From Fimbriimonadaceae bacterium (GTDB lineage: Bacteria; Armatimonadota; Fimbriimonadia; Fimbriimonadales; Fimbriimonadaceae), in contig JAIBBE010000220.1 of assembly GCA_019694835.1 (NCBI GenBank), forward strand, positions 62,001 through 126,000: a stretch of DNA of 64,000 nt, given 5' to 3'. Shown here piece by piece: positions 1-64,000 of the stretch. Below the pieces are notes generated by a model. That model searched no databases. It worked only from the letters and a program-made list of their open reading frames with translations, and was not told the DNA's origin. The translations under genes were made by a program, and so were the position numbers. Position 1 is the first letter of the stretch; every line of letters begins with the position of its first letter.

Positions 1-1
1 G

Positions 2-553
2 CAAACCTTCCGCTTGCCATTCACACCGGTCTTTGGCGATGCCCTGGACGACCCGGGCGACGCCACGTGCATTGTTTGCCCGCCGGGCGGCTACGGTCCG
101 CCGAGCGAGAAACTGAAGTCCTGGGTTCGTGAGGGTGGGCGCCTCGTCATTCTGGAGGGTGGAAGCTGGGCGCTCGGTGAAAAGGGCTTCGCGACGTTTG
201 AAACCAAGCGCGCGACCAACCTTCCCGGTTCGCTCTTTCTCGCCAACCTCAACCCGCGCTCGATCTACGGGTCGGGCTATGATCCCGCCAAACCGATCTC
301 GGTGCCCGTTGCTGGCGGCAGCTTTCCGAAGGTCAAGCCGGAGGGAGGTGCGGTGGTGTCCTTTGGCGAAAAGCCCAGACTGCTCAGCGGGTGGGCCTGG
401 GATGACACGGAAGCAGCGCTGGGCGGAACCGTTTGGTTCCATGACCAGCCTTACGGCCGCGGCCACGTCTTGTTCTTTGCCCAAGACCCGACCGAGCGCG
501 CCCTTTGGCCCGGTTTGGCGAGGCTTCTTCTCAACGCGATGCTGCTCGGTTAG
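2..553 (+). CDS. C-terminal part of a probable M14-type zinc carboxypeptidase
   Basis: The gene enters from the left edge of the window; the frame is open from base 2, so no start is visible. The 183 or so residues resemble the non-catalytic C-terminal region of large bacterial M14 peptidases. They include a glutamine-amidotransferase-like stretch (WVREGGRLVILEGGSWAL), then a segment with LLSGWAWD, and a closing GRGHVLFFAQDPTER and LLLNAMLLG. The catalytic HxxE and His of M14 would lie upstream and cannot be checked. It ends 29 bases before deoC. The family call rests on remembered similarity of this tail and is moderate. Confidence 0.5.
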   Translation, partial: QTFRLPFTPVFGDALDDPGDATCIVCPPGGYGPPSEKLKSWVREGGRLVILEGGSWALGEKGFATFETKRATNLPGSLFLANLNPRSIYGSGYDPAKPISVPVAGGSFPKVKPEGGAVVSFGEKPRLLSGWAWDDTEAALGGTVWFHDQPYGRGHVLFFAQDPTERALWPGLARLLLNAMLLG

Positions 554-573
554 TAACGGGTCAAGATTCCCTG

Positions 574-579
574 TACAAT
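574..579 (+). promoter_or_regulatory. -10 box of deoC, probably leaderless
   Basis: TACAAT ends 3 nt before the ATG at 583 and 6 nt before the ATG at 586. No Shine-Dalgarno sequence is present. The spacing places transcription start at or next to the second ATG, so a leaderless transcript starting at 586 is the simplest reading. Confidence 0.5.
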
Positions 580-582
580 GGA

Positions 583-1560
583 ATGATGGCGGTGCGCGAC
601 ATCGGAACTCCCGACCTGGGAAGAAACTCGGGAACGACCCTCGACCTCGACTGGGTCGAAGAGGTCCGCGCGAACAAGAGCGCGATCGACCGGCGAGCGG
701 CGACCTTGGTTACGCGGCGAACCGTCAAGAAGCAATGGCAAGCTGCTTGGCTCCTTCGCGCAATCTCGCTGATGGACCTCACGACCCTCGGCGGCGACGA
801 CACGCCGGGCAACGTCCTCCGGCTCTGCGCCAAGGCCCGACGACCGGTTCGAGATGACTTGCTTGAAGCCCTCGGCTTCACCACCGGCTTGCGGGTGGCT
901 GCGGTTTGTGTGTACCACTCGCGGGTCGCGGATGCGGTCAAGGCGTTGCAGGGGACTGGGATTCCGGTTGCGGCGGTTGCGGCGGGATTTCCGCATGGGC
1001 TCAGCCCGCTAAGCCAGAGAATCGCGGAGATCAAGGCGAGTGTGGAGGCGGGGGCGGCGGAGATTGACATCGTCATCGACCGCTCGCATGTCCTTCGCGG
1101 CGAGTGGAACGCGCTCTACGACGAGGTCGCTGCGTTCCGCGAGGCGTGCGGTGAAGCCCATCTCAAGGCGATCCTCGCGACGGGAGAACTCGGCACCCTC
1201 CGCAATGTGGGCCGGGCGAGCATGGTCGCGATGATGGCGGGGGCGGATTTCATCAAAACGTCGACAGGAAAAGAAGCGACCAACGCCACGCTGCCGGTCG
1301 GGCTCGTCATGGTGCGCGCGATTCGCGAGTATCGCGACCGCACCGGATTCCGGGTCGGCTACAAACCGGCGGGCGGCATCCGGACCGCCAAGCAATCGCT
1401 CGATTGGCTTATTCTGATGAAGGAAGAGCTCGGCGACGCTTGGCTGCGGCCCGAGTTGTTTCGGCTTGGCGCGAGCACCCTGCTGACCGACATCGAGCGC
1501 CAACTGGAGCACTTCGTGACCGGACGCTACTCGGCCGCACATCGCCATCCAATGCCCTAG
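583..1560 (+). CDS. deoC: Deoxyribose-phosphate aldolase
   Basis: A class I aldolase that cleaves 2-deoxyribose 5-phosphate to glyceraldehyde 3-phosphate and acetaldehyde in deoxynucleoside catabolism. The Schiff-base lysine lies in FIKTSTGK (K225 counted from 583), the second active-site lysine in GYKPAGGIR (K261), and the acidic strand in EIDIVID. At about 325 residues it is the longer form of the family, with an N-terminal extension before the barrel. Starts at 583 or 586 are both possible, and 586 fits the upstream -10 box. An open frame extends upstream to 505, but that overlaps the preceding gene. recN follows after 18 bases and may be cotranscribed. Confidence 0.93.
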   Translation: MMAVRDIGTPDLGRNSGTTLDLDWVEEVRANKSAIDRRAATLVTRRTVKKQWQAAWLLRAISLMDLTTLGGDDTPGNVLRLCAKARRPVRDDLLEALGFTTGLRVAAVCVYHSRVADAVKALQGTGIPVAAVAAGFPHGLSPLSQRIAEIKASVEAGAAEIDIVIDRSHVLRGEWNALYDEVAAFREACGEAHLKAILATGELGTLRNVGRASMVAMMAGADFIKTSTGKEATNATLPVGLVMVRAIREYRDRTGFRVGYKPAGGIRTAKQSLDWLILMKEELGDAWLRPELFRLGASTLLTDIERQLEHFVTGRYSAAHRHPMP

Positions 1561-1578
1561 CCCAAACGTCTTCAAGTT

Positions 1579-3258
1579 GTGATTCTCGAACTCACGGTAG
1601 AGAATATCGCGATCATCGACCGGTCTCAGATCGCTCTGGGGCCGGGTTTCACGGCGCTGACCGGGGAAACCGGAGCGGGCAAGTCGCTGCTGGTCGATGC
1701 CATTGACTTGGCGCTCGGAGGCCGGGCAGATTCCGACCTGGTTCGGACGGGCGCCGCCCGGGGACAGGTTCGTCTCGTCGCTGATTTGTCCGCGAATCCA
1801 GCCGCCGCCGCAAAGTGCGCGGAACTGGGTGTCGAACTCGAAGACGGCCAGCTTTTCGTCCACAGAGAACTCTCGGCCGAGGGGCGCTCAACTTGCCGGA
1901 TCGGCGGAAAGCTCTCGCCGGTCGGGGCGCTGAAGCAGATTGGTGCTTTGATGGTCGACCTCCACGGTCAGCACGATCACCAAAGCCTCCTCGACCCGGC
2001 GCGGCATTTGGAGTATCTCGATGCCTGGATTGGGGAGGAAGCCTCTAGCTTGCTGGCGACCGTCGGGCGGCTTCACCAGCATGTCGAGTCAATCCGCTCG
2101 AAGGTGCGCGCACTCCAAGCTGGACGACGCGACCGCGAACAGCGCTTGGACCTTCTGCGATTCCAAGTGGGCGAAATTGAGGCAGTCGGACCGAAGGCAG
2201 GCGAATACGAGGAACTAGAAGCCTCGCTCTCGCGGCTTCGCAACGTTGAGAAGCTCGCTGAGGCATCCTATGGGGCGCTGGAGAAGCTCTCCGGAAGCGA
2301 CCAGGCAGCCGCCGAGCAACTCGGTGCGGCTCTGAAGTCCTTGGAGCAGGCCGCTCGCCTTGACCCGACGCTCGAAGAGCCGCTCGGCCCGTTGCGCGAG
2401 GCGCTTTATGGCCTGGAGGATGCGGTCGCGGGGCTGCGCGTGTATGCAGAGGCTCTCGAATCTGATCCCGAGGCGCTCGAAGAAGCGGCGGGACGGCTGG
2501 ACGGGCTCAAGCGGCTTCGCCGAAAGTACGGCGACGACGAAAGCGCGATTCTCGCCTTCTACGACGACGCCAAATCCCAGCTTGATCTCCTCGAAAACGC
2601 AGACGAAAGCGAGGAAGAACTCCAGTTGCAATTGGAATCCGCCGAACGCGACCTCGCGGCAGCGGCGTCCGAACTGACCGAGTGCCGCCGCCGACACGCG
2701 CTACGCTTCGACGAATTGGTGACCACCGAACTCCGCGACCTCGCGATGGACCGAGCCGCCTTCGAGTGCCGAATCGATCCACAACCGATCGACGCGACGG
2801 GCGGGGATCGGGTGGAGTATTTCTTCTCCGCGAACGCCGGGGAGCCGGTCAAGCCGCTCAGCAAGATCGCGAGCGGCGGCGAGATTTCGCGCGTGATGCT
2901 CTCGATGAAGGTCACCTTGGCCGGGCGCGCGGGTGTGCCGACCTTGATCTTTGACGAAGTCGACGCCGGGCTCAGCGGCCGCGCGGCGGCATCAGTGGCG
3001 CGAAAGCTGGAGCAGCTTGCCCATCATTATCAAGTCGTCGTCATCAGCCATCTCCCCCAAATCGCGGGGCGGGCGACGAGTCATTTCCGCATTGAGAAAG
3101 TCGACGAAGGCGGCCGAACCGTAACGCGGGTTCGCTTGCTCAGCCCCGACGAGCGGGTCGTCGAGGTCGCGAGGATGCTGGCGGGCGAGGTTGTCACCGA
3201 GCCCGCGATGGCGAATGCGCGAGAACTTCTCGCCTCCCGACACCCTCTCACGCAGTGA
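1579..3258 (+). CDS. recN: DNA repair protein RecN
   Basis: An SMC-like ATPase acting in double-strand break repair. The Walker A motif GETGAGKS is at residues 29-36. Long charged coiled-coil arms fill the middle (about 150-370). The C-terminal head carries the ABC signature region IASGGEISRVML near residue 433 and the Walker B motif LIFDEVDAGLSG near 456. Its 559 residues are the normal family length. The start is GTG, with no clear ribosome binding site, 18 bases after deoC. The stop codon lies inside an 11-bp perfect hairpin (3241-3265). Confidence 0.95.
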   Translation: MILELTVENIAIIDRSQIALGPGFTALTGETGAGKSLLVDAIDLALGGRADSDLVRTGAARGQVRLVADLSANPAAAAKCAELGVELEDGQLFVHRELSAEGRSTCRIGGKLSPVGALKQIGALMVDLHGQHDHQSLLDPARHLEYLDAWIGEEASSLLATVGRLHQHVESIRSKVRALQAGRRDREQRLDLLRFQVGEIEAVGPKAGEYEELEASLSRLRNVEKLAEASYGALEKLSGSDQAAAEQLGAALKSLEQAARLDPTLEEPLGPLREALYGLEDAVAGLRVYAEALESDPEALEEAAGRLDGLKRLRRKYGDDESAILAFYDDAKSQLDLLENADESEEELQLQLESAERDLAAAASELTECRRRHALRFDELVTTELRDLAMDRAAFECRIDPQPIDATGGDRVEYFFSANAGEPVKPLSKIASGGEISRVMLSMKVTLAGRAGVPTLIFDEVDAGLSGRAAASVARKLEQLAHHYQVVVISHLPQIAGRATSHFRIEKVDEGGRTVTRVRLLSPDERVVEVARMLAGEVVTEPAMANARELLASRHPLTQ

Positions 3259-3610
3259 GAGGGTGCCGGAGCCCGTACCGCTGGCGTCCCGCCGGCATCC
3301 GGGTGACCTCAACTGCTGAACCGCACCGCAACCTCTCCACCAACCCCTCCGGGGAGAGTCATATCCAGGGCAATAACGACTTGATCTGCACCTGACACTA
3401 GAATTCTTTTGGAAATCAGTCGCGGCACCTCTCCCCCAACCCCTCTCCTCCGCCGCAATAGCTTGCCAATCCAAAATCGGGAGGGCGCAGGAGAGGGGGG
3501 CCGGGACATTACGTCCTGTGTCACGCGCTCGTGCCTCGCGGTGAACGTCCCCCTCATTGGGAAATGAGGGGGAAATTCTGCAAAGAGCCACAAACCCGGT
3601 GTAATTCCCT
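3241..3610. repeat. Intergenic cluster of palindromic repeats after recN
   Basis: About 350 bases with no gene. In order: a perfect 11-bp stem (CACCCTCTCAC / GTGAGAGGGTG, 3241-3265) that contains the recN stop and lacks a T-run; a family B repeat (GTACCGCTGGC...GCCGGCA, 3275-3297); a decayed family A arm near 3332-3358; a full family A element (3427-3500) with arms ACCTCTCCCCCAACCCC and CGCAGGAGAGGGG around a 27-bp unique core; and a CCCCCTCAT/ATGAGGGGG hairpin at 3549-3572. The hairpins may end transcription without a U-tract, but no canonical terminator is visible. Confidence 0.8.
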
Positions 3611-3616
3611 TACAAT
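3611..3616 (+). promoter_or_regulatory. -10 box of the glycosidase gene, leaderless layout
   Basis: TACAAT is followed by 5 nt (AGAGT) and then the ATG at 3622. There is no room for a ribosome binding site between the expected transcription start and the start codon. Confidence 0.55.
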
Positions 3617-3621
3617 AGAGT

Positions 3622-5562
3622 ATGCGTAAGCTCTGGTTGGGTTTTGCTGTCGGTGGATTCCTTAGCGCTTGGTCCTTCGGCCAGACCGATATGCCGCTCT
3701 ACACGGATGCTCTCCAGAATGGATGGCAGGATTGGTCGTGGTGCACTCGCGACCTGAATTCGACCGACTACGTGAATTCAGGTGCGCGAAGCACGAAGAT
3801 CACGATGGGGGCTTGGCAGGGCTTCTATCTCAGCCGTGGCGCCATGTCAACGGCCAGCTATGACAGCCTTCGCTTTTATATACACGGAGGCACCGTCAAC
3901 GGACGCAACCTGCGTATCCAGCCGATCGTCGGCGGCAATCCGAACGGGACTCTGCTCAACCTGAACACCTTTGTCGCGGGCGGGAGTATTGCCGCGAATC
4001 AATGGCGACTCGTGACCATCCCGTTGTCCGCGATGGGCGTTGCGAGTATCGCCAACTTCACCGGATTCTGGATTCAGGAGTACTCCGGGACGACTCAGCC
4101 CGCATTCTATGTTGATGACATCCTCCTCAAAGCCAGTGCCCCGCCGTCGATCGTCAACTTGACCGCCAACTTCGGTCAAACCCTCGCGACGCTGGATGCC
4201 CGGATGTTCTCGGTCAACGCGGCCTGCTGGGATAATCAGTTCGGCACAGCCACGACTCGCACGCTCCTTTCGGCGGCCGGCAATCGAGCCTTGCGCTTCC
4301 CGGGCGGATCACTGTCTGACGACTACCACTGGGCGACGAACACGACTGGAAGCAACACCTGGACGTGGGCGACGAGTTTCGACACGTTTGCGTCGGTCGC
4401 CCGAGACACCGGTGCGCAGGTCTTCATCACCGCCAACTACGGCAGCGGCACGCCCCAGGAAGCGGCGGCATGGGTCCAATACAGCAACATCACGCGCGGA
4501 CACGGCTTCAAGTACTGGGAGATTGGCAACGAAAACTACGGCACCTGGGAAAACGACATTCACCCCAGGCCCAACGATCCGTACACCTATGCGCTAGAGT
4601 CCAAGCTCTACATCCAGCAGATGAAGGCGGTCGATCCGACCATCAAGATCGGCGTCGTCACTCCGCTCGGCGAAGACAGCTACGCGAACTACACCGACCA
4701 CCCCGTCGTGAATCCGCGCACGATGCAGACTCACAATGGCTGGGGTCCGGTGATGCTCACGAACCTTCGGCTGCAGGGCGTGACCCCCGATTTCCTGATT
4801 TACCACAAGTACCACCAAGAACCTGGCGGCGAGAACGACGCGTTCCTGCTTCAGTCGAGTTCTTCGTGGGCGAGCGATGTTGCTTCGCTTCGCCAGATGC
4901 TCACCGACTACCTCGGCCCCGCTGGTGCCTCGGTCGAGATCGTGTGTACCGAGAACAACTCGGTCTCCTACAACCCCGGCAAACAGACCACGAGCCTGGT
5001 GAACGGCCTTTTCTATGCCGACAGCGTCGGACAAGCCGCCAAGACCGAACTAAAGGCTCTCATGTGGTGGGACATGCGCAATGGCACCGACACCGCCAAC
5101 AACCTGAGCCCGAGCCTGTATGGCTGGCGGCAGTATGGCGACTACGGGATGGTGTCCACGTCGAGCGAGCCCTACCCGGCCTACTACGCCCTGAAGCTGC
5201 TGCAGCAATTCGGAAGGGGCGGTGAGCAGGTCGTGGCGACGAACAGCGACTACACCCTGCTCTCGATCTACGCGACGCGCCGATCGAACGGCCAGATCGC
5301 GCTCATGGTCATCAACAAGAGCCCGACCCTGACGCTGCCGGCGTCGTTTGTATTGAGCGGAGTGACCGGGGCCATTAATCCGGTCGGGACGCTGTATCGC
5401 TATGGCATCCCGCAGGACGAGGCGGCGCGGACGGGAGTCGGCAATCGTGATGTCTCCAAGGCCCTGATCAAGAACGTGGGCCGGACCTTCTCCCACAGCT
5501 TCCCGCCGTACTCGATGTCGGTGATCGTGCTGACGACGAAAGGGCAGGTGCCTCCGCCGTGA
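3622..5562 (+). CDS. Secreted alpha-L-arabinofuranosidase-like glycoside hydrolase (clan GH-A)
   Basis: A 646-residue exported enzyme. Residues 1-20 form a signal peptide ending near SFGQ. Residues 25-175 look like a carbohydrate-binding jelly roll ending in FYVDDILLKA. The catalytic barrel follows, with LRFPGGSLSDDYHW. The expected acid/base glutamate is in WEIGNENYG (E304) and the nucleophile in VCTENNSVSY (E444), the arrangement of clan GH-A families such as GH51. A beta-rich C-terminal domain closes the protein. The likely role is release of arabinose or related side chains from plant polysaccharide outside the cytoplasm. The exact GH family is inferred and GH39/GH79-like members are alternatives. 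It stands alone between repeat clusters. Confidence 0.75.
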   Translation: MRKLWLGFAVGGFLSAWSFGQTDMPLYTDALQNGWQDWSWCTRDLNSTDYVNSGARSTKITMGAWQGFYLSRGAMSTASYDSLRFYIHGGTVNGRNLRIQPIVGGNPNGTLLNLNTFVAGGSIAANQWRLVTIPLSAMGVASIANFTGFWIQEYSGTTQPAFYVDDILLKASAPPSIVNLTANFGQTLATLDARMFSVNAACWDNQFGTATTRTLLSAAGNRALRFPGGSLSDDYHWATNTTGSNTWTWATSFDTFASVARDTGAQVFITANYGSGTPQEAAAWVQYSNITRGHGFKYWEIGNENYGTWENDIHPRPNDPYTYALESKLYIQQMKAVDPTIKIGVVTPLGEDSYANYTDHPVVNPRTMQTHNGWGPVMLTNLRLQGVTPDFLIYHKYHQEPGGENDAFLLQSSSSWASDVASLRQMLTDYLGPAGASVEIVCTENNSVSYNPGKQTTSLVNGLFYADSVGQAAKTELKALMWWDMRNGTDTANNLSPSLYGWRQYGDYGMVSTSSEPYPAYYALKLLQQFGRGGEQVVATNSDYTLLSIYATRRSNGQIALMVINKSPTLTLPASFVLSGVTGAINPVGTLYRYGIPQDEAARTGVGNRDVSKALIKNVGRTFSHSFPPYSMSVIVLTTKGQVPPP

Positions 5563-5586
5563 TGTGTGCACGTTGAATTTGAGGGC

Positions 5587-5688
5587 GGGTGGCCCGGGTG
5601 ATGAATTGTGCACTCCGGCGCTACCAACTGATTAAGCTGGTCAGAGATTGGCAGAACCGGGGTGCACAATTCATCACCCCGGCCACCC
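5587..5688. repeat. Family D inverted-repeat element, copy 1
   Basis: Near-perfect terminal inverted repeats of about 27 bp (5587-5613 and 5662-5688) sharing GGGTGATGAATTGTGCAC surround about 48 bp of unique sequence. A second copy with the same arms but an unrelated interior is at 56937-57089. There is no coding capacity. The rest of the gap to 5823 holds no gene that can be supported. Confidence 0.8.
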
Positions 5689-5822
5689 AACCCGGTTTCC
5701 TCGTGGGGTCGGCGAAGGGTCGATCCAAGCCCGAGGGCTTAGGACCAAGTCGGCGAAACGGTAAACTGTCTGTCCGGCACGAACGCCCCTGCCGCCGAGG
5801 TCGAGGTTGACCCAAGGACCAG

Positions 5823-6401
5823 ATGAGTATGCGTGTATTGATTGCCGACGACGATCCGATTATTCGGCTCGACCTCAAACAGATGCTTCAGAACCTCGGC
5901 TACGAGGTCGTGGCTGAAGCGGGAGATGGGCAGGAAGCCGTCGACCTAGCCCGGGATACCCATCCCGACGTCTGCGTTCTCGACGTGAAGATGCCGGTGC
6001 TCGATGGGATCGATGCTGCCACCCAACTTGGAGAAGAAGGGATCGCTCCCGCGATCCTGTTGACCGCTTACAGCGACCGCGAACTGATCGACCGGGCACG
6101 GGATGCCGGTGTTTTCGGATATCTGGTCAAGCCATTCAAGCCCAGCGATCTTCCCCCCGCCATTGAAGTCGCCCGCAGCCGCTACGAGCAGAACGTTCAA
6201 CTCAGCAACGAGGTTCAAGATCTTACCGAGAAGCTGGAGGCACGGAAGCTCGTGGATCGGGCGAAGGGCATCCTCATGGAAACTCTCGGCGTGAACGAGG
6301 CGGAAGCTTACCGGCGCATCCAACTGGAGTCCATGAACCGGCGAAAGTCCATGCGCGAAGTCGCCGAGGCGGTGATTCTCGCCAAGAGCATCCAAGGCTA
6401 G
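5823..6401 (+). CDS. ANTAR-domain response regulator (AmiR/NasT type)
   Basis: The receiver domain covers residues 1-120: acidic pocket ADDD, phospho-acceptor D54 in CVLDVKMP, T81 and K103. It is followed by an ANTAR RNA-binding domain at about 125-190 (KLVDRAKGILMETLG...EAYRRIQLESMNRRKS). Proteins of this build bind paired hairpins in leader RNAs and prevent termination when phosphorylated. No partner histidine kinase is adjacent, so the input is unknown. An alternative start is the ATG at 5829, giving MRVLIADDD. No ANTAR-target double hairpin was recognised in the window. Confidence 0.9.
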   Translation: MSMRVLIADDDPIIRLDLKQMLQNLGYEVVAEAGDGQEAVDLARDTHPDVCVLDVKMPVLDGIDAATQLGEEGIAPAILLTAYSDRELIDRARDAGVFGYLVKPFKPSDLPPAIEVARSRYEQNVQLSNEVQDLTEKLEARKLVDRAKGILMETLGVNEAEAYRRIQLESMNRRKSMREVAEAVILAKSIQG

Positions 6402-6407
6402 CGCGAC

Positions 6408-6938
6408 CTATCGCCTGGGAGACATCACGACTGCCGACCGAATGCGGTCGCCCTTCACGATCTGCCCCACCACGTCCATGCCCTTGATGACACGACCCAC
6501 GACCGCATAGGATCGATAGAGGTACAGCCGGTCGGAGTTGAGGATGAAGAGCTGCGAATCTCCTCCTCGCTGCAGACCTTCGCTGGCGATGCCGACGACG
6601 CCTCGCGTGAAGTCCACGTCGGGGCGCTCCTCGAACTTGATGGGAATCCCGGAACCGCCTTCGCCGATTCCGGGCGCGTTCATTCCCTTGCGGCTCACCG
6701 GATCTCCCCATTGAACCACCCAGCTTTCCACCCGGTGGACTCGCTGGCCGTTGTAGAAGCCCTTTCGGACCAGACGGAGAATCTTGCTCACGGTGTCGGG
6801 TGAGCCCTTGGGATCGGTTTCGATCGTGAACGACCGCCGGTTCTGCATCGTGACCTTGATCAGCGGGCCAACCGGCGAATAGGGACGAACCCAGTGCGGC
6901 GTCATCTGGGCGGCGACGACTAAAGCAAGAACGCTCAT
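6408..6938 (-). CDS. Cyclophilin-type peptidyl-prolyl isomerase
   Basis: A 176-residue protein with the cyclophilin core: VHRVESWVVQWGDP matches the FHRVIpgFmvQgGDP strand, GGDSQLFI matches GSQFFI, and YAVVGRVIKGMDVV is the closing strand. The N-terminus (MSVLALVVAAQ) looks like a short signal segment, so the enzyme probably assists protein folding in the periplasm. The gene is convergent with the ANTAR regulator, 6 bases apart. Confidence 0.85.
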   Translation of the reverse strand: MSVLALVVAAQMTPHWVRPYSPVGPLIKVTMQNRRSFTIETDPKGSPDTVSKILRLVRKGFYNGQRVHRVESWVVQWGDPVSRKGMNAPGIGEGGSGIPIKFEERPDVDFTRGVVGIASEGLQRGGDSQLFILNSDRLYLYRSYAVVGRVIKGMDVVGQIVKGDRIRSAVVMSPRR

Positions 6939-6993
6939 GTCGACGATCTTGGCAGATCGCGCCAGCTAGCGTCCCGACTTATCGAAAGTCCGT

Positions 6994-6999
6994 CACAAT
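6994..6999 (+). promoter_or_regulatory. -10 box of the nucleotidyltransferase gene, leaderless layout
   Basis: CACAAT is followed by 6 nt and the ATG at 7006; no Shine-Dalgarno sequence fits. It lies in the 67-base gap between divergent genes. Confidence 0.45.
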
Positions 7000-7005
7000 G
7001 AGGCG

Positions 7006-7944
7006 ATGAAGGGACTCATCCTTGCCGCCGGTAAGGGCACTCGGCTCTATCCTGTGACCCAGCATATTCCCAAACCGATCCTCCCCATCGCCAACCGCCC
7101 CACGCTCGAATATGCGTTCGACCGCCTGAAGGAAATGGGCGTTACGGAGATTTGTGTCGTGGTTGGCGAAGCCGAACCCGCCATGCGCGAAGCTCTGGGC
7201 GATGGCAGCCAGTTTGGTGTTTCGCTGTCCTATGTCCGTCAAACCGAGCCCAAGGGTTTGGCTCACGCGGTCGGGTTCGCCAAAGACTTCGTCGCAGGCG
7301 ACGACTTCGTGCTCTACCTCGGTGACGCCATTTATGGGGAAGGATTTCAGGCTTACGCGGAACGCTTTCGGTCTTCTGGCTGTGCGAATCTGAACATCGT
7401 GAAGCCCGTTCCCGATCCAAGTCGATTCGGGGTCGCCAATGTGGAAGGCGAACGCATCGTCAAACTCGTCGAGAAGCCACCGCAACCGGAATCGAACCTC
7501 GCCATGGCGGGAATGTACTTCTTTGGCCCGCAGATTTGGAGCGTTTTGCCCGACCTCCAGCCGAGCGCACGGGGCGAATTCGAGATTACGGACGCCATCC
7601 AGATGCTGATTGACCGAGGCGAAACGGTGCTCGCCGGGGTCTATGAAGGAACTTGGTTCGACACGGGAACGCTTCCGTCATTCCTGGAAACCACCCAGTT
7701 CCTTACCGGGGGCGAGACGTTAATCGGCGAAGGCGCGGAGGTCATCGGCCAAGTGACCAAGTCGGTCATCGGTGCTGGTGCCAAGGTTTCGTGTCGCTCG
7801 CTGACTAACGTAGTGGTCTTGCCGGGCGCTCGCGTGGATATCGACGGTGACGTTTCGGATTCGCTGATTGCAGGCGAGTGTTTGATCTCGGGCGATGTTT
7901 GCGGCGAGATCATCCATGGCTCCGAACGCCGCAGCGGCCTATGA
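7006..7944 (+). CDS. Sugar-phosphate nucleotidyltransferase (RmlA-long/GlmU-like)
   Basis: A 312-residue enzyme that would activate a sugar 1-phosphate with an NTP. The nucleotide-binding loop LILAAGKGTRLYPVT is at residues 4-18, followed by the substrate-lysine region KPILPIANRP. Metal-binding and product strands YLGDAIYG and GTWFDTGTLPSFLET follow. A short left-handed beta-helix-like C-terminus (about 240-312) has hexapeptide character (VIGQVTKSVIGAGAKV). This suits glucose-1-phosphate thymidylyltransferases of the long type, but nucleotide and sugar cannot be read from sequence. The stop overlaps the tatD start by 4 bases (ATGA), so the two are translationally coupled. Confidence 0.85.
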   Translation: MKGLILAAGKGTRLYPVTQHIPKPILPIANRPTLEYAFDRLKEMGVTEICVVVGEAEPAMREALGDGSQFGVSLSYVRQTEPKGLAHAVGFAKDFVAGDDFVLYLGDAIYGEGFQAYAERFRSSGCANLNIVKPVPDPSRFGVANVEGERIVKLVEKPPQPESNLAMAGMYFFGPQIWSVLPDLQPSARGEFEITDAIQMLIDRGETVLAGVYEGTWFDTGTLPSFLETTQFLTGGETLIGEGAEVIGQVTKSVIGAGAKVSCRSLTNVVVLPGARVDIDGDVSDSLIAGECLISGDVCGEIIHGSERRSGL

Positions 7945-8699
7945 TCGACACCCATTGTCATCTCAACGACGCCGAGGCCTTTCCGGCACCGACGGTTGCG
8001 ATCGAGGCCGCGCGGGCGGCGGGCGTGGAGAAATTGATCGTGATTGGCGTCGATGCGGACTCCAGCCAAAGCGCGCTCGGTATCGCAGACGATCATCCCG
8101 GCGTGTTTGCGAGTGTGGGTTGGCACCCCAATTACGCTCAGGCCTACTCGGCCGAGGGACTTGAGAGCCTCCGGCAACTGTCGGCGAAACCCAAAGTCGT
8201 CGCGCTCGGAGAGATGGGGCTGGACTTCCATTGGAGCTATGCGACCCGCGCACAGCAAGAAGCTTGCCTTTTTGCCCAATTGGAGATGGCGTCCGACTTC
8301 GACCTGCCCATCGTGCTGCACTGCCGAGAGGCGTACCCCGAGTTGCTCGATATTCTCGAGAGACAGCCGTCGCGGCGCTGGATCTTCCATTGTTTCAGCG
8401 GCGGTGCTGACGATGCGCTTCGAGCCGTCGACCTCGGATGCTGGTTCGGCGTAGACGGGCCGATTACGTACAAAAAAGCCGATTCTCTGCGCGAAATCGT
8501 GAAAAAGCTGCCGCGCGACAAGATCCTCATCGAAACGGACAGCCCGTGGATGGCCCCCCATCCGCATCGCGGAAAGCCCAATGCGCCAGCCCTTTTGCCG
8601 CTCATCAACGCGGGCTTGGCCGCGCTTTGGGGTGTATCGCCAGAGGAATCGGACCGCCAAACCTCGGACAACGCAGCCGCACTCTTTGGGTTCGATTAG
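7941..8699 (+). CDS. tatD: TatD-family metal-dependent hydrolase/DNase
   Basis: Starts at the ATG overlapping the preceding stop, giving MIDTHCHLND with metal ligands H5 and H7. Further ligands: GEMGLDFHW (Glu), IVLHCREAY and WIFHCFSGG (His), and ETDSPWMAP (Asp). Its 252 residues match the family. TatD proteins have 3'-5' exonuclease activity and roles in DNA repair and quality control. The longer open frame reaching back to 7878 is an artefact of the overlap. Confidence 0.93.
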   Translation: MIDTHCHLNDAEAFPAPTVAIEAARAAGVEKLIVIGVDADSSQSALGIADDHPGVFASVGWHPNYAQAYSAEGLESLRQLSAKPKVVALGEMGLDFHWSYATRAQQEACLFAQLEMASDFDLPIVLHCREAYPELLDILERQPSRRWIFHCFSGGADDALRAVDLGCWFGVDGPITYKKADSLREIVKKLPRDKILIETDSPWMAPHPHRGKPNAPALLPLINAGLAALWGVSPEESDRQTSDNAAALFGFD

Positions 8700-8715
8700 T
8701 CGATCCCGGTAGAAT
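8686..8715 (+). promoter_or_regulatory. Promoter of the lipoprotein-rodA operon
   Basis: TTGGGT (8686-8691), an 18-nt spacer and TAGAAT (8710-8715) precede the gene at 8785 by about 60 nt. Unlike many promoters in this window it would give a leadered transcript. The -35 overlaps the end of tatD. Confidence 0.4.
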
Positions 8716-8784
8716 CACGGTGCAGCCCGTCGCCAGGTGGCAATTTGGCACGAATCCTGCTTGGCGGGCGTTGATAGATAAGTT

Positions 8785-9939
8785 GTGAGCATGATCGATA
8801 CCGCCCCCCGACCAGCCGTTCGACGCCGCTGGAGATCCGCCACCAAGATCGCGATTGGGTTCGTACTCGTGGTGGTCGGCGGTTTCTATGGCTATCGGGC
8901 CTGGACGAATTACATGGTGGGCCGTATCGACGTCAAACCCATCGGCCCCAAGCGAGTCAATCTTGTGGCCATCAGCCCTGGTGCCGGTTACCGCATCCTC
9001 GTCGCCAACGGCATCGCCCAGCTAGCCGAAGTATCAGGCTCTTTCGACGCCCCTGACCTCGCCCAAATGGACGAGGGCAGTGATGTCGTCAGCGCGAAGA
9101 AAGTGCCGATGAAGGAGATGCTCCAATCGCTGCGCCAGGAAACTGAAGGGCTGGGTGCCTTCATCATGCGCATCAACGACATCAAGGCCGACGACATTCC
9201 GCCGGAAGCACCGGTATGGAAGGCAGAAGACCTGCGCAAAGCCCTCGATAGCGATCCGGCGCTCAAGAGCAAACTGGAGCGCGAAATCAACATGGGACTG
9301 GACGGTACGCCACCCAATCGCGTTATTGCCAGCGCCTGCGTCAATGGAATCGTGATCTCGACGCCCGTTACGGTGAAGATCGGTGGCAAGCCGGTCCAGG
9401 CCGAAGTCCTCCAGCCCTATCGTCCCAGCTTCATCGAGAACATCGAAAAGAAACTCCAGGAACGTTTTGACGCCGATGACGCCCGACCCGGGGTGTATCG
9501 GCAGGCGCTAGAAGATCTCTTAAACGGTCAAGGAGCGAAGGAAGATGTCAGGAAGTCGCTTTTGGCACGAATTTCGCCGGAACGAGCGGCAGACCTCGCC
9601 GCAAAGCCACAGCGAGTTCTCGAGAACGCGGCCGTGATCCTCAACGATGATCAGATCATTTCCGCCTCGGCGAGGACTTACAAGGCCAACAAGCGAGAAC
9701 TGACCGACATTACGATCAACTTGACCGATGAAGGACGTGACCGACTTTGGAAATACAGCCACGACCGCCAGGGCTTTCAACTTCTGCTCGTCGTCGATGG
9801 CATCGCCATCGCCGCGCCGCGCATCAGCCATGAACTTTCGCAGCGCGACGTCACCATCAGTCAGTTGCCGGACGCCAGCCTCGCTGAAGAAGCGGTCGAC
9901 CTTATGAACAAGAAACCAACCGGAGGAAATGCACGTTGA
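8785..9939 (+). CDS. Membrane-anchored protein with a SecD P1-head-like domain
   Basis: A 384-residue protein with one transmembrane helix (about 23-41) and a large extracytoplasmic part. The C-terminal segment ITINLTDEGRDRLWKY...LLLVVDGIAIAAPRISH...TISQL follows the pattern of the SecD P1 head subdomain. The transmembrane export channel of SecD is absent, so it is not a full translocon subunit. The middle region is charged and unrecognised. Start GTG at 8785 or ATG at 8791. It is the first gene of an operon: the stop overlaps the next start by 4 bases, and three lipoproteins and rodA follow. A role in envelope assembly is inferred from context only. Confidence 0.6.
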   Translation: MSMIDTAPRPAVRRRWRSATKIAIGFVLVVVGGFYGYRAWTNYMVGRIDVKPIGPKRVNLVAISPGAGYRILVANGIAQLAEVSGSFDAPDLAQMDEGSDVVSAKKVPMKEMLQSLRQETEGLGAFIMRINDIKADDIPPEAPVWKAEDLRKALDSDPALKSKLEREINMGLDGTPPNRVIASACVNGIVISTPVTVKIGGKPVQAEVLQPYRPSFIENIEKKLQERFDADDARPGVYRQALEDLLNGQGAKEDVRKSLLARISPERAADLAAKPQRVLENAAVILNDDQIISASARTYKANKRELTDITINLTDEGRDRLWKYSHDRQGFQLLLVVDGIAIAAPRISHELSQRDVTISQLPDASLAEEAVDLMNKKPTGGNAR

Positions 9940-10670
9940 ACAGGATTCTCTTTCTAGGAGGGATCGCCGCCGCACTGACAATCGTAGGGTGCGGGAATTC
10001 AGGCGGTGCTTCGAACTACAAACCCAAGCCCCCGTCAAAGATTGAAAGCGCTGAAGTCCAGCCCGGCCAAGAGGCCACGCTGCTGCCGCTCGCGGTCGGA
10101 ACCCAGTGGGTGTACACCACCGCCGTTCGGGTGACGCAAAAGGATGGGCAGTCGGGTTCGACGACGGGCGAACTCACGTTCCGCGTCACGGCCGTGCGAG
10201 ATGTGCCGGGTGGCAAGGAAGGTGACATCGACATCATCAATAACGAGGGCAAACTGGCAGAAAAGCAGTCTTGGCGTGTGGATGCTTCTGGCATCACCCA
10301 AACTGCTGGCGGTGACAAGGGCCAGAAGTTCGATCCTCCGCTAGCCAGCGTACTTTTCCCGGTTAAGCTTGAAGAAACGTTCACCTGGAAAGGTATCGGC
10401 CCGTTCCCAGGCGGTATGGCGAAGACCGCAACGTCGAAGTCGAAGGTGCTCGGCTACGAGGAACTGGACACCGATATGGGCCGCATGCAGGGATTGGCGG
10501 TCGAAAGCCGCATGAGCTGGACGGCGACCGATGGCAAGAAGGGTCAAAGCTATGGAACGACTTGGTGGCGCCCGAATTATGGATTCGTCCGATTCCGTCA
10601 AGAAATCCAAATCGGCGACCTCACCGCAGTGCAGATGTTTCGCCTGAAAAGCTACACTCCCGGCAAATGA
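9936..10670 (+). CDS. Lipoprotein, DUF3108/TapB-like, first of three paralogues
   Basis: A TTG start follows a good ribosome binding site (CGGAGGAAAT, 9921-9930). The signal peptide ends at lipobox TIVGC, so the mature protein begins with a lipidated cysteine near residue 19. The body is beta-rich with the order LFPVKLEETFTWKG, GYEELDTDMGRMQGLAVE and GTTWWRPNYGFVRFRQE. The same order recurs in the next two genes. The pattern (a GDxW-type strand, then a W/Y-x-x-x-G-V closing strand) recalls DUF3108/TapB-like lipoproteins, whose function is unknown. It overlaps both neighbours by 4 bases. Confidence 0.7.
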   Translation: MNRILFLGGIAAALTIVGCGNSGGASNYKPKPPSKIESAEVQPGQEATLLPLAVGTQWVYTTAVRVTQKDGQSGSTTGELTFRVTAVRDVPGGKEGDIDIINNEGKLAEKQSWRVDASGITQTAGGDKGQKFDPPLASVLFPVKLEETFTWKGIGPFPGGMAKTATSKSKVLGYEELDTDMGRMQGLAVESRMSWTATDGKKGQSYGTTWWRPNYGFVRFRQEIQIGDLTAVQMFRLKSYTPGK

Positions 10671-11464
10671 TGCGAGACGCAATGAAGTTCTGGCGAGGCT
10701 CGGGAGCATGGCTCCTGAGCCTCTGTCTGCTCACGATGGTGGTCGGACCTGCTTGTGCCCCCAAGGATGATTCGGCCGGGTCGAAGGAAACGGCGACCAC
10801 CGACAACGGGGGCAAGTCCACGGCACCCGAATCGGGCGACGAGAAGAAGGACGCCCCCGCGGAAGAAGCCGCTGATCCTGCGACGATCCCGGCGAATCTC
10901 AAAACCGATGCCTTCGCCTACTACGGCTTGGACAATTCGAAGCCGCTCAAATTCGAAATGACGGCTTCCGGCCAGTCGCCCATGTCCGGCGAACAAACCG
11001 TCAAGTTCTTGGGAATGAAGGACGGCAAAGCCACCTACAACGTCGAACGAACGGGCGACTTGGCCGCGAACATGGGCAGCCAAGAAATGGAGCTCTCCGA
11101 GAAGGGGCTCTTCGTGACCAGCACCACCATGGGCTCCATCGGCGAACCCACACTCGAATTGCCTTCGACGCTCAAGGCAGGCGACACCTGGAAGCTGGAT
11201 CAGAAGTTGGAAACCACTGGAGGCCAGACCATCGAAACGAAGTCGGTCTACAAGGTGGTAGGTGTTCAAAAGGTCAAAACCAAGGGCGGCGACTTCGATG
11301 CACTTCTCATCACTGCTGCCGGCCCGGCGACCTACGCGGGCAACACGGTCCAAATGGAGATGAAGGCTTGGTACGCCAAGGGCTATGGGGCCGTCAAGTC
11401 AGAAATTACGACGAAAGATAAGTCTGGCAAGACGTCGAAGGTGCTCATCGAGCTCACTAAGTGA
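10667..11464 (+). CDS. Lipoprotein, DUF3108/TapB-like, second of three paralogues
   Basis: Starts at the ATG overlapping the previous stop; 10670 and 10682 are also possible. The signal peptide runs to lipobox GPAC, followed by a linker rich in Asp, Glu and Lys (about 30-75) typical of surface lipoproteins. The core repeats the family order: LPSTLKAGDTWKLDQ, VVGVQKVKTKGGDFDALLI, and AWYAKGYGAVKSEIT. The gap to the next lipoprotein is 6 bases. Function unknown; the operon suggests the cell envelope. Confidence 0.7.
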   Translation: MMRDAMKFWRGSGAWLLSLCLLTMVVGPACAPKDDSAGSKETATTDNGGKSTAPESGDEKKDAPAEEAADPATIPANLKTDAFAYYGLDNSKPLKFEMTASGQSPMSGEQTVKFLGMKDGKATYNVERTGDLAANMGSQEMELSEKGLFVTSTTMGSIGEPTLELPSTLKAGDTWKLDQKLETTGGQTIETKSVYKVVGVQKVKTKGGDFDALLITAAGPATYAGNTVQMEMKAWYAKGYGAVKSEITTKDKSGKTSKVLIELTK

Positions 11465-11470
11465 GTAGAT

Positions 11471-12121
11471 ATGGGTGTGGACATCGGGCGGGGCGGGCAA
11501 ATTCCAGTCGCAATCCTCAGCGGGCTTACGCTCGCAGGGCTCGGTCTCGCCCTCTCGTGTCAGCCTGCTGCGATCAAGGATGAGCCAGATAAGACCCAAG
11601 GCATGAGATTTGAGACTCCAGCCATGCTGGAGCCGGATCGGTTGCCGTACGCCAAGGCCTCCTTGATTCTTGCTGGAACGAAGTACCCGGTCGAAGTCCT
11701 CCGCACGGCGAACAAAGACCACATTTCCTTTGAATTCGCCAAGGATGGCGAAACGATCGATCGCGAGGTCTACGTCCTCAATGGCGATGGATTCCAAGTG
11801 TCCCAATGCGCCGGCCTTTCCTATCAACCGCCGATTCCTCTTGTGCTCTTTCCGATGAACGTGGGTGACCGCTGGGAATGGAGCGGCGAGGTATTGGCCG
11901 GGTCCGAGCGGCAATCGGCAACTGCCTCGATGCGCTCGAATTCCGAGTCGCTCAATCTGGAAAGTGGCTTCTACGACGGTTTCAAAGTGGAAGTCGATCT
12001 GAAATTCGGTCAGCCCGGTCCGCCGCTCGACAAGCGCATGGCCTTCTGGTTCGTGCCTAAGCAGGGCATCGTTAAGCGTGAGTTCGGATCGACATCGACC
12101 CGAGGACCGCTGTCGCCGTGA
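11471..12121 (+). CDS. Lipoprotein, DUF3108/TapB-like, third of three paralogues
   Basis: The signal peptide ends at lipobox ALSC (cysteine near residue 30). The C-terminal half shows the same order as the two upstream genes: LFPMNVGDRWEWSGE, FYDGFKVEV and FWFVPKQGIVKREFG. It is 216 residues, the shortest of the three. The stop overlaps the GTG start of rodA by 4 bases, giving tight translational coupling to a peptidoglycan polymerase. Duplication and divergence of one ancestral lipoprotein is inferred from the shared order of motifs. Confidence 0.65.
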   Translation: MGVDIGRGGQIPVAILSGLTLAGLGLALSCQPAAIKDEPDKTQGMRFETPAMLEPDRLPYAKASLILAGTKYPVEVLRTANKDHISFEFAKDGETIDREVYVLNGDGFQVSQCAGLSYQPPIPLVLFPMNVGDRWEWSGEVLAGSERQSATASMRSNSESLNLESGFYDGFKVEVDLKFGQPGPPLDKRMAFWFVPKQGIVKREFGSTSTRGPLSP

Positions 12122-13242
12122 TCTCAGCGCACGATTTGCGCGGATCAGTTGCCGGTCGATCCGATCCCACTCATCCTCGGTTCGACTTCTGGCTGCTTCT
12201 TTCCGCAGTCGTCCTGGTGATCGTCGGCATGATGGCGCTCTACAGCGTTGGCTCAGCCGACAAGGACTTCAGTCTCTTTCGCAAGCAGGGACTGCTCCTC
12301 CTCGTGGGGCTGGTGCCGTTCTTTATCTTCCTCTTCGTCGACCCCGCGTTTTGGCGCAAGATATCGGGTTGGCTATACGCGGCGAACGTGGCGTTTTTGG
12401 GCCTTGTTTTGTTCAAAGGAGCCAACATCAAGGGAGCAACGCGTTGGATCGAGGTCGGTGGCTTTCAGTTCCAGCCAAGCGAAATCGCCAAGCTGCTCGT
12501 GATCTTGACTCTCGCGGCGTTCTATGCCAATCGCATGGACGAGATCAAGCGTTTCTCGACATTCGTGCTGTCGCTGATCTACATCGCACCTCCCCTCTTC
12601 CTGATCTATGAGCAGCCGCACCTGGGTTCAACCATCGTCATCCTGGTGGCATGGGCGGGAATCTCGATTTGCGCGGGAGTGCCTTGGAGGTTCTTGGTCA
12701 CATTCGCTGCTCTGGCCGTGGCCCTGTTTGTCGGCGCCTATTCGACGGGCAAACTGCGCTCCTACCAGGTTCCCCGCATCGCCGCCCTCTTTGGGGCCGA
12801 CGAGAAGAAGGAAGGCTACCAGCAGCTTCGCGCAACGGTTGCCATTGGGGTCGGTGGCGTCGGCGGCACGGGATACCTCAAGGGGGAACAGAAGTCCCAA
12901 GTGCCCGAACACCATAACGACTTCATTTTCAGCGTCATCGGAGAAGAAGGAGGACTCGTCGGCTGCACGATGGTTTTGGCCGCCTTCTCGTTCTTCTTCT
13001 ACCGCGCATGGCTGGTTCTCTATCACGGTGAGGACCCCTACACTCGGATGATCGCGGCGGGAATTCTCAGTGTCCTAGCGTTTCACACCGTGCTGAATTT
13101 GGGCATGAACCTCAATCTCATGCCCGTCGTGGGCCTCTGGCTGCCGTTCCTGAGTTACGGTGGCACTGCGATGTGGCTATGCCTTTCCTGTGTCGCTCTG
13201 CTCCTTAACCTCGCTCGACGCGAGCGGGTCATGAAGTTCTGA
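12118..13242 (+). CDS. rodA: SEDS peptidoglycan glycosyltransferase RodA/FtsW family
   Basis: A polytopic membrane protein of 374 residues with about ten hydrophobic segments. SEDS landmarks are present: QGLLLLVGLVPF, ATRWIEVGGFQFQPSEIAK, QPHLGSTIV, GYQQLRATVAIGVGG, EHHNDFIFSVIGEEGGLVG and GLWLPFLSYGGTAMW. It polymerises lipid II during cell elongation (RodA) or division (FtsW). The HNDFIF-to-EEGG segment and the size favour RodA, but no PBP2 or mreBCD genes are adjacent to decide. GTG start, coupled to the upstream lipoprotein. Confidence 0.88.
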   Translation: MISAHDLRGSVAGRSDPTHPRFDFWLLLSAVVLVIVGMMALYSVGSADKDFSLFRKQGLLLLVGLVPFFIFLFVDPAFWRKISGWLYAANVAFLGLVLFKGANIKGATRWIEVGGFQFQPSEIAKLLVILTLAAFYANRMDEIKRFSTFVLSLIYIAPPLFLIYEQPHLGSTIVILVAWAGISICAGVPWRFLVTFAALAVALFVGAYSTGKLRSYQVPRIAALFGADEKKEGYQQLRATVAIGVGGVGGTGYLKGEQKSQVPEHHNDFIFSVIGEEGGLVGCTMVLAAFSFFFYRAWLVLYHGEDPYTRMIAAGILSVLAFHTVLNLGMNLNLMPVVGLWLPFLSYGGTAMWLCLSCVALLLNLARRERVMKF

Positions 13243-13262
13243 GGTTTAGCGCCCGACCGAAC

Positions 13263-13829
13263 TCACTCTGAGGCTGGAGGTTCACTGCCACCAGAATCTT
13301 CGTCGATTCCCTCGACAAGCCGATTCATGAGCTCGCCGAACTCTTCGTCGGTGATTTCAGGCTCGGCATGGCGGAGTTCGATCTGCGTGATCGCGTCTTC
13401 CGGCGAAACATCCTGATAGAGCACCGCCATCAGGGAGGGCAAGTAGCGATCGTAGGTTTGGCAGCTTGCTCCAATCAGTGGGGGCAACATTGAATCCACG
13501 AATCGGCCCGAACCCAGGTAGAAGCCGGTCCGGAAGCAGATATCGCCATCGGTCATGTCGAAATCGAACCGACCGGCGTACAGCCGCCAATTGGCGCGAA
13601 CGGTCCACTCGGCGATTTCCGCCAGCTTGTCTTTCGGGACCCTGAGGCCCTGGCGCACCTCAAGGCTGACGTAATTGTAATCTTCGTCGGCGTAGAGGGT
13701 GCATAGGAATAGGCCGCCCGACTCGCGAATCTGGAACTGAATCGCAGGGGCGTCTTCGGTCTTGAAGAACCGAATGTCGTGCTTCCGAAGGTGATCGGTC
13801 GCGATATCGAGAATTTTGCGACGCTTCAT
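13263..13829 (-). CDS. YbjN-like domain protein
   Basis: 188 residues, cytoplasmic. The fold pattern is that of YbjN/type III chaperone-like proteins: a strand-rich centre (FQIRESGGLFLCTLYADEDYN and LYAGRFDFDMTDGDICFRTG) followed by a helix and an acidic tail. Such proteins are often of unknown or regulatory role. The ATG follows a weak GAGG. It is convergent with rodA, 20 bases apart. Confidence 0.5.
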   Translation of the reverse strand: MKRRKILDIATDHLRKHDIRFFKTEDAPAIQFQIRESGGLFLCTLYADEDYNYVSLEVRQGLRVPKDKLAEIAEWTVRANWRLYAGRFDFDMTDGDICFRTGFYLGSGRFVDSMLPPLIGASCQTYDRYLPSLMAVLYQDVSPEDAITQIELRHAEPEITDEEFGELMNRLVEGIDEDSGGSEPPASE

Positions 13830-13964
13830 TTTTGTTTGACCCTCAGGTAATAAGACGTCCTGACTGGCTGTGCTTGTTGCGATGGGCCCGGGACCACGCG
13901 AGAGGCCTTGCTCGGTTTATTCCACGTTTGTATGCTCTGGCGTGAACCGTATCGGACTCGAATC

Positions 13965-14348
13965 ATGCGAGAAGTCGCCTTTCCCAGCGACCTCGAATTC
14001 GCGGCCGTAATCGGTGGGTTTTCGGTGGCAAGCGACGTTGCTCGGCAGGTTTGGTCGCGGCTCGTTCAGTCCGACTTCGGAGCCGACGCTCGATACGGGG
14101 AAGTGGTCTTTAGACCCTTCTGGACCCCCGAGGAACGACTCGAACTGGAAACCATCACTCCGCCGTCGAGGCTCTTTCGAACTCGGCTCCTGGAAGATCC
14201 CGGCGGAACGTGGCGAAGCTTCATCCAACCCGACTCGGACTCGCAGGCCTTTGCCCTCATCTCGCCGCTTGGGTTGCTTATGGTCGGCCCTCCAACAGAA
14301 GACGCTTGGGAGGAGTTCGCCGATGGGCTGAGGCGAATCGGATGGTGA
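13965..14348 (+). CDS. Hypothetical protein
   Basis: About 127 residues from the ATG at 13965 (MREVAFPSDLEFAAV); 13932 and 13908 are alternative upstream starts in the same frame. No recognisable domain, no signal peptide and no membrane segment. The C-terminus (LGLLMVGPPTEDAWEEFADGLRRIGW) reads as a genuine helical protein end. Its last two codons overlap the 3' end of the tRNA-Lys gene on the other strand. Start and function are uncertain. Confidence 0.45.
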   Translation: MREVAFPSDLEFAAVIGGFSVASDVARQVWSRLVQSDFGADARYGEVVFRPFWTPEERLELETITPPSRLFRTRLLEDPGGTWRSFIQPDSDSQAFALISPLGLLMVGPPTEDAWEEFADGLRRIGW

Positions 14349-14418
14349 GACGGCTGGGACTCGAACCCAGGACCCACGCCTTAAAAGGGCGTTGCTCTAC
14401 CGACTGAGCTACCGTCTC
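14343..14418 (-). tRNA. tRNA-Lys (UUU)
   Basis: The minus strand folds as a complete cloverleaf. The 7-bp acceptor GAGACGG/CCGTCTC pairs fully, the D arm is GCTC/GAGC, and the anticodon arm ACGCC/GGCGT has loop CTTTTAA, placing anticodon UUU. The T arm is CTGGG/CCCAG with TTCGAGT. Discriminator A and an encoded CCA follow (14343-14346 on the plus strand). It reads AAA/AAG lysine codons. Confidence 0.95.
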
Positions 14419-14497
14419 CCGCGAGAGATACTACCCAGCGAGCCTGCCGCTTGTTTCGGGACAGACCTACCGGGTTCGACGACCGAGTCCGGGGGTC

Positions 14498-14506
14498 TGC
14501 TAGAAT
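14498..14506 (+). promoter_or_regulatory. Extended -10 (TGCTAGAAT), leaderless layout
   Basis: TGC plus TAGAAT (14501-14506) lies 6 nt before the GTG start at 14513. The extended -10 could make up for the lack of a visible -35, and the spacing leaves no leader. Confidence 0.55.
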
Positions 14507-14512
14507 CGCCAG

Positions 14513-16099
14513 GTGAGTTTCGCCCTGAGGCTGGCCTCCGATCTCGTCCAAGTGGATGCGGGAGCGACCGTTCCGCTCGGCGTCGAGGCGTCCAACCGGG
14601 ATGACGATGCCGATACTTACGAGATCCAGATCGAAGGATTGGATCCCGAGTGGACGGCCGTCCCAGTACCCTCGTTTACGGTCGAGGGGCATGACATCCA
14701 CACAGAGAAGATCTTTCTCAAGCCGCCTCGCGTGACCGAGAGCCTTGCCGGGACTTACCCCTTCGTCGTCACGCTTCGATCATTGAACAGCGGCGAGACC
14801 CGATCGGCCCAAGGCGTGCTCGAAATCCGCCCGTTTCACCACATCAGCGTCGATGTTTCGCCCAAAAAGGGCTCCGTTTCGCCGTTCAACAAGGAATGTA
14901 CGTTCGACGTGACGGTGATGAACCTTGGCAACAGCGAGCACACCCTCCAGCTTTTCGCCAGTGATCCGGACGACGAATGTGCCTTTGATTTCGATCCGGA
15001 CAAGGTAACCGTCGGTCCGGGCCAGCAGAAGACGGTTGCGATGCAAGCCAGCGGCAAGCGACGTCCGTTTCTCGCCAATTCGCGGCTCTACGGCCTCTCC
15101 GCAAGTGCGCGCAGCGTTTCCATGCCGACCGTCGTGGGCAATGCGCAGGCGCAGCTTGAGCAGAAGGCCCTGATCTCGCCCGGCGGATTCATTCTCCTGT
15201 TGTGCACCCTCTTCTTGATCATCGGCTGGGCGTTCTTCATGCCCAAACCGCCGACCCTCGACGTGTTTACCGCGGTACCCAACGAAGTGATGGTCGGTGA
15301 GTCTATCCGTGTGGATTGGAGGGCTTCGGCGAACTCCAAGAACGTTCGGATCGTGGCGGGTAAGCAGGTCTTTGCCAGCCTCGACGTCCGGGGAAGCCTC
15401 GACATTGAAACCCAAGAGGCCGGCAGCCTTGAGATTAGCGGCTTTGCCGTCGCGGGTGACAAGCAGAGCTCGCCGAAGGTCGTGATCGTCAAGGTACTGC
15501 CGCGACCGGTCGTCCCCGAGCCCGTCATTCGCTCCTTCAAGCTGGAACCGGCCAAGGTCAGCCTTGGCGAGCCAGTGACCGTCAAATTCGAGGTCAATGA
15601 GGCCGTCACCAAAGCCACGCTTTGGCCTCAAGGATTGAGCCTCGATCCTCGTGTGGGCGAAGCGCAGTTCACGCCAAGTACAACGGGCACCTTGACGTTC
15701 CGGCTGGTGGTTGAGAATTCGGAAGGTAAGCGTGCCGAGACCGAGGCCAAGATCACGGTGGAGAAGGCCAGCCAAGCCCGCATCCTCGCCTTTGAGACTG
15801 AGCCGCCAACGCTGGATTCGGCCGGTGGCGTGAGCCGTCTGAGCTGGACCGTCACCGGGTCCGCGATCGTCGAACTTAGCTATGTGGATGATGCTGGGGT
15901 GAAGCAGAAGATGCGGGTCGATGCCCAGAGCACCTTCGATGCGTCCCTCACCAAGACGACGTCGTTTACGCTGACCGCCACCGATGCCGAAGGGCTGACG
16001 ACGACGAAGACCGTCAAAGTCGAAGTCAAGCCCAAGCCCGACACCCCCCCGGATGACCCTGAACCCACGGGGACGAACGCTTCGACCACGGGCAATTAG
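14513..16099 (+). CDS. Single-span membrane protein with Ig-like repeats on both sides of the helix
   Basis: 528 residues and no signal peptide. Residues 1-210 hold two beta-sandwich-like domains resembling NEW3/CARDB-type domains (LVQVDAGATVPLGVEASN; CTFDVTVMNLGNSEHTLQL). A strong transmembrane helix follows (GFILLLCTLFLIIGWAFFM, about 222-242). Residues 250-510 hold three more Ig/PKD-like domains, each starting near an IRSFKLEP- or ILAFETEP-type strand. The tail is rich in Pro, Thr and Asp. With one helix, one set of domains lies in the cytoplasm and one outside, which is unusual for Ig-like domains. Function unknown. A receiver-domain gene follows 28 bases downstream. Confidence 0.55.
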   Translation: MSFALRLASDLVQVDAGATVPLGVEASNRDDDADTYEIQIEGLDPEWTAVPVPSFTVEGHDIHTEKIFLKPPRVTESLAGTYPFVVTLRSLNSGETRSAQGVLEIRPFHHISVDVSPKKGSVSPFNKECTFDVTVMNLGNSEHTLQLFASDPDDECAFDFDPDKVTVGPGQQKTVAMQASGKRRPFLANSRLYGLSASARSVSMPTVVGNAQAQLEQKALISPGGFILLLCTLFLIIGWAFFMPKPPTLDVFTAVPNEVMVGESIRVDWRASANSKNVRIVAGKQVFASLDVRGSLDIETQEAGSLEISGFAVAGDKQSSPKVVIVKVLPRPVVPEPVIRSFKLEPAKVSLGEPVTVKFEVNEAVTKATLWPQGLSLDPRVGEAQFTPSTTGTLTFRLVVENSEGKRAETEAKITVEKASQARILAFETEPPTLDSAGGVSRLSWTVTGSAIVELSYVDDAGVKQKMRVDAQSTFDASLTKTTSFTLTATDAEGLTTTKTVKVEVKPKPDTPPDDPEPTGTNASTTGN

Positions 16100-16113
16100 C
16101 CCGACTCAACCCG

Positions 16114-16119
16114 TATACT
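16114..16119 (+). promoter_or_regulatory. -10 box of the receiver-domain gene
   Basis: TATACT lies 8 nt before the ATG at 16128, giving at most one or two untranslated bases. Confidence 0.45.
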
Positions 16120-16127
16120 CTAGCCTG

Positions 16128-16589
16128 ATGTACCGGGTGCTAGTGATTGATGATGAAGATGGGGTTCGGGCCGGAATAACCCGTCGACTGGAGCGAGAAG
16201 GCTACGTCGTCGTTCCCGCGGCGACCGCAAACGAGGGAATTGACATCATTCGAAGCGCTGATCCGCCCTTCGATATCATCGTCACAGATATGAGCATCGA
16301 AGATCCCGAAGCTGGCCTTCGGGTCCTCACTGCCGCATTTGAGCGCGACTTGCTGGCCGAAGTCATCGTCATGACCGCCTACGGCAACGTGACCAATGCC
16401 GTCGAATGTATGCGCCGGGGCGCGTTCGACTACATCGAGAAGAACGCCCCCGGAGTAGACGCCTACGAGATTTTGATCATCAAGATCGAACAGGCCATGG
16501 ATCAGCGTCGACACGACGTGCGCGCGGTTCAGCGCTGGGAACGTGCCGCCCGAATCCAAGAAAAGCGCCTAGCCGAGCGCGAAGCTTAA
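16128..16589 (+). CDS. Stand-alone receiver-domain response regulator
   Basis: 153 residues made of one CheY-like domain plus a helical tail. Key residues are present: acidic pocket VIDDED at the N-terminus, the phospho-acceptor Asp in IIVTDMSI, the Thr of VMTAYGN, and the Lys of YIEKN. There is no output domain, so it must act by protein contact. The basic coiled tail (RRHDVRAVQRWERAARIQEKR) could be that contact surface. Start chosen at 16128 because of the -10 box and the canonical MYRVLVIDDED beginning. It overlaps the convergent methyltransferase by 4 bases. Confidence 0.85.
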   Translation: MYRVLVIDDEDGVRAGITRRLEREGYVVVPAATANEGIDIIRSADPPFDIIVTDMSIEDPEAGLRVLTAAFERDLLAEVIVMTAYGNVTNAVECMRRGAFDYIEKNAPGVDAYEILIIKIEQAMDQRRHDVRAVQRWERAARIQEKRLAEREA

Positions 16590-17185
16590 ACCAACTCGAT
16601 CTGCATCTTCGCCTGGGTCAGCAATTCGCGGCGCGGCTCGCGAATCGGCTTGACGCAACGCAGCGTCGCCTTCATTTCCAGCACCACATTGCGAAGGTGC
16701 TTAACTTCCCACTCAAGCTGCTCGATGCCAGCGTCCTTGTAGCGAGTCCGGTCAACGCAGAGCACGATCTCCTCCGGCTGCCAGTCCCCTCGATAGCCGT
16801 AATCCGCGCGCCAGTAGGCGGGCTGCGAGAAGAAGTAGTAGGAATTTTCGAAGTACTGCCGGTAGTGGGTCGGATCCTCGAACGCGTCGTCATGGGAGCC
16901 GTGCGGCGTCCGGAAGTGAGCCACCGCCCCGTTTCGGCAGACTCGGTGCAGTTCTTGCATCAACGGCAGCGGATTGCGGATGTGCTCCAGCAAGTGGCTT
17001 GCGTGAACCTCGTCGAACGAATCGTCCTCGAAAGGCAGCGGTTGGGTGCCGCAAGAGTCCAGATCAGCTACGACATCGATGCCAGGGGCCTCAACGCAGT
17101 CCAGGTTGATCCAGCCTTCGCGGATGTCCCGCCCGCAGCCGAGGTGGAGCTTGGTTGAGGTGACGAGAACGGGTGCTGCTGCCAT
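16586..17185 (-). CDS. SAM-dependent methyltransferase (class I)
   Basis: About 199 residues from the ATG at 17185 (MAAAPVLVTSTKLHLGCG). Motif I is LHLGCGRDIREGWINLD, followed by LPFEDDSFDEVHASHLLEH, the motif II/III region of Methyltransf_11 enzymes acting on small molecules or glycans. The longer open frame to 17305 adds a low-quality N-terminus and is rejected. AACAAT 6 nt upstream of the ATG could be a -10. The substrate is unknown. This LHLGCG...NLD form is common in polysaccharide gene clusters, but none is present here. Confidence 0.75.
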   Translation of the reverse strand: MAAAPVLVTSTKLHLGCGRDIREGWINLDCVEAPGIDVVADLDSCGTQPLPFEDDSFDEVHASHLLEHIRNPLPLMQELHRVCRNGAVAHFRTPHGSHDDAFEDPTHYRQYFENSYYFFSQPAYWRADYGYRGDWQPEEIVLCVDRTRYKDAGIEQLEWEVKHLRNVVLEMKATLRCVKPIREPRRELLTQAKMQIELV

Positions 17186-17310
17186 AGGTTGATTGTTGGC
17201 ATTTCTGCGGGGGAAAACCACCTCAGAAGCCTCAGAAATTCCTGCATCGTTCGAACGAGGTGCTCCGTCTTTACTGCGACTGTCCGTAGGTCGGCAGCAA
17301 ACCAACTCGC

Positions 17311-18441
17311 ATGAAACCAGCCAATCTCTTCGAATCTCATGCCGTGATCAAGGTCATCGGAGTCGGCGGAGCCGGATGCAACGCGGTCAACCGGATGATC
17401 CAGGAAAACGTGATGGGAGTCCAGTTCGTCGCGATGAACACGGACGCCCAGGCGCTGACCCAGAATCTGGCACCGCGCAAAATCAAGCTCGGGATTTCGT
17501 CCACACGCGGATTGGGCGCAGGCGGCGATCCTTCGATGGGCTCCCACGCCGCGAAGGAAAGCGAGAAGGCGATCAACGCCGAACTCGAAGATGCCGACAT
17601 GGTCTTCATCACCGCCGGAATGGGCGGTGGGACCGGAACCGGCGCGGCTCCGCGAGTCGCGGAGATTGCGAAGCGACTAGGAATCCTTACGGTGGCCGTC
17701 GTCACCAAGCCATTCCTCTTCGAGGGACCGAAGCGGCGACGTTCGGCCGATGAGGGCGTGGCGCAGCTTGCCGAGCACGTGGACACGCTGATCGTGGTCC
17801 CCAATGACCGCCTGCTCCAGTTCGTCGAGCGACGAACGACGATGCAGGATGCGTTCGCAAAGGCCGACGATGTGCTGCGGCAGGGTGTTCAGGGCATCAG
17901 CGACATCATCATGATGCCCGGGATCATCAACGTGGACTTCGCCGATGTGCGGAGCGTGATGACCAACGCGGGCGTCGCCCTGATGGGCATGGGGCGCGGT
18001 GTGGGCGAACAAAGGGCACGGGTCGCCGCCCAAGCTGCCGCCAACAGCCCGCTCCTTGAGACCGCGATCTCTGGAGCCAAGCGGCTGCTGATCAACATCA
18101 CCTCGGGACCGGACTTCAGTCTCGGCGAGGCGCACGAGGCGATGGAGTATCTGTTGCAGTTTGCCGATGCCGACGATGCGGAGATCTTCATGGGCCACGT
18201 CCAGAAAGACACCGCCGAAGGCGAGGTCTTCATCACGCTGCTGGCGGCAGGCATGGACCCAAACGCCAAGCGACAGCCTGATGCCGAAGTCTTCCGGCAG
18301 CCGGAGCTTCGGTTGAACCCGATCGAGCCCGATCCCGAGCCGACCTTTGCCACCCCCCGCATTCCGAGCCCGATCCAGATCGACGATCCGGCCGAGCTCG
18401 ACATCCCCAGTTTCCTCCGCCGACAAAAGCTCGGCGGCTGA
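17311..18441 (+). CDS. ftsZ: Cell division protein FtsZ
   Basis: The tubulin-like GTPase that forms the division ring. The GTP-binding tubulin signature GMGGGTGTGAAP starts near residue 103. The N-terminal IKVIGVGGAGCNAVNRMI and synergy-loop region IINVDFADVRSVM are intact. The C-terminal linker is short and Pro-rich (about 330-360), and the conserved tail LDIPSFLRRQKLGG would bind FtsA/SepF-type anchors. 376 residues. No ftsA, ftsQ or mur genes flank it, so it lies outside a classical dcw cluster. A strong intrinsic terminator follows. Confidence 0.97.
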   Translation: MKPANLFESHAVIKVIGVGGAGCNAVNRMIQENVMGVQFVAMNTDAQALTQNLAPRKIKLGISSTRGLGAGGDPSMGSHAAKESEKAINAELEDADMVFITAGMGGGTGTGAAPRVAEIAKRLGILTVAVVTKPFLFEGPKRRRSADEGVAQLAEHVDTLIVVPNDRLLQFVERRTTMQDAFAKADDVLRQGVQGISDIIMMPGIINVDFADVRSVMTNAGVALMGMGRGVGEQRARVAAQAAANSPLLETAISGAKRLLINITSGPDFSLGEAHEAMEYLLQFADADDAEIFMGHVQKDTAEGEVFITLLAAGMDPNAKRQPDAEVFRQPELRLNPIEPDPEPTFATPRIPSPIQIDDPAELDIPSFLRRQKLGG

Positions 18442-18477
18442 CGACTTAACATACGCAACGTACTGGTCCAACAACTA

Positions 18478-18504
18478 GCCCCGCCATCTGGCGGGGCATT
18501 TTTT
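18478..18504 (+). terminator. Rho-independent terminator of ftsZ
   Basis: Perfect 8-bp stem GCCCCGCC/GGCGGGGC with an ATCT loop (18478-18497), then A and six T. It is the only textbook intrinsic terminator I recognised in the window. It ends next to the hepT stop (18506), so it also separates the convergent genes. Confidence 0.92.
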
Positions 18505-18505
18505 C

Positions 18506-18844
18506 TTACTCGTCCGAACCCGTCAGCTCCGACTCTACAGCGTCCCTAAGTGGGCGAATATCCGTTTGGACGGTCTGCCAGACACGTTCCAGGTTCACGC
18601 CAAAGTAAACGTGGATAAGAAAGTCCCTCATCCCAGCCACTTGTTTCCAGGGAATCTGCTCGTGCCGACCTCTGAGATCCGGGGAAAGGCCCTTGGTTGC
18701 CTCGCCAATGATCTCAAGATTCCGAATTATCGCGTCTTGCGTGCGGGTATCCGTGAAGAAAGCCTCCTCACCGTCGGCTGAGTAGGCCTCGATCCTCGCT
18801 ATTGCCAAGAGGATGTGTTCGAGAAGTACCCGATCCTCCCTCAC
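18506..18844 (-). CDS. hepT: HepT-family toxin (RNase of the MntA/HepT system)
   Basis: 112 residues, all helical, DUF86/HEPN type. The catalytic Rx4HxY motif is intact: R73, H78 and Y80 in MRDFLIHVYF. In characterised pairs HepT is an RNase or translation-blocking toxin that its partner MntA neutralises by AMPylating tyrosines near this motif. The start overlaps the end of mntA by 4 bases, so the antitoxin is translated first. Confidence 0.88.
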   Translation of the reverse strand: MREDRVLLEHILLAIARIEAYSADGEEAFFTDTRTQDAIIRNLEIIGEATKGLSPDLRGRHEQIPWKQVAGMRDFLIHVYFGVNLERVWQTVQTDIRPLRDAVESELTGSDE

Positions 18845-19122
18845 AAGTTAACCGCCTCGGCCAGTATTCTGGTCGCCAATCGAGGCGATAACCCCGCTTC
18901 CTCGACCACGTCGACCCGGGCGCCGAGTGCCTCTTCGACCGCCTGCTGGAAGCCGATTACGGTGATCAACGAGGCGCCCCGCTCAAATCGAACCAGCAAG
19001 TCGACATCGCTGTCCAGTCGGGCGGTACCGCGAGCGGTTGAGCCAAACAAACGAACCTCCGAGACCCCGAATTGGGTCGCGAGGTCGCGGATTCGTTGCT
19101 TCATGCTCGCCGTCAATACCAT
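18841..19122 (-). CDS. mntA: MntA-family nucleotidyltransferase antitoxin
   Basis: 93 residues of a minimal nucleotidyltransferase fold. The signature GS-x10-DxD is exact (G27, S28, D39, D41), and the third carboxylate is expected in RVDVVEE. Family members AMPylate the HepT toxin. Starts at the ATG at 19122, with ATG at residue 7 also possible. TAAACT about 10 nt upstream may be its -10. Such pairs stabilise genomic regions and some defend against phage; no phage gene is nearby. Confidence 0.88.
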   Translation of the reverse strand: MVLTASMKQRIRDLATQFGVSEVRLFGSTARGTARLDSDVDLLVRFERGASLITVIGFQQAVEEALGARVDVVEEAGLSPRLATRILAEAVNL

Positions 19123-19302
19123 AGAGGGTCACAGTTTACAGTTCTCAGGTCTTCTGTGCGAAATCTGGTCTAGGAACCTGAGAGACGAACCGCAACGTCA
19201 GCACGTCCCCAGGCGTCCAGGTATCATATACCCCTGGCTGACCCAGGACCCATTCGAAACTGACGGGGATTGCTCGTCGATTTGTATTGAGACAGGAAGG
19301 AC

Positions 19303-19635
19303 ATGGTTTACAGGCCGCTCCGCTATGAGCAGATGATGAAGGCTGCTGAGGGCTTCGATGTCCGCGCACGCCGGATGTTCAACGGCATGGGCGTGTATAC
19401 GGGCGAGAAGATGTTCGCTTTCTTGATGGGTGAGGATATCGGCCTCAAGCTCTGCCCTGACGACCTCGAAAGCGCACTCCAGCTTCCCGGTGCCGAGCTT
19501 TTCCGGACCGACCCCAGCGCTGAGCCCATGAAGGACTATGTCCGCATGCCGCGCCAAATCCTGGACAACCACGAGACCTTTATCGACTGGGTTCAAAAGA
19601 GCGCGTCCTATGCCCAGAGCAAGTCGGTGCACTAG
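19303..19635 (+). CDS. TfoX N-terminal domain-like protein
   Basis: 110 residues resembling the N-terminal domain of TfoX/Sxy: RARRMFNGMGVYTGEKMFAFLMGEDIGLKL. Only this domain is present, as in many small proteins outside Gammaproteobacteria whose role is unknown; competence control should not be assumed. A ribosome binding site (AGGAAGG) lies 5 nt upstream. In the preceding gap an imperfect palindrome around TATCATATA (19217-19237, CCAGG...CCTGG) could be an operator. The stop is directly followed by the pabA start. Confidence 0.7.
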   Translation: MVYRPLRYEQMMKAAEGFDVRARRMFNGMGVYTGEKMFAFLMGEDIGLKLCPDDLESALQLPGAELFRTDPSAEPMKDYVRMPRQILDNHETFIDWVQKSASYAQSKSVH

Positions 19636-20244
19636 ATGATTCTGGTCATCGACAACTACGACAGCTTCACCTACAATCTCGTCCAGTATCTCGGGCAATG
19701 TGGCGCTGAAATCGTGGTGCGACGCAATGACGAGATCACCCTCGACGAAATCATTGCCCTCAACCCGGATGGCATCATGCTCTCACCCGGGCCCTGCACC
19801 CCGCGCGAGTCGGGCATCTGCCTCTCGATCCTGAATGCGGTCCTCAAGCCCACCACGGTTCGGGGCATGCAGTTTGCCGACATCCCTGTTTTTGGCGTTT
19901 GCCTGGGTCTTCAGGCGATCGGCCAGGTGGGCGGCGGCGTGGTTCGCCAAGCGCGAAACATCATGCACGGGAAGACCTCGATGGTGACTCACGATGGCCA
20001 AGGGCTCTTCGAGGGCATGCCGAACCCGTTCCGAGCCGTCCGCTATCACTCGTTGGTGATTCAGAAGGACTCCGTGCCGCCCGGTTTCATCGTCACCGCG
20101 ACGGCCGATGACGATGGCGAGATCATGGGTTTGCGTCACGAGTCTTTGCCCATCGAAGGCGTTCAGTTCCACCCCGAGTCGGTACTGACCGAGGAAGGGA
20201 TGACGATCGTCAGCAACTACGTCAAGCGCGTTGCGGCCGCATGA
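19636..20244 (+). CDS. pabA: Anthranilate/aminodeoxychorismate synthase glutaminase subunit
   Basis: Class I glutamine amidotransferase, 202 residues. N-terminal signature VIDNYDSFTYNLVQYLG; nucleophile C89 in FGVCLGLQ; H179 and E181 in VQFHPESV. It supplies ammonia from glutamine to the chorismate-using partner in tryptophan or folate synthesis. With no partner subunit adjacent, TrpG and PabA cannot be told apart and one subunit may serve both. The ATG follows the tfoX-like stop immediately, and the end overlaps maf by 4 bases. Confidence 0.9.
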   Translation: MILVIDNYDSFTYNLVQYLGQCGAEIVVRRNDEITLDEIIALNPDGIMLSPGPCTPRESGICLSILNAVLKPTTVRGMQFADIPVFGVCLGLQAIGQVGGGVVRQARNIMHGKTSMVTHDGQGLFEGMPNPFRAVRYHSLVIQKDSVPPGFIVTATADDDGEIMGLRHESLPIEGVQFHPESVLTEEGMTIVSNYVKRVAAA

Positions 20245-20810
20245 ATCTGCCCTATCCGGTCGTCCTCGCCAGCGCCTCCCCGCGCCGCCAAAACCTCCTC
20301 CGCGAACTCGTCCCGGATTTCGAGGTGATTTCGGCCGATGTCGACGAGAGTATGCTCCCGGGCGAATCTCCCAGTGAACTTGCCCTGCGCCTGGCGTCGG
20401 TGAAGGCCGAGGCCGTGCTCGCCGTCCGTCCGCGTTCGCTGATCATCGCCGGGGATACGGTGGTCGCCCTTCCGACCGAAATCCTCGGCAAGCCTGTCGA
20501 TGATGCTGACGCGCGACGAATGCTTCGAGCTCTCTCAGGACAAACCCACGAGGTCCTGACCGGCATCGCCATGTACTGGCCTGGTCACCGCGAGGCGTTC
20601 GTCGAGGCCACACGCGTCACCTTTGGCGACCTCTCTGATGAGCAGATCGCGGACTACGTGGCGACCGGCGAGCCCATGGACAAAGCCGGGGCCTACGCGA
20701 TACAAGGTGGTGCCGCAGAGTTTGTTACCACGATGGAGGGTTCGTTGACGAACGTTATTGGCCTTCCAATGGAGCGCCTCGCCGAAGTCCTGCGTTCGTG
20801 GTTCCCTTAG
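20241..20810 (+). CDS. maf: Maf-like nucleoside triphosphate pyrophosphatase
   Basis: 189 residues. Substrate loop LASASPRRQNLLREL, then VDESMLPGESP, AGDTVVALP with the catalytic Asp, and GAYAIQGGAAEFV near the C-terminus. Family members hydrolyse dTTP, UTP or modified nucleotides and help limit their incorporation. The start codon overlaps the pabA stop (ATGA). A family C inverted-repeat element begins directly after the stop. Confidence 0.92.
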   Translation: MNLPYPVVLASASPRRQNLLRELVPDFEVISADVDESMLPGESPSELALRLASVKAEAVLAVRPRSLIIAGDTVVALPTEILGKPVDDADARRMLRALSGQTHEVLTGIAMYWPGHREAFVEATRVTFGDLSDEQIADYVATGEPMDKAGAYAIQGGAAEFVTTMEGSLTNVIGLPMERLAEVLRSWFP

Positions 20811-20811
20811 T

Positions 20812-20990
20812 GTACTTTCGCCGTCCCGGCGAATCCCATGAAGGACTCGTCGGCTGTGAGGGAATGCGGGCGAACGCAGACGGTGCAACAGTTACCTCCT
20901 CTTGAGTCGATAGCTCAACCAGACCTTGATCGGCAGGAGGCCAACAAACCTAAGACACTCCCAGAGCAGTTCGCCGGGACGGCGAAACTA
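20812..20990. repeat. Family C inverted-repeat (MITE-like) element, copy 1
   Basis: Terminal repeats GTACTTTCGCCGTCCCGGCG (left) and CGCCGGGACGGCGAAA (right) enclose about 130 bp of unique sequence. Each arm is itself a palindrome (TTCGCCG..CGGCGAA). The outer right end has decayed (AAACTAC instead of AAAGTAC). The other copy is at 42667-42795 with intact ends and a different interior. No transposase is encoded. Confidence 0.82.
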
Positions 20991-21023
20991 CGATGGGAGC
21001 GCCGGGGTGTCAAACTACACCCG

Positions 21024-21479
21024 ATGGCGAACATTCACGAGTATCCGATTTCGGTGGACTGGACAGGAGGCTTCGACGGGGGAGGGAAGGGCAAGGCCCA
21101 GCGCAGCGGACACGAATTCCCGCTTAGCGTGCCACCCGAATTCAAAGGTCCCGGCGAAGGCACGAACCCCGAAGAGCTTCTGACCGCCGCGATCACGGGC
21201 TGCTACAGCATCACCTTCGGCATCATCGCCCAGAACCGCAAGTTGCCGGTCGTCTCCGTCCACACCGAAGCGGTCGGCGAAGTCGAGCAGGCGGGTGCGC
21301 AGTTCACTTACAAGAAGATCACGCTCAAGCCCGTGATCACCCTCGCCGCCGACGCCACCGACGAGCACGTCACGATGGCGGAGGACATGGCCCACAAGGC
21401 CGACGCCTACTGCATCGTCACCAACGCCGTGCGCGGTAAGGTCGAAATCAGCGTCGAACCGACGATCCTCAAGGGCTAA
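21024..21479 (+). CDS. OsmC-family peroxide reductase
   Basis: 151 residues. Two redox cysteines are placed as in OsmC/Ohr: C60 in AAITGCYSI and C130 in DAYCIVTNAV. The family reduces organic and inorganic hydroperoxides. Start chosen at 21024 (MANIHEYPISVDW); the open frame extends upstream to 20838 only by reading through the family C repeat. tpiA begins 2 bases after the stop. Confidence 0.9.
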   Translation: MANIHEYPISVDWTGGFDGGGKGKAQRSGHEFPLSVPPEFKGPGEGTNPEELLTAAITGCYSITFGIIAQNRKLPVVSVHTEAVGEVEQAGAQFTYKKITLKPVITLAADATDEHVTMAEDMAHKADAYCIVTNAVRGKVEISVEPTILKG

Positions 21480-21481
21480 TC

Positions 21482-22273
21482 ATGCGCACCAAACTCGTGG
21501 CCGGCAACTGGAAGATGAACCTCACCGCCAAAGAAGCGGTCGCGGTGGTGGAGGCGTTCGTCGAGATGGTGGCCTCGCGCAACGACGTGGATGTCGTCTT
21601 GTGCCCGAGCGCGATTGTGATTCCCAAGGTCCGCGAACTCCTGCGCAACACCCACATCAAGATCGGCGGCCAGGACGTCTTCTGGCAGGAATCGGGCGCA
21701 TTCACCGGCCAGATCAGCGCCGCGATGCTTGCCGATGCAGGTGCAGACTACTGTATCGTCGGTCACAGCGAGACTCGCGGCCGGTTCGGGAAACTCGAAA
21801 CCCCCGAGTCGACCGTGCCCTACTTCGCCGAGACTGACGAGACGGTCAACCTCAAGATCAAACGGCTGCTCTTCCACGCCATCACGCCGATCCTGTGCGT
21901 TGGAGAAACCCTCGCCGAGCGCGAGGCCGAGCAGACGGAAGCCGTCATCGAGAAGCAATTGGTCGCCGCCCTTGAAGGCGTCGACCCCAGCGAACTTGCG
22001 TCCTTTGTCGTCGCCTACGAACCCGTGTGGGCGATCGGGACCGGCAAGACCTGCGCCTCCGACGAAGCCAATCGCGTGTGCGGGTTCATCCGCGACGTCC
22101 TCGCCAAGACCGTCGAGCCCGAGGTCGTGGAGCACATCAGGGTTCTCTACGGCGGCAGTGTGAAGGGTGCGAACAGTTACGAACTGTTCTCGCAGCCATT
22201 CATCGACGGCGGCCTCGTCGGCGGCGCGAGCCTCGATCCCGGTGAGTTCAGTCGCATCGTGAGCAACGCGTGA
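21482..22273 (+). CDS. tpiA: Triosephosphate isomerase
   Basis: Interconverts dihydroxyacetone phosphate and glyceraldehyde 3-phosphate in glycolysis. Catalytic residues are all present: K11 in AGNWKMN, H95 in VGHSETRG, and E180 in AYEPVWAIGTGK, the last at the hinge of loop 6. The phosphate-binding LYGGSVKGAN follows. 263 residues, slightly above the usual 250. The stop overlaps the next start by 4 bases. Confidence 0.96.
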   Translation: MRTKLVAGNWKMNLTAKEAVAVVEAFVEMVASRNDVDVVLCPSAIVIPKVRELLRNTHIKIGGQDVFWQESGAFTGQISAAMLADAGADYCIVGHSETRGRFGKLETPESTVPYFAETDETVNLKIKRLLFHAITPILCVGETLAEREAEQTEAVIEKQLVAALEGVDPSELASFVVAYEPVWAIGTGKTCASDEANRVCGFIRDVLAKTVEPEVVEHIRVLYGGSVKGANSYELFSQPFIDGGLVGGASLDPGEFSRIVSNA

Positions 22274-22848
22274 ACGGACCCGTCCCCGTCCGCGAGACCA
22301 GGCTCGAAACCGCCCAGGTCATGACGCCGAACGACGCGAACTTCCTGGGCAAGGTCTTCGGCGGCGTCATCCTCGCCCACATCGACCTCGTCGCCTACGC
22401 GACCGCCAGCCGATTCGCGGGCAACATCTGCGTCACCGCCAGCTTTGACCGCGTCGACTTCCTCCAGCCCATCGAACTCGGCGAACTCGTCACCATGATC
22501 GGCCATGTGTCGTACGTGGGTCGAACGAGCGTGGAAGTCAGCGTGAGTGTATTCGCCGAAAACGTGTACACCCGCGTCCGCCGCCACACCAACACCGCGC
22601 GCGTGACGATGGTCGCGGTCAAGGACGGCAAGCCCGTCGAAGTCCCTCGCCTCGCCTGCGAGACCCGCGAGGAGAAGATCGAGTTCCTCGAAGGCCGCCT
22701 CCGCCGCGAGATGCGCGCCGTCCACCTCGCCGAGCGCGAGCGCGTCGCCACCCTCATCCGCGCCGCCACCGACGAGAAGCTCGACGAACTCATGGACACC
22801 CGCTCCCTCCTCGACCCCGGCTGGCTGAACCCGGACACCGCAGGCTAA
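22270..22848 (+). CDS. Acyl-CoA thioesterase (hotdog fold, YciA/BACH type)
   Basis: 192 residues. Hotdog signature: VMTPNDANFLGKVFGGVILAHID with the catalytic Asn/Asp region, then VTASFDRVDFLQPIELGELV and a second strand set ending in TMVAVKDGKPVEVP. The C-terminal 60 residues form a charged helix. It would hydrolyse acyl-CoA to free acid and CoA in the cytosol. A relative with the same layout lies at 56342-56905. ATGA overlap with tpiA. Confidence 0.82.
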   Translation: MNGPVPVRETRLETAQVMTPNDANFLGKVFGGVILAHIDLVAYATASRFAGNICVTASFDRVDFLQPIELGELVTMIGHVSYVGRTSVEVSVSVFAENVYTRVRRHTNTARVTMVAVKDGKPVEVPRLACETREEKIEFLEGRLRREMRAVHLAERERVATLIRAATDEKLDELMDTRSLLDPGWLNPDTAG

Positions 22849-22880
22849 TCCCGCCAGAGTGGAGTGAGGTGAGAATCGCT

Positions 22881-23220
22881 CCCCTCTCCTGCGCCCACAA
22901 GGTCCTCAATCACCCCCGATCAGGCGGCGGAGGAGAGGGGTTGGGGGAGAGGTGCCACCGAAGCCGTACGCGGGCCACTTTGTCTCTCGGGAAGAGAATC
23001 GCACCCCTGCCCTGCGCCCACAAGGTCCTCAATCACCCCCGATTAGGCGGCGGAGGAGAGGGGTTGGGGGAGAGGTGCCGCCGAAGCCGTACGCGGGCCA
23101 CTTTGTCTCTCGGGAAGAGAATCGTACCCCTCTCCTGCGCCACGGCTCCCCTCTCCTGCGCCCACAAGGTCCTCAATCACCCCCGATCAGGCGGCGGAGG
23201 AGAGGGGCTGGGGGAGAGGT
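22881..23220 (-). repeat. Array of three family A elements, 123-bp period
   Basis: Copies at 22881-22953, 23004-23076 and 23148-23220, plus a truncated arm at 23127. Each has the CCCCTCTCCTGCGCC arm, a near-identical 28-bp core and the GGCGGAGGAGAGGGG arm. The spacers contain CGAAGCCGTACGCGGGCCAC. The array follows the thioesterase stop; no gene is supported between 22849 and 23575. The identity between units points to recent tandem duplication. Confidence 0.85.
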
Positions 23221-23280
23221 CGCGTCGCAGGCCTTACAATTCGCATGCTCCACAAGAGTAACCGTCCGGACCCTCACCAA

Positions 23281-23490
23281 ACCCCCCCGAAAATCCCCCC
23301 AAACCCGCCGGAACCCCATCCAGGCCGACCGCAACCAAGCCCGGCCCACCCGAACTCCCTCCAGACCCACCCGAACCCAATCCAGACCCGCCGAAACCCG
23401 TCCCGGCACGCCGAAACTCCCCCCAAACCCGCCAGAACCCAGTCCGGGCCGCCGGAAAGCAATCCCGGCGCGCCTGAACACCCGCTCAAC
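23281..23490. repeat. C-rich degenerate tandem repeat, 20-21 bp period
   Basis: About ten units of the type CCGCCGAAACCC-n-CCAGAC, seen from the anchor GCCGAAAC/ACCCGAAC recurring at 23348, 23369, 23390, 23410, 23431, 23451 and 23472. The spacing alternates between 20 and 21, so a reading frame is not kept and coding is unlikely. The top strand is almost free of T. Confidence 0.7.
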
Positions 23491-23533
23491 CTGCAGAAAA
23501 TTGCTCCAGAATGGCACTTGTACCGGGATTTGA

Positions 23534-23542
23534 TGCTAGAAT
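23534..23542 (+). promoter_or_regulatory. Extended -10 promoter (TGCTAGAAT)
   Basis: TG-C-TAGAAT, 33 nt before the GTG at 23576, with a strong ribosome binding site in between. It would start transcription of the small gene and possibly of the OLD-family gene downstream. Confidence 0.6.
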
Positions 23543-23575
23543 CCACCCAATGTTGGTTCCTAAGGAGGATACAAA

Positions 23576-23845
23576 GTGCCCGGATACGTAGAGACCCAAG
23601 CTGCCAACTTCGTGCAGCAGAATGGCAACGCCATCTGCACCCCGCTACCCGCCACCCGCCACCCGCTCCCCGTTTCTGGCGACTGGGAATTGATTACGGT
23701 CGACACGAGCAATCCGTATGTCGATGGGCGCGCGCCGCTGGTCGCGGGTCAGCCGGAAGTGAGGGAGTATCGCGCCCGGTACAAAGACGGCGACTTGCCA
23801 GTAGGAGAATGGAGCGACGTCATCTCGGTAACGGCGCAGGCGTAA
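23576..23845 (+). CDS. Small protein with a fibronectin III-like C-terminal half
   Basis: 89 residues from a GTG preceded by TAAGGAGGAT at good spacing. The N-terminal third is unrecognised and contains a stretch (TPLPATRHPLPVSG) encoded by a microsatellite-like run of ACCCGCC units. The C-terminal half (VREYRARYKDGDLPVGEWSDVISV) follows the strand pattern of fibronectin III-like domains. No signal peptide is present. It lies 36 bases before the OLD-family gene. Whether it works with that gene is unknown. Confidence 0.5.
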   Translation: MPGYVETQAANFVQQNGNAICTPLPATRHPLPVSGDWELITVDTSNPYVDGRAPLVAGQPEVREYRARYKDGDLPVGEWSDVISVTAQA

Positions 23846-23881
23846 GGGTAGGAAAGCAGCTTAGGACAGGAGGGATCCACA

Positions 23882-25423
23882 GTGTCATCGGCAGCTTCGG
23901 ATTTCGCACTCCGAAACATTCACCTGCGTGAAGCGGAGTATTTGAACGAGTGCATTCTACTTCGGCTCGGCAAACTCAATGTGTTTTGTGGAAAGAACAG
24001 TTCGGGAAAATCAACGCTCCTCGAAGAAATAGGGGATCTCGCCAAAGGGACTGGGCCACACGCATCAAACCTCTTGCGGGATACCTTCTACGAGTTCATT
24101 GTCAGTAAGCTTACTAAGACTCCAGACATCAGCATTCCACCAGATGATGAAAGTCGAGCCATTAACATCATTGACAACGAGATCAAGGCCGGAGTAAACG
24201 GAAGTCTGGGAAAACGTATTCATCATCAATGGGCTAGAGACTTGTCGTACTGGATACCGCTCAAGAACGGTGCAGACGAGGAACTAATCGCTTTCAATAA
24301 TGATTTCTATTCTCATCAAAAGAAGAGTGTGATCATCCCTCCTCGTCGAAACCTTGAGACCGTCGTCAGTATCAACACTCAGCAAGTTCCCGAGCCAATC
24401 GGGGCTGGCTTGTCCAACCTGCTGTTCCGTGCCGTGAACAAGCCATCAACTGAAGACCATGCACTCTATCTTGAATTGCAGAAGGCCTTCCAGGATGTCA
24501 CTAATGGCAGCTCTTTCAGGCTGGTAATGACGCAGAAGCAGAACGAGATAGCCCTTGAATTTGGAAGTGATGGAAAGGGCTGGACACTAGCCAACTCATG
24601 TGGACTTGGCTTTCAGGACCTACTCGTTATTCTGTACTGGGCGCTGGAGCCCACTTGCGATTTGGTGATGATTGAGGAACCTGAGAGCCATTTACATCCG
24701 GAGTGGCAACGTCGTTTGCTTGCATTTCTTAAATTTTCGACCAATAAGCAATTCCTAGTTACAACTCATTCAAACGTATTTGTTAACGCTCTGCATTCTG
24801 ATCGTGTGTTTCTGGTGGCGCACGATGATAAGATTAGGGTTACTGACCAAACTAGTCGGGCGATCATCTTGGCCGAATTGGGATACGATGTGACTGACAA
24901 TCTAGTTTCTGATCTAGCAATATTGGTTGAAGGGCCAAGCGACGTTTCTGTGATTGAAACCTTTCTCTCTAAAATGAATCTTACGAGTCAGTATAACATA
25001 AAGTATTGGCCTCTTGGGGGAGATATCATGGACAAGGTCGATATCAGCGTTTTGGCCGAGCGCTACCAGGTGATTGCGATTGTAGATGCGGACCCAGGTA
25101 GCGCTAAGATCAGAAGACATTTCATCAAAAAGTGTCGCGAGCACCAAATAAAAGTTACGCACTTGCAGCGCTACTCTATCGAAAACTACTTTTCGCTGCG
25201 AGCCCTTAAAGCCGTCTTTGGCGGTCAAATGACTACCGTGAATAGAATTGAACCTGACCGAAAACTGGAGGAGCAGATTGGCCTCGATCCTAAGAGAAAC
25301 AACAAGAAGATTGCGGAAGAGATGACTCTAGATGAACTTGCAGGCACAGACCTGCTCAACTTCCTGCATAAAGTGGAGAAGCTGCTTACGAAACCTACAT
25401 CCACTCATTCCACTAACGCCTAG
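23882..25423 (+). CDS. OLD-family ATPase with TOPRIM nuclease domain
   Basis: 513 residues. The N-terminal ABC-type ATPase has Walker A at G37-S44 (VFCGKNSSGKST). An atypical signature region precedes Walker B near residue 260 (LVMIEEPESHLHPEWQ), and an H-loop LVTTHSN lies near 296. The C-terminal TOPRIM domain has ILVEGPSD near 347 and VDADPGS near 400, supplying the metal-binding Glu and Asp pair of OLD nucleases. Base composition is clearly poorer in GC than both flanks (one sampled 60-base line is 42 percent), and codon choice differs, suggesting transfer. GTG start behind AGGAGGG. Class 1 OLD proteins act alone; some defend against phage. No UvrD-like partner is adjacent. Confidence 0.85.
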   Translation: MSSAASDFALRNIHLREAEYLNECILLRLGKLNVFCGKNSSGKSTLLEEIGDLAKGTGPHASNLLRDTFYEFIVSKLTKTPDISIPPDDESRAINIIDNEIKAGVNGSLGKRIHHQWARDLSYWIPLKNGADEELIAFNNDFYSHQKKSVIIPPRRNLETVVSINTQQVPEPIGAGLSNLLFRAVNKPSTEDHALYLELQKAFQDVTNGSSFRLVMTQKQNEIALEFGSDGKGWTLANSCGLGFQDLLVILYWALEPTCDLVMIEEPESHLHPEWQRRLLAFLKFSTNKQFLVTTHSNVFVNALHSDRVFLVAHDDKIRVTDQTSRAIILAELGYDVTDNLVSDLAILVEGPSDVSVIETFLSKMNLTSQYNIKYWPLGGDIMDKVDISVLAERYQVIAIVDADPGSAKIRRHFIKKCREHQIKVTHLQRYSIENYFSLRALKAVFGGQMTTVNRIEPDRKLEEQIGLDPKRNNKKIAEEMTLDELAGTDLLNFLHKVEKLLTKPTSTHSTNA

Positions 25424-25897
25424 GCACGTCCCTTAGCTTTCAAAGGTTTGCCTCCATCCGTTCCCAGGAGTGGAGTCGGACTTCCAACCACGCCACCCAG
25501 CCTCCACTAACCCAGGAACCCAATCGGTTGGCGAGGGACAGGTCAAAATCAAACATGCGCCATCAGGGTCTTAGCGCTGAGCAGCAGCAGAATCTGAGAT
25601 CGGCCCTTGAACGGGACCGCAGGCTGACGCTCATCAGGCTCATCGGTGAGATTGCGCAACATAATCTGCGTCCAGAGGTCGACGCTCGTCACACGCTGCG
25701 GATGCAGTACAGCCGAAACCGATTCCGACATCTCCTGAAGGTCATGCGCATAGCCCGAAAGGTCAATGACCTCGGCAAGGCCATCACGAACAATCGGCGA
25801 TTCCCCACCGAGGTCATCATCGATCACGTTGACTCCTTCGTGGCTTACGACTTCCTCGACGTCGAAGCCGTGGATCGTGCGTGTACGAGTGAGCCCC
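25424..25897. other. Gap of uncertain coding status between the OLD gene and aquaporin
   Basis: About 470 bases. Two overlapping open frames compete: plus 25528-25929 (133 residues, basic, would overlap the aquaporin end) and minus 25549-25827 (92 residues, acidic, GTG start). Neither has a good ribosome binding site or a recognised domain. The plus frame has a plausible helical stretch (NRFRHLLKVMRIARKVNDL). Composition is intermediate between the OLD gene and the high-GC flank. It could be a decayed accessory gene. Confidence 0.35.
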
Positions 25898-26536
25898 CTA
25901 CTCCGCCGACTCCCCGCCCTGAGCTTTGAAGATCAGTGCGGCCAGGCCGCCACCGATCAGCGGGCCGACCCAGTAGATCCACAGGCTGCTCCACGAGCCG
26001 CCGTCCATCATCGCTTTCGCCGCCGTCGCCCCCGTACCCACCGCCGGGTTGAACGCGCCGCCGGAGATGCCGCCTGCCGCGGTCGCCGCGACGACGATCA
26101 CGAAGCCGATCGCGAGGCCGTAGAAGCTGTTCCCCTCGGTCTTCTTGTGGGTCGCCACGTTCAGTACCGTGAGGACCAGCATGAGCGTGAAGAGCATCTC
26201 GTTCACGACCGCTTGCGCAATGCCGACGCCCTCGCCCGGCGCGATGCCGGGGGTCTTGCCGGTCAGCCACCAGCCCACCGAGAACGCCGCCACGCCGCCA
26301 AGCACCTGCGCCACGACATACGGCACGAAGTCCTTCGACTCCATCTTCCCCCGCAGCAAGACGCCGAGCGAGACCGCCGGATTGTAGTGCCCGCCCGAAA
26401 CATGCCCGCCCATATACACCATCGTCATCAGCGCCCCGCCAATCGCAAGGGGGGTCAAGGGCGAGCCGCTCACCGCCGCCAACGCGATGATGAGCATGAA
26501 GAGGAACGAACCGACGAACTCCGTGAGCAGTTTCAT
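25898..26536 (-). CDS. Aquaporin / MIP-family channel
   Basis: 212 residues with six hydrophobic helices and both half-helix motifs: NPA at 52-54 in GGHYNPAVS and at 163-165 in GGAFNPAVG. The residues around them favour a water-type (AqpZ-like) pore over a glycerol facilitator, since the GLP-type Asp after the second NPA is absent. ATG start. Divergent from the TSUP transporter gene. Confidence 0.92.
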   Translation of the reverse strand: MKLLTEFVGSFLFMLIIALAAVSGSPLTPLAIGGALMTMVYMGGHVSGGHYNPAVSLGVLLRGKMESKDFVPYVVAQVLGGVAAFSVGWWLTGKTPGIAPGEGVGIAQAVVNEMLFTLMLVLTVLNVATHKKTEGNSFYGLAIGFVIVVAATAAGGISGGAFNPAVGTGATAAKAMMDGGSWSSLWIYWVGPLIGGGLAALIFKAQGGESAE

Positions 26537-26614
26537 GATGAGTCTCTAACCACTGAGAAGACGAGTGACAAGCCTCCGATGCCGCTCGGTCGGCTATCAT
26601 GGAGTCTCCGCACG

Positions 26615-27442
26615 ATGTTCGAACAATGGTGGCTGCTTCTGCTTCTCGGCCTTGGGGTCGGCACGTTGGGCACCATCATCGGTGCTGGCGGCGGATTCAT
26701 CCTCGTTCCGATCCTCCTTCTGATCATGCCGAAGGAGAATCCGGTCCAGATCACCGCGATCTCGCTGGCAGTCGTGTTCGTAAACGCCGCATCCGGGTCG
26801 GTCGCCTACCTTCGCATGGGGCGAGTTGACCTTAAGTCAGCGGCGTGGTTTGGCCTCGCCACCCTCCCCGGCGCGATCCTCGGCGCGATTGGGACCGAGT
26901 TCATTCCGCGTCAGCAGTTCAACATCGTTTTCGGATCGCTCATGATCCTCGCCAGCGCCTACCTCGTCTGGAAGCCCGAGACGCCGAAGGACCCGGACGC
27001 AGAACCTGACCCGAGGCACACCGAGCGCACGATCATTGACTCCAAGGGCACGACCCACAACTACGCCTTCTCGATGCCGCTCGGATTGGGGTTGAGCGTG
27101 TTCGTCGGCTTCTTTTCGAGCCTACTCGGGATCGGCGGAGGCATTATCCACGTGCCGGTCCTCAATCGGACCCTGAACTTCCCGGTTCACATCGCGACCG
27201 CTACCTCCCAGCTGATTCTCGGCTTCATGGCCCTGGTCGGCTCCATCACGCATTTCGTAAAAGGCAACCTCGACCACCATTTCGCGACGATCGGACTGCT
27301 CGGGCTGGGGGCCGTCGTCGGCGCCCAGGCAGGCGCCCACATCTCGACCCGGCTTCACGGTTCCGGCATCATCCGCGCCCTCGCCATCGCCCTCGGTATC
27401 GTGGGGCTGAGGATTCTGATGATGGCTTTCAATGGTCGGTGA
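26615..27442 (+). CDS. TSUP (TauE/SafE) family transporter
   Basis: 275 residues with about eight membrane helices in two repeats. Each repeat carries the Gly-rich signature: GTIIGAGGGFILVP near the N-terminus and LLGIGGGIIHVPVL in the second half. The family exports or imports sulfite, sulfonates or other organic anions; the substrate cannot be read here. The start at 26615 gives the first helix directly. The same frame is open back to 25766, but that part runs antisense through the aquaporin gene and is rejected. Confidence 0.88.
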   Translation: MFEQWWLLLLLGLGVGTLGTIIGAGGGFILVPILLLIMPKENPVQITAISLAVVFVNAASGSVAYLRMGRVDLKSAAWFGLATLPGAILGAIGTEFIPRQQFNIVFGSLMILASAYLVWKPETPKDPDAEPDPRHTERTIIDSKGTTHNYAFSMPLGLGLSVFVGFFSSLLGIGGGIIHVPVLNRTLNFPVHIATATSQLILGFMALVGSITHFVKGNLDHHFATIGLLGLGAVVGAQAGAHISTRLHGSGIIRALAIALGIVGLRILMMAFNGR

Positions 27443-27449
27443 CCCCGCG

Positions 27450-27455
27450 TAGAAT
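27450..27455 (+). promoter_or_regulatory. -10 box of the HD-domain gene, leaderless layout
   Basis: TAGAAT is followed by GTGCC and then the ATG at 27461, a 5-nt gap. No ribosome binding site. Confidence 0.55.
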
Positions 27456-27460
27456 GTGCC

Positions 27461-28039
27461 ATGAATACTCGGTTGTCGTCTCGATTTGTCGACGCGCTGC
27501 AATTCGCGCTCAAGCTTCACGGCGAACAAACGCGAAAAGGCACTGACATTCCCTATGTTTCGCACCTGTTGGGAGTCGCTTCGATCGTTCTCGAGCATGG
27601 AGGATCAGAAGACGAGGCCATCGCCGCTTTGCTTCACGACGCCGGTGAGGATTCCGGAGGTCAGGCGACGATAGACGACATTCGACATCGGTTCGGCGAC
27701 ACGGTTGCCGATCTCGTCCTCGGATGTACCGATACCCTTGAAGAGCCTAAACCCAATTGGAGAATCCGAAAGGAAGCCTACATCGCTCATTTAGCCGAAG
27801 CGGACCGATCGATGTGCCTCGTTTCGGCGGCTGATAAACTCCACAATGCTCGTAGCATCGAGCACGATTATCGCGTGCTTGGAGAGTCGCTCTGGAGTCG
27901 ATTCCGTGGCGGGAAAGATGGCACGCTTTGGTACTACCGTACGCTCACCGAGGCCTTCCGGAGCAAGGAACTGGGGAGTCTGGTCGACGACCTGAATGCC
28001 GTGGTTTCGCGCATCGAGCAAATGTCGCAGGAACCTTAG
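27461..28039 (+). CDS. HD-domain phosphohydrolase, small alarmone hydrolase (Mesh1)-like
   Basis: 192 residues with the metal-site pattern of the RelA/SpoT hydrolase domain: His in YVSHLLGVA, HD in LLHDAGED, and the distal Asp in SAADKLHNAR. No synthetase, TGS or ACT domain follows. This is the build of single-domain ppGpp (or NADPH) hydrolases. It overlaps the convergent gene by 4 bases. Confidence 0.8.
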   Translation: MNTRLSSRFVDALQFALKLHGEQTRKGTDIPYVSHLLGVASIVLEHGGSEDEAIAALLHDAGEDSGGQATIDDIRHRFGDTVADLVLGCTDTLEEPKPNWRIRKEAYIAHLAEADRSMCLVSAADKLHNARSIEHDYRVLGESLWSRFRGGKDGTLWYYRTLTEAFRSKELGSLVDDLNAVVSRIEQMSQEP

Positions 28040-28467
28040 GCGATTGGGCGGCGTGTGTCGTCGTCATCCCAGTGGTGCTGGGCAAAGACGGGGCGGTTGT
28101 CGTTCATATAGACCTCCTGCACCCGCGGGTCGGAGAACGCATCGGCAACGAGGGCAACGTACTCTTCGTGGATCGCGTTGGCAATCTCCTCGAAAGCCTC
28201 CATGTCGTCTTCGGGGTCGGCCGGAATGTCGGCGTACTCCTGCTCCACCCAGGCGCTGTTGAGCATGACGGTCACGTTGTCCACGTCCGGCCCCTCAAAT
28301 GACCCGTCGAGGAGGTTCACCGACACCGTCAGTTCCTTTTCGTCGGTCTCCAAGAGCCTGAGCCAGAGCTCGACGAGATGCTCTCGGAACTCGGCCCGGC
28401 TCTGAGCCGGGCTGGAAGCCATCAAGAACTCCGGCTCCTCCGGGCTCGGGCACGTCCATTCCATCAC
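28036..28467 (-). CDS. Hypothetical acidic protein
   Basis: 143 residues, rich in Asp and Glu, with no signal peptide or membrane segment. Two alternating alpha/beta stretches are visible (ELTVSVNLLDGSFEGPDVDN and a long helix EAFEEIANAIHEEYVALVADAF). The C-terminus carries HHWDDDD. No family recognised. ATG starts at 28467 or 28464. Confidence 0.5.
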   Translation of the reverse strand: MMEWTCPSPEEPEFLMASSPAQSRAEFREHLVELWLRLLETDEKELTVSVNLLDGSFEGPDVDNVTVMLNSAWVEQEYADIPADPEDDMEAFEEIANAIHEEYVALVADAFSDPRVQEVYMNDNRPVFAQHHWDDDDTRRPIA

Positions 28468-28529
28468 CGGACCTTACCCGCACCCCCATGAGGTGCGCTG
28501 AAGTTAAAACGCATCGAGCATCTGCGTGA

Positions 28530-28535
28530 CACAAT
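28530..28535 (+). promoter_or_regulatory. -10 box (CACAAT), leaderless layout
   Basis: It lies 6 nt before the ATG at 28542, with no ribosome binding site between. Confidence 0.45.
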
Positions 28536-28541
28536 CGCGCC

Positions 28542-28934
28542 ATGGTTGCTTCGCTTGCATGTTTTGGGGCCATCCTCCTCAACCAGACCGCGTATGACCC
28601 GGCCCGACACATCAGCTTCCTCGAGCAGCGGTTTACGCTCATCAAAGAGACCATTCGGAAACTCGATACCAAGAAGATCGAGCCAAAGGCGGCGATCGAT
28701 CGCCTTGGCAAGACTCTTGGCGAGTGCCGAAAGCTCCAGCCGCAGATCACGGCCTATATGTCCAAGCAGACCGGGCAGGGCACGCGGGTGATGAAGCTGA
28801 TCCAGGCGCATGGGCTGTTCGAAGCATATCTTTCGAGCGAAATCCTCGCCCTTGATGGCGACGCGGACTCGAAGAGTCTGGTCAAGGTGCTCGAAGTCCG
28901 GCTTGGCAAGGTCATCCCCGCCCTCGGGTCGTGA
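28542..28934 (+). CDS. Hypothetical helical protein
   Basis: 130 residues. A short hydrophobic N-terminus (MVASLACFGAILL) may be an export signal. The rest is a predicted helical bundle (SFLEQRFTLIKETIRKLDTKK; CRKLQPQITAYMSKQ). No family recognised. The stop overlaps the GTG start of the deacetylase gene by 4 bases, so the two are coupled. Confidence 0.5.
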   Translation: MVASLACFGAILLNQTAYDPARHISFLEQRFTLIKETIRKLDTKKIEPKAAIDRLGKTLGECRKLQPQITAYMSKQTGQGTRVMKLIQAHGLFEAYLSSEILALDGDADSKSLVKVLEVRLGKVIPALGS

Positions 28935-29638
28935 AGCTCCCGATTCTCTGCTACCACAAGGTCGGACCGGTCGCTGAAGAAGGGCGGCGGCTGAATATCG
29001 AGCCGTCGCGCCTGACGGAACACGCGGCTTTCTTCGTCAGGCGGGGCTTTCGGACCGTTTTGGCGGGGGATTTGGCGGGCGAATGGCCCGATCGCGCCGT
29101 CTGCTTCACATTCGATGATGCCTATGTCTCGACGCTCACCCACGGGGTCGAGGCGATGCAGAGGGCAGGTGCGCTCGGGAGCATCTATGCCGTGGCTGGC
29201 TTAGTCGGGAGGGCCTCCAGTTGGGACACTGGCAACCAGCGCCCCCTCGCCGATTGGGACCTGCTTCTCCAGGCCCAGGAAGCCGGATTCGAGATCGGCA
29301 ACCACACCATGACCCACGCCCGTCTCGGGGATCTTGACCGCACCGGGCAAACCGAGGAAATCGCCGCCGCCAGCAATGCCCTCTCCGAACGGGGGCTAAC
29401 GCAGCGGAGTTTCTGCCTGCCCTACGGCAGTCACAACCCCGAAACCCCGCTTGCCCTTCAATCCGCCGGTGTCACGGTCGGCCTCGCCCTCTCCCGTCGT
29501 CCCGCCCTCCCGACCGACAATCGCCTACTGCTCCCCCGGATCGTGGTCGCCTATGGCGACACCCTCCCCAAGCTCCTCTACAAGATCCACATTCGACCCG
29601 TGTTGCCGTCCTTTCGGAAGCGACCCGACTACGTCTGA
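28931..29638 (+). CDS. Polysaccharide deacetylase (NodB/CE4 type)
   Basis: 235 residues. Catalytic base and metal Asp in FTFDDAY; zinc histidines in the HxxxxH motif of GNHTMTHAR; later LPYGSHNPET. CE4 enzymes remove N-acetyl groups from peptidoglycan, chitin or exopolysaccharide. No signal peptide is visible from the GTG start, unlike many relatives, so the N-terminus may act in the cytoplasm or export may be signal-independent. Confidence 0.85.
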   Translation: MKLPILCYHKVGPVAEEGRRLNIEPSRLTEHAAFFVRRGFRTVLAGDLAGEWPDRAVCFTFDDAYVSTLTHGVEAMQRAGALGSIYAVAGLVGRASSWDTGNQRPLADWDLLLQAQEAGFEIGNHTMTHARLGDLDRTGQTEEIAAASNALSERGLTQRSFCLPYGSHNPETPLALQSAGVTVGLALSRRPALPTDNRLLLPRIVVAYGDTLPKLLYKIHIRPVLPSFRKRPDYV

Positions 29639-29665
29639 ACCCTTGCGGCTAAACTGCGCGTTATC

Positions 29666-31174
29666 GTGTATTCGACCGATCCGATTGCCGACCAGGCCCA
29701 CTCCATCCTCGACTGGAAGGGTGCCCGTGCGACGCGCCAGTTTCTGGAGGCTCAATTGGAGTCGGTCGTGAATTCGTCCGCAGAGATGCTCGCTTTGCTG
29801 GCTGAGGAGGCGTTTGAGAGTGGGGAAGATGATCGGGCAAGGCATTTTCTCGGACGAGCGCTGACGATTGACCACGCCGACCCGACCGCTCTGGCAGTTT
29901 CCGCTATGGTAGAGGGTGGGAAACTGCGACTTGCCGGTACCCCTGGAGCGGCACGAGAATTTTGGGAGAGAGCGCTTGCGGTGCCACGGCCATCATGGCT
30001 CACGTTCAATAACTTGCCGAACTACTTCGCACGAACCGGCATGGAAGACCGCGGAATTGAACTGGGGCACCGCGCAGTGACCGAGTACGCGGACTCGCCA
30101 CACTGCAGCATGGTCATGGCACACCTCTGGGACACGCTGATGCATTGCGAACGTTCTGACCGTGCCCTTCGCGTCGCTCAGGAACGATTTCCGACCCACC
30201 ACGAGGTGCTTTGCACTTTTGCAGGGCGAAGGACCTCTCAACTCAAGCTTTCTGAGAGGATGATCACTGAAGCCTCAGAGCAGGCCCCCGACCATCATCA
30301 GCCGAAGTCCTCGCTTGCCTTCAATTATCTTCTGCAGGCTCGTGGCGCCGACGCTGAGGCCCTTGCCAAGATGGCGCTTGAGATTCGGCCGGACGACGGT
30401 CTAGCTATGGACGTTCTCAAATCAGTCGAACAATCGCGTGGCAACAACGCTGAAGCACTGGAGTGGAAGCGTCGCCTGCGCGAACTCGACCCTTCATCTC
30501 GAAGAAACTTCATCACTGACCTTTGCATTGACGGCGTTAAATCCGATCCTGTCGAGACGAACCGGCAGCTACTGGAAATCGAGGGCAGGGGCGGGGTCGA
30601 AGCACGCACTGCGCGGTTCTATCGACTCCTTTACTTCACCGCTCACTCCTTCGTCGACACACGGAAACTTCTCGACGAGATCGAGGAAGACGAGAATCGT
30701 ACGCGCTTTTGGTTTGTTCATAAGGCTGAATTCGTCCGGGACGTACGAAAGCCGGATGAAGCCATAAGGGTCTATCGGGAAGGCCTTGAACGCTTCCCGC
30801 AAGATGGCCGTCTGACCGCAGGTCTCATTGCTTGGCTCGGACTGAGTCAACGAGAATCGGAACTAAAAACCGAACTTGAAAAGCTCAGGACAGAACCGCC
30901 CGGCGAGCCACAAGGTCTCATGGAAGTCGCGCGAGTTCTTGGCCAGCAGCGACGGTTCGGGTTGGCAAAAGAGATGATTCGGCATGGCCAATCCGAGTTT
31001 CCTGGCGCGACTCGTTTTGGCCAGGTTGACCTGGCACTCGATGTGGTTGCGGGAAGGGTGCCCACGGTCTATCGCACTCTGAAGTCAACGGGTCAACTAT
31101 CCTTAAAGAACGCTCATCTGCTTCTTCGAGCAAGTCTATTTGCCGTCCGACCTCCTTACGGCAGCCGAGATTAG
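29666..31174 (+). CDS. Tetratricopeptide-repeat protein
   Basis: 502 residues, nearly all helical hairpins of TPR type (ALLAEEAFESGEDDRARHFL; EALAKMALEIRPDDGLAM; EAIRVYREGLERFPQDGR). No catalytic domain and no signal peptide. A protein-interaction scaffold is the family expectation. GTG start; TAAACT 10 nt upstream may be its -10. The partner is unknown. Confidence 0.75.
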   Translation: MYSTDPIADQAHSILDWKGARATRQFLEAQLESVVNSSAEMLALLAEEAFESGEDDRARHFLGRALTIDHADPTALAVSAMVEGGKLRLAGTPGAAREFWERALAVPRPSWLTFNNLPNYFARTGMEDRGIELGHRAVTEYADSPHCSMVMAHLWDTLMHCERSDRALRVAQERFPTHHEVLCTFAGRRTSQLKLSERMITEASEQAPDHHQPKSSLAFNYLLQARGADAEALAKMALEIRPDDGLAMDVLKSVEQSRGNNAEALEWKRRLRELDPSSRRNFITDLCIDGVKSDPVETNRQLLEIEGRGGVEARTARFYRLLYFTAHSFVDTRKLLDEIEEDENRTRFWFVHKAEFVRDVRKPDEAIRVYREGLERFPQDGRLTAGLIAWLGLSQRESELKTELEKLRTEPPGEPQGLMEVARVLGQQRRFGLAKEMIRHGQSEFPGATRFGQVDLALDVVAGRVPTVYRTLKSTGQLSLKNAHLLLRASLFAVRPPYGSRD

Positions 31175-31243
31175 GGCTGGAATCGGGCAGGCTGAGAACC
31201 AAGCGGTGCAAGAAGTGGGCACAAATCGGTAGAACACCAAGTT

Positions 31244-32518
31244 ATGGCGTCTTCGCTTTTTCTCTTGGCCGCGTGCCTTCAGTCCTCCGTCACCGCCGTC
31301 GTCGGAGCGCGCATCGAAATCGGCGATGGAACGGTCATCGACAAGGGGACAGTCCTCATGCGCGAGGGGGCGATCGAGGAGGTTGGGGAGAACGTCAGCG
31401 TTCCGACCGGGGCCGAGGTCATTGATGGCAAGGGCCTCACGATTTACCCAGGCTTCATCGACGGCTACACAACGCGGGGACTCAAGCTCCCTGATCCGCC
31501 TGCCCGAAAAACGCCGCCCGACACCCGCAACACTGCACCGCCCACGATGTGGAAGGAGAATCGGCGCGGCATCCGCGCCGACCTCGACGCCTCGAAGCTG
31601 CTTGAGATCGACACGAGCGACTGGTACTCGCAGGGCGTGCTCTCGGCGGTGGTCGCTCCGGGAGGGGGTTCGATTCGCGGCTCGGCGGCGTTTGTGATCT
31701 ACACCGACCAGAAGGACCGGCAGGTTCTTCGTCCGAATATGGCCATGGAAATGGGCTTCCGCAGTGCGGCAGGGGGCGGCGGTGGTCCCGGCGGAGGAGG
31801 TGGAGGTGGAGGCGAGGGTTACCCTGGCAGTTTGCTTGGCATCATAGCCCTGACCCGACAAACCCTCTATGACGCCCAGACCTACTCGAAGGCCACACCC
31901 GAGAAGGAAGAGGACAGAGATCCGGTCCTTGCCGCGCTCGGTCCGCTTGTCGCCGGACAGGTGCCAGCCCTATGGGCGGCGGATACAGAACGTGAGATCG
32001 GCAGGGCATTGCAGATTGGCGAGGAGTTCGGATTCAAGGTGATGTTGACCGGTGCACGTGACGCCTATCGGATCGCACCCGACCTCAAGTCGAAGAACGT
32101 GACGATCGCTCTCAATCTAAACGCGGGCCTCGAACCGGTTCGCTCGAACGACCCGAAAGCCACCGACCCCATCCCCCAGCCGGTCCTCGACGAGCGGTAT
32201 CAGCAGTGGCTGGATCGCGCGCAGGGGGCTGCGGTCCTCCAGCAGAGTGGAGTGCCATTCACCTTCGGCAGCGAAGGTGATTCCCAGGACGATTTTCTGG
32301 TCAATATCCGCTCTCTGATCGCTCGGGGTTTCCCGCGTGATGCCGCGCTCAGGACGTTGACGTCGTCGGCTGCCGCGATCCTCGGGGTCGGCGACAAGCT
32401 GGGGACGATCCAGAAGGGCAAGCTGGCGAACCTGACGGTGATGGACGGCGATTTCGCCCAGGAGAAGACGAAAGTGAAGATGGTATTCGTGCTCGGCCGC
32501 AAGACGGAGGTGAAGTGA
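31244..32518 (+). CDS. Amidohydrolase-like protein lacking the HxH metal motif
   Basis: 424 residues with an exported N-terminus (MASSLFLLAACLQSSVTA) and the composite beta-sandwich/barrel layout of imidazolonepropionase-type amidohydrolases (GKGLTIYPGFIDG; KLGTIQKGKLANLTVMDGD). The metal-binding HxH that normally follows D73 is replaced by Y75 and T77 (IDGYTTRG), and an in-frame Gly-rich loop sits near 180-195. It is therefore probably not a canonical hydrolase. It overlaps the next gene by 4 bases; the two products probably work together outside the cytoplasm. Confidence 0.75.
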   Translation: MASSLFLLAACLQSSVTAVVGARIEIGDGTVIDKGTVLMREGAIEEVGENVSVPTGAEVIDGKGLTIYPGFIDGYTTRGLKLPDPPARKTPPDTRNTAPPTMWKENRRGIRADLDASKLLEIDTSDWYSQGVLSAVVAPGGGSIRGSAAFVIYTDQKDRQVLRPNMAMEMGFRSAAGGGGGPGGGGGGGGEGYPGSLLGIIALTRQTLYDAQTYSKATPEKEEDRDPVLAALGPLVAGQVPALWAADTEREIGRALQIGEEFGFKVMLTGARDAYRIAPDLKSKNVTIALNLNAGLEPVRSNDPKATDPIPQPVLDERYQQWLDRAQGAAVLQQSGVPFTFGSEGDSQDDFLVNIRSLIARGFPRDAALRTLTSSAAAILGVGDKLGTIQKGKLANLTVMDGDFAQEKTKVKMVFVLGRKTEVK

Positions 32519-35319
32519 TGACGGCGTTTCTCTTTGCTTGGTCTCTCGTCGCAGGCGGCTTCCATCCGTGGGAGGATGGAGGCACAGGATCCCTGTCCCA
32601 CTCCAGTAGTGAATGGCTCGGGAGGGGACTCTCCTTCAGCCAAATCCTGCCCAGTGACGTCTCCCCCAACCCCTCTCCTCCGCCGCGAGAACATTTGGTG
32701 ACCGCGCGTCATGTGGGCGCAGGAGAGGGGGGCCGGAGTGTCCCCGATTATCCCTATGAACTCGAAAGCGACCGGCGACCGAGCATCCTCACCAAGGGCA
32801 CTTGCTTTATCCAAGGCGGCACTATCCTCACTGCCACGAGGGGAACCATCAACCAGGGGTCGATCCTCGTCCGCGACGGCAAAATCGTGGCGATTGGCAA
32901 GGACCTGAAGGCTCCCGAGGGGGTCCAAGTCATCGACGCGCGCGGCAAAGTCATCGCGCCGGGGATCGTCGACGCCCACGTCCATCGAGGTGCCGACTCG
33001 ACCAACGAAGGCAGCGACAGCATCACCGCCGAGGTCCGCATTCTCGACGTTCTCAACCCGAGCGCGAAGTCGGTGTGGCAGGCAGCCGCAAGCGGCGAGA
33101 CGACCGGCATGCTCCTCCACGGCAGCGCGAACTGCATTGGCGGCCAGAGCCTCGTGATCAAGTTCAAATACGGCCGACCGGCAAAGGAACTGCCCGTTCC
33201 CGATGCGCCGCGCATGATCAAGTTCGCGCTCGGCGAGAACGTCACCCGTTCCGGCACGGCGACCTCAGCGCGTTTCCCCAAAACCCGAATGGGTCAGCAG
33301 GCCGTTTATCGCCGCGCTTTCGAGGAAGCCAAGGCCTACATGGCGGAATGGGATAAGTACAGCGCCAGCCCTACGGGCAAGCCGCCTCGCAAAGACCTTC
33401 GACTCGAAGCCTTGGCCGACATCCTTCGCGGGAAGATCTGGGTGCAGTGCCACAGCTACCGCGCCGACGAAATGCTGATGATGGTGCGGCTCAGCCAAGA
33501 ATATGGCTTCAAGATTGGCGCGCTTCAGCACGCTCTTGAAGCCTACAAAATCGCACCCGAACTGGCAGCGGCCGGAGTCGGTGCCTCGATTTTCGTGGAT
33601 AACTGGTCGTTCAAGGTCGAAGGCTACGATGCCATCCCCTACAATGCGATGATCTGCTCCAAGGCGGGCGTCAATGTTTCGATCAACACCGACGGTACGA
33701 ACGGCACCACTGCCCTCGCCATCGACGCGGCGAAGGTCATGCGCTACGGTGGCTTGACCGAAGACGAGGCGCTGCGGATGATTACGATCAACCCGGCGCG
33801 TCAGCTTGGCATCGACAAGCGCGTGGGCAGCTTGGAAGTCGGCAAAGACGCAGATATCGTCATCTGGGACGGCCATCCCCTGAGCGTCTACAGCAAGCCC
33901 AAATTGACGCTGATCGAGGGCGAGGTGTATTTCCAGCGACGAGACGCGTTCAATGTGGATGCCGACGCCGTCGCCAAGAACGAACTCAGTCCGCGACGAT
34001 CGTTTGCCGGACCTCCGGCTTTGCCTAAGAAGTCGAACGCTTACGCTCTGACCGGTGGCACGGTCCACACGGTTAGCGGTCCAGTACTGAACGACGCGAC
34101 CGTCATCATGGAGGATGGCAAGATCACAGCGGTTGGCGAACGAGTCAACATCCCGCGCAACGCCACGCGGGTGAACATCAGAGGCCTCCACGTCTATCCA
34201 GGGCTTATTGATGGAGGCACGTCGCTCGGGCTTGCCGAGATTTCACCGATTGGTCAAATGAATGACAACCGCGAACTTGGTGACTACCAGCCCGATCTGC
34301 TTGCCCTGACTGCTTTCCAGATCGAAAGCGCTCAGTATGAGCCTGCCCGCTGCAATGGAGTTCTGAGTACATTTACCCGCCCGATCGGAGGAACGATCGC
34401 CGGTCGAGGTGCGATTATTAACCTGGCGGGATGGACGCCGGAACAGCTTGCGGTCCTCAATCCCGGCCCGCTGATGGTCAACTTCCCCGGCGGCACCGGT
34501 GCGGCATTCGATGGGATTGAATGCGGTTGCGAGGCGATCGGCGACACCGGTGGCGAGGATCAAGACGAGGCGAATCACAGCCACCCGCAGGAGACCCCCT
34601 TCGCGCAGCCCGAGGCCGACGGCGCAGTCGATGTCTTGGAGCGATGGTTCGAGCGAGCCCTTCAATACGAAAAAGAGAAAGCGACCAATCCAGCGTTCAA
34701 GAAAGACCTCGCACTTGAAGCCATGCTGCCGTACGCGAAGGGCCAATCGCTGGTCGTGCTGCGAGTGCGCAATGCCGCTTCGATTCGCACGGCGATCGAT
34801 TTTGCAAAGCGAAATGGCCTAAAAGCCGTGCTCTCGGGCGCGGCCGATGCGTGGAAGGAAGCGAAACTGATCAAGGAGAGCAACTTCCCAGTTTTGGTGA
34901 CTCCGGCTGGACGCAGCACGCTCGGGGCCAACACAACCGTCGGCACCAGCGACCCTTATGACACGCCCTATGCACTGCCCACTCTCTTGGCGCGGGCGGG
35001 GATCAAATTCGGGTTCCAGGTAGACGACAACGCCGGGGCGATGAACTTACCGATCCGGGTCGGACAGCATTGCGCTTACGGCTTGTCTCCAGAGGCGGCG
35101 TTGCGTGCGTGCACCCTTTCGACCGCCGAGATTTTCGGGGTTGCCGACAAGCTTGGCAGCATCGAGCAAGGCAAAATGGGGAACGTGTTCATCACCGATG
35201 GCGATCCGTTCGAGCTGACGACGAACGTGCACTACGCGTTCATCAACGGCCAGCCGGTCCCTCTGGAGAGCAAGCACACGCGGCTTCGGGACAAGTACCT
35301 CAAGCGATTGGAGAAGTAG
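32515..35319 (+). CDS. Exported tandem amidohydrolase (active plus degenerate domain)
   Basis: 934 residues. A hydrophobic N-terminus (MMTAFLFAWSLVAGG) is followed at residues 16-73 by sequence encoded by palindromic repeats (32562-32732). Domain 1 (about 95-500) has metal ligands H155 and H157 in IVDAHVHRG, later histidines in VQCHSYRAD and LQHALEAYK, and an Asp in SINTDGTNG, so it looks catalytically complete. Domain 2 (about 510-934) has the same fold (YPGLIDGGTSLG; KLGSIEQGKMGNVFITDGD), but the two His positions are Gly568 and Ser570. Substrate unknown. An ATGA overlap couples it to the 31244 gene. Confidence 0.8.
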   Translation: MMTAFLFAWSLVAGGFHPWEDGGTGSLSHSSSEWLGRGLSFSQILPSDVSPNPSPPPREHLVTARHVGAGEGGRSVPDYPYELESDRRPSILTKGTCFIQGGTILTATRGTINQGSILVRDGKIVAIGKDLKAPEGVQVIDARGKVIAPGIVDAHVHRGADSTNEGSDSITAEVRILDVLNPSAKSVWQAAASGETTGMLLHGSANCIGGQSLVIKFKYGRPAKELPVPDAPRMIKFALGENVTRSGTATSARFPKTRMGQQAVYRRAFEEAKAYMAEWDKYSASPTGKPPRKDLRLEALADILRGKIWVQCHSYRADEMLMMVRLSQEYGFKIGALQHALEAYKIAPELAAAGVGASIFVDNWSFKVEGYDAIPYNAMICSKAGVNVSINTDGTNGTTALAIDAAKVMRYGGLTEDEALRMITINPARQLGIDKRVGSLEVGKDADIVIWDGHPLSVYSKPKLTLIEGEVYFQRRDAFNVDADAVAKNELSPRRSFAGPPALPKKSNAYALTGGTVHTVSGPVLNDATVIMEDGKITAVGERVNIPRNATRVNIRGLHVYPGLIDGGTSLGLAEISPIGQMNDNRELGDYQPDLLALTAFQIESAQYEPARCNGVLSTFTRPIGGTIAGRGAIINLAGWTPEQLAVLNPGPLMVNFPGGTGAAFDGIECGCEAIGDTGGEDQDEANHSHPQETPFAQPEADGAVDVLERWFERALQYEKEKATNPAFKKDLALEAMLPYAKGQSLVVLRVRNAASIRTAIDFAKRNGLKAVLSGAADAWKEAKLIKESNFPVLVTPAGRSTLGANTTVGTSDPYDTPYALPTLLARAGIKFGFQVDDNAGAMNLPIRVGQHCAYGLSPEAALRACTLSTAEIFGVADKLGSIEQGKMGNVFITDGDPFELTTNVHYAFINGQPVPLESKHTRLRDKYLKRLEK
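32562..32732 (+). repeat. Family E palindrome and family A element inside a coding region
   Basis: A CCATCC..GGATGG palindrome (32562-32583) and a full family A element (32657-32732, 29-bp core) lie in frame in the 934-residue amidohydrolase. They fall between signal segment and first domain. The coding product reads DVSPNPSPPPREHL. Confidence 0.85.
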
Positions 35320-35332
35320 GAACCCGCATCCC

Positions 35333-35884
35333 ATGCCTCCGTCTTCCCACGGATGGAGGCCGACGTCCGGAAGCAGTGCGCGGTTGCCCCCTCCCCAGCC
35401 CTTCCCCCACCGGAGTGGGAGAGGGAGTCCATGCCACCGATGCCTCCATTTCGCACGGATGGAGGCCGCCGGCGGAAGCAGTGCGTGGTTGCCCCCTCTC
35501 CAACCCTCCCCCACCGGAGTGGGAGAGGGAGTCCTTGCCACCTATGCCTCCATTTCGCACGGATCGAGGCCGCCGTCGGAAGCAGTGCGTGGCTGCCCCC
35601 TCCCCAGCCCTCCCCCACCGGAGTGGGAGAGGGAGTCCATGCCACCTATGCCTCCATTTCGCACGGATGGAGGCCGTCGTCGGAAGCAGTGCGCGGTTGC
35701 CCCCTCCCCAGCCCTCCCCCACCGGAGTGGGAGAGGGAGCCCATGCCACCTATGCCTCCATTTCGCACGGATGGAGGCCGTCGTCGGAAGCAGTGCGCGG
35801 TTGCCCCCTCCCCAGCCCTCCCCCACCGGAGTGGGAGAGGGAGTCCTTGCCACCTATGCCTCCATCCTCCCACAGATGGAGGCT
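35333..35884. repeat. Five-copy 104-bp tandem array between genes
   Basis: Units begin with ATGCCTCC at 35333, 35440, 35544, 35648, 35752, and a partial sixth at 35856. The spacing is 107 once and then exactly 104. Each unit holds two hairpins: GCCTCCAT..ATGGAGGC, and CCCTCCCCCAC-CGGA-GTGGGAGAGGG. The sequence between is nearly identical across units (GAAGCAGTGCGCGGTTGCC). It fills the gap between the amidohydrolase and the convergent DUF5107 gene. Open frames across it are by-products of a stop-poor sequence. Confidence 0.9.
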
Positions 35885-35897
35885 CCGGGAAATGACT

Positions 35898-38003
35898 TTA
35901 GCCGTGGGACGCCAGCTTGCACCAAATGGTTAATCGAGTTTGCTCAGCGAATTCGGCGTGGAGTCGCTCCAATGCGACGCGCTCGATCCAGCGCCACGGG
36001 AATGGCGGCTCTGGCGGACCCGTTAGCGCCCGATGCACATGATTTGCGGCCTCCGCGCGCAGCCCGGGGCCCTCCAAGAGCGACCACGCCATCAGGAGGT
36101 GGAGCATCGGGACCGACCGGTGCCGAAGGCACTCGTCCATCCATCGGGCTGCGTCCTCGAGGCGTCGGTGGACGAGGAGCAGGCAGGCGATCTCGACAAG
36201 ATGATCGGGCGATGTCGCTAGCGGGGCAACCAGCGGGCTCGGTTCTCGATCCTGGCTCGGCGCGGAGAGGAAACTCTCCGCTCGCAGCATGGGCTCCAGG
36301 GGCGCCAAGTAGTGGGCATTGAGCAAGTCCGCCCGCTCGTCGCTGCTGCGCTGTCCGATGGATCGGAACCACCAGAGCAGCGGATCGTGGCAAGAGCGCT
36401 CAAGCGCTTCGTCGAGGAGGTGCTCGCCTTCGGACCTTTTGCCCTCGTCAAAGGCGTGAATGGCCAGTCCAAGTCGCGCTAATCCGCCAAGGAGCGGTGA
36501 ATCGAACCCAGCAATCAGGCTCTCAGCGTCGGGCTTCGCCCCTGCGAAAGGCCGCAAAACCGCCCCCTCAGCCCCTTCGTGGAGGTGATTTCGGACTGCG
36601 GACGGTAATCGTGTGTGCCATCCCCCGTGGCGCGGCCATCCTGCCCGCGCTGACGCCGAATCCGTGGACTCAGGCTCCCCTCTCCTGCGCCCGTCGGACT
36701 GGGCTAGCGGAGCATGTGGTGGCGGAGGAGAGGGGTTGAGGGAGAGGTCCGGGGGGTGCGCCGGCAGGTTGCCAGCGGTACGGGTTCCGGATGCCGGCAA
36801 GATGCCGGCGATACGGGGAGGGGACTCCCATTGCAGGATCGGGTTGCGACCCGGGGGCTTTACGGCAGCCGCATCAACCGGCTCGGGCAGGCTGACTTCG
36901 TGGATCCGCATCGGATCGAGGGTCGCGAGCGCTTCCATGGTCTGACCTGCTCGCGTTTTGATCACAATTTTGTGGTCGGACAACGGCTGGCTGGATTGGA
37001 CCATGAGCCGTTCCGGTTGGACCGACAGCGCACCGTCTCGACCTGCGTCGCACACGAACCCAACACCGGAAAAAGGAACCACGGTGATGGCCCCACTCAG
37101 CACTTCACGCGGCAAGAGCTTCTGGCGCTCCGGTCCCATTCGCCATAGCGTCAAACCTTCAGCACCCGCTTCCGGTCGAAACTGCCCCGGATCTGTTCCG
37201 ATCCACAGGCCAGCATCCCGCTCCGGGAACTCGCAGATCAGCTCACTGGAGCCACGAATCGAGGTCACTGAACCCGGCACGCCGAGCGACCAACCGAAGG
37301 CGGAGGGCCAGGTCCTCAGCTCACGGTTCATGAGCCGCAGTTCGAGTGCGAACTCGGCTCGATCGGGAGCGAGCACGATCCTCTGGTGCCAGCTGAGGCC
37401 TTGGCCGACAACCAACTCGAACATCCATAACTCGACCGGGTCATCGTCGTCCTCCGCTTCTCGGATCTGAAAGTCGACGGGCCCAAGTGCATTCGGCCGC
37501 TCTTCTCTTCCGAGAACGACCTGCCATCCGACTCCCCGTACCGCTGGCGTCCCGCCGGCATCCCCACCCCCCTCTCCTGCGCCCGCATGACTCTCGGGGT
37601 CGACGTGCTCGGTGGCGGAGGAGAGGGGCTGGGGGAGAGGTTGCGCGGCCTGTTCGTCGGATGCAAAGTTGGCACCAGCACGGGCAGGATGGATGCGCCA
37701 CGTGGTCTGGATACCTCTGCATCCACCTTCCTCCAGGTCCAGCCGCGTCAGTCGGGGCAGGATGTCGGTGCCGGTTCGCTTGTCATACAGCTCAATCATC
37801 CGGCCGCCGAGGTCAAGAGCGAAGGTGAGGCGTAGGTAAGCGTTCTCCAATACCGCCGTCCGAATCGTCGCGACCCGGCGTTGCCCAGTTCTTCGCAGCA
37901 TCGGCAGCGGATATGATTCGGGGCGATGCGCGGGATCGAGTGGAATGGTTTCCAGATTCTCGACGTCTAATTCAACGGCGTCAAGCGAAATTTCGGCGGG
38001 CAT
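35898..38003 (-). CDS. DUF5107-like protein interrupted in frame by repeats
   Basis: 701 residues. The N-terminal half fits the DUF5107 beta-sandwich found with TPR proteins (VLENAYLRLTFALDLGGRMIELYDKRTG; WHQRIVLAPDRAEFALELR). The C-terminal third is helical (LDEALERSCHDPLLWWFRSIG; DEALERS...). Two stretches come from repeats: residues about 121-155 (37538-37641) and about 396-448 (36659-36816), giving Pro/Gly/Arg-rich inserts such as LNPSPPPPHAPLAQSDG. Relatives are thought to bind or process carbohydrate, but this is unproven. Start ATG 38003. Confidence 0.55.
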   Translation of the reverse strand: MPAEISLDAVELDVENLETIPLDPAHRPESYPLPMLRRTGQRRVATIRTAVLENAYLRLTFALDLGGRMIELYDKRTGTDILPRLTRLDLEEGGCRGIQTTWRIHPARAGANFASDEQAAQPLPQPLSSATEHVDPESHAGAGEGGGDAGGTPAVRGVGWQVVLGREERPNALGPVDFQIREAEDDDDPVELWMFELVVGQGLSWHQRIVLAPDRAEFALELRLMNRELRTWPSAFGWSLGVPGSVTSIRGSSELICEFPERDAGLWIGTDPGQFRPEAGAEGLTLWRMGPERQKLLPREVLSGAITVVPFSGVGFVCDAGRDGALSVQPERLMVQSSQPLSDHKIVIKTRAGQTMEALATLDPMRIHEVSLPEPVDAAAVKPPGRNPILQWESPPRIAGILPASGTRTAGNLPAHPPDLSLNPSPPPPHAPLAQSDGRRRGEPESTDSASARAGWPRHGGWHTRLPSAVRNHLHEGAEGAVLRPFAGAKPDAESLIAGFDSPLLGGLARLGLAIHAFDEGKRSEGEHLLDEALERSCHDPLLWWFRSIGQRSSDERADLLNAHYLAPLEPMLRAESFLSAPSQDREPSPLVAPLATSPDHLVEIACLLLVHRRLEDAARWMDECLRHRSVPMLHLLMAWSLLEGPGLRAEAANHVHRALTGPPEPPFPWRWIERVALERLHAEFAEQTRLTIWCKLASHG
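36659..36816 (-). repeat. Family A and B elements inside the DUF5107-like gene, site 2
   Basis: Family A at 36677-36748 (26-bp core), family B at 36759-36781, and a decayed family B at 36786-36816. All keep the frame open and lie sense to the gene. Confidence 0.85.
37538..37641 (-). repeat. Family B and A elements inside the DUF5107-like gene, site 1
   Basis: Family B at 37538-37560 and family A at 37569-37641 with a 27-bp core. Same order and orientation relative to the gene as site 2, but read in another frame (PQPLSSATEHVDPESHAG). Confidence 0.85.
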
Positions 38004-38026
38004 GGAGTGGATTCAGGTTACCTCTC

Positions 38027-38055
38027 TGCTACAATCGCCAATGATAAGTCTATGA
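38027..38055 (+). promoter_or_regulatory. Extended -10 with a four-codon upstream ORF
   Basis: TGCTACAAT (38027-38035) is followed 5 nt later by ATG ATA AGT CTA TGA (38041-38055). The stop of this four-residue frame overlaps the ATG of the 38052 gene. Transcription would start at the mini-ORF, so the leaderless start could be the mini-ORF and the main gene could be reached by coupling. Confidence 0.4.
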
Positions 38056-38519
38056 AGGTACTTGCCAAAGTCGGACTGATCCTCCTGGTATGGATCATCA
38101 TCCCCTCGGCCCTCGGATTCGCGGGCTACTATTTCGTGGGTCCGAACTTGGGCAAGAACGGTTGGTTTGGAAACGTCGCCCAGAAGATCGCCCCGGCGGC
38201 AGCAAAGGCTGCGGCTGATAACAAGACACCCGAATCCAAGCCGGTCGAACCCCAAGTTGACGAGCCCAGCAGTTCGAAGTTCGCAGAGCCAGAGGTCGAA
38301 GTCACCGTGAGCAAGGGCGAAACCCGGCGTTCACGTGATGAAGAGCCGGTTCGACCGCGCAAGCGCAAACCCAAGAAGGTCGAAGCCCCTGCGCCCGTCG
38401 AAGACACTCCCTCCAACGTTGATCCCGCCTCCGACGCTCCAACTAAGCCGCCTTCCACGGGTGGCGAACCTCCCGTGGAAGACGGTGGCAGCGGCGGAGC
38501 CGCTGGCGACGGTCGGTAA
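38052..38519 (+). CDS. Small single-span membrane protein with disordered charged tail
   Basis: 155 residues. One transmembrane helix near the N-terminus (VGLILLVWIIIPSALGFAGYYFV) and a long tail of alternating acidic, Pro and Lys/Arg runs (EEPVRPRKRKPKKVEAPAP), ending in Gly/Ser. No domain recognised. Start at 38052; the frame extends upstream to 38007 but lacks a start signal. Convergent with the propeller gene, 7 bases apart. Confidence 0.55.
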   Translation: MKVLAKVGLILLVWIIIPSALGFAGYYFVGPNLGKNGWFGNVAQKIAPAAAKAAADNKTPESKPVEPQVDEPSSSKFAEPEVEVTVSKGETRRSRDEEPVRPRKRKPKKVEAPAPVEDTPSNVDPASDAPTKPPSTGGEPPVEDGGSGGAAGDGR

Positions 38520-38526
38520 CCGACGA

Positions 38527-39972
38527 TTACTGCGAATTCAAGGCATACAGATAGCAATGCGCTTCGTACTGCGCCGTGTAGGCCCCGACCGTCCCAAAGA
38601 ACAACGTTGTCCCCGTCGGATCGTAGGCCATGTGGTTGTAGCAAACAATGGTCGTTCCGTTCTCGACCGGCAACTGCTCGGACCAGAGCAGATTCGCGCT
38701 CCGATCGTAACCCTGGATCAACGCGGGGACGCCGAAGTTGGGCTGGAATTGGAGGGCGATTTGGCTGGCGTCGGGGCGAACTACGTGGTTCGAGACTACG
38801 CCACCCAGGATCTTGGTGAAGATCACCTGTCCGGTCGGCGAGATTGAGTGAAGTCGGGAATTCGAAGTCCGAAAGTAAGTTCGACCGTCCGAAGCGACGA
38901 CCGCCTCGTCTTGTGGCTGCCCGAAGTTGCCCAGTGGCTGACTCCACAGCAGACCACCGTTTGCGTTTCGGCCCTCGATGGTCGACGGTCGGAAGAGCGA
39001 AACGCCACCGTTGGGACCGCTGTCGGGCAAGATGCCCACGCCGTCTTCGACACGCCAACGGAGGCCACCGCCGATACCAATGGCATTCATGCCGCCAAGA
39101 ACGGCAGTGTCGCAGGTCGAGCTGTAGTCGGACCAGAAGTACGCATTGCCGCCGCCGAACTTGATCTCCTGCGGGGTCCAGCCACCACCCCGACGGTAAT
39201 ACTTGCCTCCGCTCCAAAGAAGCTGACCCGTGGGTGAGAGAATGAACGCACCAATCACGTCCTGTGACCAGCGGCTGTCGTCGACTGCATAGATGTTGCC
39301 ATCGGGGCCAACGCTTGGCCCGGCCACCAGGGGAGTATTCAGGCTGAAGCTCCAAAGTTGCGATCCATCAACCGACGAAAGCGCTTGGACGCCTCCGCCT
39401 CCGCCTCCGCCCACCACGACATTCCCGTTAGGCAGGACGTCGACGACTCCGCCAACGCCGCCGGATGGGCTTGCGACCCACTTCAGCGCGCCCGACGGGC
39501 TGACCGCATAGACGTGGCCGAAGTTGCCGATCGCATAGACCGTCCCATCAGGCCCAAGCGCCGGTCGCGTGCTGATGTATTGATCGGGGAGCTTCACCCT
39601 CCACCGAAATCGCCCCCCAAGAACCTCCTTCGCCACGACCGTCATCGAGGCGTACCGGACGACTCGCTTAGGAGACGGGCTTCCCCAAAGCTGCACCGAC
39701 GCCGGGCCAAGCGCCACCCCCTCCGGGACGAAACACTCGATGAGGTTGTCCTGCTTTTGGGCAATCGCGGCCCGGAGTCCACCGATTCGGACCTCGGCGA
39801 CCGAACTGAAACGAGATCCGCGCAGTCGAACCAAACCCGACCGGCTGGCGGATGCAGGCTCGATCGTAAACTCCGCGCCGCGAGGCGGGGGCACGGTGTG
39901 GTTTCCTTGGGCTTGCCCAACCTGGGCCAGAAGGGAAATGCCGAACGCGAGGAGCAATTGTGGTGCCTTCAT
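38527..39972 (-). CDS. Secreted PQQ-like beta-propeller protein with IPT/TIG-like N-domain
   Basis: 481 residues. Signal peptide to about 22 (FGISLLAQVGQAQG). Residues 35-115 resemble an IPT/TIG domain (LRGSRFSSVAEVRIGG). The rest is a propeller of PQQ-like blades: GPDGTVYAIGNFGHVYAVSP, LSSVDGSQLWSF, VGPDGNIYAVDDS, and similar. No PQQ-binding residues typical of dehydrogenases were seen, so a structural or binding role is more likely than catalysis. Confidence 0.75.
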   Translation of the reverse strand: MKAPQLLLAFGISLLAQVGQAQGNHTVPPPRGAEFTIEPASASRSGLVRLRGSRFSSVAEVRIGGLRAAIAQKQDNLIECFVPEGVALGPASVQLWGSPSPKRVVRYASMTVVAKEVLGGRFRWRVKLPDQYISTRPALGPDGTVYAIGNFGHVYAVSPSGALKWVASPSGGVGGVVDVLPNGNVVVGGGGGGGVQALSSVDGSQLWSFSLNTPLVAGPSVGPDGNIYAVDDSRWSQDVIGAFILSPTGQLLWSGGKYYRRGGGWTPQEIKFGGGNAYFWSDYSSTCDTAVLGGMNAIGIGGGLRWRVEDGVGILPDSGPNGGVSLFRPSTIEGRNANGGLLWSQPLGNFGQPQDEAVVASDGRTYFRTSNSRLHSISPTGQVIFTKILGGVVSNHVVRPDASQIALQFQPNFGVPALIQGYDRSANLLWSEQLPVENGTTIVCYNHMAYDPTGTTLFFGTVGAYTAQYEAHCYLYALNSQ

Positions 39973-40030
39973 GGACGAAAAGAGTTAACCCGGAGCCCGT
40001 CAGATACAGGAATTTGGGTACGTTCTTCGG

Positions 40031-40528
40031 GTGATCCTCCGCCCCCTCGACCCGGACAGCGACGACTTCGAGTTGCTCACCGCTCTGCTCCACCGGGCCT
40101 ATTCCCGGCTCGCCGAAATGGGCTTGAATTTCACCGCGACGGACCAGGATGCTGATACGACCCGTGAACGCTGCGCGGAAGGCGAATGTTGGGTCGCTGA
40201 GAGAGAAGGCGTTCTCGTAGGGACGATTGTCTGGGGCACTGGCGGGGACGGCCACGACCCGGCACCCTACCGCGAGCCCGGTGTCGCTCACTTCAATCAG
40301 TTCGCGGTGGAACCAGCGCTTCAGGGGACCGGCATCGGGGATTCGCTGCTGGCCAAGGTCGAGGAGCGGGCCCGGGAGGCGGGTTACCACTCGATGACGC
40401 TCGACACCGCAGAACCCGCCGCCCACCTCATTGCGTTTTACAGCCGTCGCGGATACGATCAGATCGCGACGCACCAGTGGGGCGACAAAACCTATCGCTC
40501 GGTTATCCTGTCGAAGGATCTTTGCTAG
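40031..40528 (+). CDS. GNAT-family N-acetyltransferase
   Basis: 165 residues, GTG start. The acetyl-CoA loop is in FAVEPALQGTGIGDSLLAKVEERA, the usual beta4-alpha3 motif A, followed by AAHLIAFYSRRGYDQ (motif B). Substrate unknown. The stop overlaps the convergent terC-like gene by 4 bases. Confidence 0.88.
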   Translation: MILRPLDPDSDDFELLTALLHRAYSRLAEMGLNFTATDQDADTTRERCAEGECWVAEREGVLVGTIVWGTGGDGHDPAPYREPGVAHFNQFAVEPALQGTGIGDSLLAKVEERAREAGYHSMTLDTAEPAAHLIAFYSRRGYDQIATHQWGDKTYRSVILSKDLC

Positions 40529-41259
40529 GGTAAATCTTCATGAAGCTGCACCGGCTTCGTCTTTGTGCGTAGTCTCAGGTTCAGCATTTCAACACCAACC
40601 GAAAAGGCCATCGCAAAGTACGTGTAGCCCTTGGGAATGTGCTGCCCGAGGCCTTCGGCAACCAGGTTCGCTCCGATAAGAATGAGGAAAGCGAGGGCCA
40701 GCATTTTGATGCTCGGGTGCTTCTCGACGAATTTGCTGAGCGGCCCCGCAAACCAGAGCATGAAGGCAACCGAGAGAACGACGGCCGCAATCATGACTTC
40801 GACCCACTTCACCATCCCAACCGCCGTGATGACCGAATCGATGGAGAATACGAGGTCGATGACCAGGATTTGAGCGACGACACCCGCGAAGCTAACTCGT
40901 TTTCCAGTGCTTCCATGGTGCTCCTCACCCTCCAGCTTGTCGTGGATCTCCTTGGTTGCCTTGTAGATGAGGAAGGCGCCACCCACCATCAAGATCAAAG
41001 CGCGCCCAGATAATCCGAAACCCCAGATCCACACGAACGGATCCTTGAGCGCAACGATGACACCGACGCCAAGCAGAAACAAGATGCGGGTAATCAGCGC
41101 CAAAGACAATCCGAGTTGGCGAGCCTTCGCCTGCTCATGAACCGGCAATCGGCCGGACAGAATCGAAATAAACACGATGTTGTCGATGCCGAGCACCAGT
41201 TCGAGGATGAACAGCGTGACAAAGCCAATCCAGGCTTCGGGGTTGGACAGAAGTTCCAT
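40525..41259 (-). CDS. TerC-family membrane protein
   Basis: 244 residues with about seven helices. Both conserved acidic membrane motifs are present: LELVLGIDNIVFIS near the N-terminus and VIDLVFSIDSV in the middle. Family members are linked to tellurite resistance, manganese export (Alx/MeeY) and metal loading of exported proteins. Start taken at 41259 (MELLSNPEAW), the standard beginning, not at 41286. Confidence 0.9.
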   Translation of the reverse strand: MELLSNPEAWIGFVTLFILELVLGIDNIVFISILSGRLPVHEQAKARQLGLSLALITRILFLLGVGVIVALKDPFVWIWGFGLSGRALILMVGGAFLIYKATKEIHDKLEGEEHHGSTGKRVSFAGVVAQILVIDLVFSIDSVITAVGMVKWVEVMIAAVVLSVAFMLWFAGPLSKFVEKHPSIKMLALAFLILIGANLVAEGLGQHIPKGYTYFAMAFSVGVEMLNLRLRTKTKPVQLHEDLP

Positions 41260-41313
41260 GTCTCTTGAGCCGGTAGTTTGATGCACGGGGGCCCATCTTT
41301 GCCATCATGGGAC

Positions 41314-41778
41314 ATGACTCTCGATGAACTACTGGACGCCTGGCGGGTCAACAACGCCCTGAACCTTGAACTCCTCGACCTCATTGAGGACGACTGGATG
41401 GACCTCAAGCCCGGCTCGGGTAAGACGATCCGGTCGAATTTCACCCATCTCGTGTCCGTCCGTAAGATGTGGGCCGAGGAGAAATTGGCAAAGGATTCGG
41501 CGGCCATTCCCAAACTCGACTGGAAAACCGCCTCCAAGAGTGAGATCCGAGAAGGCTTGCGCCAAACGTCTGATTTGATGATCGAATTGCTGAAGCGACG
41601 CGTCGCCTCCACGAAGCCGTCGAAGTGGAGTCTGCCCCTGTTTTTCGCTTACTGCATCGCTCACGAAGCGCACCATCGCAGTCAGATCGAGATTGCACTG
41701 CGAATCGGCGGACACGAGCCTGAAGACAAGGTGCTCTACGGGCTGTGGGAGTGGGATAAGAAGCAGATTTCCTCCTGA
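41314..41778 (+). CDS. DinB/YfiT-like putative metalloenzyme
   Basis: 154 residues, four-helix bundle. Likely metal-binding histidines: FTHLVSVR and the pair in CIAHEAHHRSQIEIAL. DinB-like proteins include thiol-dependent transferases (bacillithiol or mycothiol type), but most are uncharacterised. Start at 41314; the frame opens earlier at 41278. Confidence 0.8.
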   Translation: MTLDELLDAWRVNNALNLELLDLIEDDWMDLKPGSGKTIRSNFTHLVSVRKMWAEEKLAKDSAAIPKLDWKTASKSEIREGLRQTSDLMIELLKRRVASTKPSKWSLPLFFAYCIAHEAHHRSQIEIALRIGGHEPEDKVLYGLWEWDKKQISS

Positions 41779-41810
41779 GGAAGGCGTCCGATTGTGCCGA
41801 TATTAGAGCC

Positions 41811-42665
41811 GTGGAACTTGGGACGCTGCAAATTCGGATTCAACGGAGTGAGAACCTGCCGGTCATGTCGCAGGTGGTGAGCAAGGTCCTCAAACTGGTT
41901 GAGAGCCCCAATGCGTCTCCGCGCGAGATGGAGAAGGTCGTCGAGAGCGACGCCGCGATCACCGCCAAGATCCTCAAGGTGGCGAACTCGCCATTTTATG
42001 GCGGCGCTAGTGTGCCGACGGTGGGCCGCGCCATCAGCGTGCTCGGCATGAACGCGATCAAGTCGCTCGTGGTCGGAATCGCCTATCAGCAGATGATCAG
42101 CGGCGGCCAGCAGCAGTCAGCGCAGCTCTTCAACAAGTTCGAGTTCTGGCAGCACAGCCTCGCAGTGGCAACCGGTGCTCGGTTGATAGGCAAGATCAAA
42201 GTGCCGATGAAGGCCGAAGAATTGTATGTCGCGGGCATGATGCACGACGTCGGCATGCTTATCATGGATCGGTTCATGCCGGTGGAGTTCGACAACGCCA
42301 TACGTCGAGCCCAAGACACCGGGGAGCCAATCTACCTCGCCGAAGAAGAGGTTTATGGATTTGACCACGCTACGGTTGGGGCCTTGCTCGGAGACAAGTG
42401 GAACCTGAGCCCCTTGATTCGGCGGGCCATTGAATTTCACCATCAGCCGGACAACGATGGAGACTACTTCGATACGACGAGCATCGTGACGTGCTGCAAC
42501 GTGCTCGCCCATCAAGCCGGGTTCACCAACAGTTCGACCGAATCCAACATGGAGATGGGGCTCAGTGTGGCCCAGGCGATTGACATGGATGACGAGCAGC
42601 TTCAGTCGATCCGCGACGTGATGATCAAGGAAGTCACCCTCGCTCAGCAGCTCTTCTGTATGTAG
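41811..42665 (+). CDS. HDOD-domain signalling protein
   Basis: 284 residues. The HDOD fold covers almost the whole protein: LPVMSQVVSKVLKLVES, ITAKILKVANSPFYGG, ISVLGMNAIKSLVVG, and MMHDVGMLIMDRF. No extra output domain. HDOD proteins act in signalling, often with c-di-GMP or stress regulators, and usually lack phosphohydrolase activity. GTG start; a TATTAG/GATATT box 4-6 nt upstream fits a leaderless start. Confidence 0.88.
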   Translation: MELGTLQIRIQRSENLPVMSQVVSKVLKLVESPNASPREMEKVVESDAAITAKILKVANSPFYGGASVPTVGRAISVLGMNAIKSLVVGIAYQQMISGGQQQSAQLFNKFEFWQHSLAVATGARLIGKIKVPMKAEELYVAGMMHDVGMLIMDRFMPVEFDNAIRRAQDTGEPIYLAEEEVYGFDHATVGALLGDKWNLSPLIRRAIEFHHQPDNDGDYFDTTSIVTCCNVLAHQAGFTNSSTESNMEMGLSVAQAIDMDDEQLQSIRDVMIKEVTLAQQLFCM

Positions 42666-42666
42666 A

Positions 42667-42795
42667 GTACTTTCGCCGTCCCGGCGAATCCGATTTCCTC
42701 TCAAGAGTTGTAGGATTCGCTGTCTGGATTAGACAGCGAAAAGCAAACAGCCTTTACGACATTGACCGGGGGTTCGCCGGGACGGCGAAAGTACT
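42667..42795. repeat. Family C inverted-repeat (MITE-like) element, copy 2
   Basis: Complete terminal repeats: GTACTTTCGCCGTCCCGGCG on the left and its exact complement, ending in CGGCGAAAGTAC, on the right. They surround about 80 bp that differ from copy 1 and contain a smaller inverted repeat (TTCGCTGTCT..AGACAGCGAA). It lies between the HDOD gene and the convergent glycosidase gene. Confidence 0.87.
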
Positions 42796-42806
42796 TTGGG
42801 TGTCAA

Positions 42807-45134
42807 CTACTTGACGGATGCCGTCGTCGGCTCACTCTCAATTCCCGTCCGACTGAAGGCCACGAGGGCGATCTTCTCCGCACCGGGCGCGTCGAACTCG
42901 ATCCTTGTGCCGCCACAGGTCTTGGCCAGTTGCCAGGCGCCATTTCGGAGCACAAAGACAGCGTACGTGCTGACGTGTTCGTCGCGCTTCCAGCCGATGG
43001 CCAGACTCTCGCCTTGTCGCTTGACTCCGGTCAGTATTGGCTTTGGCGGTGCTTTCTTCCCCAACCAGGGCATCGCAGGGGGTAGGGCGATCGGCTTGTA
43101 CGGTCCGCTGATCAGGGTTTTGCCAAGCCCTGCAGTGCCCCGCAGGAGCGGCTTCATGCTGAAGTGGATGTTTCCTCCAGCCTTCTTCTCCCGCGTCATC
43201 GCGATCTGGTCGGCGATTTCCTTGGCCGGCCACCCCGCCGCGACCTGGCTCGAATAGTTGCCCGGCCACACCGCACGGCCCTTGACGTTCTGGTCGAGCC
43301 ACCAGTCAAGCAACTTCTCGTAGCTTTGCGGCGCCTGCTCGATCTTCCAGTAAAGCTGCGGCGTAAAGTAGTCGCACCAGCCCTCGTGGAGCCATTTGCG
43401 GGCATCGGCATATAGCTCGTCGTACTGATCGATTCCGGCCTTGATGCCCTTGGGCACGCCTGGCCGATAGATGCCGAACGGGCTGATGCCGAATTTCACC
43501 CATGGTTTGGCATCTTTGATCGTTCGGTAGAGCGATTGGACGAAGTCGTCGACATGCTTACGGCGCCAATCCCCGCGACCGAGCTTGCCGCCGCCTGCTT
43601 TGTACCTGCCCCATGCCGGATCGTCGGGGAAGGGGTACGGGTTGCCCTGGGCATCGCGGACGGGATAGGGGTAGAAGTAGTCGTCGATGTGGATGCCGTC
43701 CACATCGTAGCGAGCCAGGATATCCTTCACCACGTCCAAGCTCTGCTTCTGGACCTCCGGCTCGGCGGGGTCCATCCACTTGAACTTCCCGTAAGTCTTG
43801 ACGAGGTCTGGTCGCCGCACGCTGACGTGGTCCGCACTGGGCTGCCCCTTTGCGGCCGGGTGCCACGCGCGATAGGGATTGAGCCAAGCGTGGAGTTCGA
43901 TGCCGCGCAGGTGGCATTCCCTGATCGCGAACGCCAGGGGGTCCCAGAGGGGCTTCGGTGCCGTACCCTGGTTGCCGGTGAGGTACTCCGACCAAGGCTC
44001 GATCTTGCTCGGATACAGCGCGTCCGCGTGAGGCCTGACCTGGAGGATGATCGCGTTGAGGTGCAAGGCGGAGCACTTCTCAATGATCGCGAGCAGTTCC
44101 CTCTTTTGCGCCGCGACCGGCAGCGTCCGCGACGACGGCCAGTCAATATTCTCCACCGACGCCACCCACACCCCCCGAAACTCGCGCGGAATCTTGAGTC
44201 CCGACAGAGTGGCGCGGGCATCCTGCCCGCGCTCGCCAGCATTTCGGTGGTAAAGCATGATTTCTGGATTCGGTTTGGCTCGTGCCGATTCGGTACGGTC
44301 CGGTCCCCTCTCCCGGGACGGGGGAGGGTTAGGGAGGGGGCGCGCATTATCGAATTGCGAATCCTCCCAGGGCGCTGCCGGCGAGACGCCAGCGGTACGG
44401 GGCTCCCCTCTCCTGCGCCCGGAAGCCTCGAAGAGCAAAAGCTGTGGTGGCGGAGGAGAGGGGTTGGGGGAGAGGTTTTGGCGAGAGGCTCCAATCGTTG
44501 AGAGGCTGCGTGCCGGCAGGTTGCCAGCGGTACGGGCCTCCCCTCTCCTGCGCCCGGAAGCCTCGAAGAGCAAAAGCTGTGGTGGCGGAGGAGAGGGGTT
44601 GGGGGAGAGGTCGAGGCGAGAGGCTCCAATCATTGAGAGGCCGCGTGCCGGCAGGTTGCCAGCGGTACGGGGCTCCCCTCTCCTGCGCCCGGAAGCCTCG
44701 AAGAGCAAAAGCTGTGGTGGCGGAGGAGAGGGGTTGGGGGAGAGGTCGAGGCGAGAGGCTCCAATCATTGAGAGGCCGCGTGCCGGCAGGTTGCCAGCGG
44801 TACGGGGCTCCCCTCTCCTGCGCCCGGAAGCCTCGAAGAGCAAAAGCTGTGGTGGCGGAGGAGAGGGGTTGGGGGAGAGGTGTTGGCGAGAGGCTCCAAT
44901 CGTTGAGAGGCTGCGTGCCGGCAGGTTGCCAGCGGTACGGGGCTCCCCTCTCCTGCGCCCGGAAGCCTCGAAGAGCAAAAGCTGTGGTGGCGGAGGAGAG
45001 GGGTTGGGGGAGAGGTTTTGGCGAGAGGCTCCAATCGTTGAGAGGCTGCGTGCCGGCGGGACGCCAGCGGTACAGTAGGGGCCTCCACCCGTGGGCGGGT
45101 GGAGGCAGAGGAGGCCCACAAGCAACCCCGTCAT
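42807..45134 (-). CDS. YngK/GHL10-type glycosidase with repeat-encoded N-terminal region
   Basis: 775 residues from the ATG that overlaps the stop of the upstream gene (ATGA, 45131-45134). Residues 1-12 (MTGLLVGLLCLH) are hydrophobic. Residues about 20-244 are five 45-residue repeats encoded by a DNA array, each with SPNPSPPPPQLLLFEASG and ARSLSTIGAS. The catalytic region starts near 315 (FRGVWVASVENIDW) and keeps GHL10 landmarks: LNAIILQVRPHADALYPS, ELHAWLNPYRAW and DGIHIDDYFYPYP. A fibronectin III-like tail closes it. The family is glycosidase-like and usually exported. The longer frame to 45488 lies inside the upstream gene and is rejected. Confidence 0.8.
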   Translation of the reverse strand: MTGLLVGLLCLHPPTGGGPYCTAGVPPARSLSTIGASRQNLSPNPSPPPPQLLLFEASGRRRGEPRTAGNLPARSLSTIGASRQHLSPNPSPPPPQLLLFEASGRRRGEPRTAGNLPARGLSMIGASRLDLSPNPSPPPPQLLLFEASGRRRGEPRTAGNLPARGLSMIGASRLDLSPNPSPPPPQLLLFEASGRRRGEARTAGNLPARSLSTIGASRQNLSPNPSPPPPQLLLFEASGRRRGEPRTAGVSPAAPWEDSQFDNARPLPNPPPSRERGPDRTESARAKPNPEIMLYHRNAGERGQDARATLSGLKIPREFRGVWVASVENIDWPSSRTLPVAAQKRELLAIIEKCSALHLNAIILQVRPHADALYPSKIEPWSEYLTGNQGTAPKPLWDPLAFAIRECHLRGIELHAWLNPYRAWHPAAKGQPSADHVSVRRPDLVKTYGKFKWMDPAEPEVQKQSLDVVKDILARYDVDGIHIDDYFYPYPVRDAQGNPYPFPDDPAWGRYKAGGGKLGRGDWRRKHVDDFVQSLYRTIKDAKPWVKFGISPFGIYRPGVPKGIKAGIDQYDELYADARKWLHEGWCDYFTPQLYWKIEQAPQSYEKLLDWWLDQNVKGRAVWPGNYSSQVAAGWPAKEIADQIAMTREKKAGGNIHFSMKPLLRGTAGLGKTLISGPYKPIALPPAMPWLGKKAPPKPILTGVKRQGESLAIGWKRDEHVSTYAVFVLRNGAWQLAKTCGGTRIEFDAPGAEKIALVAFSRTGIESEPTTASVK
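44403..45077 (-). repeat. Five-copy 135-bp tandem array inside the glycosidase gene
   Basis: Units start at 44403, 44538, 44673, 44808 and 44943, exactly 135 bp (45 codons) apart. Each holds a family A element (26-bp core, identical in all five), then a linker (GAGAGGCTCCAATCGTTGAG) and a family B element. Units differ at a few positions in the linker. A sixth family B copy precedes the array (44376-44398). A Pro/Arg-rich variant (CCCCTCTCCCGGGACGGGGG) lies at 44306-44343, also in frame. Confidence 0.93.
45080..45106. repeat. Family E palindrome near the glycosidase start
   Basis: GCCTCCACCCG / CGGGTGGAGGC with a short loop, coding for the residues just after the hydrophobic N-terminus (LHPPTGGG). 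Relatives are at 32562, in the 35333 array, and at 61738 and 61850. Confidence 0.8.
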
Positions 45135-48100
45135 AGGGCACGAATCGGCAGGACCCACACATTCCGGTACGTGATGGGTCCGTGGTCGCCTTGGAGCATG
45201 ATCGGGCCGAGGGGCTTCTCGTCTTCCCACATCGACGCCCGGGTCGGGCCGGTGACTTCGACGTTGTTCTGAACCACCACTCCGTTCACCCGTACCTCGA
45301 CGAAGCGGGCATTTTCGGTCTTCTTGCCCTTGGAATCGAATCGCGGAGCGCGGAAGAGGATGTCGTAGGTGTTCCAGTCGCCAGGCTTCCGAATCGCGTT
45401 GCGAGCCGGAGGCGTGCCTTCGTAACCGGTCTCGTCCTTCCAGCGCTGGTAGATTCCGCCCGCGTCGCTGAACGCCAGATCCTTCCACGGCTTGCCATAC
45501 GAATCGAGGATCTGGATTTCGTAGCGGCCCTGGAGGTACACACCTGAATTCGAACCCGCAGGGATCGCGAACTCCGCGTGGACCCAGGCGTCGCCGAACT
45601 CGCCTTTCGAGACAAGATGCGGCGCGTTACCGCCGTTGTTCAGGCCCTCTTTGCCCTGAGTCCAGCCCGTCTCACTCGTCCACTCGACCGGCTTTGCACC
45701 GACGGGGGTCTTTGCCTGGGCGGTCCAGAGGAGCCCTTCGTAGAAGCTCTTCAGGAACAGTTCTTCCTTGTAGGTCGAGGGCGTGTGGCCGAATTCGGTG
45801 TACCACGAACGGCCGCCCTCGAACTCCTGGCACCACACCATCGGATGGTCGCCCATCGAGCCACCCTGATAGCTCTTCTCGTCGATGCTCGCGAGCACGC
45901 GCACGTTCGAGCGCGGGTTCACGACGAAGTCGTACCACTCATCGACCCGCGTCCAATTGTTCGGCAGGAAAGTCGAAGAGGGGTGGGCCCGGTCCTCAAC
46001 CACGATCTTCGCTTGTTGGATCGCCGGGTGGGTCTTGAACTCAGCCCCGACAAGTTGCAGGTACCAGGGCCACTTGTGATGCGTATCGGTCGCCGAGTGG
46101 ACGCCGACGAATCCGCCGCCACCGCGAATGAATTTCTGCAGCCACGCCTGGCCCTTTGGCCCGAGGATGTCGCCGGTCGTCACGAGGAAGACGATCACGT
46201 CGCCACCGGGTGGGTTGTCGGATTCGAGCATCTCGCCATTCACATCAACGACCTTGCAACCACGGGCGGTCAGGTACTTCGTGAGTTCCGCGCGGGCGGT
46301 CGGGATACAGTCATGAACGAAGCCCTTGGTGTCCGTCATCATCAGGACGGTCGGGGTTTCGTTGACGAGCGCGTGGGTCTTGGGGAAGGCGGGCTTCGGC
46401 GTCTTGTTCAGCGTGTACCAGCACTCACTCGCCCAAAGGGCTTCGCCCGACTTCGCCTTCAGGTCGAAGTTGAGGTACACGACGCGGCCTTCTTTCAGAC
46501 CAGGGATCGTCAGGCCGAGCGTGTTGTCCGCCAATCGGTTGACCTTCGCCACCGCAAGACTCTCGCGCTCGATCTTGTCGCCGCCGTATTCAGGCGTCGG
46601 CTTGTAGGTCCACTGCCGCACGATGATCTTGGCGGGGTCAATCTGGGCCGGGAGCGGCTTTGTGAATTTCACTCTGAACCCATCGACAGTCGCGGAAATG
46701 TTCGCGATCTCGAAGGCGGAAATCCCATCGACCCAGTTCGTCGCGCGCTTCTCACGAATCCGCTGGAGGCCGTAGGTCGTCCATTGACCGGTCTTTGGAT
46801 CGGTCCAGGCCCACGTTTCCGTCGCCCCGATGCCGCCGATGTAGAGCGCCCCGTCTGGCCCCCACACCATGCGGTTCGTGCCGACCTCGAAGCCCTGCGA
46901 GTACTGCACCACGCCGCCCTGCCAGACGCCATCCACCTGCTCTAGCCAGCCTCGACGAAGGCCGCCGTACTTGACGTCGGAGATCAGCATCTGGTCTTTG
47001 AACATCCCTTCCGGGATCGTCACGCACTGCGCGGGCGAGTTGCCGCACTCGTTTTGCGGGATGTAGAGCCCAGGTTGCGCCAGCGGCTGCTCGTCGAAGG
47101 GGCCGGGGACTCCGCCGTTGGGGTACTCGGGAGTTTTGAAGTCGATGTTGTTGTAATGCCCATGGAATGCCCCCGGCTCAATCACATTGATCTTGTTCGC
47201 AGGCTGCCACGCGCCTTGGTTTTCGCCGACCAAGAGCAAACCGTAAGGGCCGACCTCGATCCCGTTCGGAGTGCGGTGGCCTCCGGTCAGGAACTCGACA
47301 TTCGCCATCGGCATGGCTGGGTTGAACGCCTTGGGATTGACCTTGATCACCGTCCCACGATTCGGAGGATTCGGACCGTTGATTCCGGGAGCACCACCCG
47401 TGATCGACGTCGAGAACGAGGCATAGAGAAACCCGTCTTTGGCGGCGAGGCCGAAGGTGAAGTGGTGGTAGTTGTCCGAGATCCAGGCCTTCGCAACCGG
47501 CTCCGTCGTCTCGTAGGTTCCGTCCTTGTTCGCATCGATCAGGCGCGAAATCTCGTTGCGCTGGGCGACATAGACCTCGCCATCCATCACCGCGAGCCCG
47601 AGGGGCTCTTGGAGGTTTTCGGCGACCTTGGTGACCTTGATTTTCTTCCGGTCGTTGCCCTGCACTCCTTCGAGCCGGTAGAGGATGCCGTCGCGCAGGT
47701 CGGGCATGAAGCCGCCGCTCTGGTTGGGTTTGAAATTGCTGACGAGCAGGCTTCCGTCGGGGAGGAACGCCATCGCCCCGACCTGCGGCTTGAAATCCTC
47801 GGGACGGCACGTGAAGATATCCCAGCCCGGATGGAGCCCCGCGAGGGGCATACCGTTTCCGGGCCGCCGCACGCCGCCTAGGCCCTTGACGAATTTCTGG
47901 CCAGGCGACGTCACGCGGGTCAGTCCCTTCGGAACCCGGATCGCCTCGCCACCGACGACGCGAAAATCCCCTTCGCCCGGCCCCTTAACTTCCAGCTTCA
48001 GCGCCTCACCCCCCTCGGCCTCGAAGAACCGCACCAGGAGCTTGTGCCAGCCGGGCGCGAGGGTCACGGTGCCCTCGACTGCCTTCACCGGATGGATGCC

Positions 48101-48406
48101 GTCGCAGTCGGCGACCGTTTTGCCGTCGATCAGCACCACTGAGCCGTCATCGCTGCTGAGCTTGAACGCGTACGGCCCCGCCTTCGCCGCATTGAACTCC
48201 GCGCTGACCTCAGCGAGGAAGCGGTCCTTCATGCCGAATTCGCCTTCCTTGAGGTCGATGGCCGGGATCAGGCGATCAATATTCGGAGTCTGTCCGGGCA
48301 CGAGGTCGGCAAGCTCATCGAGATGGGCCTGGAGATCGTAGAGGCGAAGCGTCGCGCCGGGTTCGAACGCTTGGAGACCAAGGCCAAGAAGGGCAAAGAC
48401 GAGCAT
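45131..48406 (-). CDS. Four-domain secreted protein: PA14, sorbosone-dehydrogenase-like propeller, ThuA, DUF1080
   Basis: 1091 residues with a short signal peptide (MLVFALLGLGLQAF). About 15-155: PA14-like (AKAGPYAFKLSSDDGSVVLI). About 170-560: glucose/sorbosone dehydrogenase-like propeller (GHRTPNGIEVGPYGLLLVGE; MVWGPDGALYIGGIG). About 690-900: ThuA-like (FIRGGGGFVGVHSATDTHH; MVWCQEFEGGRSWYTEFGH). About 915-1091: DUF1080 concanavalin-like (GVYLQGRYEIQILDSYG; GDWNTYDILFRAPRFD). Family members act on sugars, and DUF1080 enzymes have been linked to 3-keto-disaccharide cleavage. Joining all four in one chain is unusual. The stop overlaps the glycosidase start. Confidence 0.85.
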   Translation of the reverse strand: MLVFALLGLGLQAFEPGATLRLYDLQAHLDELADLVPGQTPNIDRLIPAIDLKEGEFGMKDRFLAEVSAEFNAAKAGPYAFKLSSDDGSVVLIDGKTVADCDGIHPVKAVEGTVTLAPGWHKLLVRFFEAEGGEALKLEVKGPGEGDFRVVGGEAIRVPKGLTRVTSPGQKFVKGLGGVRRPGNGMPLAGLHPGWDIFTCRPEDFKPQVGAMAFLPDGSLLVSNFKPNQSGGFMPDLRDGILYRLEGVQGNDRKKIKVTKVAENLQEPLGLAVMDGEVYVAQRNEISRLIDANKDGTYETTEPVAKAWISDNYHHFTFGLAAKDGFLYASFSTSITGGAPGINGPNPPNRGTVIKVNPKAFNPAMPMANVEFLTGGHRTPNGIEVGPYGLLLVGENQGAWQPANKINVIEPGAFHGHYNNIDFKTPEYPNGGVPGPFDEQPLAQPGLYIPQNECGNSPAQCVTIPEGMFKDQMLISDVKYGGLRRGWLEQVDGVWQGGVVQYSQGFEVGTNRMVWGPDGALYIGGIGATETWAWTDPKTGQWTTYGLQRIREKRATNWVDGISAFEIANISATVDGFRVKFTKPLPAQIDPAKIIVRQWTYKPTPEYGGDKIERESLAVAKVNRLADNTLGLTIPGLKEGRVVYLNFDLKAKSGEALWASECWYTLNKTPKPAFPKTHALVNETPTVLMMTDTKGFVHDCIPTARAELTKYLTARGCKVVDVNGEMLESDNPPGGDVIVFLVTTGDILGPKGQAWLQKFIRGGGGFVGVHSATDTHHKWPWYLQLVGAEFKTHPAIQQAKIVVEDRAHPSSTFLPNNWTRVDEWYDFVVNPRSNVRVLASIDEKSYQGGSMGDHPMVWCQEFEGGRSWYTEFGHTPSTYKEELFLKSFYEGLLWTAQAKTPVGAKPVEWTSETGWTQGKEGLNNGGNAPHLVSKGEFGDAWVHAEFAIPAGSNSGVYLQGRYEIQILDSYGKPWKDLAFSDAGGIYQRWKDETGYEGTPPARNAIRKPGDWNTYDILFRAPRFDSKGKKTENARFVEVRVNGVVVQNNVEVTGPTRASMWEDEKPLGPIMLQGDHGPITYRNVWVLPIRAL

Positions 48407-48411
48407 GTTCT

Positions 48412-48417
48412 ATTGTA
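48412..48417 (-). promoter_or_regulatory. -10 box of the four-domain protein gene, leaderless layout
   Basis: TACAAT on the minus strand, 5 nt before the ATG at 48406; a weak TTGCGG lies about 16 nt further upstream. Confidence 0.55.
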
Positions 48418-48490
48418 GTGAATTGACGCCCGCCGCAACCCGGCTGCTCGGGAAAGTACCGCTTGCATCCATGCGCGACCTGTTCGCGGG

Positions 48491-48496
48491 TTTAAT
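48491..48496 (+). promoter_or_regulatory. -10 box of the S10 peptidase gene, leaderless layout
   Basis: TTTAAT, then CTAAAC, then the ATG at 48503: a 6-nt gap and no ribosome binding site. Confidence 0.45.
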
Positions 48497-48502
48497 CTAA
48501 AC

Positions 48503-49972
48503 ATGAGCGAACCCACGAAGACCGACGACGCCAAGACCGAATCCAAGAAGCCGGAACCGATGGTCGAGGAGGAGCCGGTTGTCACTCGGCATACGATCAA
48601 GGTTGGCGGCAAGGATTTCGCCTACTCGGTAACGACAGGGCGCATGCCCCTGCGCAACGACGACGGCGAGATCGTGGCGCAGATGTTCTTCATGGCCTAC
48701 ACGAAGGATGACGAGCCGGTGGGGACTCGGCGGCCGCTCATGTTTTCGTTCAACGGCGGACCGGGATCGCCCTCGCTCTGGCTGCACCTCGGCGCCTTAG
48801 GCCCCAAACGGGTCAAGATGCCGACTGACGGCACTATGCCGCAAGCGCCGTACGAACTCGTCGACAACCCTGACCACTGGCTGGCCGACACCGACCTCGT
48901 CTTCATCGACCCGATCGGCACCGGATACTCGCGCGGCAAGGACGCGGAGACTTCGGAGAAGTATTGGGGCGTTCAGGCAGATATCGAATCCGTCAGCGAG
49001 TTCATTCGCCTCTACCTGACCCGCAATGAGCGATGGGCCTCGCCGCTGTTCCTGGTTGGCGAGAGCTATGGCACGACCCGCGCGGCCGGTATCGCCGGAT
49101 ACTTGATCGAGCGGGGTGTGGCGTTCAACGGCATCGTCCTGGTGTCGTCGATCCTGAACTTCCAAACAGCGCGGTTCTTCAAGGGCAACGACCTGCCCTT
49201 CATCCTCTTCTTGCCCACCTACACGGCGACGGCGTTCTATCACGGCAAGCTCGACAAGACCCTGAGCAAAGACCTCCGCAAAACGCTCCGCGAAGTCGAG
49301 CAGTGGGCGATGGGCGAGTATGCTTCCTCGCTTGCCATGGGCGACCGACTTCCCGATGCCAAGCGCAAGCAGATTATCGCCAAGCTCTCGCGCTACACCG
49401 GTCTCAGCCGCGAGTACTGCGACAACCGCGATCTGCGCATCGAAATTCACCCCTTCTGCCGCGAACTGCTTCGCAGCGAAAAGCTGACGGTCGGACGCCT
49501 CGACAGCCGCTTCAAGGGCTACGAAGCCCATCATGCCGGTGAGCGCCCGGACCACGACCCGAGCATGGCCGCGCTGATGCCGCCGTACACGTCGATGTTC
49601 AACCAGTACGTGCGAACCGTGCTCGGCTACAAGAGTGATCTTGAGTACCAAGTCTTCGGTGGAATCAAGAAGCCGTGGGATTGGGGCAAGGCCGTGGACG
49701 GCCCGGCCGATGTCAGCGAAGCTCTACGCAAGGCTACTGCTCGCAATCCGCACATGAAGATCTTCGTGGCGAGCGGCTACTTCGACCTCGCGACGCCCTA
49801 CTTCGCGACCGAGTACACCCTGGCCCACTCGCAGATCGATCCCCGATTACGCTCGAATGTGACGGTGTCCGAATACGAAGCGGGGCACATGATGTACATT
49901 CATGAGCCCTCGCTTTCAAAGCTGAAGTCCGACGTTCAGCGGTTCATCAACGCGTCGATCCCTTCTCGGTAA
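48503..49972 (+). CDS. Serine carboxypeptidase-like peptidase (family S10)
   Basis: 489 residues. The catalytic triad is complete: S188 in LVGESYGTTRA, D428 in ASGYFDLATP and H462 in YEAGHMMYIH. The oxyanion region FNGGPGSPSLW is intact. S10 enzymes remove C-terminal amino acids from peptides and are normally exported. This N-terminus (MSEPTKTDDAKTESKKP) is hydrophilic and shows no signal peptide, so the protein appears cytoplasmic unless an upstream start exists, which the -10 box argues against. Its last 26 bases overlap the convergent M28 gene. Confidence 0.92.
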   Translation: MSEPTKTDDAKTESKKPEPMVEEEPVVTRHTIKVGGKDFAYSVTTGRMPLRNDDGEIVAQMFFMAYTKDDEPVGTRRPLMFSFNGGPGSPSLWLHLGALGPKRVKMPTDGTMPQAPYELVDNPDHWLADTDLVFIDPIGTGYSRGKDAETSEKYWGVQADIESVSEFIRLYLTRNERWASPLFLVGESYGTTRAAGIAGYLIERGVAFNGIVLVSSILNFQTARFFKGNDLPFILFLPTYTATAFYHGKLDKTLSKDLRKTLREVEQWAMGEYASSLAMGDRLPDAKRKQIIAKLSRYTGLSREYCDNRDLRIEIHPFCRELLRSEKLTVGRLDSRFKGYEAHHAGERPDHDPSMAALMPPYTSMFNQYVRTVLGYKSDLEYQVFGGIKKPWDWGKAVDGPADVSEALRKATARNPHMKIFVASGYFDLATPYFATEYTLAHSQIDPRLRSNVTVSEYEAGHMMYIHEPSLSKLKSDVQRFINASIPSR

Positions 49973-51434
49973 CTTCGCGCTTGAACATCGCCGGTCGGTT
50001 CGCCGCGTCCATTCCAACGAGGTAGAACAGCCGCGCGGCGTTCGCGATCTTGTCAAAGTTGATCTTGTCGAGCGTGTCGGTCGGCTGGTGATAGTCGGGG
50101 TGGAAGCCACTGAAGAGGAACGCGATGGGCACGCCCTTGCTCGCAAACTGGTAGTGGTCGCTTCGGGTGTAAACGTCTTCTTCGTCGTATTCGAACTTGA
50201 AGTTCACATGCTTGTTGGCTTCTAGGACGGCGTTGTGGAGTTCAGTGCTGATTCGCTTGCTGCCGACGAGGTGGAGCGTGTCGACGTTGTCGGAAGCCTT
50301 CTCGTCCTTGGTCTCCTCGTTGCGCCCGACCATGTCCATCTGCAGTTCGCAGGTCATCTTGTCAAGCGGGAAGATCGGGTTGTTGGCGTAGTAACCGGAG
50401 CCGATAAGCCCCATTTCTTCGCCGCAGAAAGCCATGAACAGGACGGTGCGCTTTGGCTTGACCGGGTTCTTGGCCATCGCCTGAGCGACCAGCAGGAGAG
50501 AAGTGTTGCCGGACGCGTCGTCATCGGCCCCCGGATACACCGTGTCGCCCGAAACGCCGAGGTGGTCGAGGTGCGCGCCGAGCCCGACGACTTCGGCCTT
50601 CAAGGTTGGGTCAGAGCCTTCGATCATGGCGACGACGTTGGGAACGCCGACGTCCTCCCACTTGACCGAGGCGACCATTTTCGCAGTCCCGCTGCCGGGT
50701 TGGACGACGATGCCCTCAGCGCCAGCCACATTCAGCATGGTCGGATTCACTCCAGCCGCAGCCGCGATCTGCTTTGCCTTGCTGAGTTCGAGCACACCGG
50801 TCGAGAGGGTGCGACCTGGCCCTTGGGGCGGCTCGTTAGCGGATTTCCGCCGGACCCCCTCGCTCGACGCGGGCACCTTGTCGGCCACTCGCACGAGCCG
50901 AGCGTCCTGATCAAACATCTGGCGTCGGAATTTCCGTCCCGGCTGTCCGCCACTCATTAGGACGACAAACTTGCCTTTCAGCACGGACGGATCAGCGAGT
51001 TCCACATCGCCCTTCATGCTGACGAACACGATGCCGCCTTCCGCTTCACCGCTGCCGGTCGGATTGCCAAAGCCGAAACCCTGCCCAACACTGACCTTCA
51101 CCTTGCCGACTTCGAAGAAGCTGCTCTTGTCCGCGGTCGCGCGCTGGAAAGGCACGTTCTGGAAGTAGGTGCCGTCCTTGCTCGCGGGGAGGCAGCCGAA
51201 CTCCTTGAACTTCGCCGCCATAAAATCGGCCGCCTTCTGGTAGCCGGCCTGACCGGTTCCGCGCCCTTGGGTCTCCGGACCGGCAAGGTAGTTCATCCAG
51301 GTGCGCGCCGATGAAACAGTGATCGTATCCCACCCTCCCTTGAGGTCATCGGGAGGTGCGACTGCACCGGAATACTGCGCGTGAGCGAAGGCAGAGGCGA
51401 GGGCCAAGGCGGCGAGTGTCACGGAACGGGCCAT
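49947..51434 (-). CDS. Secreted M28-family metallopeptidase
   Basis: 495 residues. Signal peptide to about 19 (LAALALASAFAHAQ). The two-zinc site of M28 aminopeptidases is present: GLGAHLDHLG, PGADDDASGN, CGEEMGLIGSG and the late His of ASKGVPIAFLFSGFHPDYH. An apical PA-like insertion lies at about 110-260 (VLKGKFVVLMSGGQPG). It would trim peptides in the periplasm or outside. Confidence 0.92.
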   Translation of the reverse strand: MARSVTLAALALASAFAHAQYSGAVAPPDDLKGGWDTITVSSARTWMNYLAGPETQGRGTGQAGYQKAADFMAAKFKEFGCLPASKDGTYFQNVPFQRATADKSSFFEVGKVKVSVGQGFGFGNPTGSGEAEGGIVFVSMKGDVELADPSVLKGKFVVLMSGGQPGRKFRRQMFDQDARLVRVADKVPASSEGVRRKSANEPPQGPGRTLSTGVLELSKAKQIAAAAGVNPTMLNVAGAEGIVVQPGSGTAKMVASVKWEDVGVPNVVAMIEGSDPTLKAEVVGLGAHLDHLGVSGDTVYPGADDDASGNTSLLLVAQAMAKNPVKPKRTVLFMAFCGEEMGLIGSGYYANNPIFPLDKMTCELQMDMVGRNEETKDEKASDNVDTLHLVGSKRISTELHNAVLEANKHVNFKFEYDEEDVYTRSDHYQFASKGVPIAFLFSGFHPDYHQPTDTLDKINFDKIANAARLFYLVGMDAANRPAMFKREVTEKGSTR

Positions 51435-51439
51435 ACGGC

Positions 51440-51445
51440 TTTGTA
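51440..51445 (-). promoter_or_regulatory. -10 box of the M28 peptidase gene, leaderless layout
   Basis: TACAAA on the minus strand, 5 nt before the ATG at 51434. Confidence 0.45.
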
Positions 51446-51530
51446 CCTCTTGCGGGCCGGGACGAGTTCCGGGGAAGTTGGGAACGGGTGGCGAGTGGAT
51501 AGTGGGTAGTGGCGAGAGGATAGTGGGTAC

Positions 51531-51835
51531 TGAATAGTCCGGACATTCCCCTCACGGAGTGAGGGGACGCTCGCCGCGACGAAGGAGCGGGCGGGCCAGG
51601 GGAGTAATCCTTAGGGCAATCAGATCACCAGACCACGGCCTAAGAAGCACAGCTCCGATCGGATTCAAGACCTGAAGTTGCTGGCAAGACTCAATTTGCG
51701 ACCATGCGATTGGACTCGCGACCTTGATCGGCCTAAGGCTTCCGAAACTGCCCTCGATATTACTCCCCTGGCCCGCGCGCTCCTTCGTCGCGGCGAGCGT
51801 CCCCTCACTCCGTGAGGGGATTTCCGGACTATTCA
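51531..51835. repeat. Long inverted-repeat element with about 78-bp arms
   Basis: Left arm 51531-51608 and right arm 51759-51835 are complementary over almost their whole length. They share CCCCTCACGGAGTGAGGGG, GCTCGCCGCGACGAAGGAGC and GGGCCAGGGGAGTAAT. The interior of about 150 bp is unique, non-coding and flanked by a further CCTTAG/CTAAGG match. Outside both arms lie degenerate CACTCGC/GTGGCGAG runs. It is single copy here. No gene is supported between 51435 and 51871. Confidence 0.88.
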
Positions 51836-51871
51836 CTAATCACTCGCCACTCGCCACTCTTCCACTACCCA

Positions 51872-52720
51872 CTACGCCGGGAACTTCCAAGTCACCGGCG
51901 ACCGATCGTGCCAGTTCCGCACATCCCCGGACTCCCGCGACTCGCGGAGTGCATCGAAATCCAACTCGGCGACCGCCAGACCCTCCTCGTTCAATCGCGT
52001 CTCAGCCAGGACCGAGCCTTCGGGGAAAGGACTGTGACTTGGGGAAATGATCGCGGCCGAGCCGAAGGTCGAGGGTACGGGTTCCCGCCCCAAACTGCCC
52101 ACCAGCGACGAATGCACGACGAAGATTTGGTTCTCGATGGCTCGGGCATGGCAAGAGAAACGGACACGATCGAAGCCGTGTCGGGTCTCGGTGAAGGCGG
52201 GCACCATGAGGACCTCGACTCCGTTCTCGGCCAGCAGACGGGTTGCTTCGGGGAACTCGCTGTCGTAGCAGATCAAGACACCCACGCGAGGGTCGAGGAG
52301 CGACGCCAACCCGGTCCCCGGAGCCACATTCCAATCGTTCTTCTCGAACTGGGTCAGTTTGTTCTTGCTTTGTCGCCTGACGCTGATCCCTTCGAACACG
52401 ACGGAGACGTTGCGTACTTCGTCGCCCTGGCTGAAATGGGAACCTCCGACCACGCTGAGTCCGAACGCCCGGCCGTAGACACCCAGCATTTGCTCGAACA
52501 TGTCTTCATATCCCAGGAGGAACTCGACGGCGTCTGAGTCGGTCAGTTTGGGTTCCAGATGGAGGAGTTCGAGAATCGGCAGCTCGGGCAAGACGAGCCA
52601 CGTCGCGCCCGCATCGGATGCGCCTTCGAAGAACTCGCGCAGGTGCGCAAAGAACTCCTCCTCCCTCCGTATCGGACGTATTTGCCAAGCTGCACTGGCT
52701 ACGATCATGGTGGCGACCAA
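51872..52720 (-). CDS. Carbon-nitrogen hydrolase (nitrilase superfamily)
   Basis: 282 residues. Catalytic triad: Glu in LVLPELPI, Lys in QSKNKLTQFEKNDW, and Cys in VGVLICYDSEFPE. It would hydrolyse an amide or nitrile; the branch and substrate cannot be read. Start ATG at 52720 or 52708 (MIVASAAWQIRP); the second removes the overlap with the GNAT gene. Confidence 0.87.
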   Translation of the reverse strand: MVATMIVASAAWQIRPIRREEEFFAHLREFFEGASDAGATWLVLPELPILELLHLEPKLTDSDAVEFLLGYEDMFEQMLGVYGRAFGLSVVGGSHFSQGDEVRNVSVVFEGISVRRQSKNKLTQFEKNDWNVAPGTGLASLLDPRVGVLICYDSEFPEATRLLAENGVEVLMVPAFTETRHGFDRVRFSCHARAIENQIFVVHSSLVGSLGREPVPSTFGSAAIISPSHSPFPEGSVLAETRLNEEGLAVAELDFDALRESRESGDVRNWHDRSPVTWKFPA

Positions 52721-53337
52721 CTCAAGAGAACAGCGGCATTCCCTGACTCTTCATCTTCCATATAGTCGTCGAGGACGGCGACAATCTTGAGACCGATTCG
52801 CAACAACGGAGTGAGCGTCCGATCTGTTGTACTTTCGTCCCTAACTCCTACAATATACTGCTGAGTCGTGCCACCCGTCTGCTGCCTGAACGATAAATAG
52901 TCAGGAATACGGCATGCAGTGCCGTATCGTACGAATTTTTTCGCGAGGACCAGCCGGAATCTCGCATCGTAAAGCGCACGAGCTACACCTTTACCCCGCG
53001 CATGTGGTGATACGCTGATGTCTGCACCATACAAAGTCGTCCCATGGTGGTCGTGATTCGCAAAGGTCGGTCCACCAACCGTCTCGTCCCATGATCCGTG
53101 TTGCTCCCAGGTCTCTTCGGAGATGCGGAGGTTGGAGGCTGATCCGATTACCTGTCCCTTGCTTACGGCGACGAACTGGCCCTCCGGGAAGATCTTAAGG
53201 TGCCGCTCGAGGTGCTCCGATCGCCAAAGAAGCTCCTGCGGGAACGGCGGCGGGAAGCACTCACGCTGCAGCGCAATCGCACCGGCGACGTGCTCCAACC
53301 GCATGGGAACGACCTCAAAGGTGAATGCCGAGGACAT
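52705..53337 (-). CDS. GNAT-like acetyltransferase, large form
   Basis: About 210 residues from the ATG at 53337 (MSSAFTFEVVPMRLEHV). Acetyl-CoA motif in ADISVSPHARGKGVARALYDAR; N-terminal region IALQRECFPPPFPQELLW resembles GNATs that sit beside nitrilase genes. The frame runs on to 53634 but that part lies antisense-free inside parB and is not used. It overlaps the end of parB by 23 bases, so the two are cotranscribed. Confidence 0.8.
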   Translation of the reverse strand: MSSAFTFEVVPMRLEHVAGAIALQRECFPPPFPQELLWRSEHLERHLKIFPEGQFVAVSKGQVIGSASNLRISEETWEQHGSWDETVGGPTFANHDHHGTTLYGADISVSPHARGKGVARALYDARFRLVLAKKFVRYGTACRIPDYLSFRQQTGGTTQQYIVGVRDESTTDRTLTPLLRIGLKIVAVLDDYMEDEESGNAAVLLSWSPP

Positions 53338-54163
53338 CGAGAATTCGCTGGAGGTCGTCGTCCGAGTAGAACTCGACGATGAGCTTGCCTCCCACCTGAC
53401 CCTGCTCCAGTCGTACGGGAGAGCCGAAGTACACGGACAGTCCCTCCTCCAGCGCTTGCCAGTTGGGATCGGTCGTCTTTGGAGTCTTGGAAGTTTCCTT
53501 GGACTGAGACTGGGGCTTCGGTTTCGGTCGCGCCGCGTTCTCGACCTCGCGGACGGAGAGCCCATCGCGAACCGTGCGCCGAAACAGGGCGATTTGGGCA
53601 GTGGCCCCCTCGAGAGCCAGCAAGGCGCGGGCATGGCCTTCGGAAATGACGCCTGAATCGAGTCCGTCTTGGACTTCGAGAGGCAGCTTCATCAGGCGTA
53701 ACGTGTTTGCGATCGAAGGACGCGATTTTCCGACCCGTACGGCGATGTCTTCCTGCCTCAGGCCGAATTCATCGATGAGGCGCCGATAGGCGCGCGCGGA
53801 TTCCATCGCGCCGATATCTTCGCGCTGGAGATTCTCGATGAGGGCGAGTTCGAGTGAGCCTTGGGCGCTGGCCGCCCTCACGAGGGCCGGAACCTCCTCA
53901 AGCCCGGCTCGCTGGGAAGCGCGAAGGCGTCGCTCACCCGCGATCAACTCATACTTGCCTTCACTGATCGGTCGCACGATCAGCGGCTGGAGGATGCCGT
54001 GCTCCTTGATCGATTCGGCCAGTTCGTCGAGCGCGGCTTCGTCGAAGTGCGTGCGGGGTTGCCGCTGGTTGGGAACGATGTTGGCGACCTTGATCGACAG
54101 GACCGACGCGTCGGCTTGTTCGCCCATGAGTTGCGAAAGCCCTTTGCCTAGCGCGCGCCGCAT
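53315..54163 (-). CDS. parB: Chromosome partitioning protein ParB
   Basis: 282 residues. CTPase/parS-binding N-domain (IVPNQRQPRTHFDEAALDEL; box II AGERRLRASQRAG; ENLQREDIGAMESARAY), a helix-turn-helix region (LRQEDIAVRVGKSRPSIANT), a Lys/Pro/Ser linker, and a C-terminal dimer domain (GGKLIVEFYSDDDLQRIL). It loads on parS and spreads. The start overlaps the parA end by 16 bases. No parS palindrome was found in this window. Confidence 0.95.
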   Translation of the reverse strand: MRRALGKGLSQLMGEQADASVLSIKVANIVPNQRQPRTHFDEAALDELAESIKEHGILQPLIVRPISEGKYELIAGERRLRASQRAGLEEVPALVRAASAQGSLELALIENLQREDIGAMESARAYRRLIDEFGLRQEDIAVRVGKSRPSIANTLRLMKLPLEVQDGLDSGVISEGHARALLALEGATAQIALFRRTVRDGLSVREVENAARPKPKPQSQSKETSKTPKTTDPNWQALEEGLSVYFGSPVRLEQGQVGGKLIVEFYSDDDLQRILDVLGIHL

Positions 54164-54933
54164 TCTTCGATGACCTCCGTGACAAATTCCCGATAGGCAA
54201 CCGCACCCTTCGAGGCACGAAATTTGGTTACTGCTGCCTCTCCAAACGATGGAGCCTCGCTAACCCGAACATTGCGCGGAATGACGGTGCGCGAGACCTT
54301 GGAGCCGAAGAAGTCCTCGACTTCTTTCACGACCTGCTGGGTGAGGCGACTGCGGGTGTCGACCATGGTGAGCAATACCTTCACTATCTCCAGGCCAGGG
54401 TTGATGCGGCGCTTGACCACGTCGATCGTCTTCACCAGTTGGCTCAGGCCCTCCAGAGCATAGAATTCGCACTGCATCGGAACGAGGACCGCATCGCTTG
54501 CGGCGAGGATGTTGAGGGTCAGCAGACCCAGGCTGGGCGGAGCATCGAGGAGGATCCAATCGTACTTTCCGCGGATCGGCTCCAAAGCATCACGGAGGAT
54601 GACTTCTTTGCCGACGGCTCCGAGTAAGAGGGGTTCAGCGCCAGCAAGGTCGAGGGTGGCCGGGATCAGATCGAGGTGTTCATTGATGCGGAGTATCGCG
54701 GCAGAGAGTGCGTCCGGAGTATCAGGTTGATCGATGACGACCTCGAATACATCGAAAAGGGTGGTCTCGACCGTGGTTTTGTCCACGCCCAAACCGCTCG
54801 TGGCATTGCCCTGCGGGTCGGCATCGATCAGCAGCGTTCGCTGGCCGCGCTCGGCCAATCCCGCTGCGAGATTGACCGCCGTCGTCGTCTTGCCGACGCC
54901 TCCTTTTTGATTGACCACACCCCAAACTGGCAC
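54148..54933 (-). CDS. parA: Chromosome partitioning ATPase ParA (Soj)
   Basis: 261 residues. Deviant Walker A KGGVGKTT with the N-terminal signature lysine, switch I LLIDADPQGNATSGLG, and Walker B WILLDAPPSLGLLT. It moves ParB-parS complexes along the nucleoid. GTG start at 54933. The pair lies away from gidAB/rpmH-type origin genes within this window. Confidence 0.96.
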   Translation of the reverse strand: MPVWGVVNQKGGVGKTTTAVNLAAGLAERGQRTLLIDADPQGNATSGLGVDKTTVETTLFDVFEVVIDQPDTPDALSAAILRINEHLDLIPATLDLAGAEPLLLGAVGKEVILRDALEPIRGKYDWILLDAPPSLGLLTLNILAASDAVLVPMQCEFYALEGLSQLVKTIDVVKRRINPGLEIVKVLLTMVDTRSRLTQQVVKEVEDFFGSKVSRTVIPRNVRVSEAPSFGEAAVTKFRASKGAVAYREFVTEVIEECGAR

Positions 54934-54939
54934 TCCATC

Positions 54940-54945
54940 ATTATG
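54940..54945 (-). promoter_or_regulatory. -10 box of parA, leaderless layout
   Basis: CATAAT on the minus strand, 6 nt before the GTG at 54933. Confidence 0.45.
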
Positions 54946-55000
54946 CCGTGCGGGGTCCAGTGGTGGTCAGCTGCCTCCCCGTTGTCAAGTGTTTTCGGAA

Positions 55001-55182
55001 AATCCGAGCCCGGCCCGTACCGCTGGCATCCTGCCGGCAACCGCCTGGGGAAGAACTGGGCCTCCAGACCCTAACTTTTCCTATCCCATACCCTGGTATC
55101 GGATCGTCAACCTAACGGGGTCTTTCGAATAGCGAATGGGAGGGATGCCGGCAGGATGCCAGCGGTACGAGCCCGGGCCGGA
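55001..55182. repeat. Inverted pair of family B repeats
   Basis: Family B copies face each other at 55017-55039 and 55146-55168. The match extends outward (GAGCCCGG / CCGGGC), so the region could fold into a long hairpin with about 105 bp between. The gap 54934-55244 holds no gene. It separates the parAB promoter from the end of the dockerin gene. Confidence 0.85.
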
Positions 55183-55244
55183 ATCCTCACAAGAGGCGAT
55201 TCCGGCCCAGCGAAGTTTGCTCCCCAGGGAGGCGGCATGTGCGG

Positions 55245-56258
55245 CTAGTCGTCTCCAAGGAGGCCGTAATTGCCGGACAGGATGCTGTAGTCGGCAATGT
55301 CGACCACGCTGTCTTCGTTGAGATCACCGGGAGCGTTTTCGGCACCATAGTTTGCGCTGAGGATGCTGTAATCGCCAATCCCGATTTCGTTATCCCCATC
55401 GACATCGCCGTTCTTTAAGGGCAAGCTGAGGTTGACCGTGTCGTAACCTAAAGTCAGGCTGCCCGTTCTCCGTTGCAAGAAGTGCGGCAAGCGGAATCTC
55501 AGCTGGGCACTGCCGGTGCGGTTCGTGGTGGTGGAGAAGGAGCCGTCGGCTGCCACCGCGGTGTTCAGGGTCTCTACGACGTTGCCACCTTGAACAATGT
55601 CGATCTGGGCGCTGGTTCCGTTGCTGCTCGCCCAGCCCTCGAGCCCGACGTTCCCCGAAATGACGGATGGGCCGGTGATCGTCACAGTGCCTTCGAGTTG
55701 AAAGGCGTGGGCAGGTTCGCCGGCAATCGCCGTGTAGCCATTCAAATAGTCAGTCGTCGAAATCCGCGCCTGCGAATTCGCTCCATTGGCGGTGGTTGCC
55801 CAACTCATCAGATTGCCAAAATTGAAGCCGCTCGACCCCGAAAAATGCAGCCACATGGGCGTTCCAAGAGGAATCCTGATAGGCACACCGAAGTTGTAAG
55901 TGTAGCGGTAGAGGAAATTGCCACCGACTTGGGTGCCGAATTGAGAGTATCCGCCACCGCCCGCCAATCCGGAGGGCATGCCGTTGACGTCCCGAATAAA
56001 GTAGATCACCATGTTCTGGAAGGCGAAGGTGACGGGCATCGACTGCCAATTGGCCCATACCGTGATCCGGCTCAAGTCGGCATAGCCGTTCGCTCCGGGC
56101 AGTTGGAACCGATCCGCAACGAACTGTCGTGGGGGGCCGAAGTCGCTGTAGGTCCACGAATTGCCAGTGGGCTGGCGGTCAATGAGCAAGTCTGCACTAG
56201 ATGGAATGCCAAGGCTCGCGACGACAAGTACAATCAGCGTTTTCAGATTTCGATTCAT
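55245..56258 (-). CDS. Secreted protein with C-terminal dockerin-like domain
   Basis: 337 residues. Signal peptide MNRNLKTLIVLVVASLGIPSSA. The middle is a beta-rich, Gly/Ser/Thr/Asn-rich region resembling choice-of-anchor or PEP-CTERM-type lectin proteins. The last 60 residues hold two F-hand calcium motifs (GDVDGDNEIGIGDYSILSAN and GDLNEDSVVDIADYSILSGN), the dockerin type I pattern. A ribosome binding site (GGAG) precedes the ATG at 56258; the frame opens at 56297. The cohesin partner is unknown. Confidence 0.78.
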   Translation of the reverse strand: MNRNLKTLIVLVVASLGIPSSADLLIDRQPTGNSWTYSDFGPPRQFVADRFQLPGANGYADLSRITVWANWQSMPVTFAFQNMVIYFIRDVNGMPSGLAGGGGYSQFGTQVGGNFLYRYTYNFGVPIRIPLGTPMWLHFSGSSGFNFGNLMSWATTANGANSQARISTTDYLNGYTAIAGEPAHAFQLEGTVTITGPSVISGNVGLEGWASSNGTSAQIDIVQGGNVVETLNTAVAADGSFSTTTNRTGSAQLRFRLPHFLQRRTGSLTLGYDTVNLSLPLKNGDVDGDNEIGIGDYSILSANYGAENAPGDLNEDSVVDIADYSILSGNYGLLGDD

Positions 56259-56341
56259 CGGTCTATTCTCCAGAGAGATAGCCGATGATACGAGCATCTT
56301 TCTTGCGTTTAGAGAGCCGTCAACGGACGTTCAGGATCTGT

Positions 56342-56905
56342 TCAGGCCGTCCCTCGTCGGGCATCAATGGACGCCTCGATTTCGGACTTCAAGTCCTGAT
56401 CGGTGAGAACAGTCAGCCGGGCAGCTTCCTCCGAAAGCTGGTGACGCGCCTGGCTGGACGTAGCCTTTGCCTTCATGCCGGTGAGGTACCGAATCATCCC
56501 CGCCCGATCGTGGGGAGTTTTCTCGGGCACTTGAGTCGGCTTGCCATCCGGTCCCAATGCCACCATAGTCGCCAGGCATGCATTGGTGTGCCGGACTTCA
56601 CCCTTGTCGATCGCCTCAGCGAACACGTCGACCTGAACGACGACCGATGTGCCTTGACTGACGAGCACTTCGGCAACGACGTGCAGGACTTCGCCAACAT
56701 TGACGGCTTGGGCAAACTCGACGTCGCCCATGCCGCGAGCGACGCATGTGAGCCCGGTGTGTCGTGTCGAGATGATGTACGCGGCACGCTCCATCAGCCC
56801 GAAGATCATCCCGCCAAAGACATGCCCAAGGCCGTTGGCGTCGGCGGGGGTCGTTGGGACCGACAGCCGGACAACGTCCTTTCCGATTCGATCGTAGTGC
56901 TGCAT
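56342..56905 (-). CDS. Acyl-CoA thioesterase (hotdog fold)
   Basis: 187 residues with the same plan as the 22270 gene: LSVPTTPADANGLGHVFGGM, EFAQAVNVGEVLHVVAEV, and ATMVALGPDGKPTQVPEKTP. The acidic catalytic position of the first helix (NDANFLG in the other) reads ADANGLG. TATACA lies 8 nt before the ATG. Presumably a paralogue with different acyl preference. Confidence 0.8.
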   Translation of the reverse strand: MQHYDRIGKDVVRLSVPTTPADANGLGHVFGGMIFGLMERAAYIISTRHTGLTCVARGMGDVEFAQAVNVGEVLHVVAEVLVSQGTSVVVQVDVFAEAIDKGEVRHTNACLATMVALGPDGKPTQVPEKTPHDRAGMIRYLTGMKAKATSSQARHQLSEEAARLTVLTDQDLKSEIEASIDARRGTA

Positions 56906-56936
56906 CGCTCTCGTGTATACCGGGTCAAGAACAGAG

Positions 56937-57089
56937 GTGGGCGGCCGGGGTGATGAAATTGTACTTCGCGTCCTGCCGATGCACCCCCGGGCCTAACCAT
57001 CCGCGTCATCTGCGAGAGATGCTTCTCACAACGTGGTATGGCGTAAAGTGCCAGCCCCGGGGTGCACAATTTCATCACCCCGGCCACCC
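56937..57089. repeat. Family D inverted-repeat element, copy 2
   Basis: Arms (56937-56963 and 57062-57089) match copy 1 at 5587-5688, sharing GGCCGGGGTGATGAA and GTGCACAATTTCATC, here with one extra A. The interior of about 98 bp is unrelated to copy 1. It lies between the thioesterase start and the Rieske gene end. Confidence 0.85.
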
Positions 57090-57116
57090 ACTCGCACACC
57101 GAAGCCACCCGCTCGC

Positions 57117-58199
57117 TCAACCCATGAACTCTGAGAGCAGAGTGTGGAAGTGGTGGGTGCCGTTCTCCCGTGCAGGCGAGAATCGGCCCTTCTCATAGAA
57201 TCGTGAGTGCAGACCACGCTGCACCATCTCGACGACGGCTTCGTCTTCGCGTTCGACGCGGTCCAATGCAGCGCCAGCCCCACGCCCGAGTTTCGAGGCA
57301 TCCCACACATAAGGAATGAACGAGATCTTCGTCAGGTTGTGGGCAAGCGGGCGCACCACATTGATACTCAGTCCCCAGGGGTAGAAGTTGAACATCAAAT
57401 TCGGGAAGATCCAAAAATAGTAAGCTGAGATCGCTCGGCCATAGTCGGGCGAGTTCTTGGGTAGGTCGAAGACATCCTCGGCCCCTTTGGAAACCGCGAG
57501 TTGAAGGTTGCAGTATCGGAACGTCTCGACGGTGTAGTTCCCGTAGTCGATCACGGCATTGAGGTCGGCGTGGATGAAGGGGATGTGGAAGCCTTCGAGG
57601 TAGTTGTCCACGTAGAGGGCCCAGTTTGCCTTGACCATGTAGTCACGTCCGCGCGCCGGCTCGGGCTGAAAAAGGTTCAGAGGCAACCATCCGACACGCT
57701 CGATCATCGGCGCGATCCACTCCTCCAGGGAGCAAATCGGGTCCAGAGAAGCAAAGATCTGATTGTCCCAAACTCCAAAGGGGATCTTCGGCAAGCTGTC
57801 CGCCGGGCTGGGGAAGCCCTCGGCCCCCTCAAATTCCGGCATGCTCTGGAAGCAGCCATCGAGCCCAAACCGCTTCCCGTGGTACCTGCAGCGCAGAAAC
57901 CGCTCGTTCCCCGGCCCCTCGCACACAATGTTGCCGCGATGCGTGCATACATTGGAGATGCAATGGAGTTGATCTTCGGTATCGCGGGTTAGCAAGGCAG
58001 GTTCGCTCAGGCATCCGTCGAGGATCGTCAAGGGGTACACCTGGCCGGGCACCTTGACCACGTCGGTGTCAGCCACCCACTGCCAGCTTCGTGCGAAGAT
58101 CCGGTCCTTGGATTCCTCGAAGACACCGGGATCCGTGTAAAACCGCTTCGAAATGGTCGACGCGCGAGCGATATTTGAATCGACGGAAAACTGGGGCAT
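57117..58199 (-). CDS. Rieske-type ring-hydroxylating oxygenase, alpha subunit family
   Basis: 360 residues. Rieske cluster ligands C85, H87, C104 and H107 (NVCTHRGN; LRCRYHGKRF). Mononuclear iron site: NYLEGFHIPFIHADL with H205 and H210. It is closer in layout to choline/carnitine or stachydrine-type demethylating oxygenases than to benzoate enzymes, but the substrate is unknown. No reductase or ferredoxin gene is adjacent, so electrons must come from elsewhere. Confidence 0.87.
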   Translation of the reverse strand: MPQFSVDSNIARASTISKRFYTDPGVFEESKDRIFARSWQWVADTDVVKVPGQVYPLTILDGCLSEPALLTRDTEDQLHCISNVCTHRGNIVCEGPGNERFLRCRYHGKRFGLDGCFQSMPEFEGAEGFPSPADSLPKIPFGVWDNQIFASLDPICSLEEWIAPMIERVGWLPLNLFQPEPARGRDYMVKANWALYVDNYLEGFHIPFIHADLNAVIDYGNYTVETFRYCNLQLAVSKGAEDVFDLPKNSPDYGRAISAYYFWIFPNLMFNFYPWGLSINVVRPLAHNLTKISFIPYVWDASKLGRGAGAALDRVEREDEAVVEMVQRGLHSRFYEKGRFSPARENGTHHFHTLLSEFMG

Positions 58200-58205
58200 G
58201 CCGAG

Positions 58206-58211
58206 ATTCTA
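58206..58211 (-). promoter_or_regulatory. -10 box of the Rieske gene, leaderless layout
   Basis: TAGAAT on the minus strand, 6 nt before the ATG at 58199. Confidence 0.55.
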
Positions 58212-58248
58212 CTGCGTGACCTGCATCCCGACAGGTTCTCACCGGTAC

Positions 58249-59631
58249 CTAGGCGATCTGGCCGGATAGTCCCCAAAGGTGCGAAGCCGTCGCTTCCACT
58301 TGGACCAACTGCCCAACGAGATCGGGTGAACCGGGGAAGTGCATCATCCTGAACTCGCGGCTGTAACCCTTGAGAAGATCGGGGTTCTTGGGTGAACGAC
58401 CTTCCACCAAAACCTCGAAGGTCTTGCCGATACAGGCTGCGTTACGCCTTAAGGTCATCTCATTTTGGACGTCCACCAGGCGTTTCAGCCGCTCGTGTTT
58501 AACGGCGTAGGGCAGTTGCTCCATTTCGGCTGCCGGAGTTCCGGGGCGCGTGCTGTAGATGAACATGTACGCGCCGTCGAACTGGGCTTTACGCACCATG
58601 TCGAGGGTGTGACCGAACTGCTCTTCGGTCTCCCCTGGGAAGCCGACGATGATGTCGGTGGTGATGCCGATGTGAGGGACTGCCTTGCGCAGGTCGTCGA
58701 CGATCTGAAGAAAGCTCTCGGGCGTGTATTGTCGTTTCATGGCGCGGAGCATTTCCGCGTCGCCGGATTGAAGCGGCAGATGGACGTGTTCCATCACCGG
58801 CGGGCAGTCACGAATGGTCTCGATCAGATCGGCACGAAAATCTCGTGGGTAGGGGCTCGTATAGCGAATCCGTTTGAGGCTAGGAATCTCGCTGAGCTGC
58901 CAGAGCAGTTTTGAGAACGGAACGCGACCTTCCATGAGGTTCTTGCCGTAGCTATTGACCGTTTGGCCAAGCAACGTAATCTCTCGGGTGCCGAGTTCAA
59001 CCAAACGGTTAACTTCTTCAACGATATCCGAGGTTGGCCTGCTTCTCTCTCGTCCCCGAGTCGTTGGCACGATACAGAACGTGCAAAACTTGTCGCAGCC
59101 GTATTGAATCGGGACGAAGGCTTTGAGTTTGGTCGTCCGTTCGACATTGCGCTGCGGAATATCGGTGACGACCGCGCCTTTCCGTTCAGGAAGCTCGAGC
59201 CGCTTCTGGAATCTTCGAAGCTGAAGCGCCTCTTCCACCAAACCCGGAATCTCGCTGATTTGCGCGGTGCCGATGACGAAATCGACATGGGGGGCGCGCC
59301 TGCGAATCTCATCGGCACGAATCTGGGACATGCATCCGCACACGCCAAGGATGACGTCCGGCCGCTGTTTCTTGAGGGGAACGAGTTCGCCGAGCAGCGA
59401 GAAGGCTTTGTCCTCCGGCTTCTTCCGAACGCTGCAGGTGTTGAGCAGGATCACCTGTGCTTCGTGGAGGGAGGACGCTGGCTGGAAGCCAATGCCCTGC
59501 AGATACAGCCCCATTTGCTCGCTGTCCTCCTCGTTCATCTGGCACCCCCAGGTCTGCACGAAGTACGTCCCGCGAACCGTTTGGGTGCGCGGGCGGGCGA
59601 GATCGAACGGGCGGATCAGGGTATCGGCCAC
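58249..59631 (-). CDS. miaB: tRNA-2-methylthio-N6-isopentenyladenosine synthase MiaB
   Basis: 460 residues, radical-SAM methylthiotransferase. N-terminal cluster domain (TWGCQMNEEDSEQMG; NTCSVRKKPEDKAFS; GVCGCMSQ), radical-SAM CxxxCxxC in YGCDKFCTFCIVPTTRGRER, and a C-terminal TRAM domain (VEGRSPKNPDLLKGYSR). It modifies A37 of tRNAs reading UNN codons. GTG start with TACACT 8 nt upstream. 21 bases after lpxD, same strand. Confidence 0.95.
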   Translation of the reverse strand: MADTLIRPFDLARPRTQTVRGTYFVQTWGCQMNEEDSEQMGLYLQGIGFQPASSLHEAQVILLNTCSVRKKPEDKAFSLLGELVPLKKQRPDVILGVCGCMSQIRADEIRRRAPHVDFVIGTAQISEIPGLVEEALQLRRFQKRLELPERKGAVVTDIPQRNVERTTKLKAFVPIQYGCDKFCTFCIVPTTRGRERSRPTSDIVEEVNRLVELGTREITLLGQTVNSYGKNLMEGRVPFSKLLWQLSEIPSLKRIRYTSPYPRDFRADLIETIRDCPPVMEHVHLPLQSGDAEMLRAMKRQYTPESFLQIVDDLRKAVPHIGITTDIIVGFPGETEEQFGHTLDMVRKAQFDGAYMFIYSTRPGTPAAEMEQLPYAVKHERLKRLVDVQNEMTLRRNAACIGKTFEVLVEGRSPKNPDLLKGYSREFRMMHFPGSPDLVGQLVQVEATASHLWGLSGQIA

Positions 59632-59652
59632 GGGTACTCAGTGTACCGCTGG

Positions 59653-60681
59653 TTACGGCTCCAGCTTGGACAGCCGGGCTTCTAACTCCTTGATGCGGTC
59701 CAGGAGTTCGGGGAGGCGGCGCTGGAGAACGAGGAGACGGAGGGCTTCTTTGGCCGGGGTTGCTGGTGTTCCGAAGTACTCCCCTGGCTCGGTGACGGAT
59801 TTCATAATGCCGGTGCGTCCGGCGAGCATGACGTCGTCGCCGACCTCGGTGTGGTCATTGATCGCCACCTGACCGCCCATCATGACCCGCTTGCCGATCC
59901 GAACGCTGCCGCTGATGCCGGTTAACGCCGCGATCACGGTGTGCTCATCGATTTCAACGTTATGGCCGACCTGAACGAGGTTGTCGAGTTTCACCCCATC
60001 GGCAACGACCGTATCGCCGCACGTCGCGCGGTCGATGCAGACATTCGCCCCGATTTCGACATCGGCGCCGATCTGAACACCACCGACCTGGGGCACCTTC
60101 GATCGCTTCTTTCCGTCCCAGAAGTAGCCGAACCCGTCAGCGCCGATGACGGTGCCGCTGTGGATAATCGTGCGAGCACCCACCGTGACCTCTTGAATCA
60201 GGGTTACCCGGGGCAGAAGCACAGCATCTTCACCCACTTCGCAGTCTTGACCCACGTAGCAAAACGCATGAACCCTCGCACCGGCCCTAATTTCGGCTCC
60301 CGGGCCGATCACGGCGTAGGGACCGATGCTTGCCGATGGGTCGATGGTGGCGGCTGGATCAACGATCGCCGTCGGGTGGGTCCCCGCTTCGAGAGGGACG
60401 GGCCGAACGTGAAGGGCCAGCAACATGCCAAACGCGACACGAGGCATGGCGACTCGAATCGCGGGCTTTTTCGTCATCATCTCGTCGGTGACGAGAACGG
60501 CACCGACACCAGATTCCTCGACCCGGCCCAGATACCGCTCATTCTCGGCAAACGTGATGCCAAGGGGGTCATCCGAGCCAGCGGGGACGGGCCGCGACAA
60601 GGGGATGTCGGGTCCGTCGGCACGGCCTCCAATCCGCTCAGCAAGTGTCGTCAGAGTCCAGTTCGGGTTCCTTTGCGCCAT
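59653..60681 (-). CDS. lpxD: UDP-3-O-acylglucosamine N-acyltransferase
   Basis: 342 residues. N-terminal uridine-binding domain (DDPLGITFAENERYLG) followed by a left-handed beta-helix of hexapeptide repeats (IDPSASIGPYAVIGPGAEI; GTVIGADGFGYFWDG) and a helical C-terminus. It adds the N-linked acyl chain in lipid A synthesis, so the host makes an LPS-type outer membrane. It overlaps the end of the upstream lipoprotein gene by 31 bases. Confidence 0.94.
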   Translation of the reverse strand: MAQRNPNWTLTTLAERIGGRADGPDIPLSRPVPAGSDDPLGITFAENERYLGRVEESGVGAVLVTDEMMTKKPAIRVAMPRVAFGMLLALHVRPVPLEAGTHPTAIVDPAATIDPSASIGPYAVIGPGAEIRAGARVHAFCYVGQDCEVGEDAVLLPRVTLIQEVTVGARTIIHSGTVIGADGFGYFWDGKKRSKVPQVGGVQIGADVEIGANVCIDRATCGDTVVADGVKLDNLVQVGHNVEIDEHTVIAALTGISGSVRIGKRVMMGGQVAINDHTEVGDDVMLAGRTGIMKSVTEPGEYFGTPATPAKEALRLLVLQRRLPELLDRIKELEARLSKLEP

Positions 60682-61919
60682 ACGATGAATTCTTGGGTCG
60701 CATTCCTTGCGCCCTCGGCCTTTGTGGCAAGCCGATAGCCGTTGATGGAAAGCCAGATCTTCAGTTCGTCCTGAAGCTGCTTGGTCTGGACGGATTTCCA
60801 GTCTGGAAACTTTGGTTTGGGAGTCCCGATTGGGATCGGCGGTGCTTTGACCGTCGCGGTGGCCGACGGCTGAGCAGGCAGGTGGCCGGTGACGCCGAGC
60901 GCGGTCAATCCCGGACCCTCGCCATCGCTGTCGAGTACTTCCTTTGCCTTTTCCTTGGCTTCCGCGATCAGGCGGTCCTGCTTTTGGACAAACTCGACAT
61001 CGACTTGGGCGAGCTTCTGACGATAGTCAGAGTTGGCCGAATCCAACGTCGCATTGAAGTCGTTCCAGAACATGCTGCTCAGGTTGTCGAGGGTCTCGCG
61101 AAGCATCTTCGCGCGCTCGAATCGGCGGACCGCCGTCCGGTCCAGAGCATCGGGCTGACGGCGTGACTCGGGGTCGGGATCGGGAAATCCGACCGTCTCG
61201 GCAAGGCGCAGTCGAAACACCCCTGCCGGCTCAGCGTAGGTTTCGAAAATGCCCCGTGCCCCGTCATAGACGGAGTCAAGGCTTTCGTTGTAGCCCGGGA
61301 GGAGGGCGGCTTTGGCAAGGTCTGCTTCGCGCTTGGCGTCGGCCTTGGCGGCCTCAAAGAGGCGATTTTCGATCTCGCGCAGTGCCCGCTCCCTGTTCTT
61401 CTCACGGATCTCGCGTGCCTGGTCCAGACTCTCTTGGGCTGCACCCATGTACAGGGAGCTTGCGGGGAGTGCAGGGAGGACTTCAATGCTAGAAAGTCCA
61501 GGGCCTGAATTCAGGCTTTGGCCCGTGGAGGGAGCCGAGACCGATTCCATTTGCACGGCTGCGAGGTCGACGTAAACCGGTTGGGGCTTGCTAGCACAAC
61601 CAGCAAGCCCCAGGGTGGCGATCAGGATCAGCGCAAAGGAGATCTCGAGTCCAGCAATAAGACGGATCCAATCGTACCGCTGACATTCTGCCGGCACCGA
61701 ATACGGAGGATCTGCGCGGGAAGGCTGGCGTCCGGAGCATCCATCCGTGGGAGGATGGATGCATAGGTCAACTTTGGATATGCGAGGCTCCAGTTTGACG
61801 GTGGAAGGTGCCTCCAGATCTTGCCAGTGAGAAGCTAGTGGGACGTTCCTATGCATCCATCCTCCCACGGATGGATGCTCCGGACGCCGGCAGGTTGCCA
61901 GCGGTACGTTCGCGATCAC
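60651..61919 (-). CDS. Lipoprotein of the bamA-lpxD cluster, N-terminus rebuilt by repeats
   Basis: Up to 422 residues from a GTG that overlaps the ompH stop (GTGA). The lipobox LGLAGC is at residues 103-108, behind a hydrophobic stretch, and everything before about residue 82 is encoded by family B and E palindromes. Either this long pre-signal region is real or translation starts at the GTG at 61697, inside a family B repeat. There is no ATG closer to the lipobox. The mature part is long charged helices (REKNRERALREIENRLFEAA; DVEFVQKQDRLIAEAKEKAK), resembling the Skp-like protein next door. An outer-membrane assembly role is inferred from context. Confidence 0.65.
   Translation of the reverse strand: MIANVPLATCRRPEHPSVGGWMHRNVPLASHWQDLEAPSTVKLEPRISKVDLCIHPPTDGCSGRQPSRADPPYSVPAECQRYDWIRLIAGLEISFALILIATLGLAGCASKPQPVYVDLAAVQMESVSAPSTGQSLNSGPGLSSIEVLPALPASSLYMGAAQESLDQAREIREKNRERALREIENRLFEAAKADAKREADLAKAALLPGYNESLDSVYDGARGIFETYAEPAGVFRLRLAETVGFPDPDPESRRQPDALDRTAVRRFERAKMLRETLDNLSSMFWNDFNATLDSANSDYRQKLAQVDVEFVQKQDRLIAEAKEKAKEVLDSDGEGPGLTALGVTGHLPAQPSATATVKAPPIPIGTPKPKFPDWKSVQTKQLQDELKIWLSINGYRLATKAEGARNATQEFIVWRKGTRTGL
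61674..61908. repeat. Family B and E repeats at the 5' end of the lipoprotein gene
   Basis: Family B at 61674-61696, family E palindromes (CATCCATCC..GGATGGATG) near 61738-61763 and 61850-61877, and an inverted family B at about 61886-61908. The four elements form a nested inverted pair around about 85 bp. All of it is open in the lipoprotein frame. Confidence 0.8.
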
Positions 61920-62560
61920 TTATTGGCATTCATCTGTTTGACGACCGCATCGGTGACATCGTTAGCCGAGTACGGCGCCACGTTGCTTTCCAAAACGACC
62001 GCGAAGCCTTGGGCTTTTCCGACCTGGGCCAATGCGGCCTTAGCCTTCTCGATGGTTTCCTGCTGGAGCTTCTGCTGGAGGGTCGTCAAGTCTTCGGTGA
62101 AATCTCCGTTCCACTGCTCCAAAACGCCACCCATCATTTGGGCTCGCTTGGCGAATTCGTCAAGCTGCTTCTTCTCGTCCTCCGTCAGGGCTGAGCCCTT
62201 TTGGGAGAGTTCGTTGCGTTTCTTGTCGGCAGCGATGACTTCCTGCTTCACCCTCTCGAGTTCGGCTTTTTCGGGTTCAGTCGGGGTTGCCTTGAGCGTT
62301 AGATCACGAATCTTTTGGGCCTGTTCGGGGGTGAGGACCTTGTAGGTTCGCACGAAATCTACCAGGCCTTTGCGGGCGTTGACGGCGGCGTTGAGTTGGG
62401 CGGTATTCGCCTGTCCAAGCTGGCTTTGCTGGATGCACTTGTTCAGGTCAACCGTCCCCATCTTTTCGCCTGCGCCCTGAAAACCGGTGACCGCAGCGGC
62501 CCCCACGATAATGGCCGCGACCAGCCAGCCGAGTCTGTTCCACTTGAAGTTATTCTGCAT
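61916..62560 (-). CDS. ompH: OmpH/Skp-like periplasmic chaperone
   Basis: 214 residues. An N-terminal membrane or signal segment (LGWLVAAIIVGAAAVTG) precedes VDLNKCIQQSQLGQANTAQL, the OmpH start. A long amphipathic helical hairpin (EKAELERVKQEVIAADKKRN) follows, with a C-terminal strand (GFAVVLESNVAPYSANDVTD). It would hold outer-membrane proteins on the way to BamA. The ATG follows AAGGAAC. Confidence 0.87.
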   Translation of the reverse strand: MQNNFKWNRLGWLVAAIIVGAAAVTGFQGAGEKMGTVDLNKCIQQSQLGQANTAQLNAAVNARKGLVDFVRTYKVLTPEQAQKIRDLTLKATPTEPEKAELERVKQEVIAADKKRNELSQKGSALTEDEKKQLDEFAKRAQMMGGVLEQWNGDFTEDLTTLQQKLQQETIEKAKAALAQVGKAQGFAVVLESNVAPYSANDVTDAVVKQMNANK

Positions 62561-62608
62561 GTTGTTCCTTGTTTCTTCTTACGAGCGGAGATGCTAGTTC
62601 ACCCCGCT

Positions 62609-62681
62609 ACCTCTCCCCCAACCCCTCTCCTCCGCCACGGAGTGCCATGGATCGCCAAGACTACCGGCCGCAGGAGAGGGG
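62609..62681 (+). repeat. Family A element between bamA and ompH
   Basis: Arms ACCTCTCCCCCAACCCC and CGCAGGAGAGGGG around a 27-bp core. Unlike the copies inside genes, it lies antisense to the flanking genes. Confidence 0.88.
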
Positions 62682-62688
62682 AGCCGAG

Positions 62689-64000
62689 TTAGAAACTGCC
62701 TCCTATCGTAAAGTGAGTACGGTTTCCACCCTGCTGGTTGAAGCCGAAGTCAATGCGAATTGCTCCGAGCGGCGTCTTAAACCCAATCCCCAGACCGTAG
62801 CCCATGTAGAATTTGGGGTCTTTGTTCTGAGTGAAGTCGTTGATCGTTCCGTAGCCACCCCAGGCTCCGCCGTAGTCGATGAACGGAATGATGTTGAACG
62901 TCTTCTGGATCGGGAATCGGTACTCGAGCGAGGTCACGAACTGCTGCTTGCCCCAGAAACGCTGGTCGCTGTAGCCGCGCAAGGAGTCAGCGCCACCCAC
63001 GAAGAACTGCTCGAAGAAGGGCACCGTGCCGCTAATGTAGCCGTAGCGGGCGCGGTATGCGATGACATGCCGTGGTGTGTCGATCGGTTTGTCCTTCGGC
63101 GGCCGCTTGCTGAAGAACGCCTTGTATTCGATGGTGTTGCGAACGAACGAATGGCGTCCCAGCACGTCGGTCACGTCGCCGACGTCGCCGCCGATCTTCG
63201 TGATGTTCGAAAGGGCGGGTTCGATGAGCAGACGCCAGTAGTCACCCTCTGCAGGATCAAGGGGAACGTCGCGCCGGTCACGAGTCAGGCCGAGACTAAG
63301 GACGCCGAGTTCGCCGTCTTGCTGGATGTAGTTGGTCGAACCGGTCTGCTGAAGGTTGATCGTCTTGATCGACTCGAACGTGGCCCCGATGCTGCCCGAC
63401 CAGTCGTTCCCAAAGGGTCGACCAAAGGCCACCGAACCACCCGTGCGGCGCTCATCGAACCGCTGGTCGCCGTTGGGCGAGTCCTGCGAGCCGATGCCGA
63501 TGCCGTTGAAGTAGCTGTTGACCCGCGAATAAGCACGAAGGGCCATCGAGGTCTCTCGCGAGTCCATGAACGGATTGATGTAATCGAGACTCACGCTCGC
63601 GCCCGCTCCCCCGGTGTCTTGGGTGAAGGTCACACCGGTGGTTTGGCCGGTGCCGTTGAAGTTCGTGTCCGAGTATCGGATCGAACCGGCAAGGCGACTC
63701 CGGGGGTCTAGAGAAAGGCCGACACCGATCTGGGCGGTGCGCGCCTCCTTGAAGTCCATCAAGAGGTCGAACTTACCGATTTCGTCGGTTTGCCTCGTCT
63801 TGGCTTCGATCGACTCGAACCACTGGGTGCTCTCCAAGCGGCGGCGATCGATGATCCAGGTTTCCTCGTTGAAGGCTTTGCCCGGCTTGGTCTTCATGAG
63901 TCGGCGCACGACGCTCGGTCTCGTTCGGGTCAGACCCTGAAGGAGAATGTCGTTGACCGCTCGTTCGACCACGACGAGGTTAAGGGTATTCGGCGAGTCG
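62689..64000 (-). CDS. bamA: BamA/Omp85 outer-membrane assembly protein, C-terminal part
   Basis: The gene runs off the right edge; the frame is open to the last base, so the start and most POTRA domains are missing. The visible part has the end of a POTRA domain (KPGKAFNEETWIIDRRRLES) and the 16-strand barrel. It includes the loop-6 motif SLRGYSDQRFWG, the substrate-lid signature of Omp85 proteins, and a terminal strand ending in aromatic Phe (THFTIGGSF). With ompH and lpxD downstream it forms the conserved outer-membrane biogenesis cluster. Confidence 0.93.
   Translation of the reverse strand, partial: DSPNTLNLVVVERAVNDILLQGLTRTRPSVVRRLMKTKPGKAFNEETWIIDRRRLESTQWFESIEAKTRQTDEIGKFDLLMDFKEARTAQIGVGLSLDPRSRLAGSIRYSDTNFNGTGQTTGVTFTQDTGGAGASVSLDYINPFMDSRETSMALRAYSRVNSYFNGIGIGSQDSPNGDQRFDERRTGGSVAFGRPFGNDWSGSIGATFESIKTINLQQTGSTNYIQQDGELGVLSLGLTRDRRDVPLDPAEGDYWRLLIEPALSNITKIGGDVGDVTDVLGRHSFVRNTIEYKAFFSKRPPKDKPIDTPRHVIAYRARYGYISGTVPFFEQFFVGGADSLRGYSDQRFWGKQQFVTSLEYRFPIQKTFNIIPFIDYGGAWGGYGTINDFTQNKDPKFYMGYGLGIGFKTPLGAIRIDFGFNQQGGNRTHFTIGGSF

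Follow-up and report, generated by a model that had tools for sequence, protein, structure and literature searches.

Rickettsia palindromic elements (RPEs) are, according to excerpts of PMC10969869 and PMC6649704, short palindromes that lie in frame within unrelated genes and are tolerated by the encoded proteins. The same kind of insertion is known outside Rickettsia, since REPs within ORFs have been reported in several phyla, e.g. in Opitutus terrae, Thioalkalivibrio, Thauera, Xanthomonas and others (PMC3733652). In addition, MITEs such as ERIC are small non-autonomous elements producing in-frame fusions (excerpts of PMC10969869), and for palindromes in Magnusiomyces mitochondria translational bypassing is reported (excerpts of PMC6649704).

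Here we describe palindromic repeats in genes of a 64-kb stretch of Armatimonadota DNA (the window). Rickettsia and certain other bacteria already show this phenomenon, of which the present Armatimonadota bacterium is a further case. Based on searches of open-access PMC, in which no palindromic coding repeats of Armatimonadota were found in print, the new aspects are the host group, the repeat families, the nesting of several families at all five gene sites, and family A.

Repeat families in the window

The features are listed in Table 1. Copies of families A, B and E were recovered where the original prediction had placed them. Family A is present in 13 copies, eight of which lie within open frames of three genes (amidohydrolase, DUF5107-like and GHL10), all in sense orientation. 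Each of the five gene sites in the window carries at least two repeat families. Reading by eye, the G unit starts with GTGG, B and F units with GTAC and E units with ATGCC or similar, while family A lacks tags of the GTAG or CGTC type. The inverted pairs of B units and of F units differ in their spacers.

Table 1. Repeat elements and genes carrying them in the 64-kb window
Feature	Position	Strand	Remark
Intergenic family A copy	3427..3503	+	B unit nearby at 3275-3296
Second inverted F pair	20808-20997		overlaps 5' end of a listed ORF
Intergenic array of three family A copies	22871..23260	-	
Amidohydrolase gene	32518..35319	+	signal-like MTAFLFAWSLVAGG, then insert, then PYELE and catalytic core
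E palindrome within amidohydrolase	32558..32583	+	
Family A hairpin within amidohydrolase	32657..32735	+	loop 32 nt, sense
Intergenic array	35330..35888	+	104-nt C and E2 units, E units at both ends
DUF5107-like gene	35898..38003	-	701 aa, two insert sites
DUF5107-like site 2	36576..36814	-	disordered, ~residues 398-476; two B units, A, inverted G unit
DUF5107-like site 1	37533..37700	-	residues 102-157, 168 nt; A and B units
Inverted pair of F units, intergenic	42663..42800	.	
GHL10 (YngK-like) glycosidase gene	42807..45134	-	ATG 45134 overlaps stop of upstream ThuA/3-keto-disaccharide hydrolase gene
GHL10 composite insert	44209..45111	-	E, B, five A copies with B units, C2-like palindrome, G
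Inverted pair of B units, intergenic	55014..55169	.	
ompH-proximal lipoprotein gene, open from GTG 61919	60651..61919	-	conserved start ATG 61929 in other frame
Nested palindrome B-E-E-B, 5' end of lipoprotein gene	61671..61908	-	breaks conserved frame
Family A copy, intergenic, ompH/Omp85 gene interval	62609..62686	+	

Each of the eight arm or unit strings is free of stop codons in all six frames, as predicted; the same holds for 32-44% of random window pieces of matching length. The openness of a single arm in six frames was therefore rejected as a criterion for recognising coding elements. For all eight strings together the product is ~3 in 10,000, provided that they are independent. Regarding a depletion within genes, five of twelve element clusters are intragenic compared to ~80% coding sequence (P 0.004), a rough value as clusters were defined and genes listed by hand. 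The list lacked a gene seen by eye at ~22280-22849 and wrongly included 23245-23931; moreover the F pair at 20808-20997, although partly within a listed ORF, was scored as intergenic.

Scanning the window with Rfam yielded one tRNA and no other match. Comparison of the GHL10 insert with plasmids returned 30 Azospirillum records, whereby among the 20 matches listed only the C2-like palindrome matched.

Inserts within coding regions

Probably, palindrome families of the REP/RPE kind are spread in this genome, with the survivors inside genes lying in frame at tolerant sites and being translated as disordered segments. Several short families would have spread through the genome, and in-gene insertions would persist only where lengthening of the chain is harmless, namely at a signal/mature junction, a surface beta-hairpin loop or an interdomain linker. 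Surviving inserts would need a net length of 3n without stop codons and would then be translated into disordered stretches with a high content of Pro, Ser, Arg and Gly. Further elements would subsequently gather at a site that tolerates them, and one site would have been enlarged by tandem duplication with 45 codons per unit. That the inserts themselves are translated is what we infer.

The amidohydrolase insert is located between signal peptide and catalytic core, in frame and with conserved flanks. The TKGTC motif is preceded by 92 residues (leading V counted) compared to 46 in the closest relative compared (genome G081) and at most 64 among 120 relatives listed. The G081 protein is 74% identical, and its gene starts at the equivalent place behind the same upstream gene. 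In the AlphaFold model residues 1-55 and 57-75 have a pLDDT <50 at a mean of 82.9.

Both sites of the DUF5107-like gene are likewise in frame with flanks conserved in relatives. At site 1 the insert (residues 102-157) lies in a beta-hairpin loop and has no counterpart in 21 of 21 relatives covering that place; site 2 is an interdomain linker with an insert of ~62 residues (hand count). Near the start of site 1 a degenerate G unit is discernible by eye only. Residues 105-150 and 398-476 are modelled with pLDDT <50 (mean 76.0). Taken together, comparison with relatives indicates that the inserts in the amidohydrolase and at both DUF5107-like sites are real, absent in relatives and conserve the frame, and the models predict them to be disordered. 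They do look like the tolerated flexible linkers that had been proposed, having pLDDT <50 beside confident folds. The proposed location, a signal/domain junction or a linker, applies to the amidohydrolase and DUF5107-like site 2, but not to site 1, which is a loop between two beta strands.

In the GHL10 glycosidase EFRG is preceded by 317 residues compared to 20 in G081, a surplus of ~297 residues. Within its array the A copies are spaced at 135 bp, resulting in units of 45 codons. The start upstream of the insert resembles that of G081 with 4 of 10 residues identical, and the insert is likely in frame with conserved flanks. In four full array units all of the variable codons (5/5) are residue-changing; thus there is no sign of constraint at the protein level, and the translated linkers look neutral, by inference. 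N-termini of 100-120 residues also occur in some GHL10 relatives.

The lipoprotein gene next to ompH differs in that its insert consists of B and E units only, with no family A. The start at ATG 61929, overlapping the upstream gene by 14 nt as is common to 13 of 30 fetched relatives including G081, is one base off the core frame and runs into a stop after 26 codons, within the insert. The open frame requires GTG 61919 or an in-repeat start such as GTG 61697, located in a B unit; translation from the latter would make the lipobox Cys residue 34 (hand count). Here the repeat elements would have disconnected the original start from the gene and probably provided a new one, possibly GTG 61697.

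This arrangement fits the alternative that all 5'-end inserts are untranslated leaders with translation starting downstream of the repeats, only the DUF5107-like sites being coding; many REPs at NH2 ends of ORFs are possibly extragenic as well, a downstream start being conceivable (PMC3733652). We consider this unlikely as a general reading. A downstream start would cost the signal segment, and G081 shares the upstream start and the signal-like segment of the amidohydrolase at the corresponding gene junction. In GHL10 a start similar to that of G081 lies in frame upstream of the insert, although the upstream neighbour in G081 may differ.

Of the four genes predicted to carry in-frame palindromes and to differ from repeat-free orthologues by clean inserts, the amidohydrolase and the DUF5107-like gene with its two sites hold, GHL10 does so less firmly, and the lipoprotein drops out, as its conserved start meets a stop in the out-of-frame insert. 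The frame is kept at 4 of 5 sites compared to 1/3 expected by chance (P 0.045, an overstated significance as sites were picked for open frames).

GC-rich palindromes within conserved genes might also be skipped by ribosomes as in Magnusiomyces mitochondria. This bypassing would be needless because four of the five sites keep the frame without a stop, and we regard it as extremely improbable. Misjoining of repeats into genes during assembly is only slightly less so: repeats are prone to it and copies in the 135-bp array may be miscounted, but relatives identify the two flanks of every in-gene insert as one gene, the junctions preceding amidohydrolase and lipoprotein match those of relatives, and misjoining would have to retain the frame at four sites. 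Translated inserts at tolerant sites remain our preferred explanation.

Arms and loops of family A

In 17 independent copies from three genomes, family A combines near-constant arms with loops that are 29-32 nt long and unrelated to one another. Mean identities are 92% and 97% for the arms, while the loops reach 0.50 compared to 0.45 after shuffling. Copies were located via their arms and termed independent if loops were <75% alike, and both choices favour the contrast. With arm spacing left free at 15-45 nt, all seven places recovered from 113 genomes showed a spacing of 31 nt. Searching the window for a 20-mer with up to four mismatches gave 14 matches, 13 of which had 0 or 1 mismatch; the remaining one, differently shaped, had four.

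The eight in-gene copies are all sense as originally predicted, but they represent only four independent insertions, five copies forming one tandem array; counting them as eight events was rejected for this reason. Three of the four independent copies read like ..PNPSPPP.., the other one is in another frame.

The contrast between arms and loops and the fixed spacing speak for a DNA-level selection on the arms as a candidate DNA or RNA site, e.g. two half-sites bound by a protein and separated by some three helical turns, the presence in genes being secondary. The contrast is favoured by the way copies were found and counted; we hold this reading of a putative site as a tentative one that is possible, though less than probable. 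Folding of seven A copies as RNA gave z-scores of -0.1 to -3.6, with the common stem absent from the best fold of one. The exact 26-nt arm had no match in viral contigs, arm strings did not occur in open-access PMC papers, and the loops, compared with the window, matched besides the copies themselves only in short stretches with E ≥0.066. Quite doubtful is the further idea that family A inherits arms and spacing only, a fresh loop of ~31 nt being captured or made for each copy with the arms as cassette boundary. If true, each insertion of family A in a gene would contribute a novel peptide of random sequence flanked by constant ends, and the element would be a natural source of random linkers.

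Relatives, mobility and comparison to known repeats

The best relatives of the proteins belong to Fimbriimonadaceae/Armatimonadota. In G081, GCCTC..GAGGC palindromes, among them one E-like unit, are found on either side of a Y1_Tnp gene, and within the class 78 of 113 genomes have Y1_Tnp. Because E-like palindromes flank this transposase gene, mobility of the REP/RAYT type appears to be the best mechanism for E-like units. Hairpins with a tag (B, E, F, G) would accordingly be mobilised as single strands by a Y1 (RAYT-like) transposase. Family A, being devoid of a GTAG or CGTC tag, may move by another route. None of the A and E copies of G081 in the subset tested was placed inside a gene.

The inserts resemble RPEs by in-frame insertion into coding genes and absence in relatives, in three of four genes and at four of five sites with GHL10 less firmly. 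They are set apart by the host, which belongs to another phylum, rather than by comparison to RPE sequences. Moreover, a conserved encoded peptide is part of the description of RPEs; in the present repeats, by contrast, the loops are unrelated and one of four independent A copies is read in a frame of its own. The idea of an RPE analogue fits the behaviour, whereas the kind as such is already described outside Rickettsia (PMC3733652).

In common with intragenic GTAG/CGTC REPs (PMC3733652) are hairpin units, dimers and groups in ORFs, sometimes at two sites per gene, and the G unit starts with GTGG, one of the listed variants of GTAG, as do most GTAG-20 units of Opitutus (PMC3733652). In contrast, B and F begin with GTAC, and A is untagged with a loop of 29-32 nt. 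The inserts are of mixed families, and one comprises ~297 residues compared to 43-82 reported for clusters (PMC3733652). The inverted B and F pairs and the palindrome-flanked Y1 gene in G081 are reminiscent of REPIN/RAYT systems, and fusion of small elements in frame with a host gene would be shared with MITEs in genes.

Caution is advised with gene calls in such genomes, as long Pro/Ser/Arg-rich N-termini may be repeat DNA. Family A, with near-constant arms around an unrelated loop of fixed length, lends itself to testing how the arms of repeats are kept similar. Our data extend coding palindromes to a little-studied bacterium of the Armatimonadota, in which tolerant protein sites are seen to become nests of several repeat families.

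Insertions within coding sequences

The best named matches of the window proteins are Fimbriimonadaceae and Armatimonadota records, which we take to belong to the class Fimbriimonadia. Among the genomes searched G081 is the closest (74% identity for the amidohydrolase, 64% for GHL10 and 43% for the lipoprotein). A side observation concerns locus L003 of genome G003, titled Methanoregulaceae archaeon. Its amidohydrolase shows 63% identity and the genome is grouped in one class with the Fimbriimonadaceae record L001; it is probably a mislabelled bin.

The firmest proof of elements within coding sequence is provided by the DUF5107-like gene, since both flanks are conserved at its sites 1 and 2. 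Across the class, 80 of 113 genomes contain a match, and the protein search gave three proteins including the query among 7,993 candidates scored. While the Pfam scan assigned no family to the protein itself, its relative P0006 bears PF17128, presumably DUF5107. We aligned 20 relative loci, one of them a fragment, and two proteins. As expected for a clean insertion, residues 102-157 (168 nt) are missing in all 21 rows covering site 1, in line with the original prediction. Site 2 is located in a linker of variable length, shorter by about 62 residues in G081 (counted by hand). In the AlphaFold model two domains are confident, and residues 105-150 and 398-476 form two long disordered stretches. 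The first is flanked by strands 98-102 and 159-164 and is thus placed in a beta-domain loop; the second lies between the two domains. Inserts had been proposed to occupy linkers or the junction of signal segment and first domain, which applies to the interdomain site 2 but not to the loop at site 1. In P0006 (residues 1-12) the initial CLGNLPAPM resembles the peptide encoded by a B unit, and perhaps its gene carries a repeat at the 5' end.

The amidohydrolase frame runs from ATG 32518 through a signal-like start, an E and an A repeat and the PYELE motif into the catalytic core. TKGTC is preceded by 92 residues as compared to at most 64 in relatives (120 listed of 7,644). In G081 the gene is located directly behind the end of the same upstream gene and starts with MTTILQAALALAALP..., followed by PYELE; this N-terminus is identical in P0129 from a Fimbriimonadaceae bacterium. 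His155, His157, His313, His339 and Asp393, presumably the metal ligands, are invariant in an alignment of 38 rows. In the predicted model pLDDT is below 50 at residues 1-55 and 57-75 and at least 90 at 586 of 934 residues; a further low stretch (662-700) is unrelated to the insert.

GHL10 starts at ATG 45134, overlapping the stop of the upstream gene. EFRG is preceded by 317 residues, including five array copies spaced by exactly 45 codons, versus 20 residues in G081 and a median of 32.5 among relatives (118 of 120 listed have the motif). A few of these 118 show 100-120 residues and one multidomain protein 1,107. The start MTGLLVGLLC matches MTPWLVAMVM of G081 at 4 of 10 positions. The upstream neighbour in G081 may be a different gene. 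Given the similar start and the long N-termini of some relatives, an in-frame insertion is likely but not certain. The best-scoring match, P0007, is named like a eukaryote gene model (eukprot) and has two GHL10-like halves; transfer or contamination may account for it.

The claim that no frame is broken fails at the ompH-proximal lipoprotein. The match starts at query residue 91-104 in the 30 relatives examined (of 88 genomes with a match); some matches beyond those 30 start earlier, several running through stops. The start codon lies 14 nt ahead of the upstream gene's end in 13 of the 30, including G081, and elsewhere in 17. This conserved ATG (61929) is kept in the window (MPISDR versus MRIDDR in G081), directly followed by the insert, and its frame stops after 26 codons, leaving the core in a different frame. 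Judged by sequence, translation could instead start at GTG 61919, at GTG 61868 or ATG 61856 inside repeats, or at GTG 61697 in a B unit.

Repeat families and the structure of family A

Several hairpin or palindromic families (A, B, C, E, E2, F and G) recur in the window.

Repeat units of the window and Y1 transposase genes of G081
Feature	Location	Description
Family A		arms CTCTCCCCCAACCCCTCTCCTCCGCC and GCGCAGGAGAGGGG
Family B		GCCGGCnnnnnGCCAGCGGTAC
Family E		GCCTCCATCC..GGATGGAGGC, with variants
C and E2 units	35388-35907	intergenic tandem array, 104-nt unit
Y1 transposase gene, G081	L114 4053-5287	own palindromes nearby
Y1 transposase gene, G081	L115 5227-5939	own palindromes nearby

The C and E2 unit length is not divisible by three, in contrast to the 135-nt array inside GHL10. 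Imperfect C-rich repeats of ~21 nt are found intergenically at 23287-23500, behind an A array.

The 13 window copies of family A sit at seven independent places, of which four are intragenic and three intergenic. All in-gene copies are sense as first noted, 8/8 by copies or 4/4 by independent places. We collected 21 distinct copies from the window, G081 and G049, dropping exact duplicates of the tandem array, and regarded 17 as independent (loops <75% alike). Left arms are 92% and right arms 97% alike; the loops, 29 to 32 nt long, are 50% alike (at most 66%) versus 45% after shuffling. Exact arms, allowed 15 to 45 nt apart, occur at seven places in two of the 113 genomes, all with 31 nt. An arm-based search is biased to like arms, yet allowing four mismatches in the window revealed no copies with two or three. 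By eye, AC precedes the left arm in 21/21 copies and a C-C mismatch in the stem is common to 20/21. Excerpts of PMC3733652 describe REP dimers with spacers of differing sequence and similar length, akin to the family A loops, which renders this pattern unusual but not without precedent.

The scaffold of family A is also present, with short loops, in other Armatimonadota. The 6.1-Mb genome G209 (same phylum, outside the class) yields 143 matches to an A-related string (loci L079, L086, L091 and L096). In another genome of the phylum, an open frame encoding a cytochrome c domain has a short-loop relative of A close to its 5' end (L074, 302-1195, minus strand).

As a control, seven ORFs from five of nine G081 loci with A copies were Pfam-scanned, resulting in one domain match, proline dehydrogenase, where the repeat is on the 5' side outside the domain. 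E-like copies occur at 14 places in G081; 11 loci were examined and eight ORFs from six of these scanned, without Pfam match. None of the A or E-like copies covered by these scans could be assigned to a gene interior, although in-gene copies may occur in G081.

Relation to known elements

Y1 genes are found in 78 of the 113 genomes. In G081, six GCCTC..GAGGC palindromes (one imperfect) are distributed over both sides of a Y1 gene, with an E-like palindrome in their midst, the same arrangement as in REP/RAYT systems. E appears best tied to this arrangement; B, F and G units are alike to tagged REPs. In-frame palindromes within genes are described for RPEs (Ogata and others, in excerpts of PMC10969869 and PMC6649704), and PMC3733652 reports REPs within ORFs, O. 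terrae having the largest number of intragenic GTAG repeats. For Armatimonad with palindromic repeats nothing relevant was found in titles and abstract openings of the open-access PMC literature, nor in that literature for Armatimonad with RAYT or the family A strings.

The in-frame inserts in three genes look neutral. All five gene sites harbour at least two families, as if further elements accumulate wherever one is tolerated.
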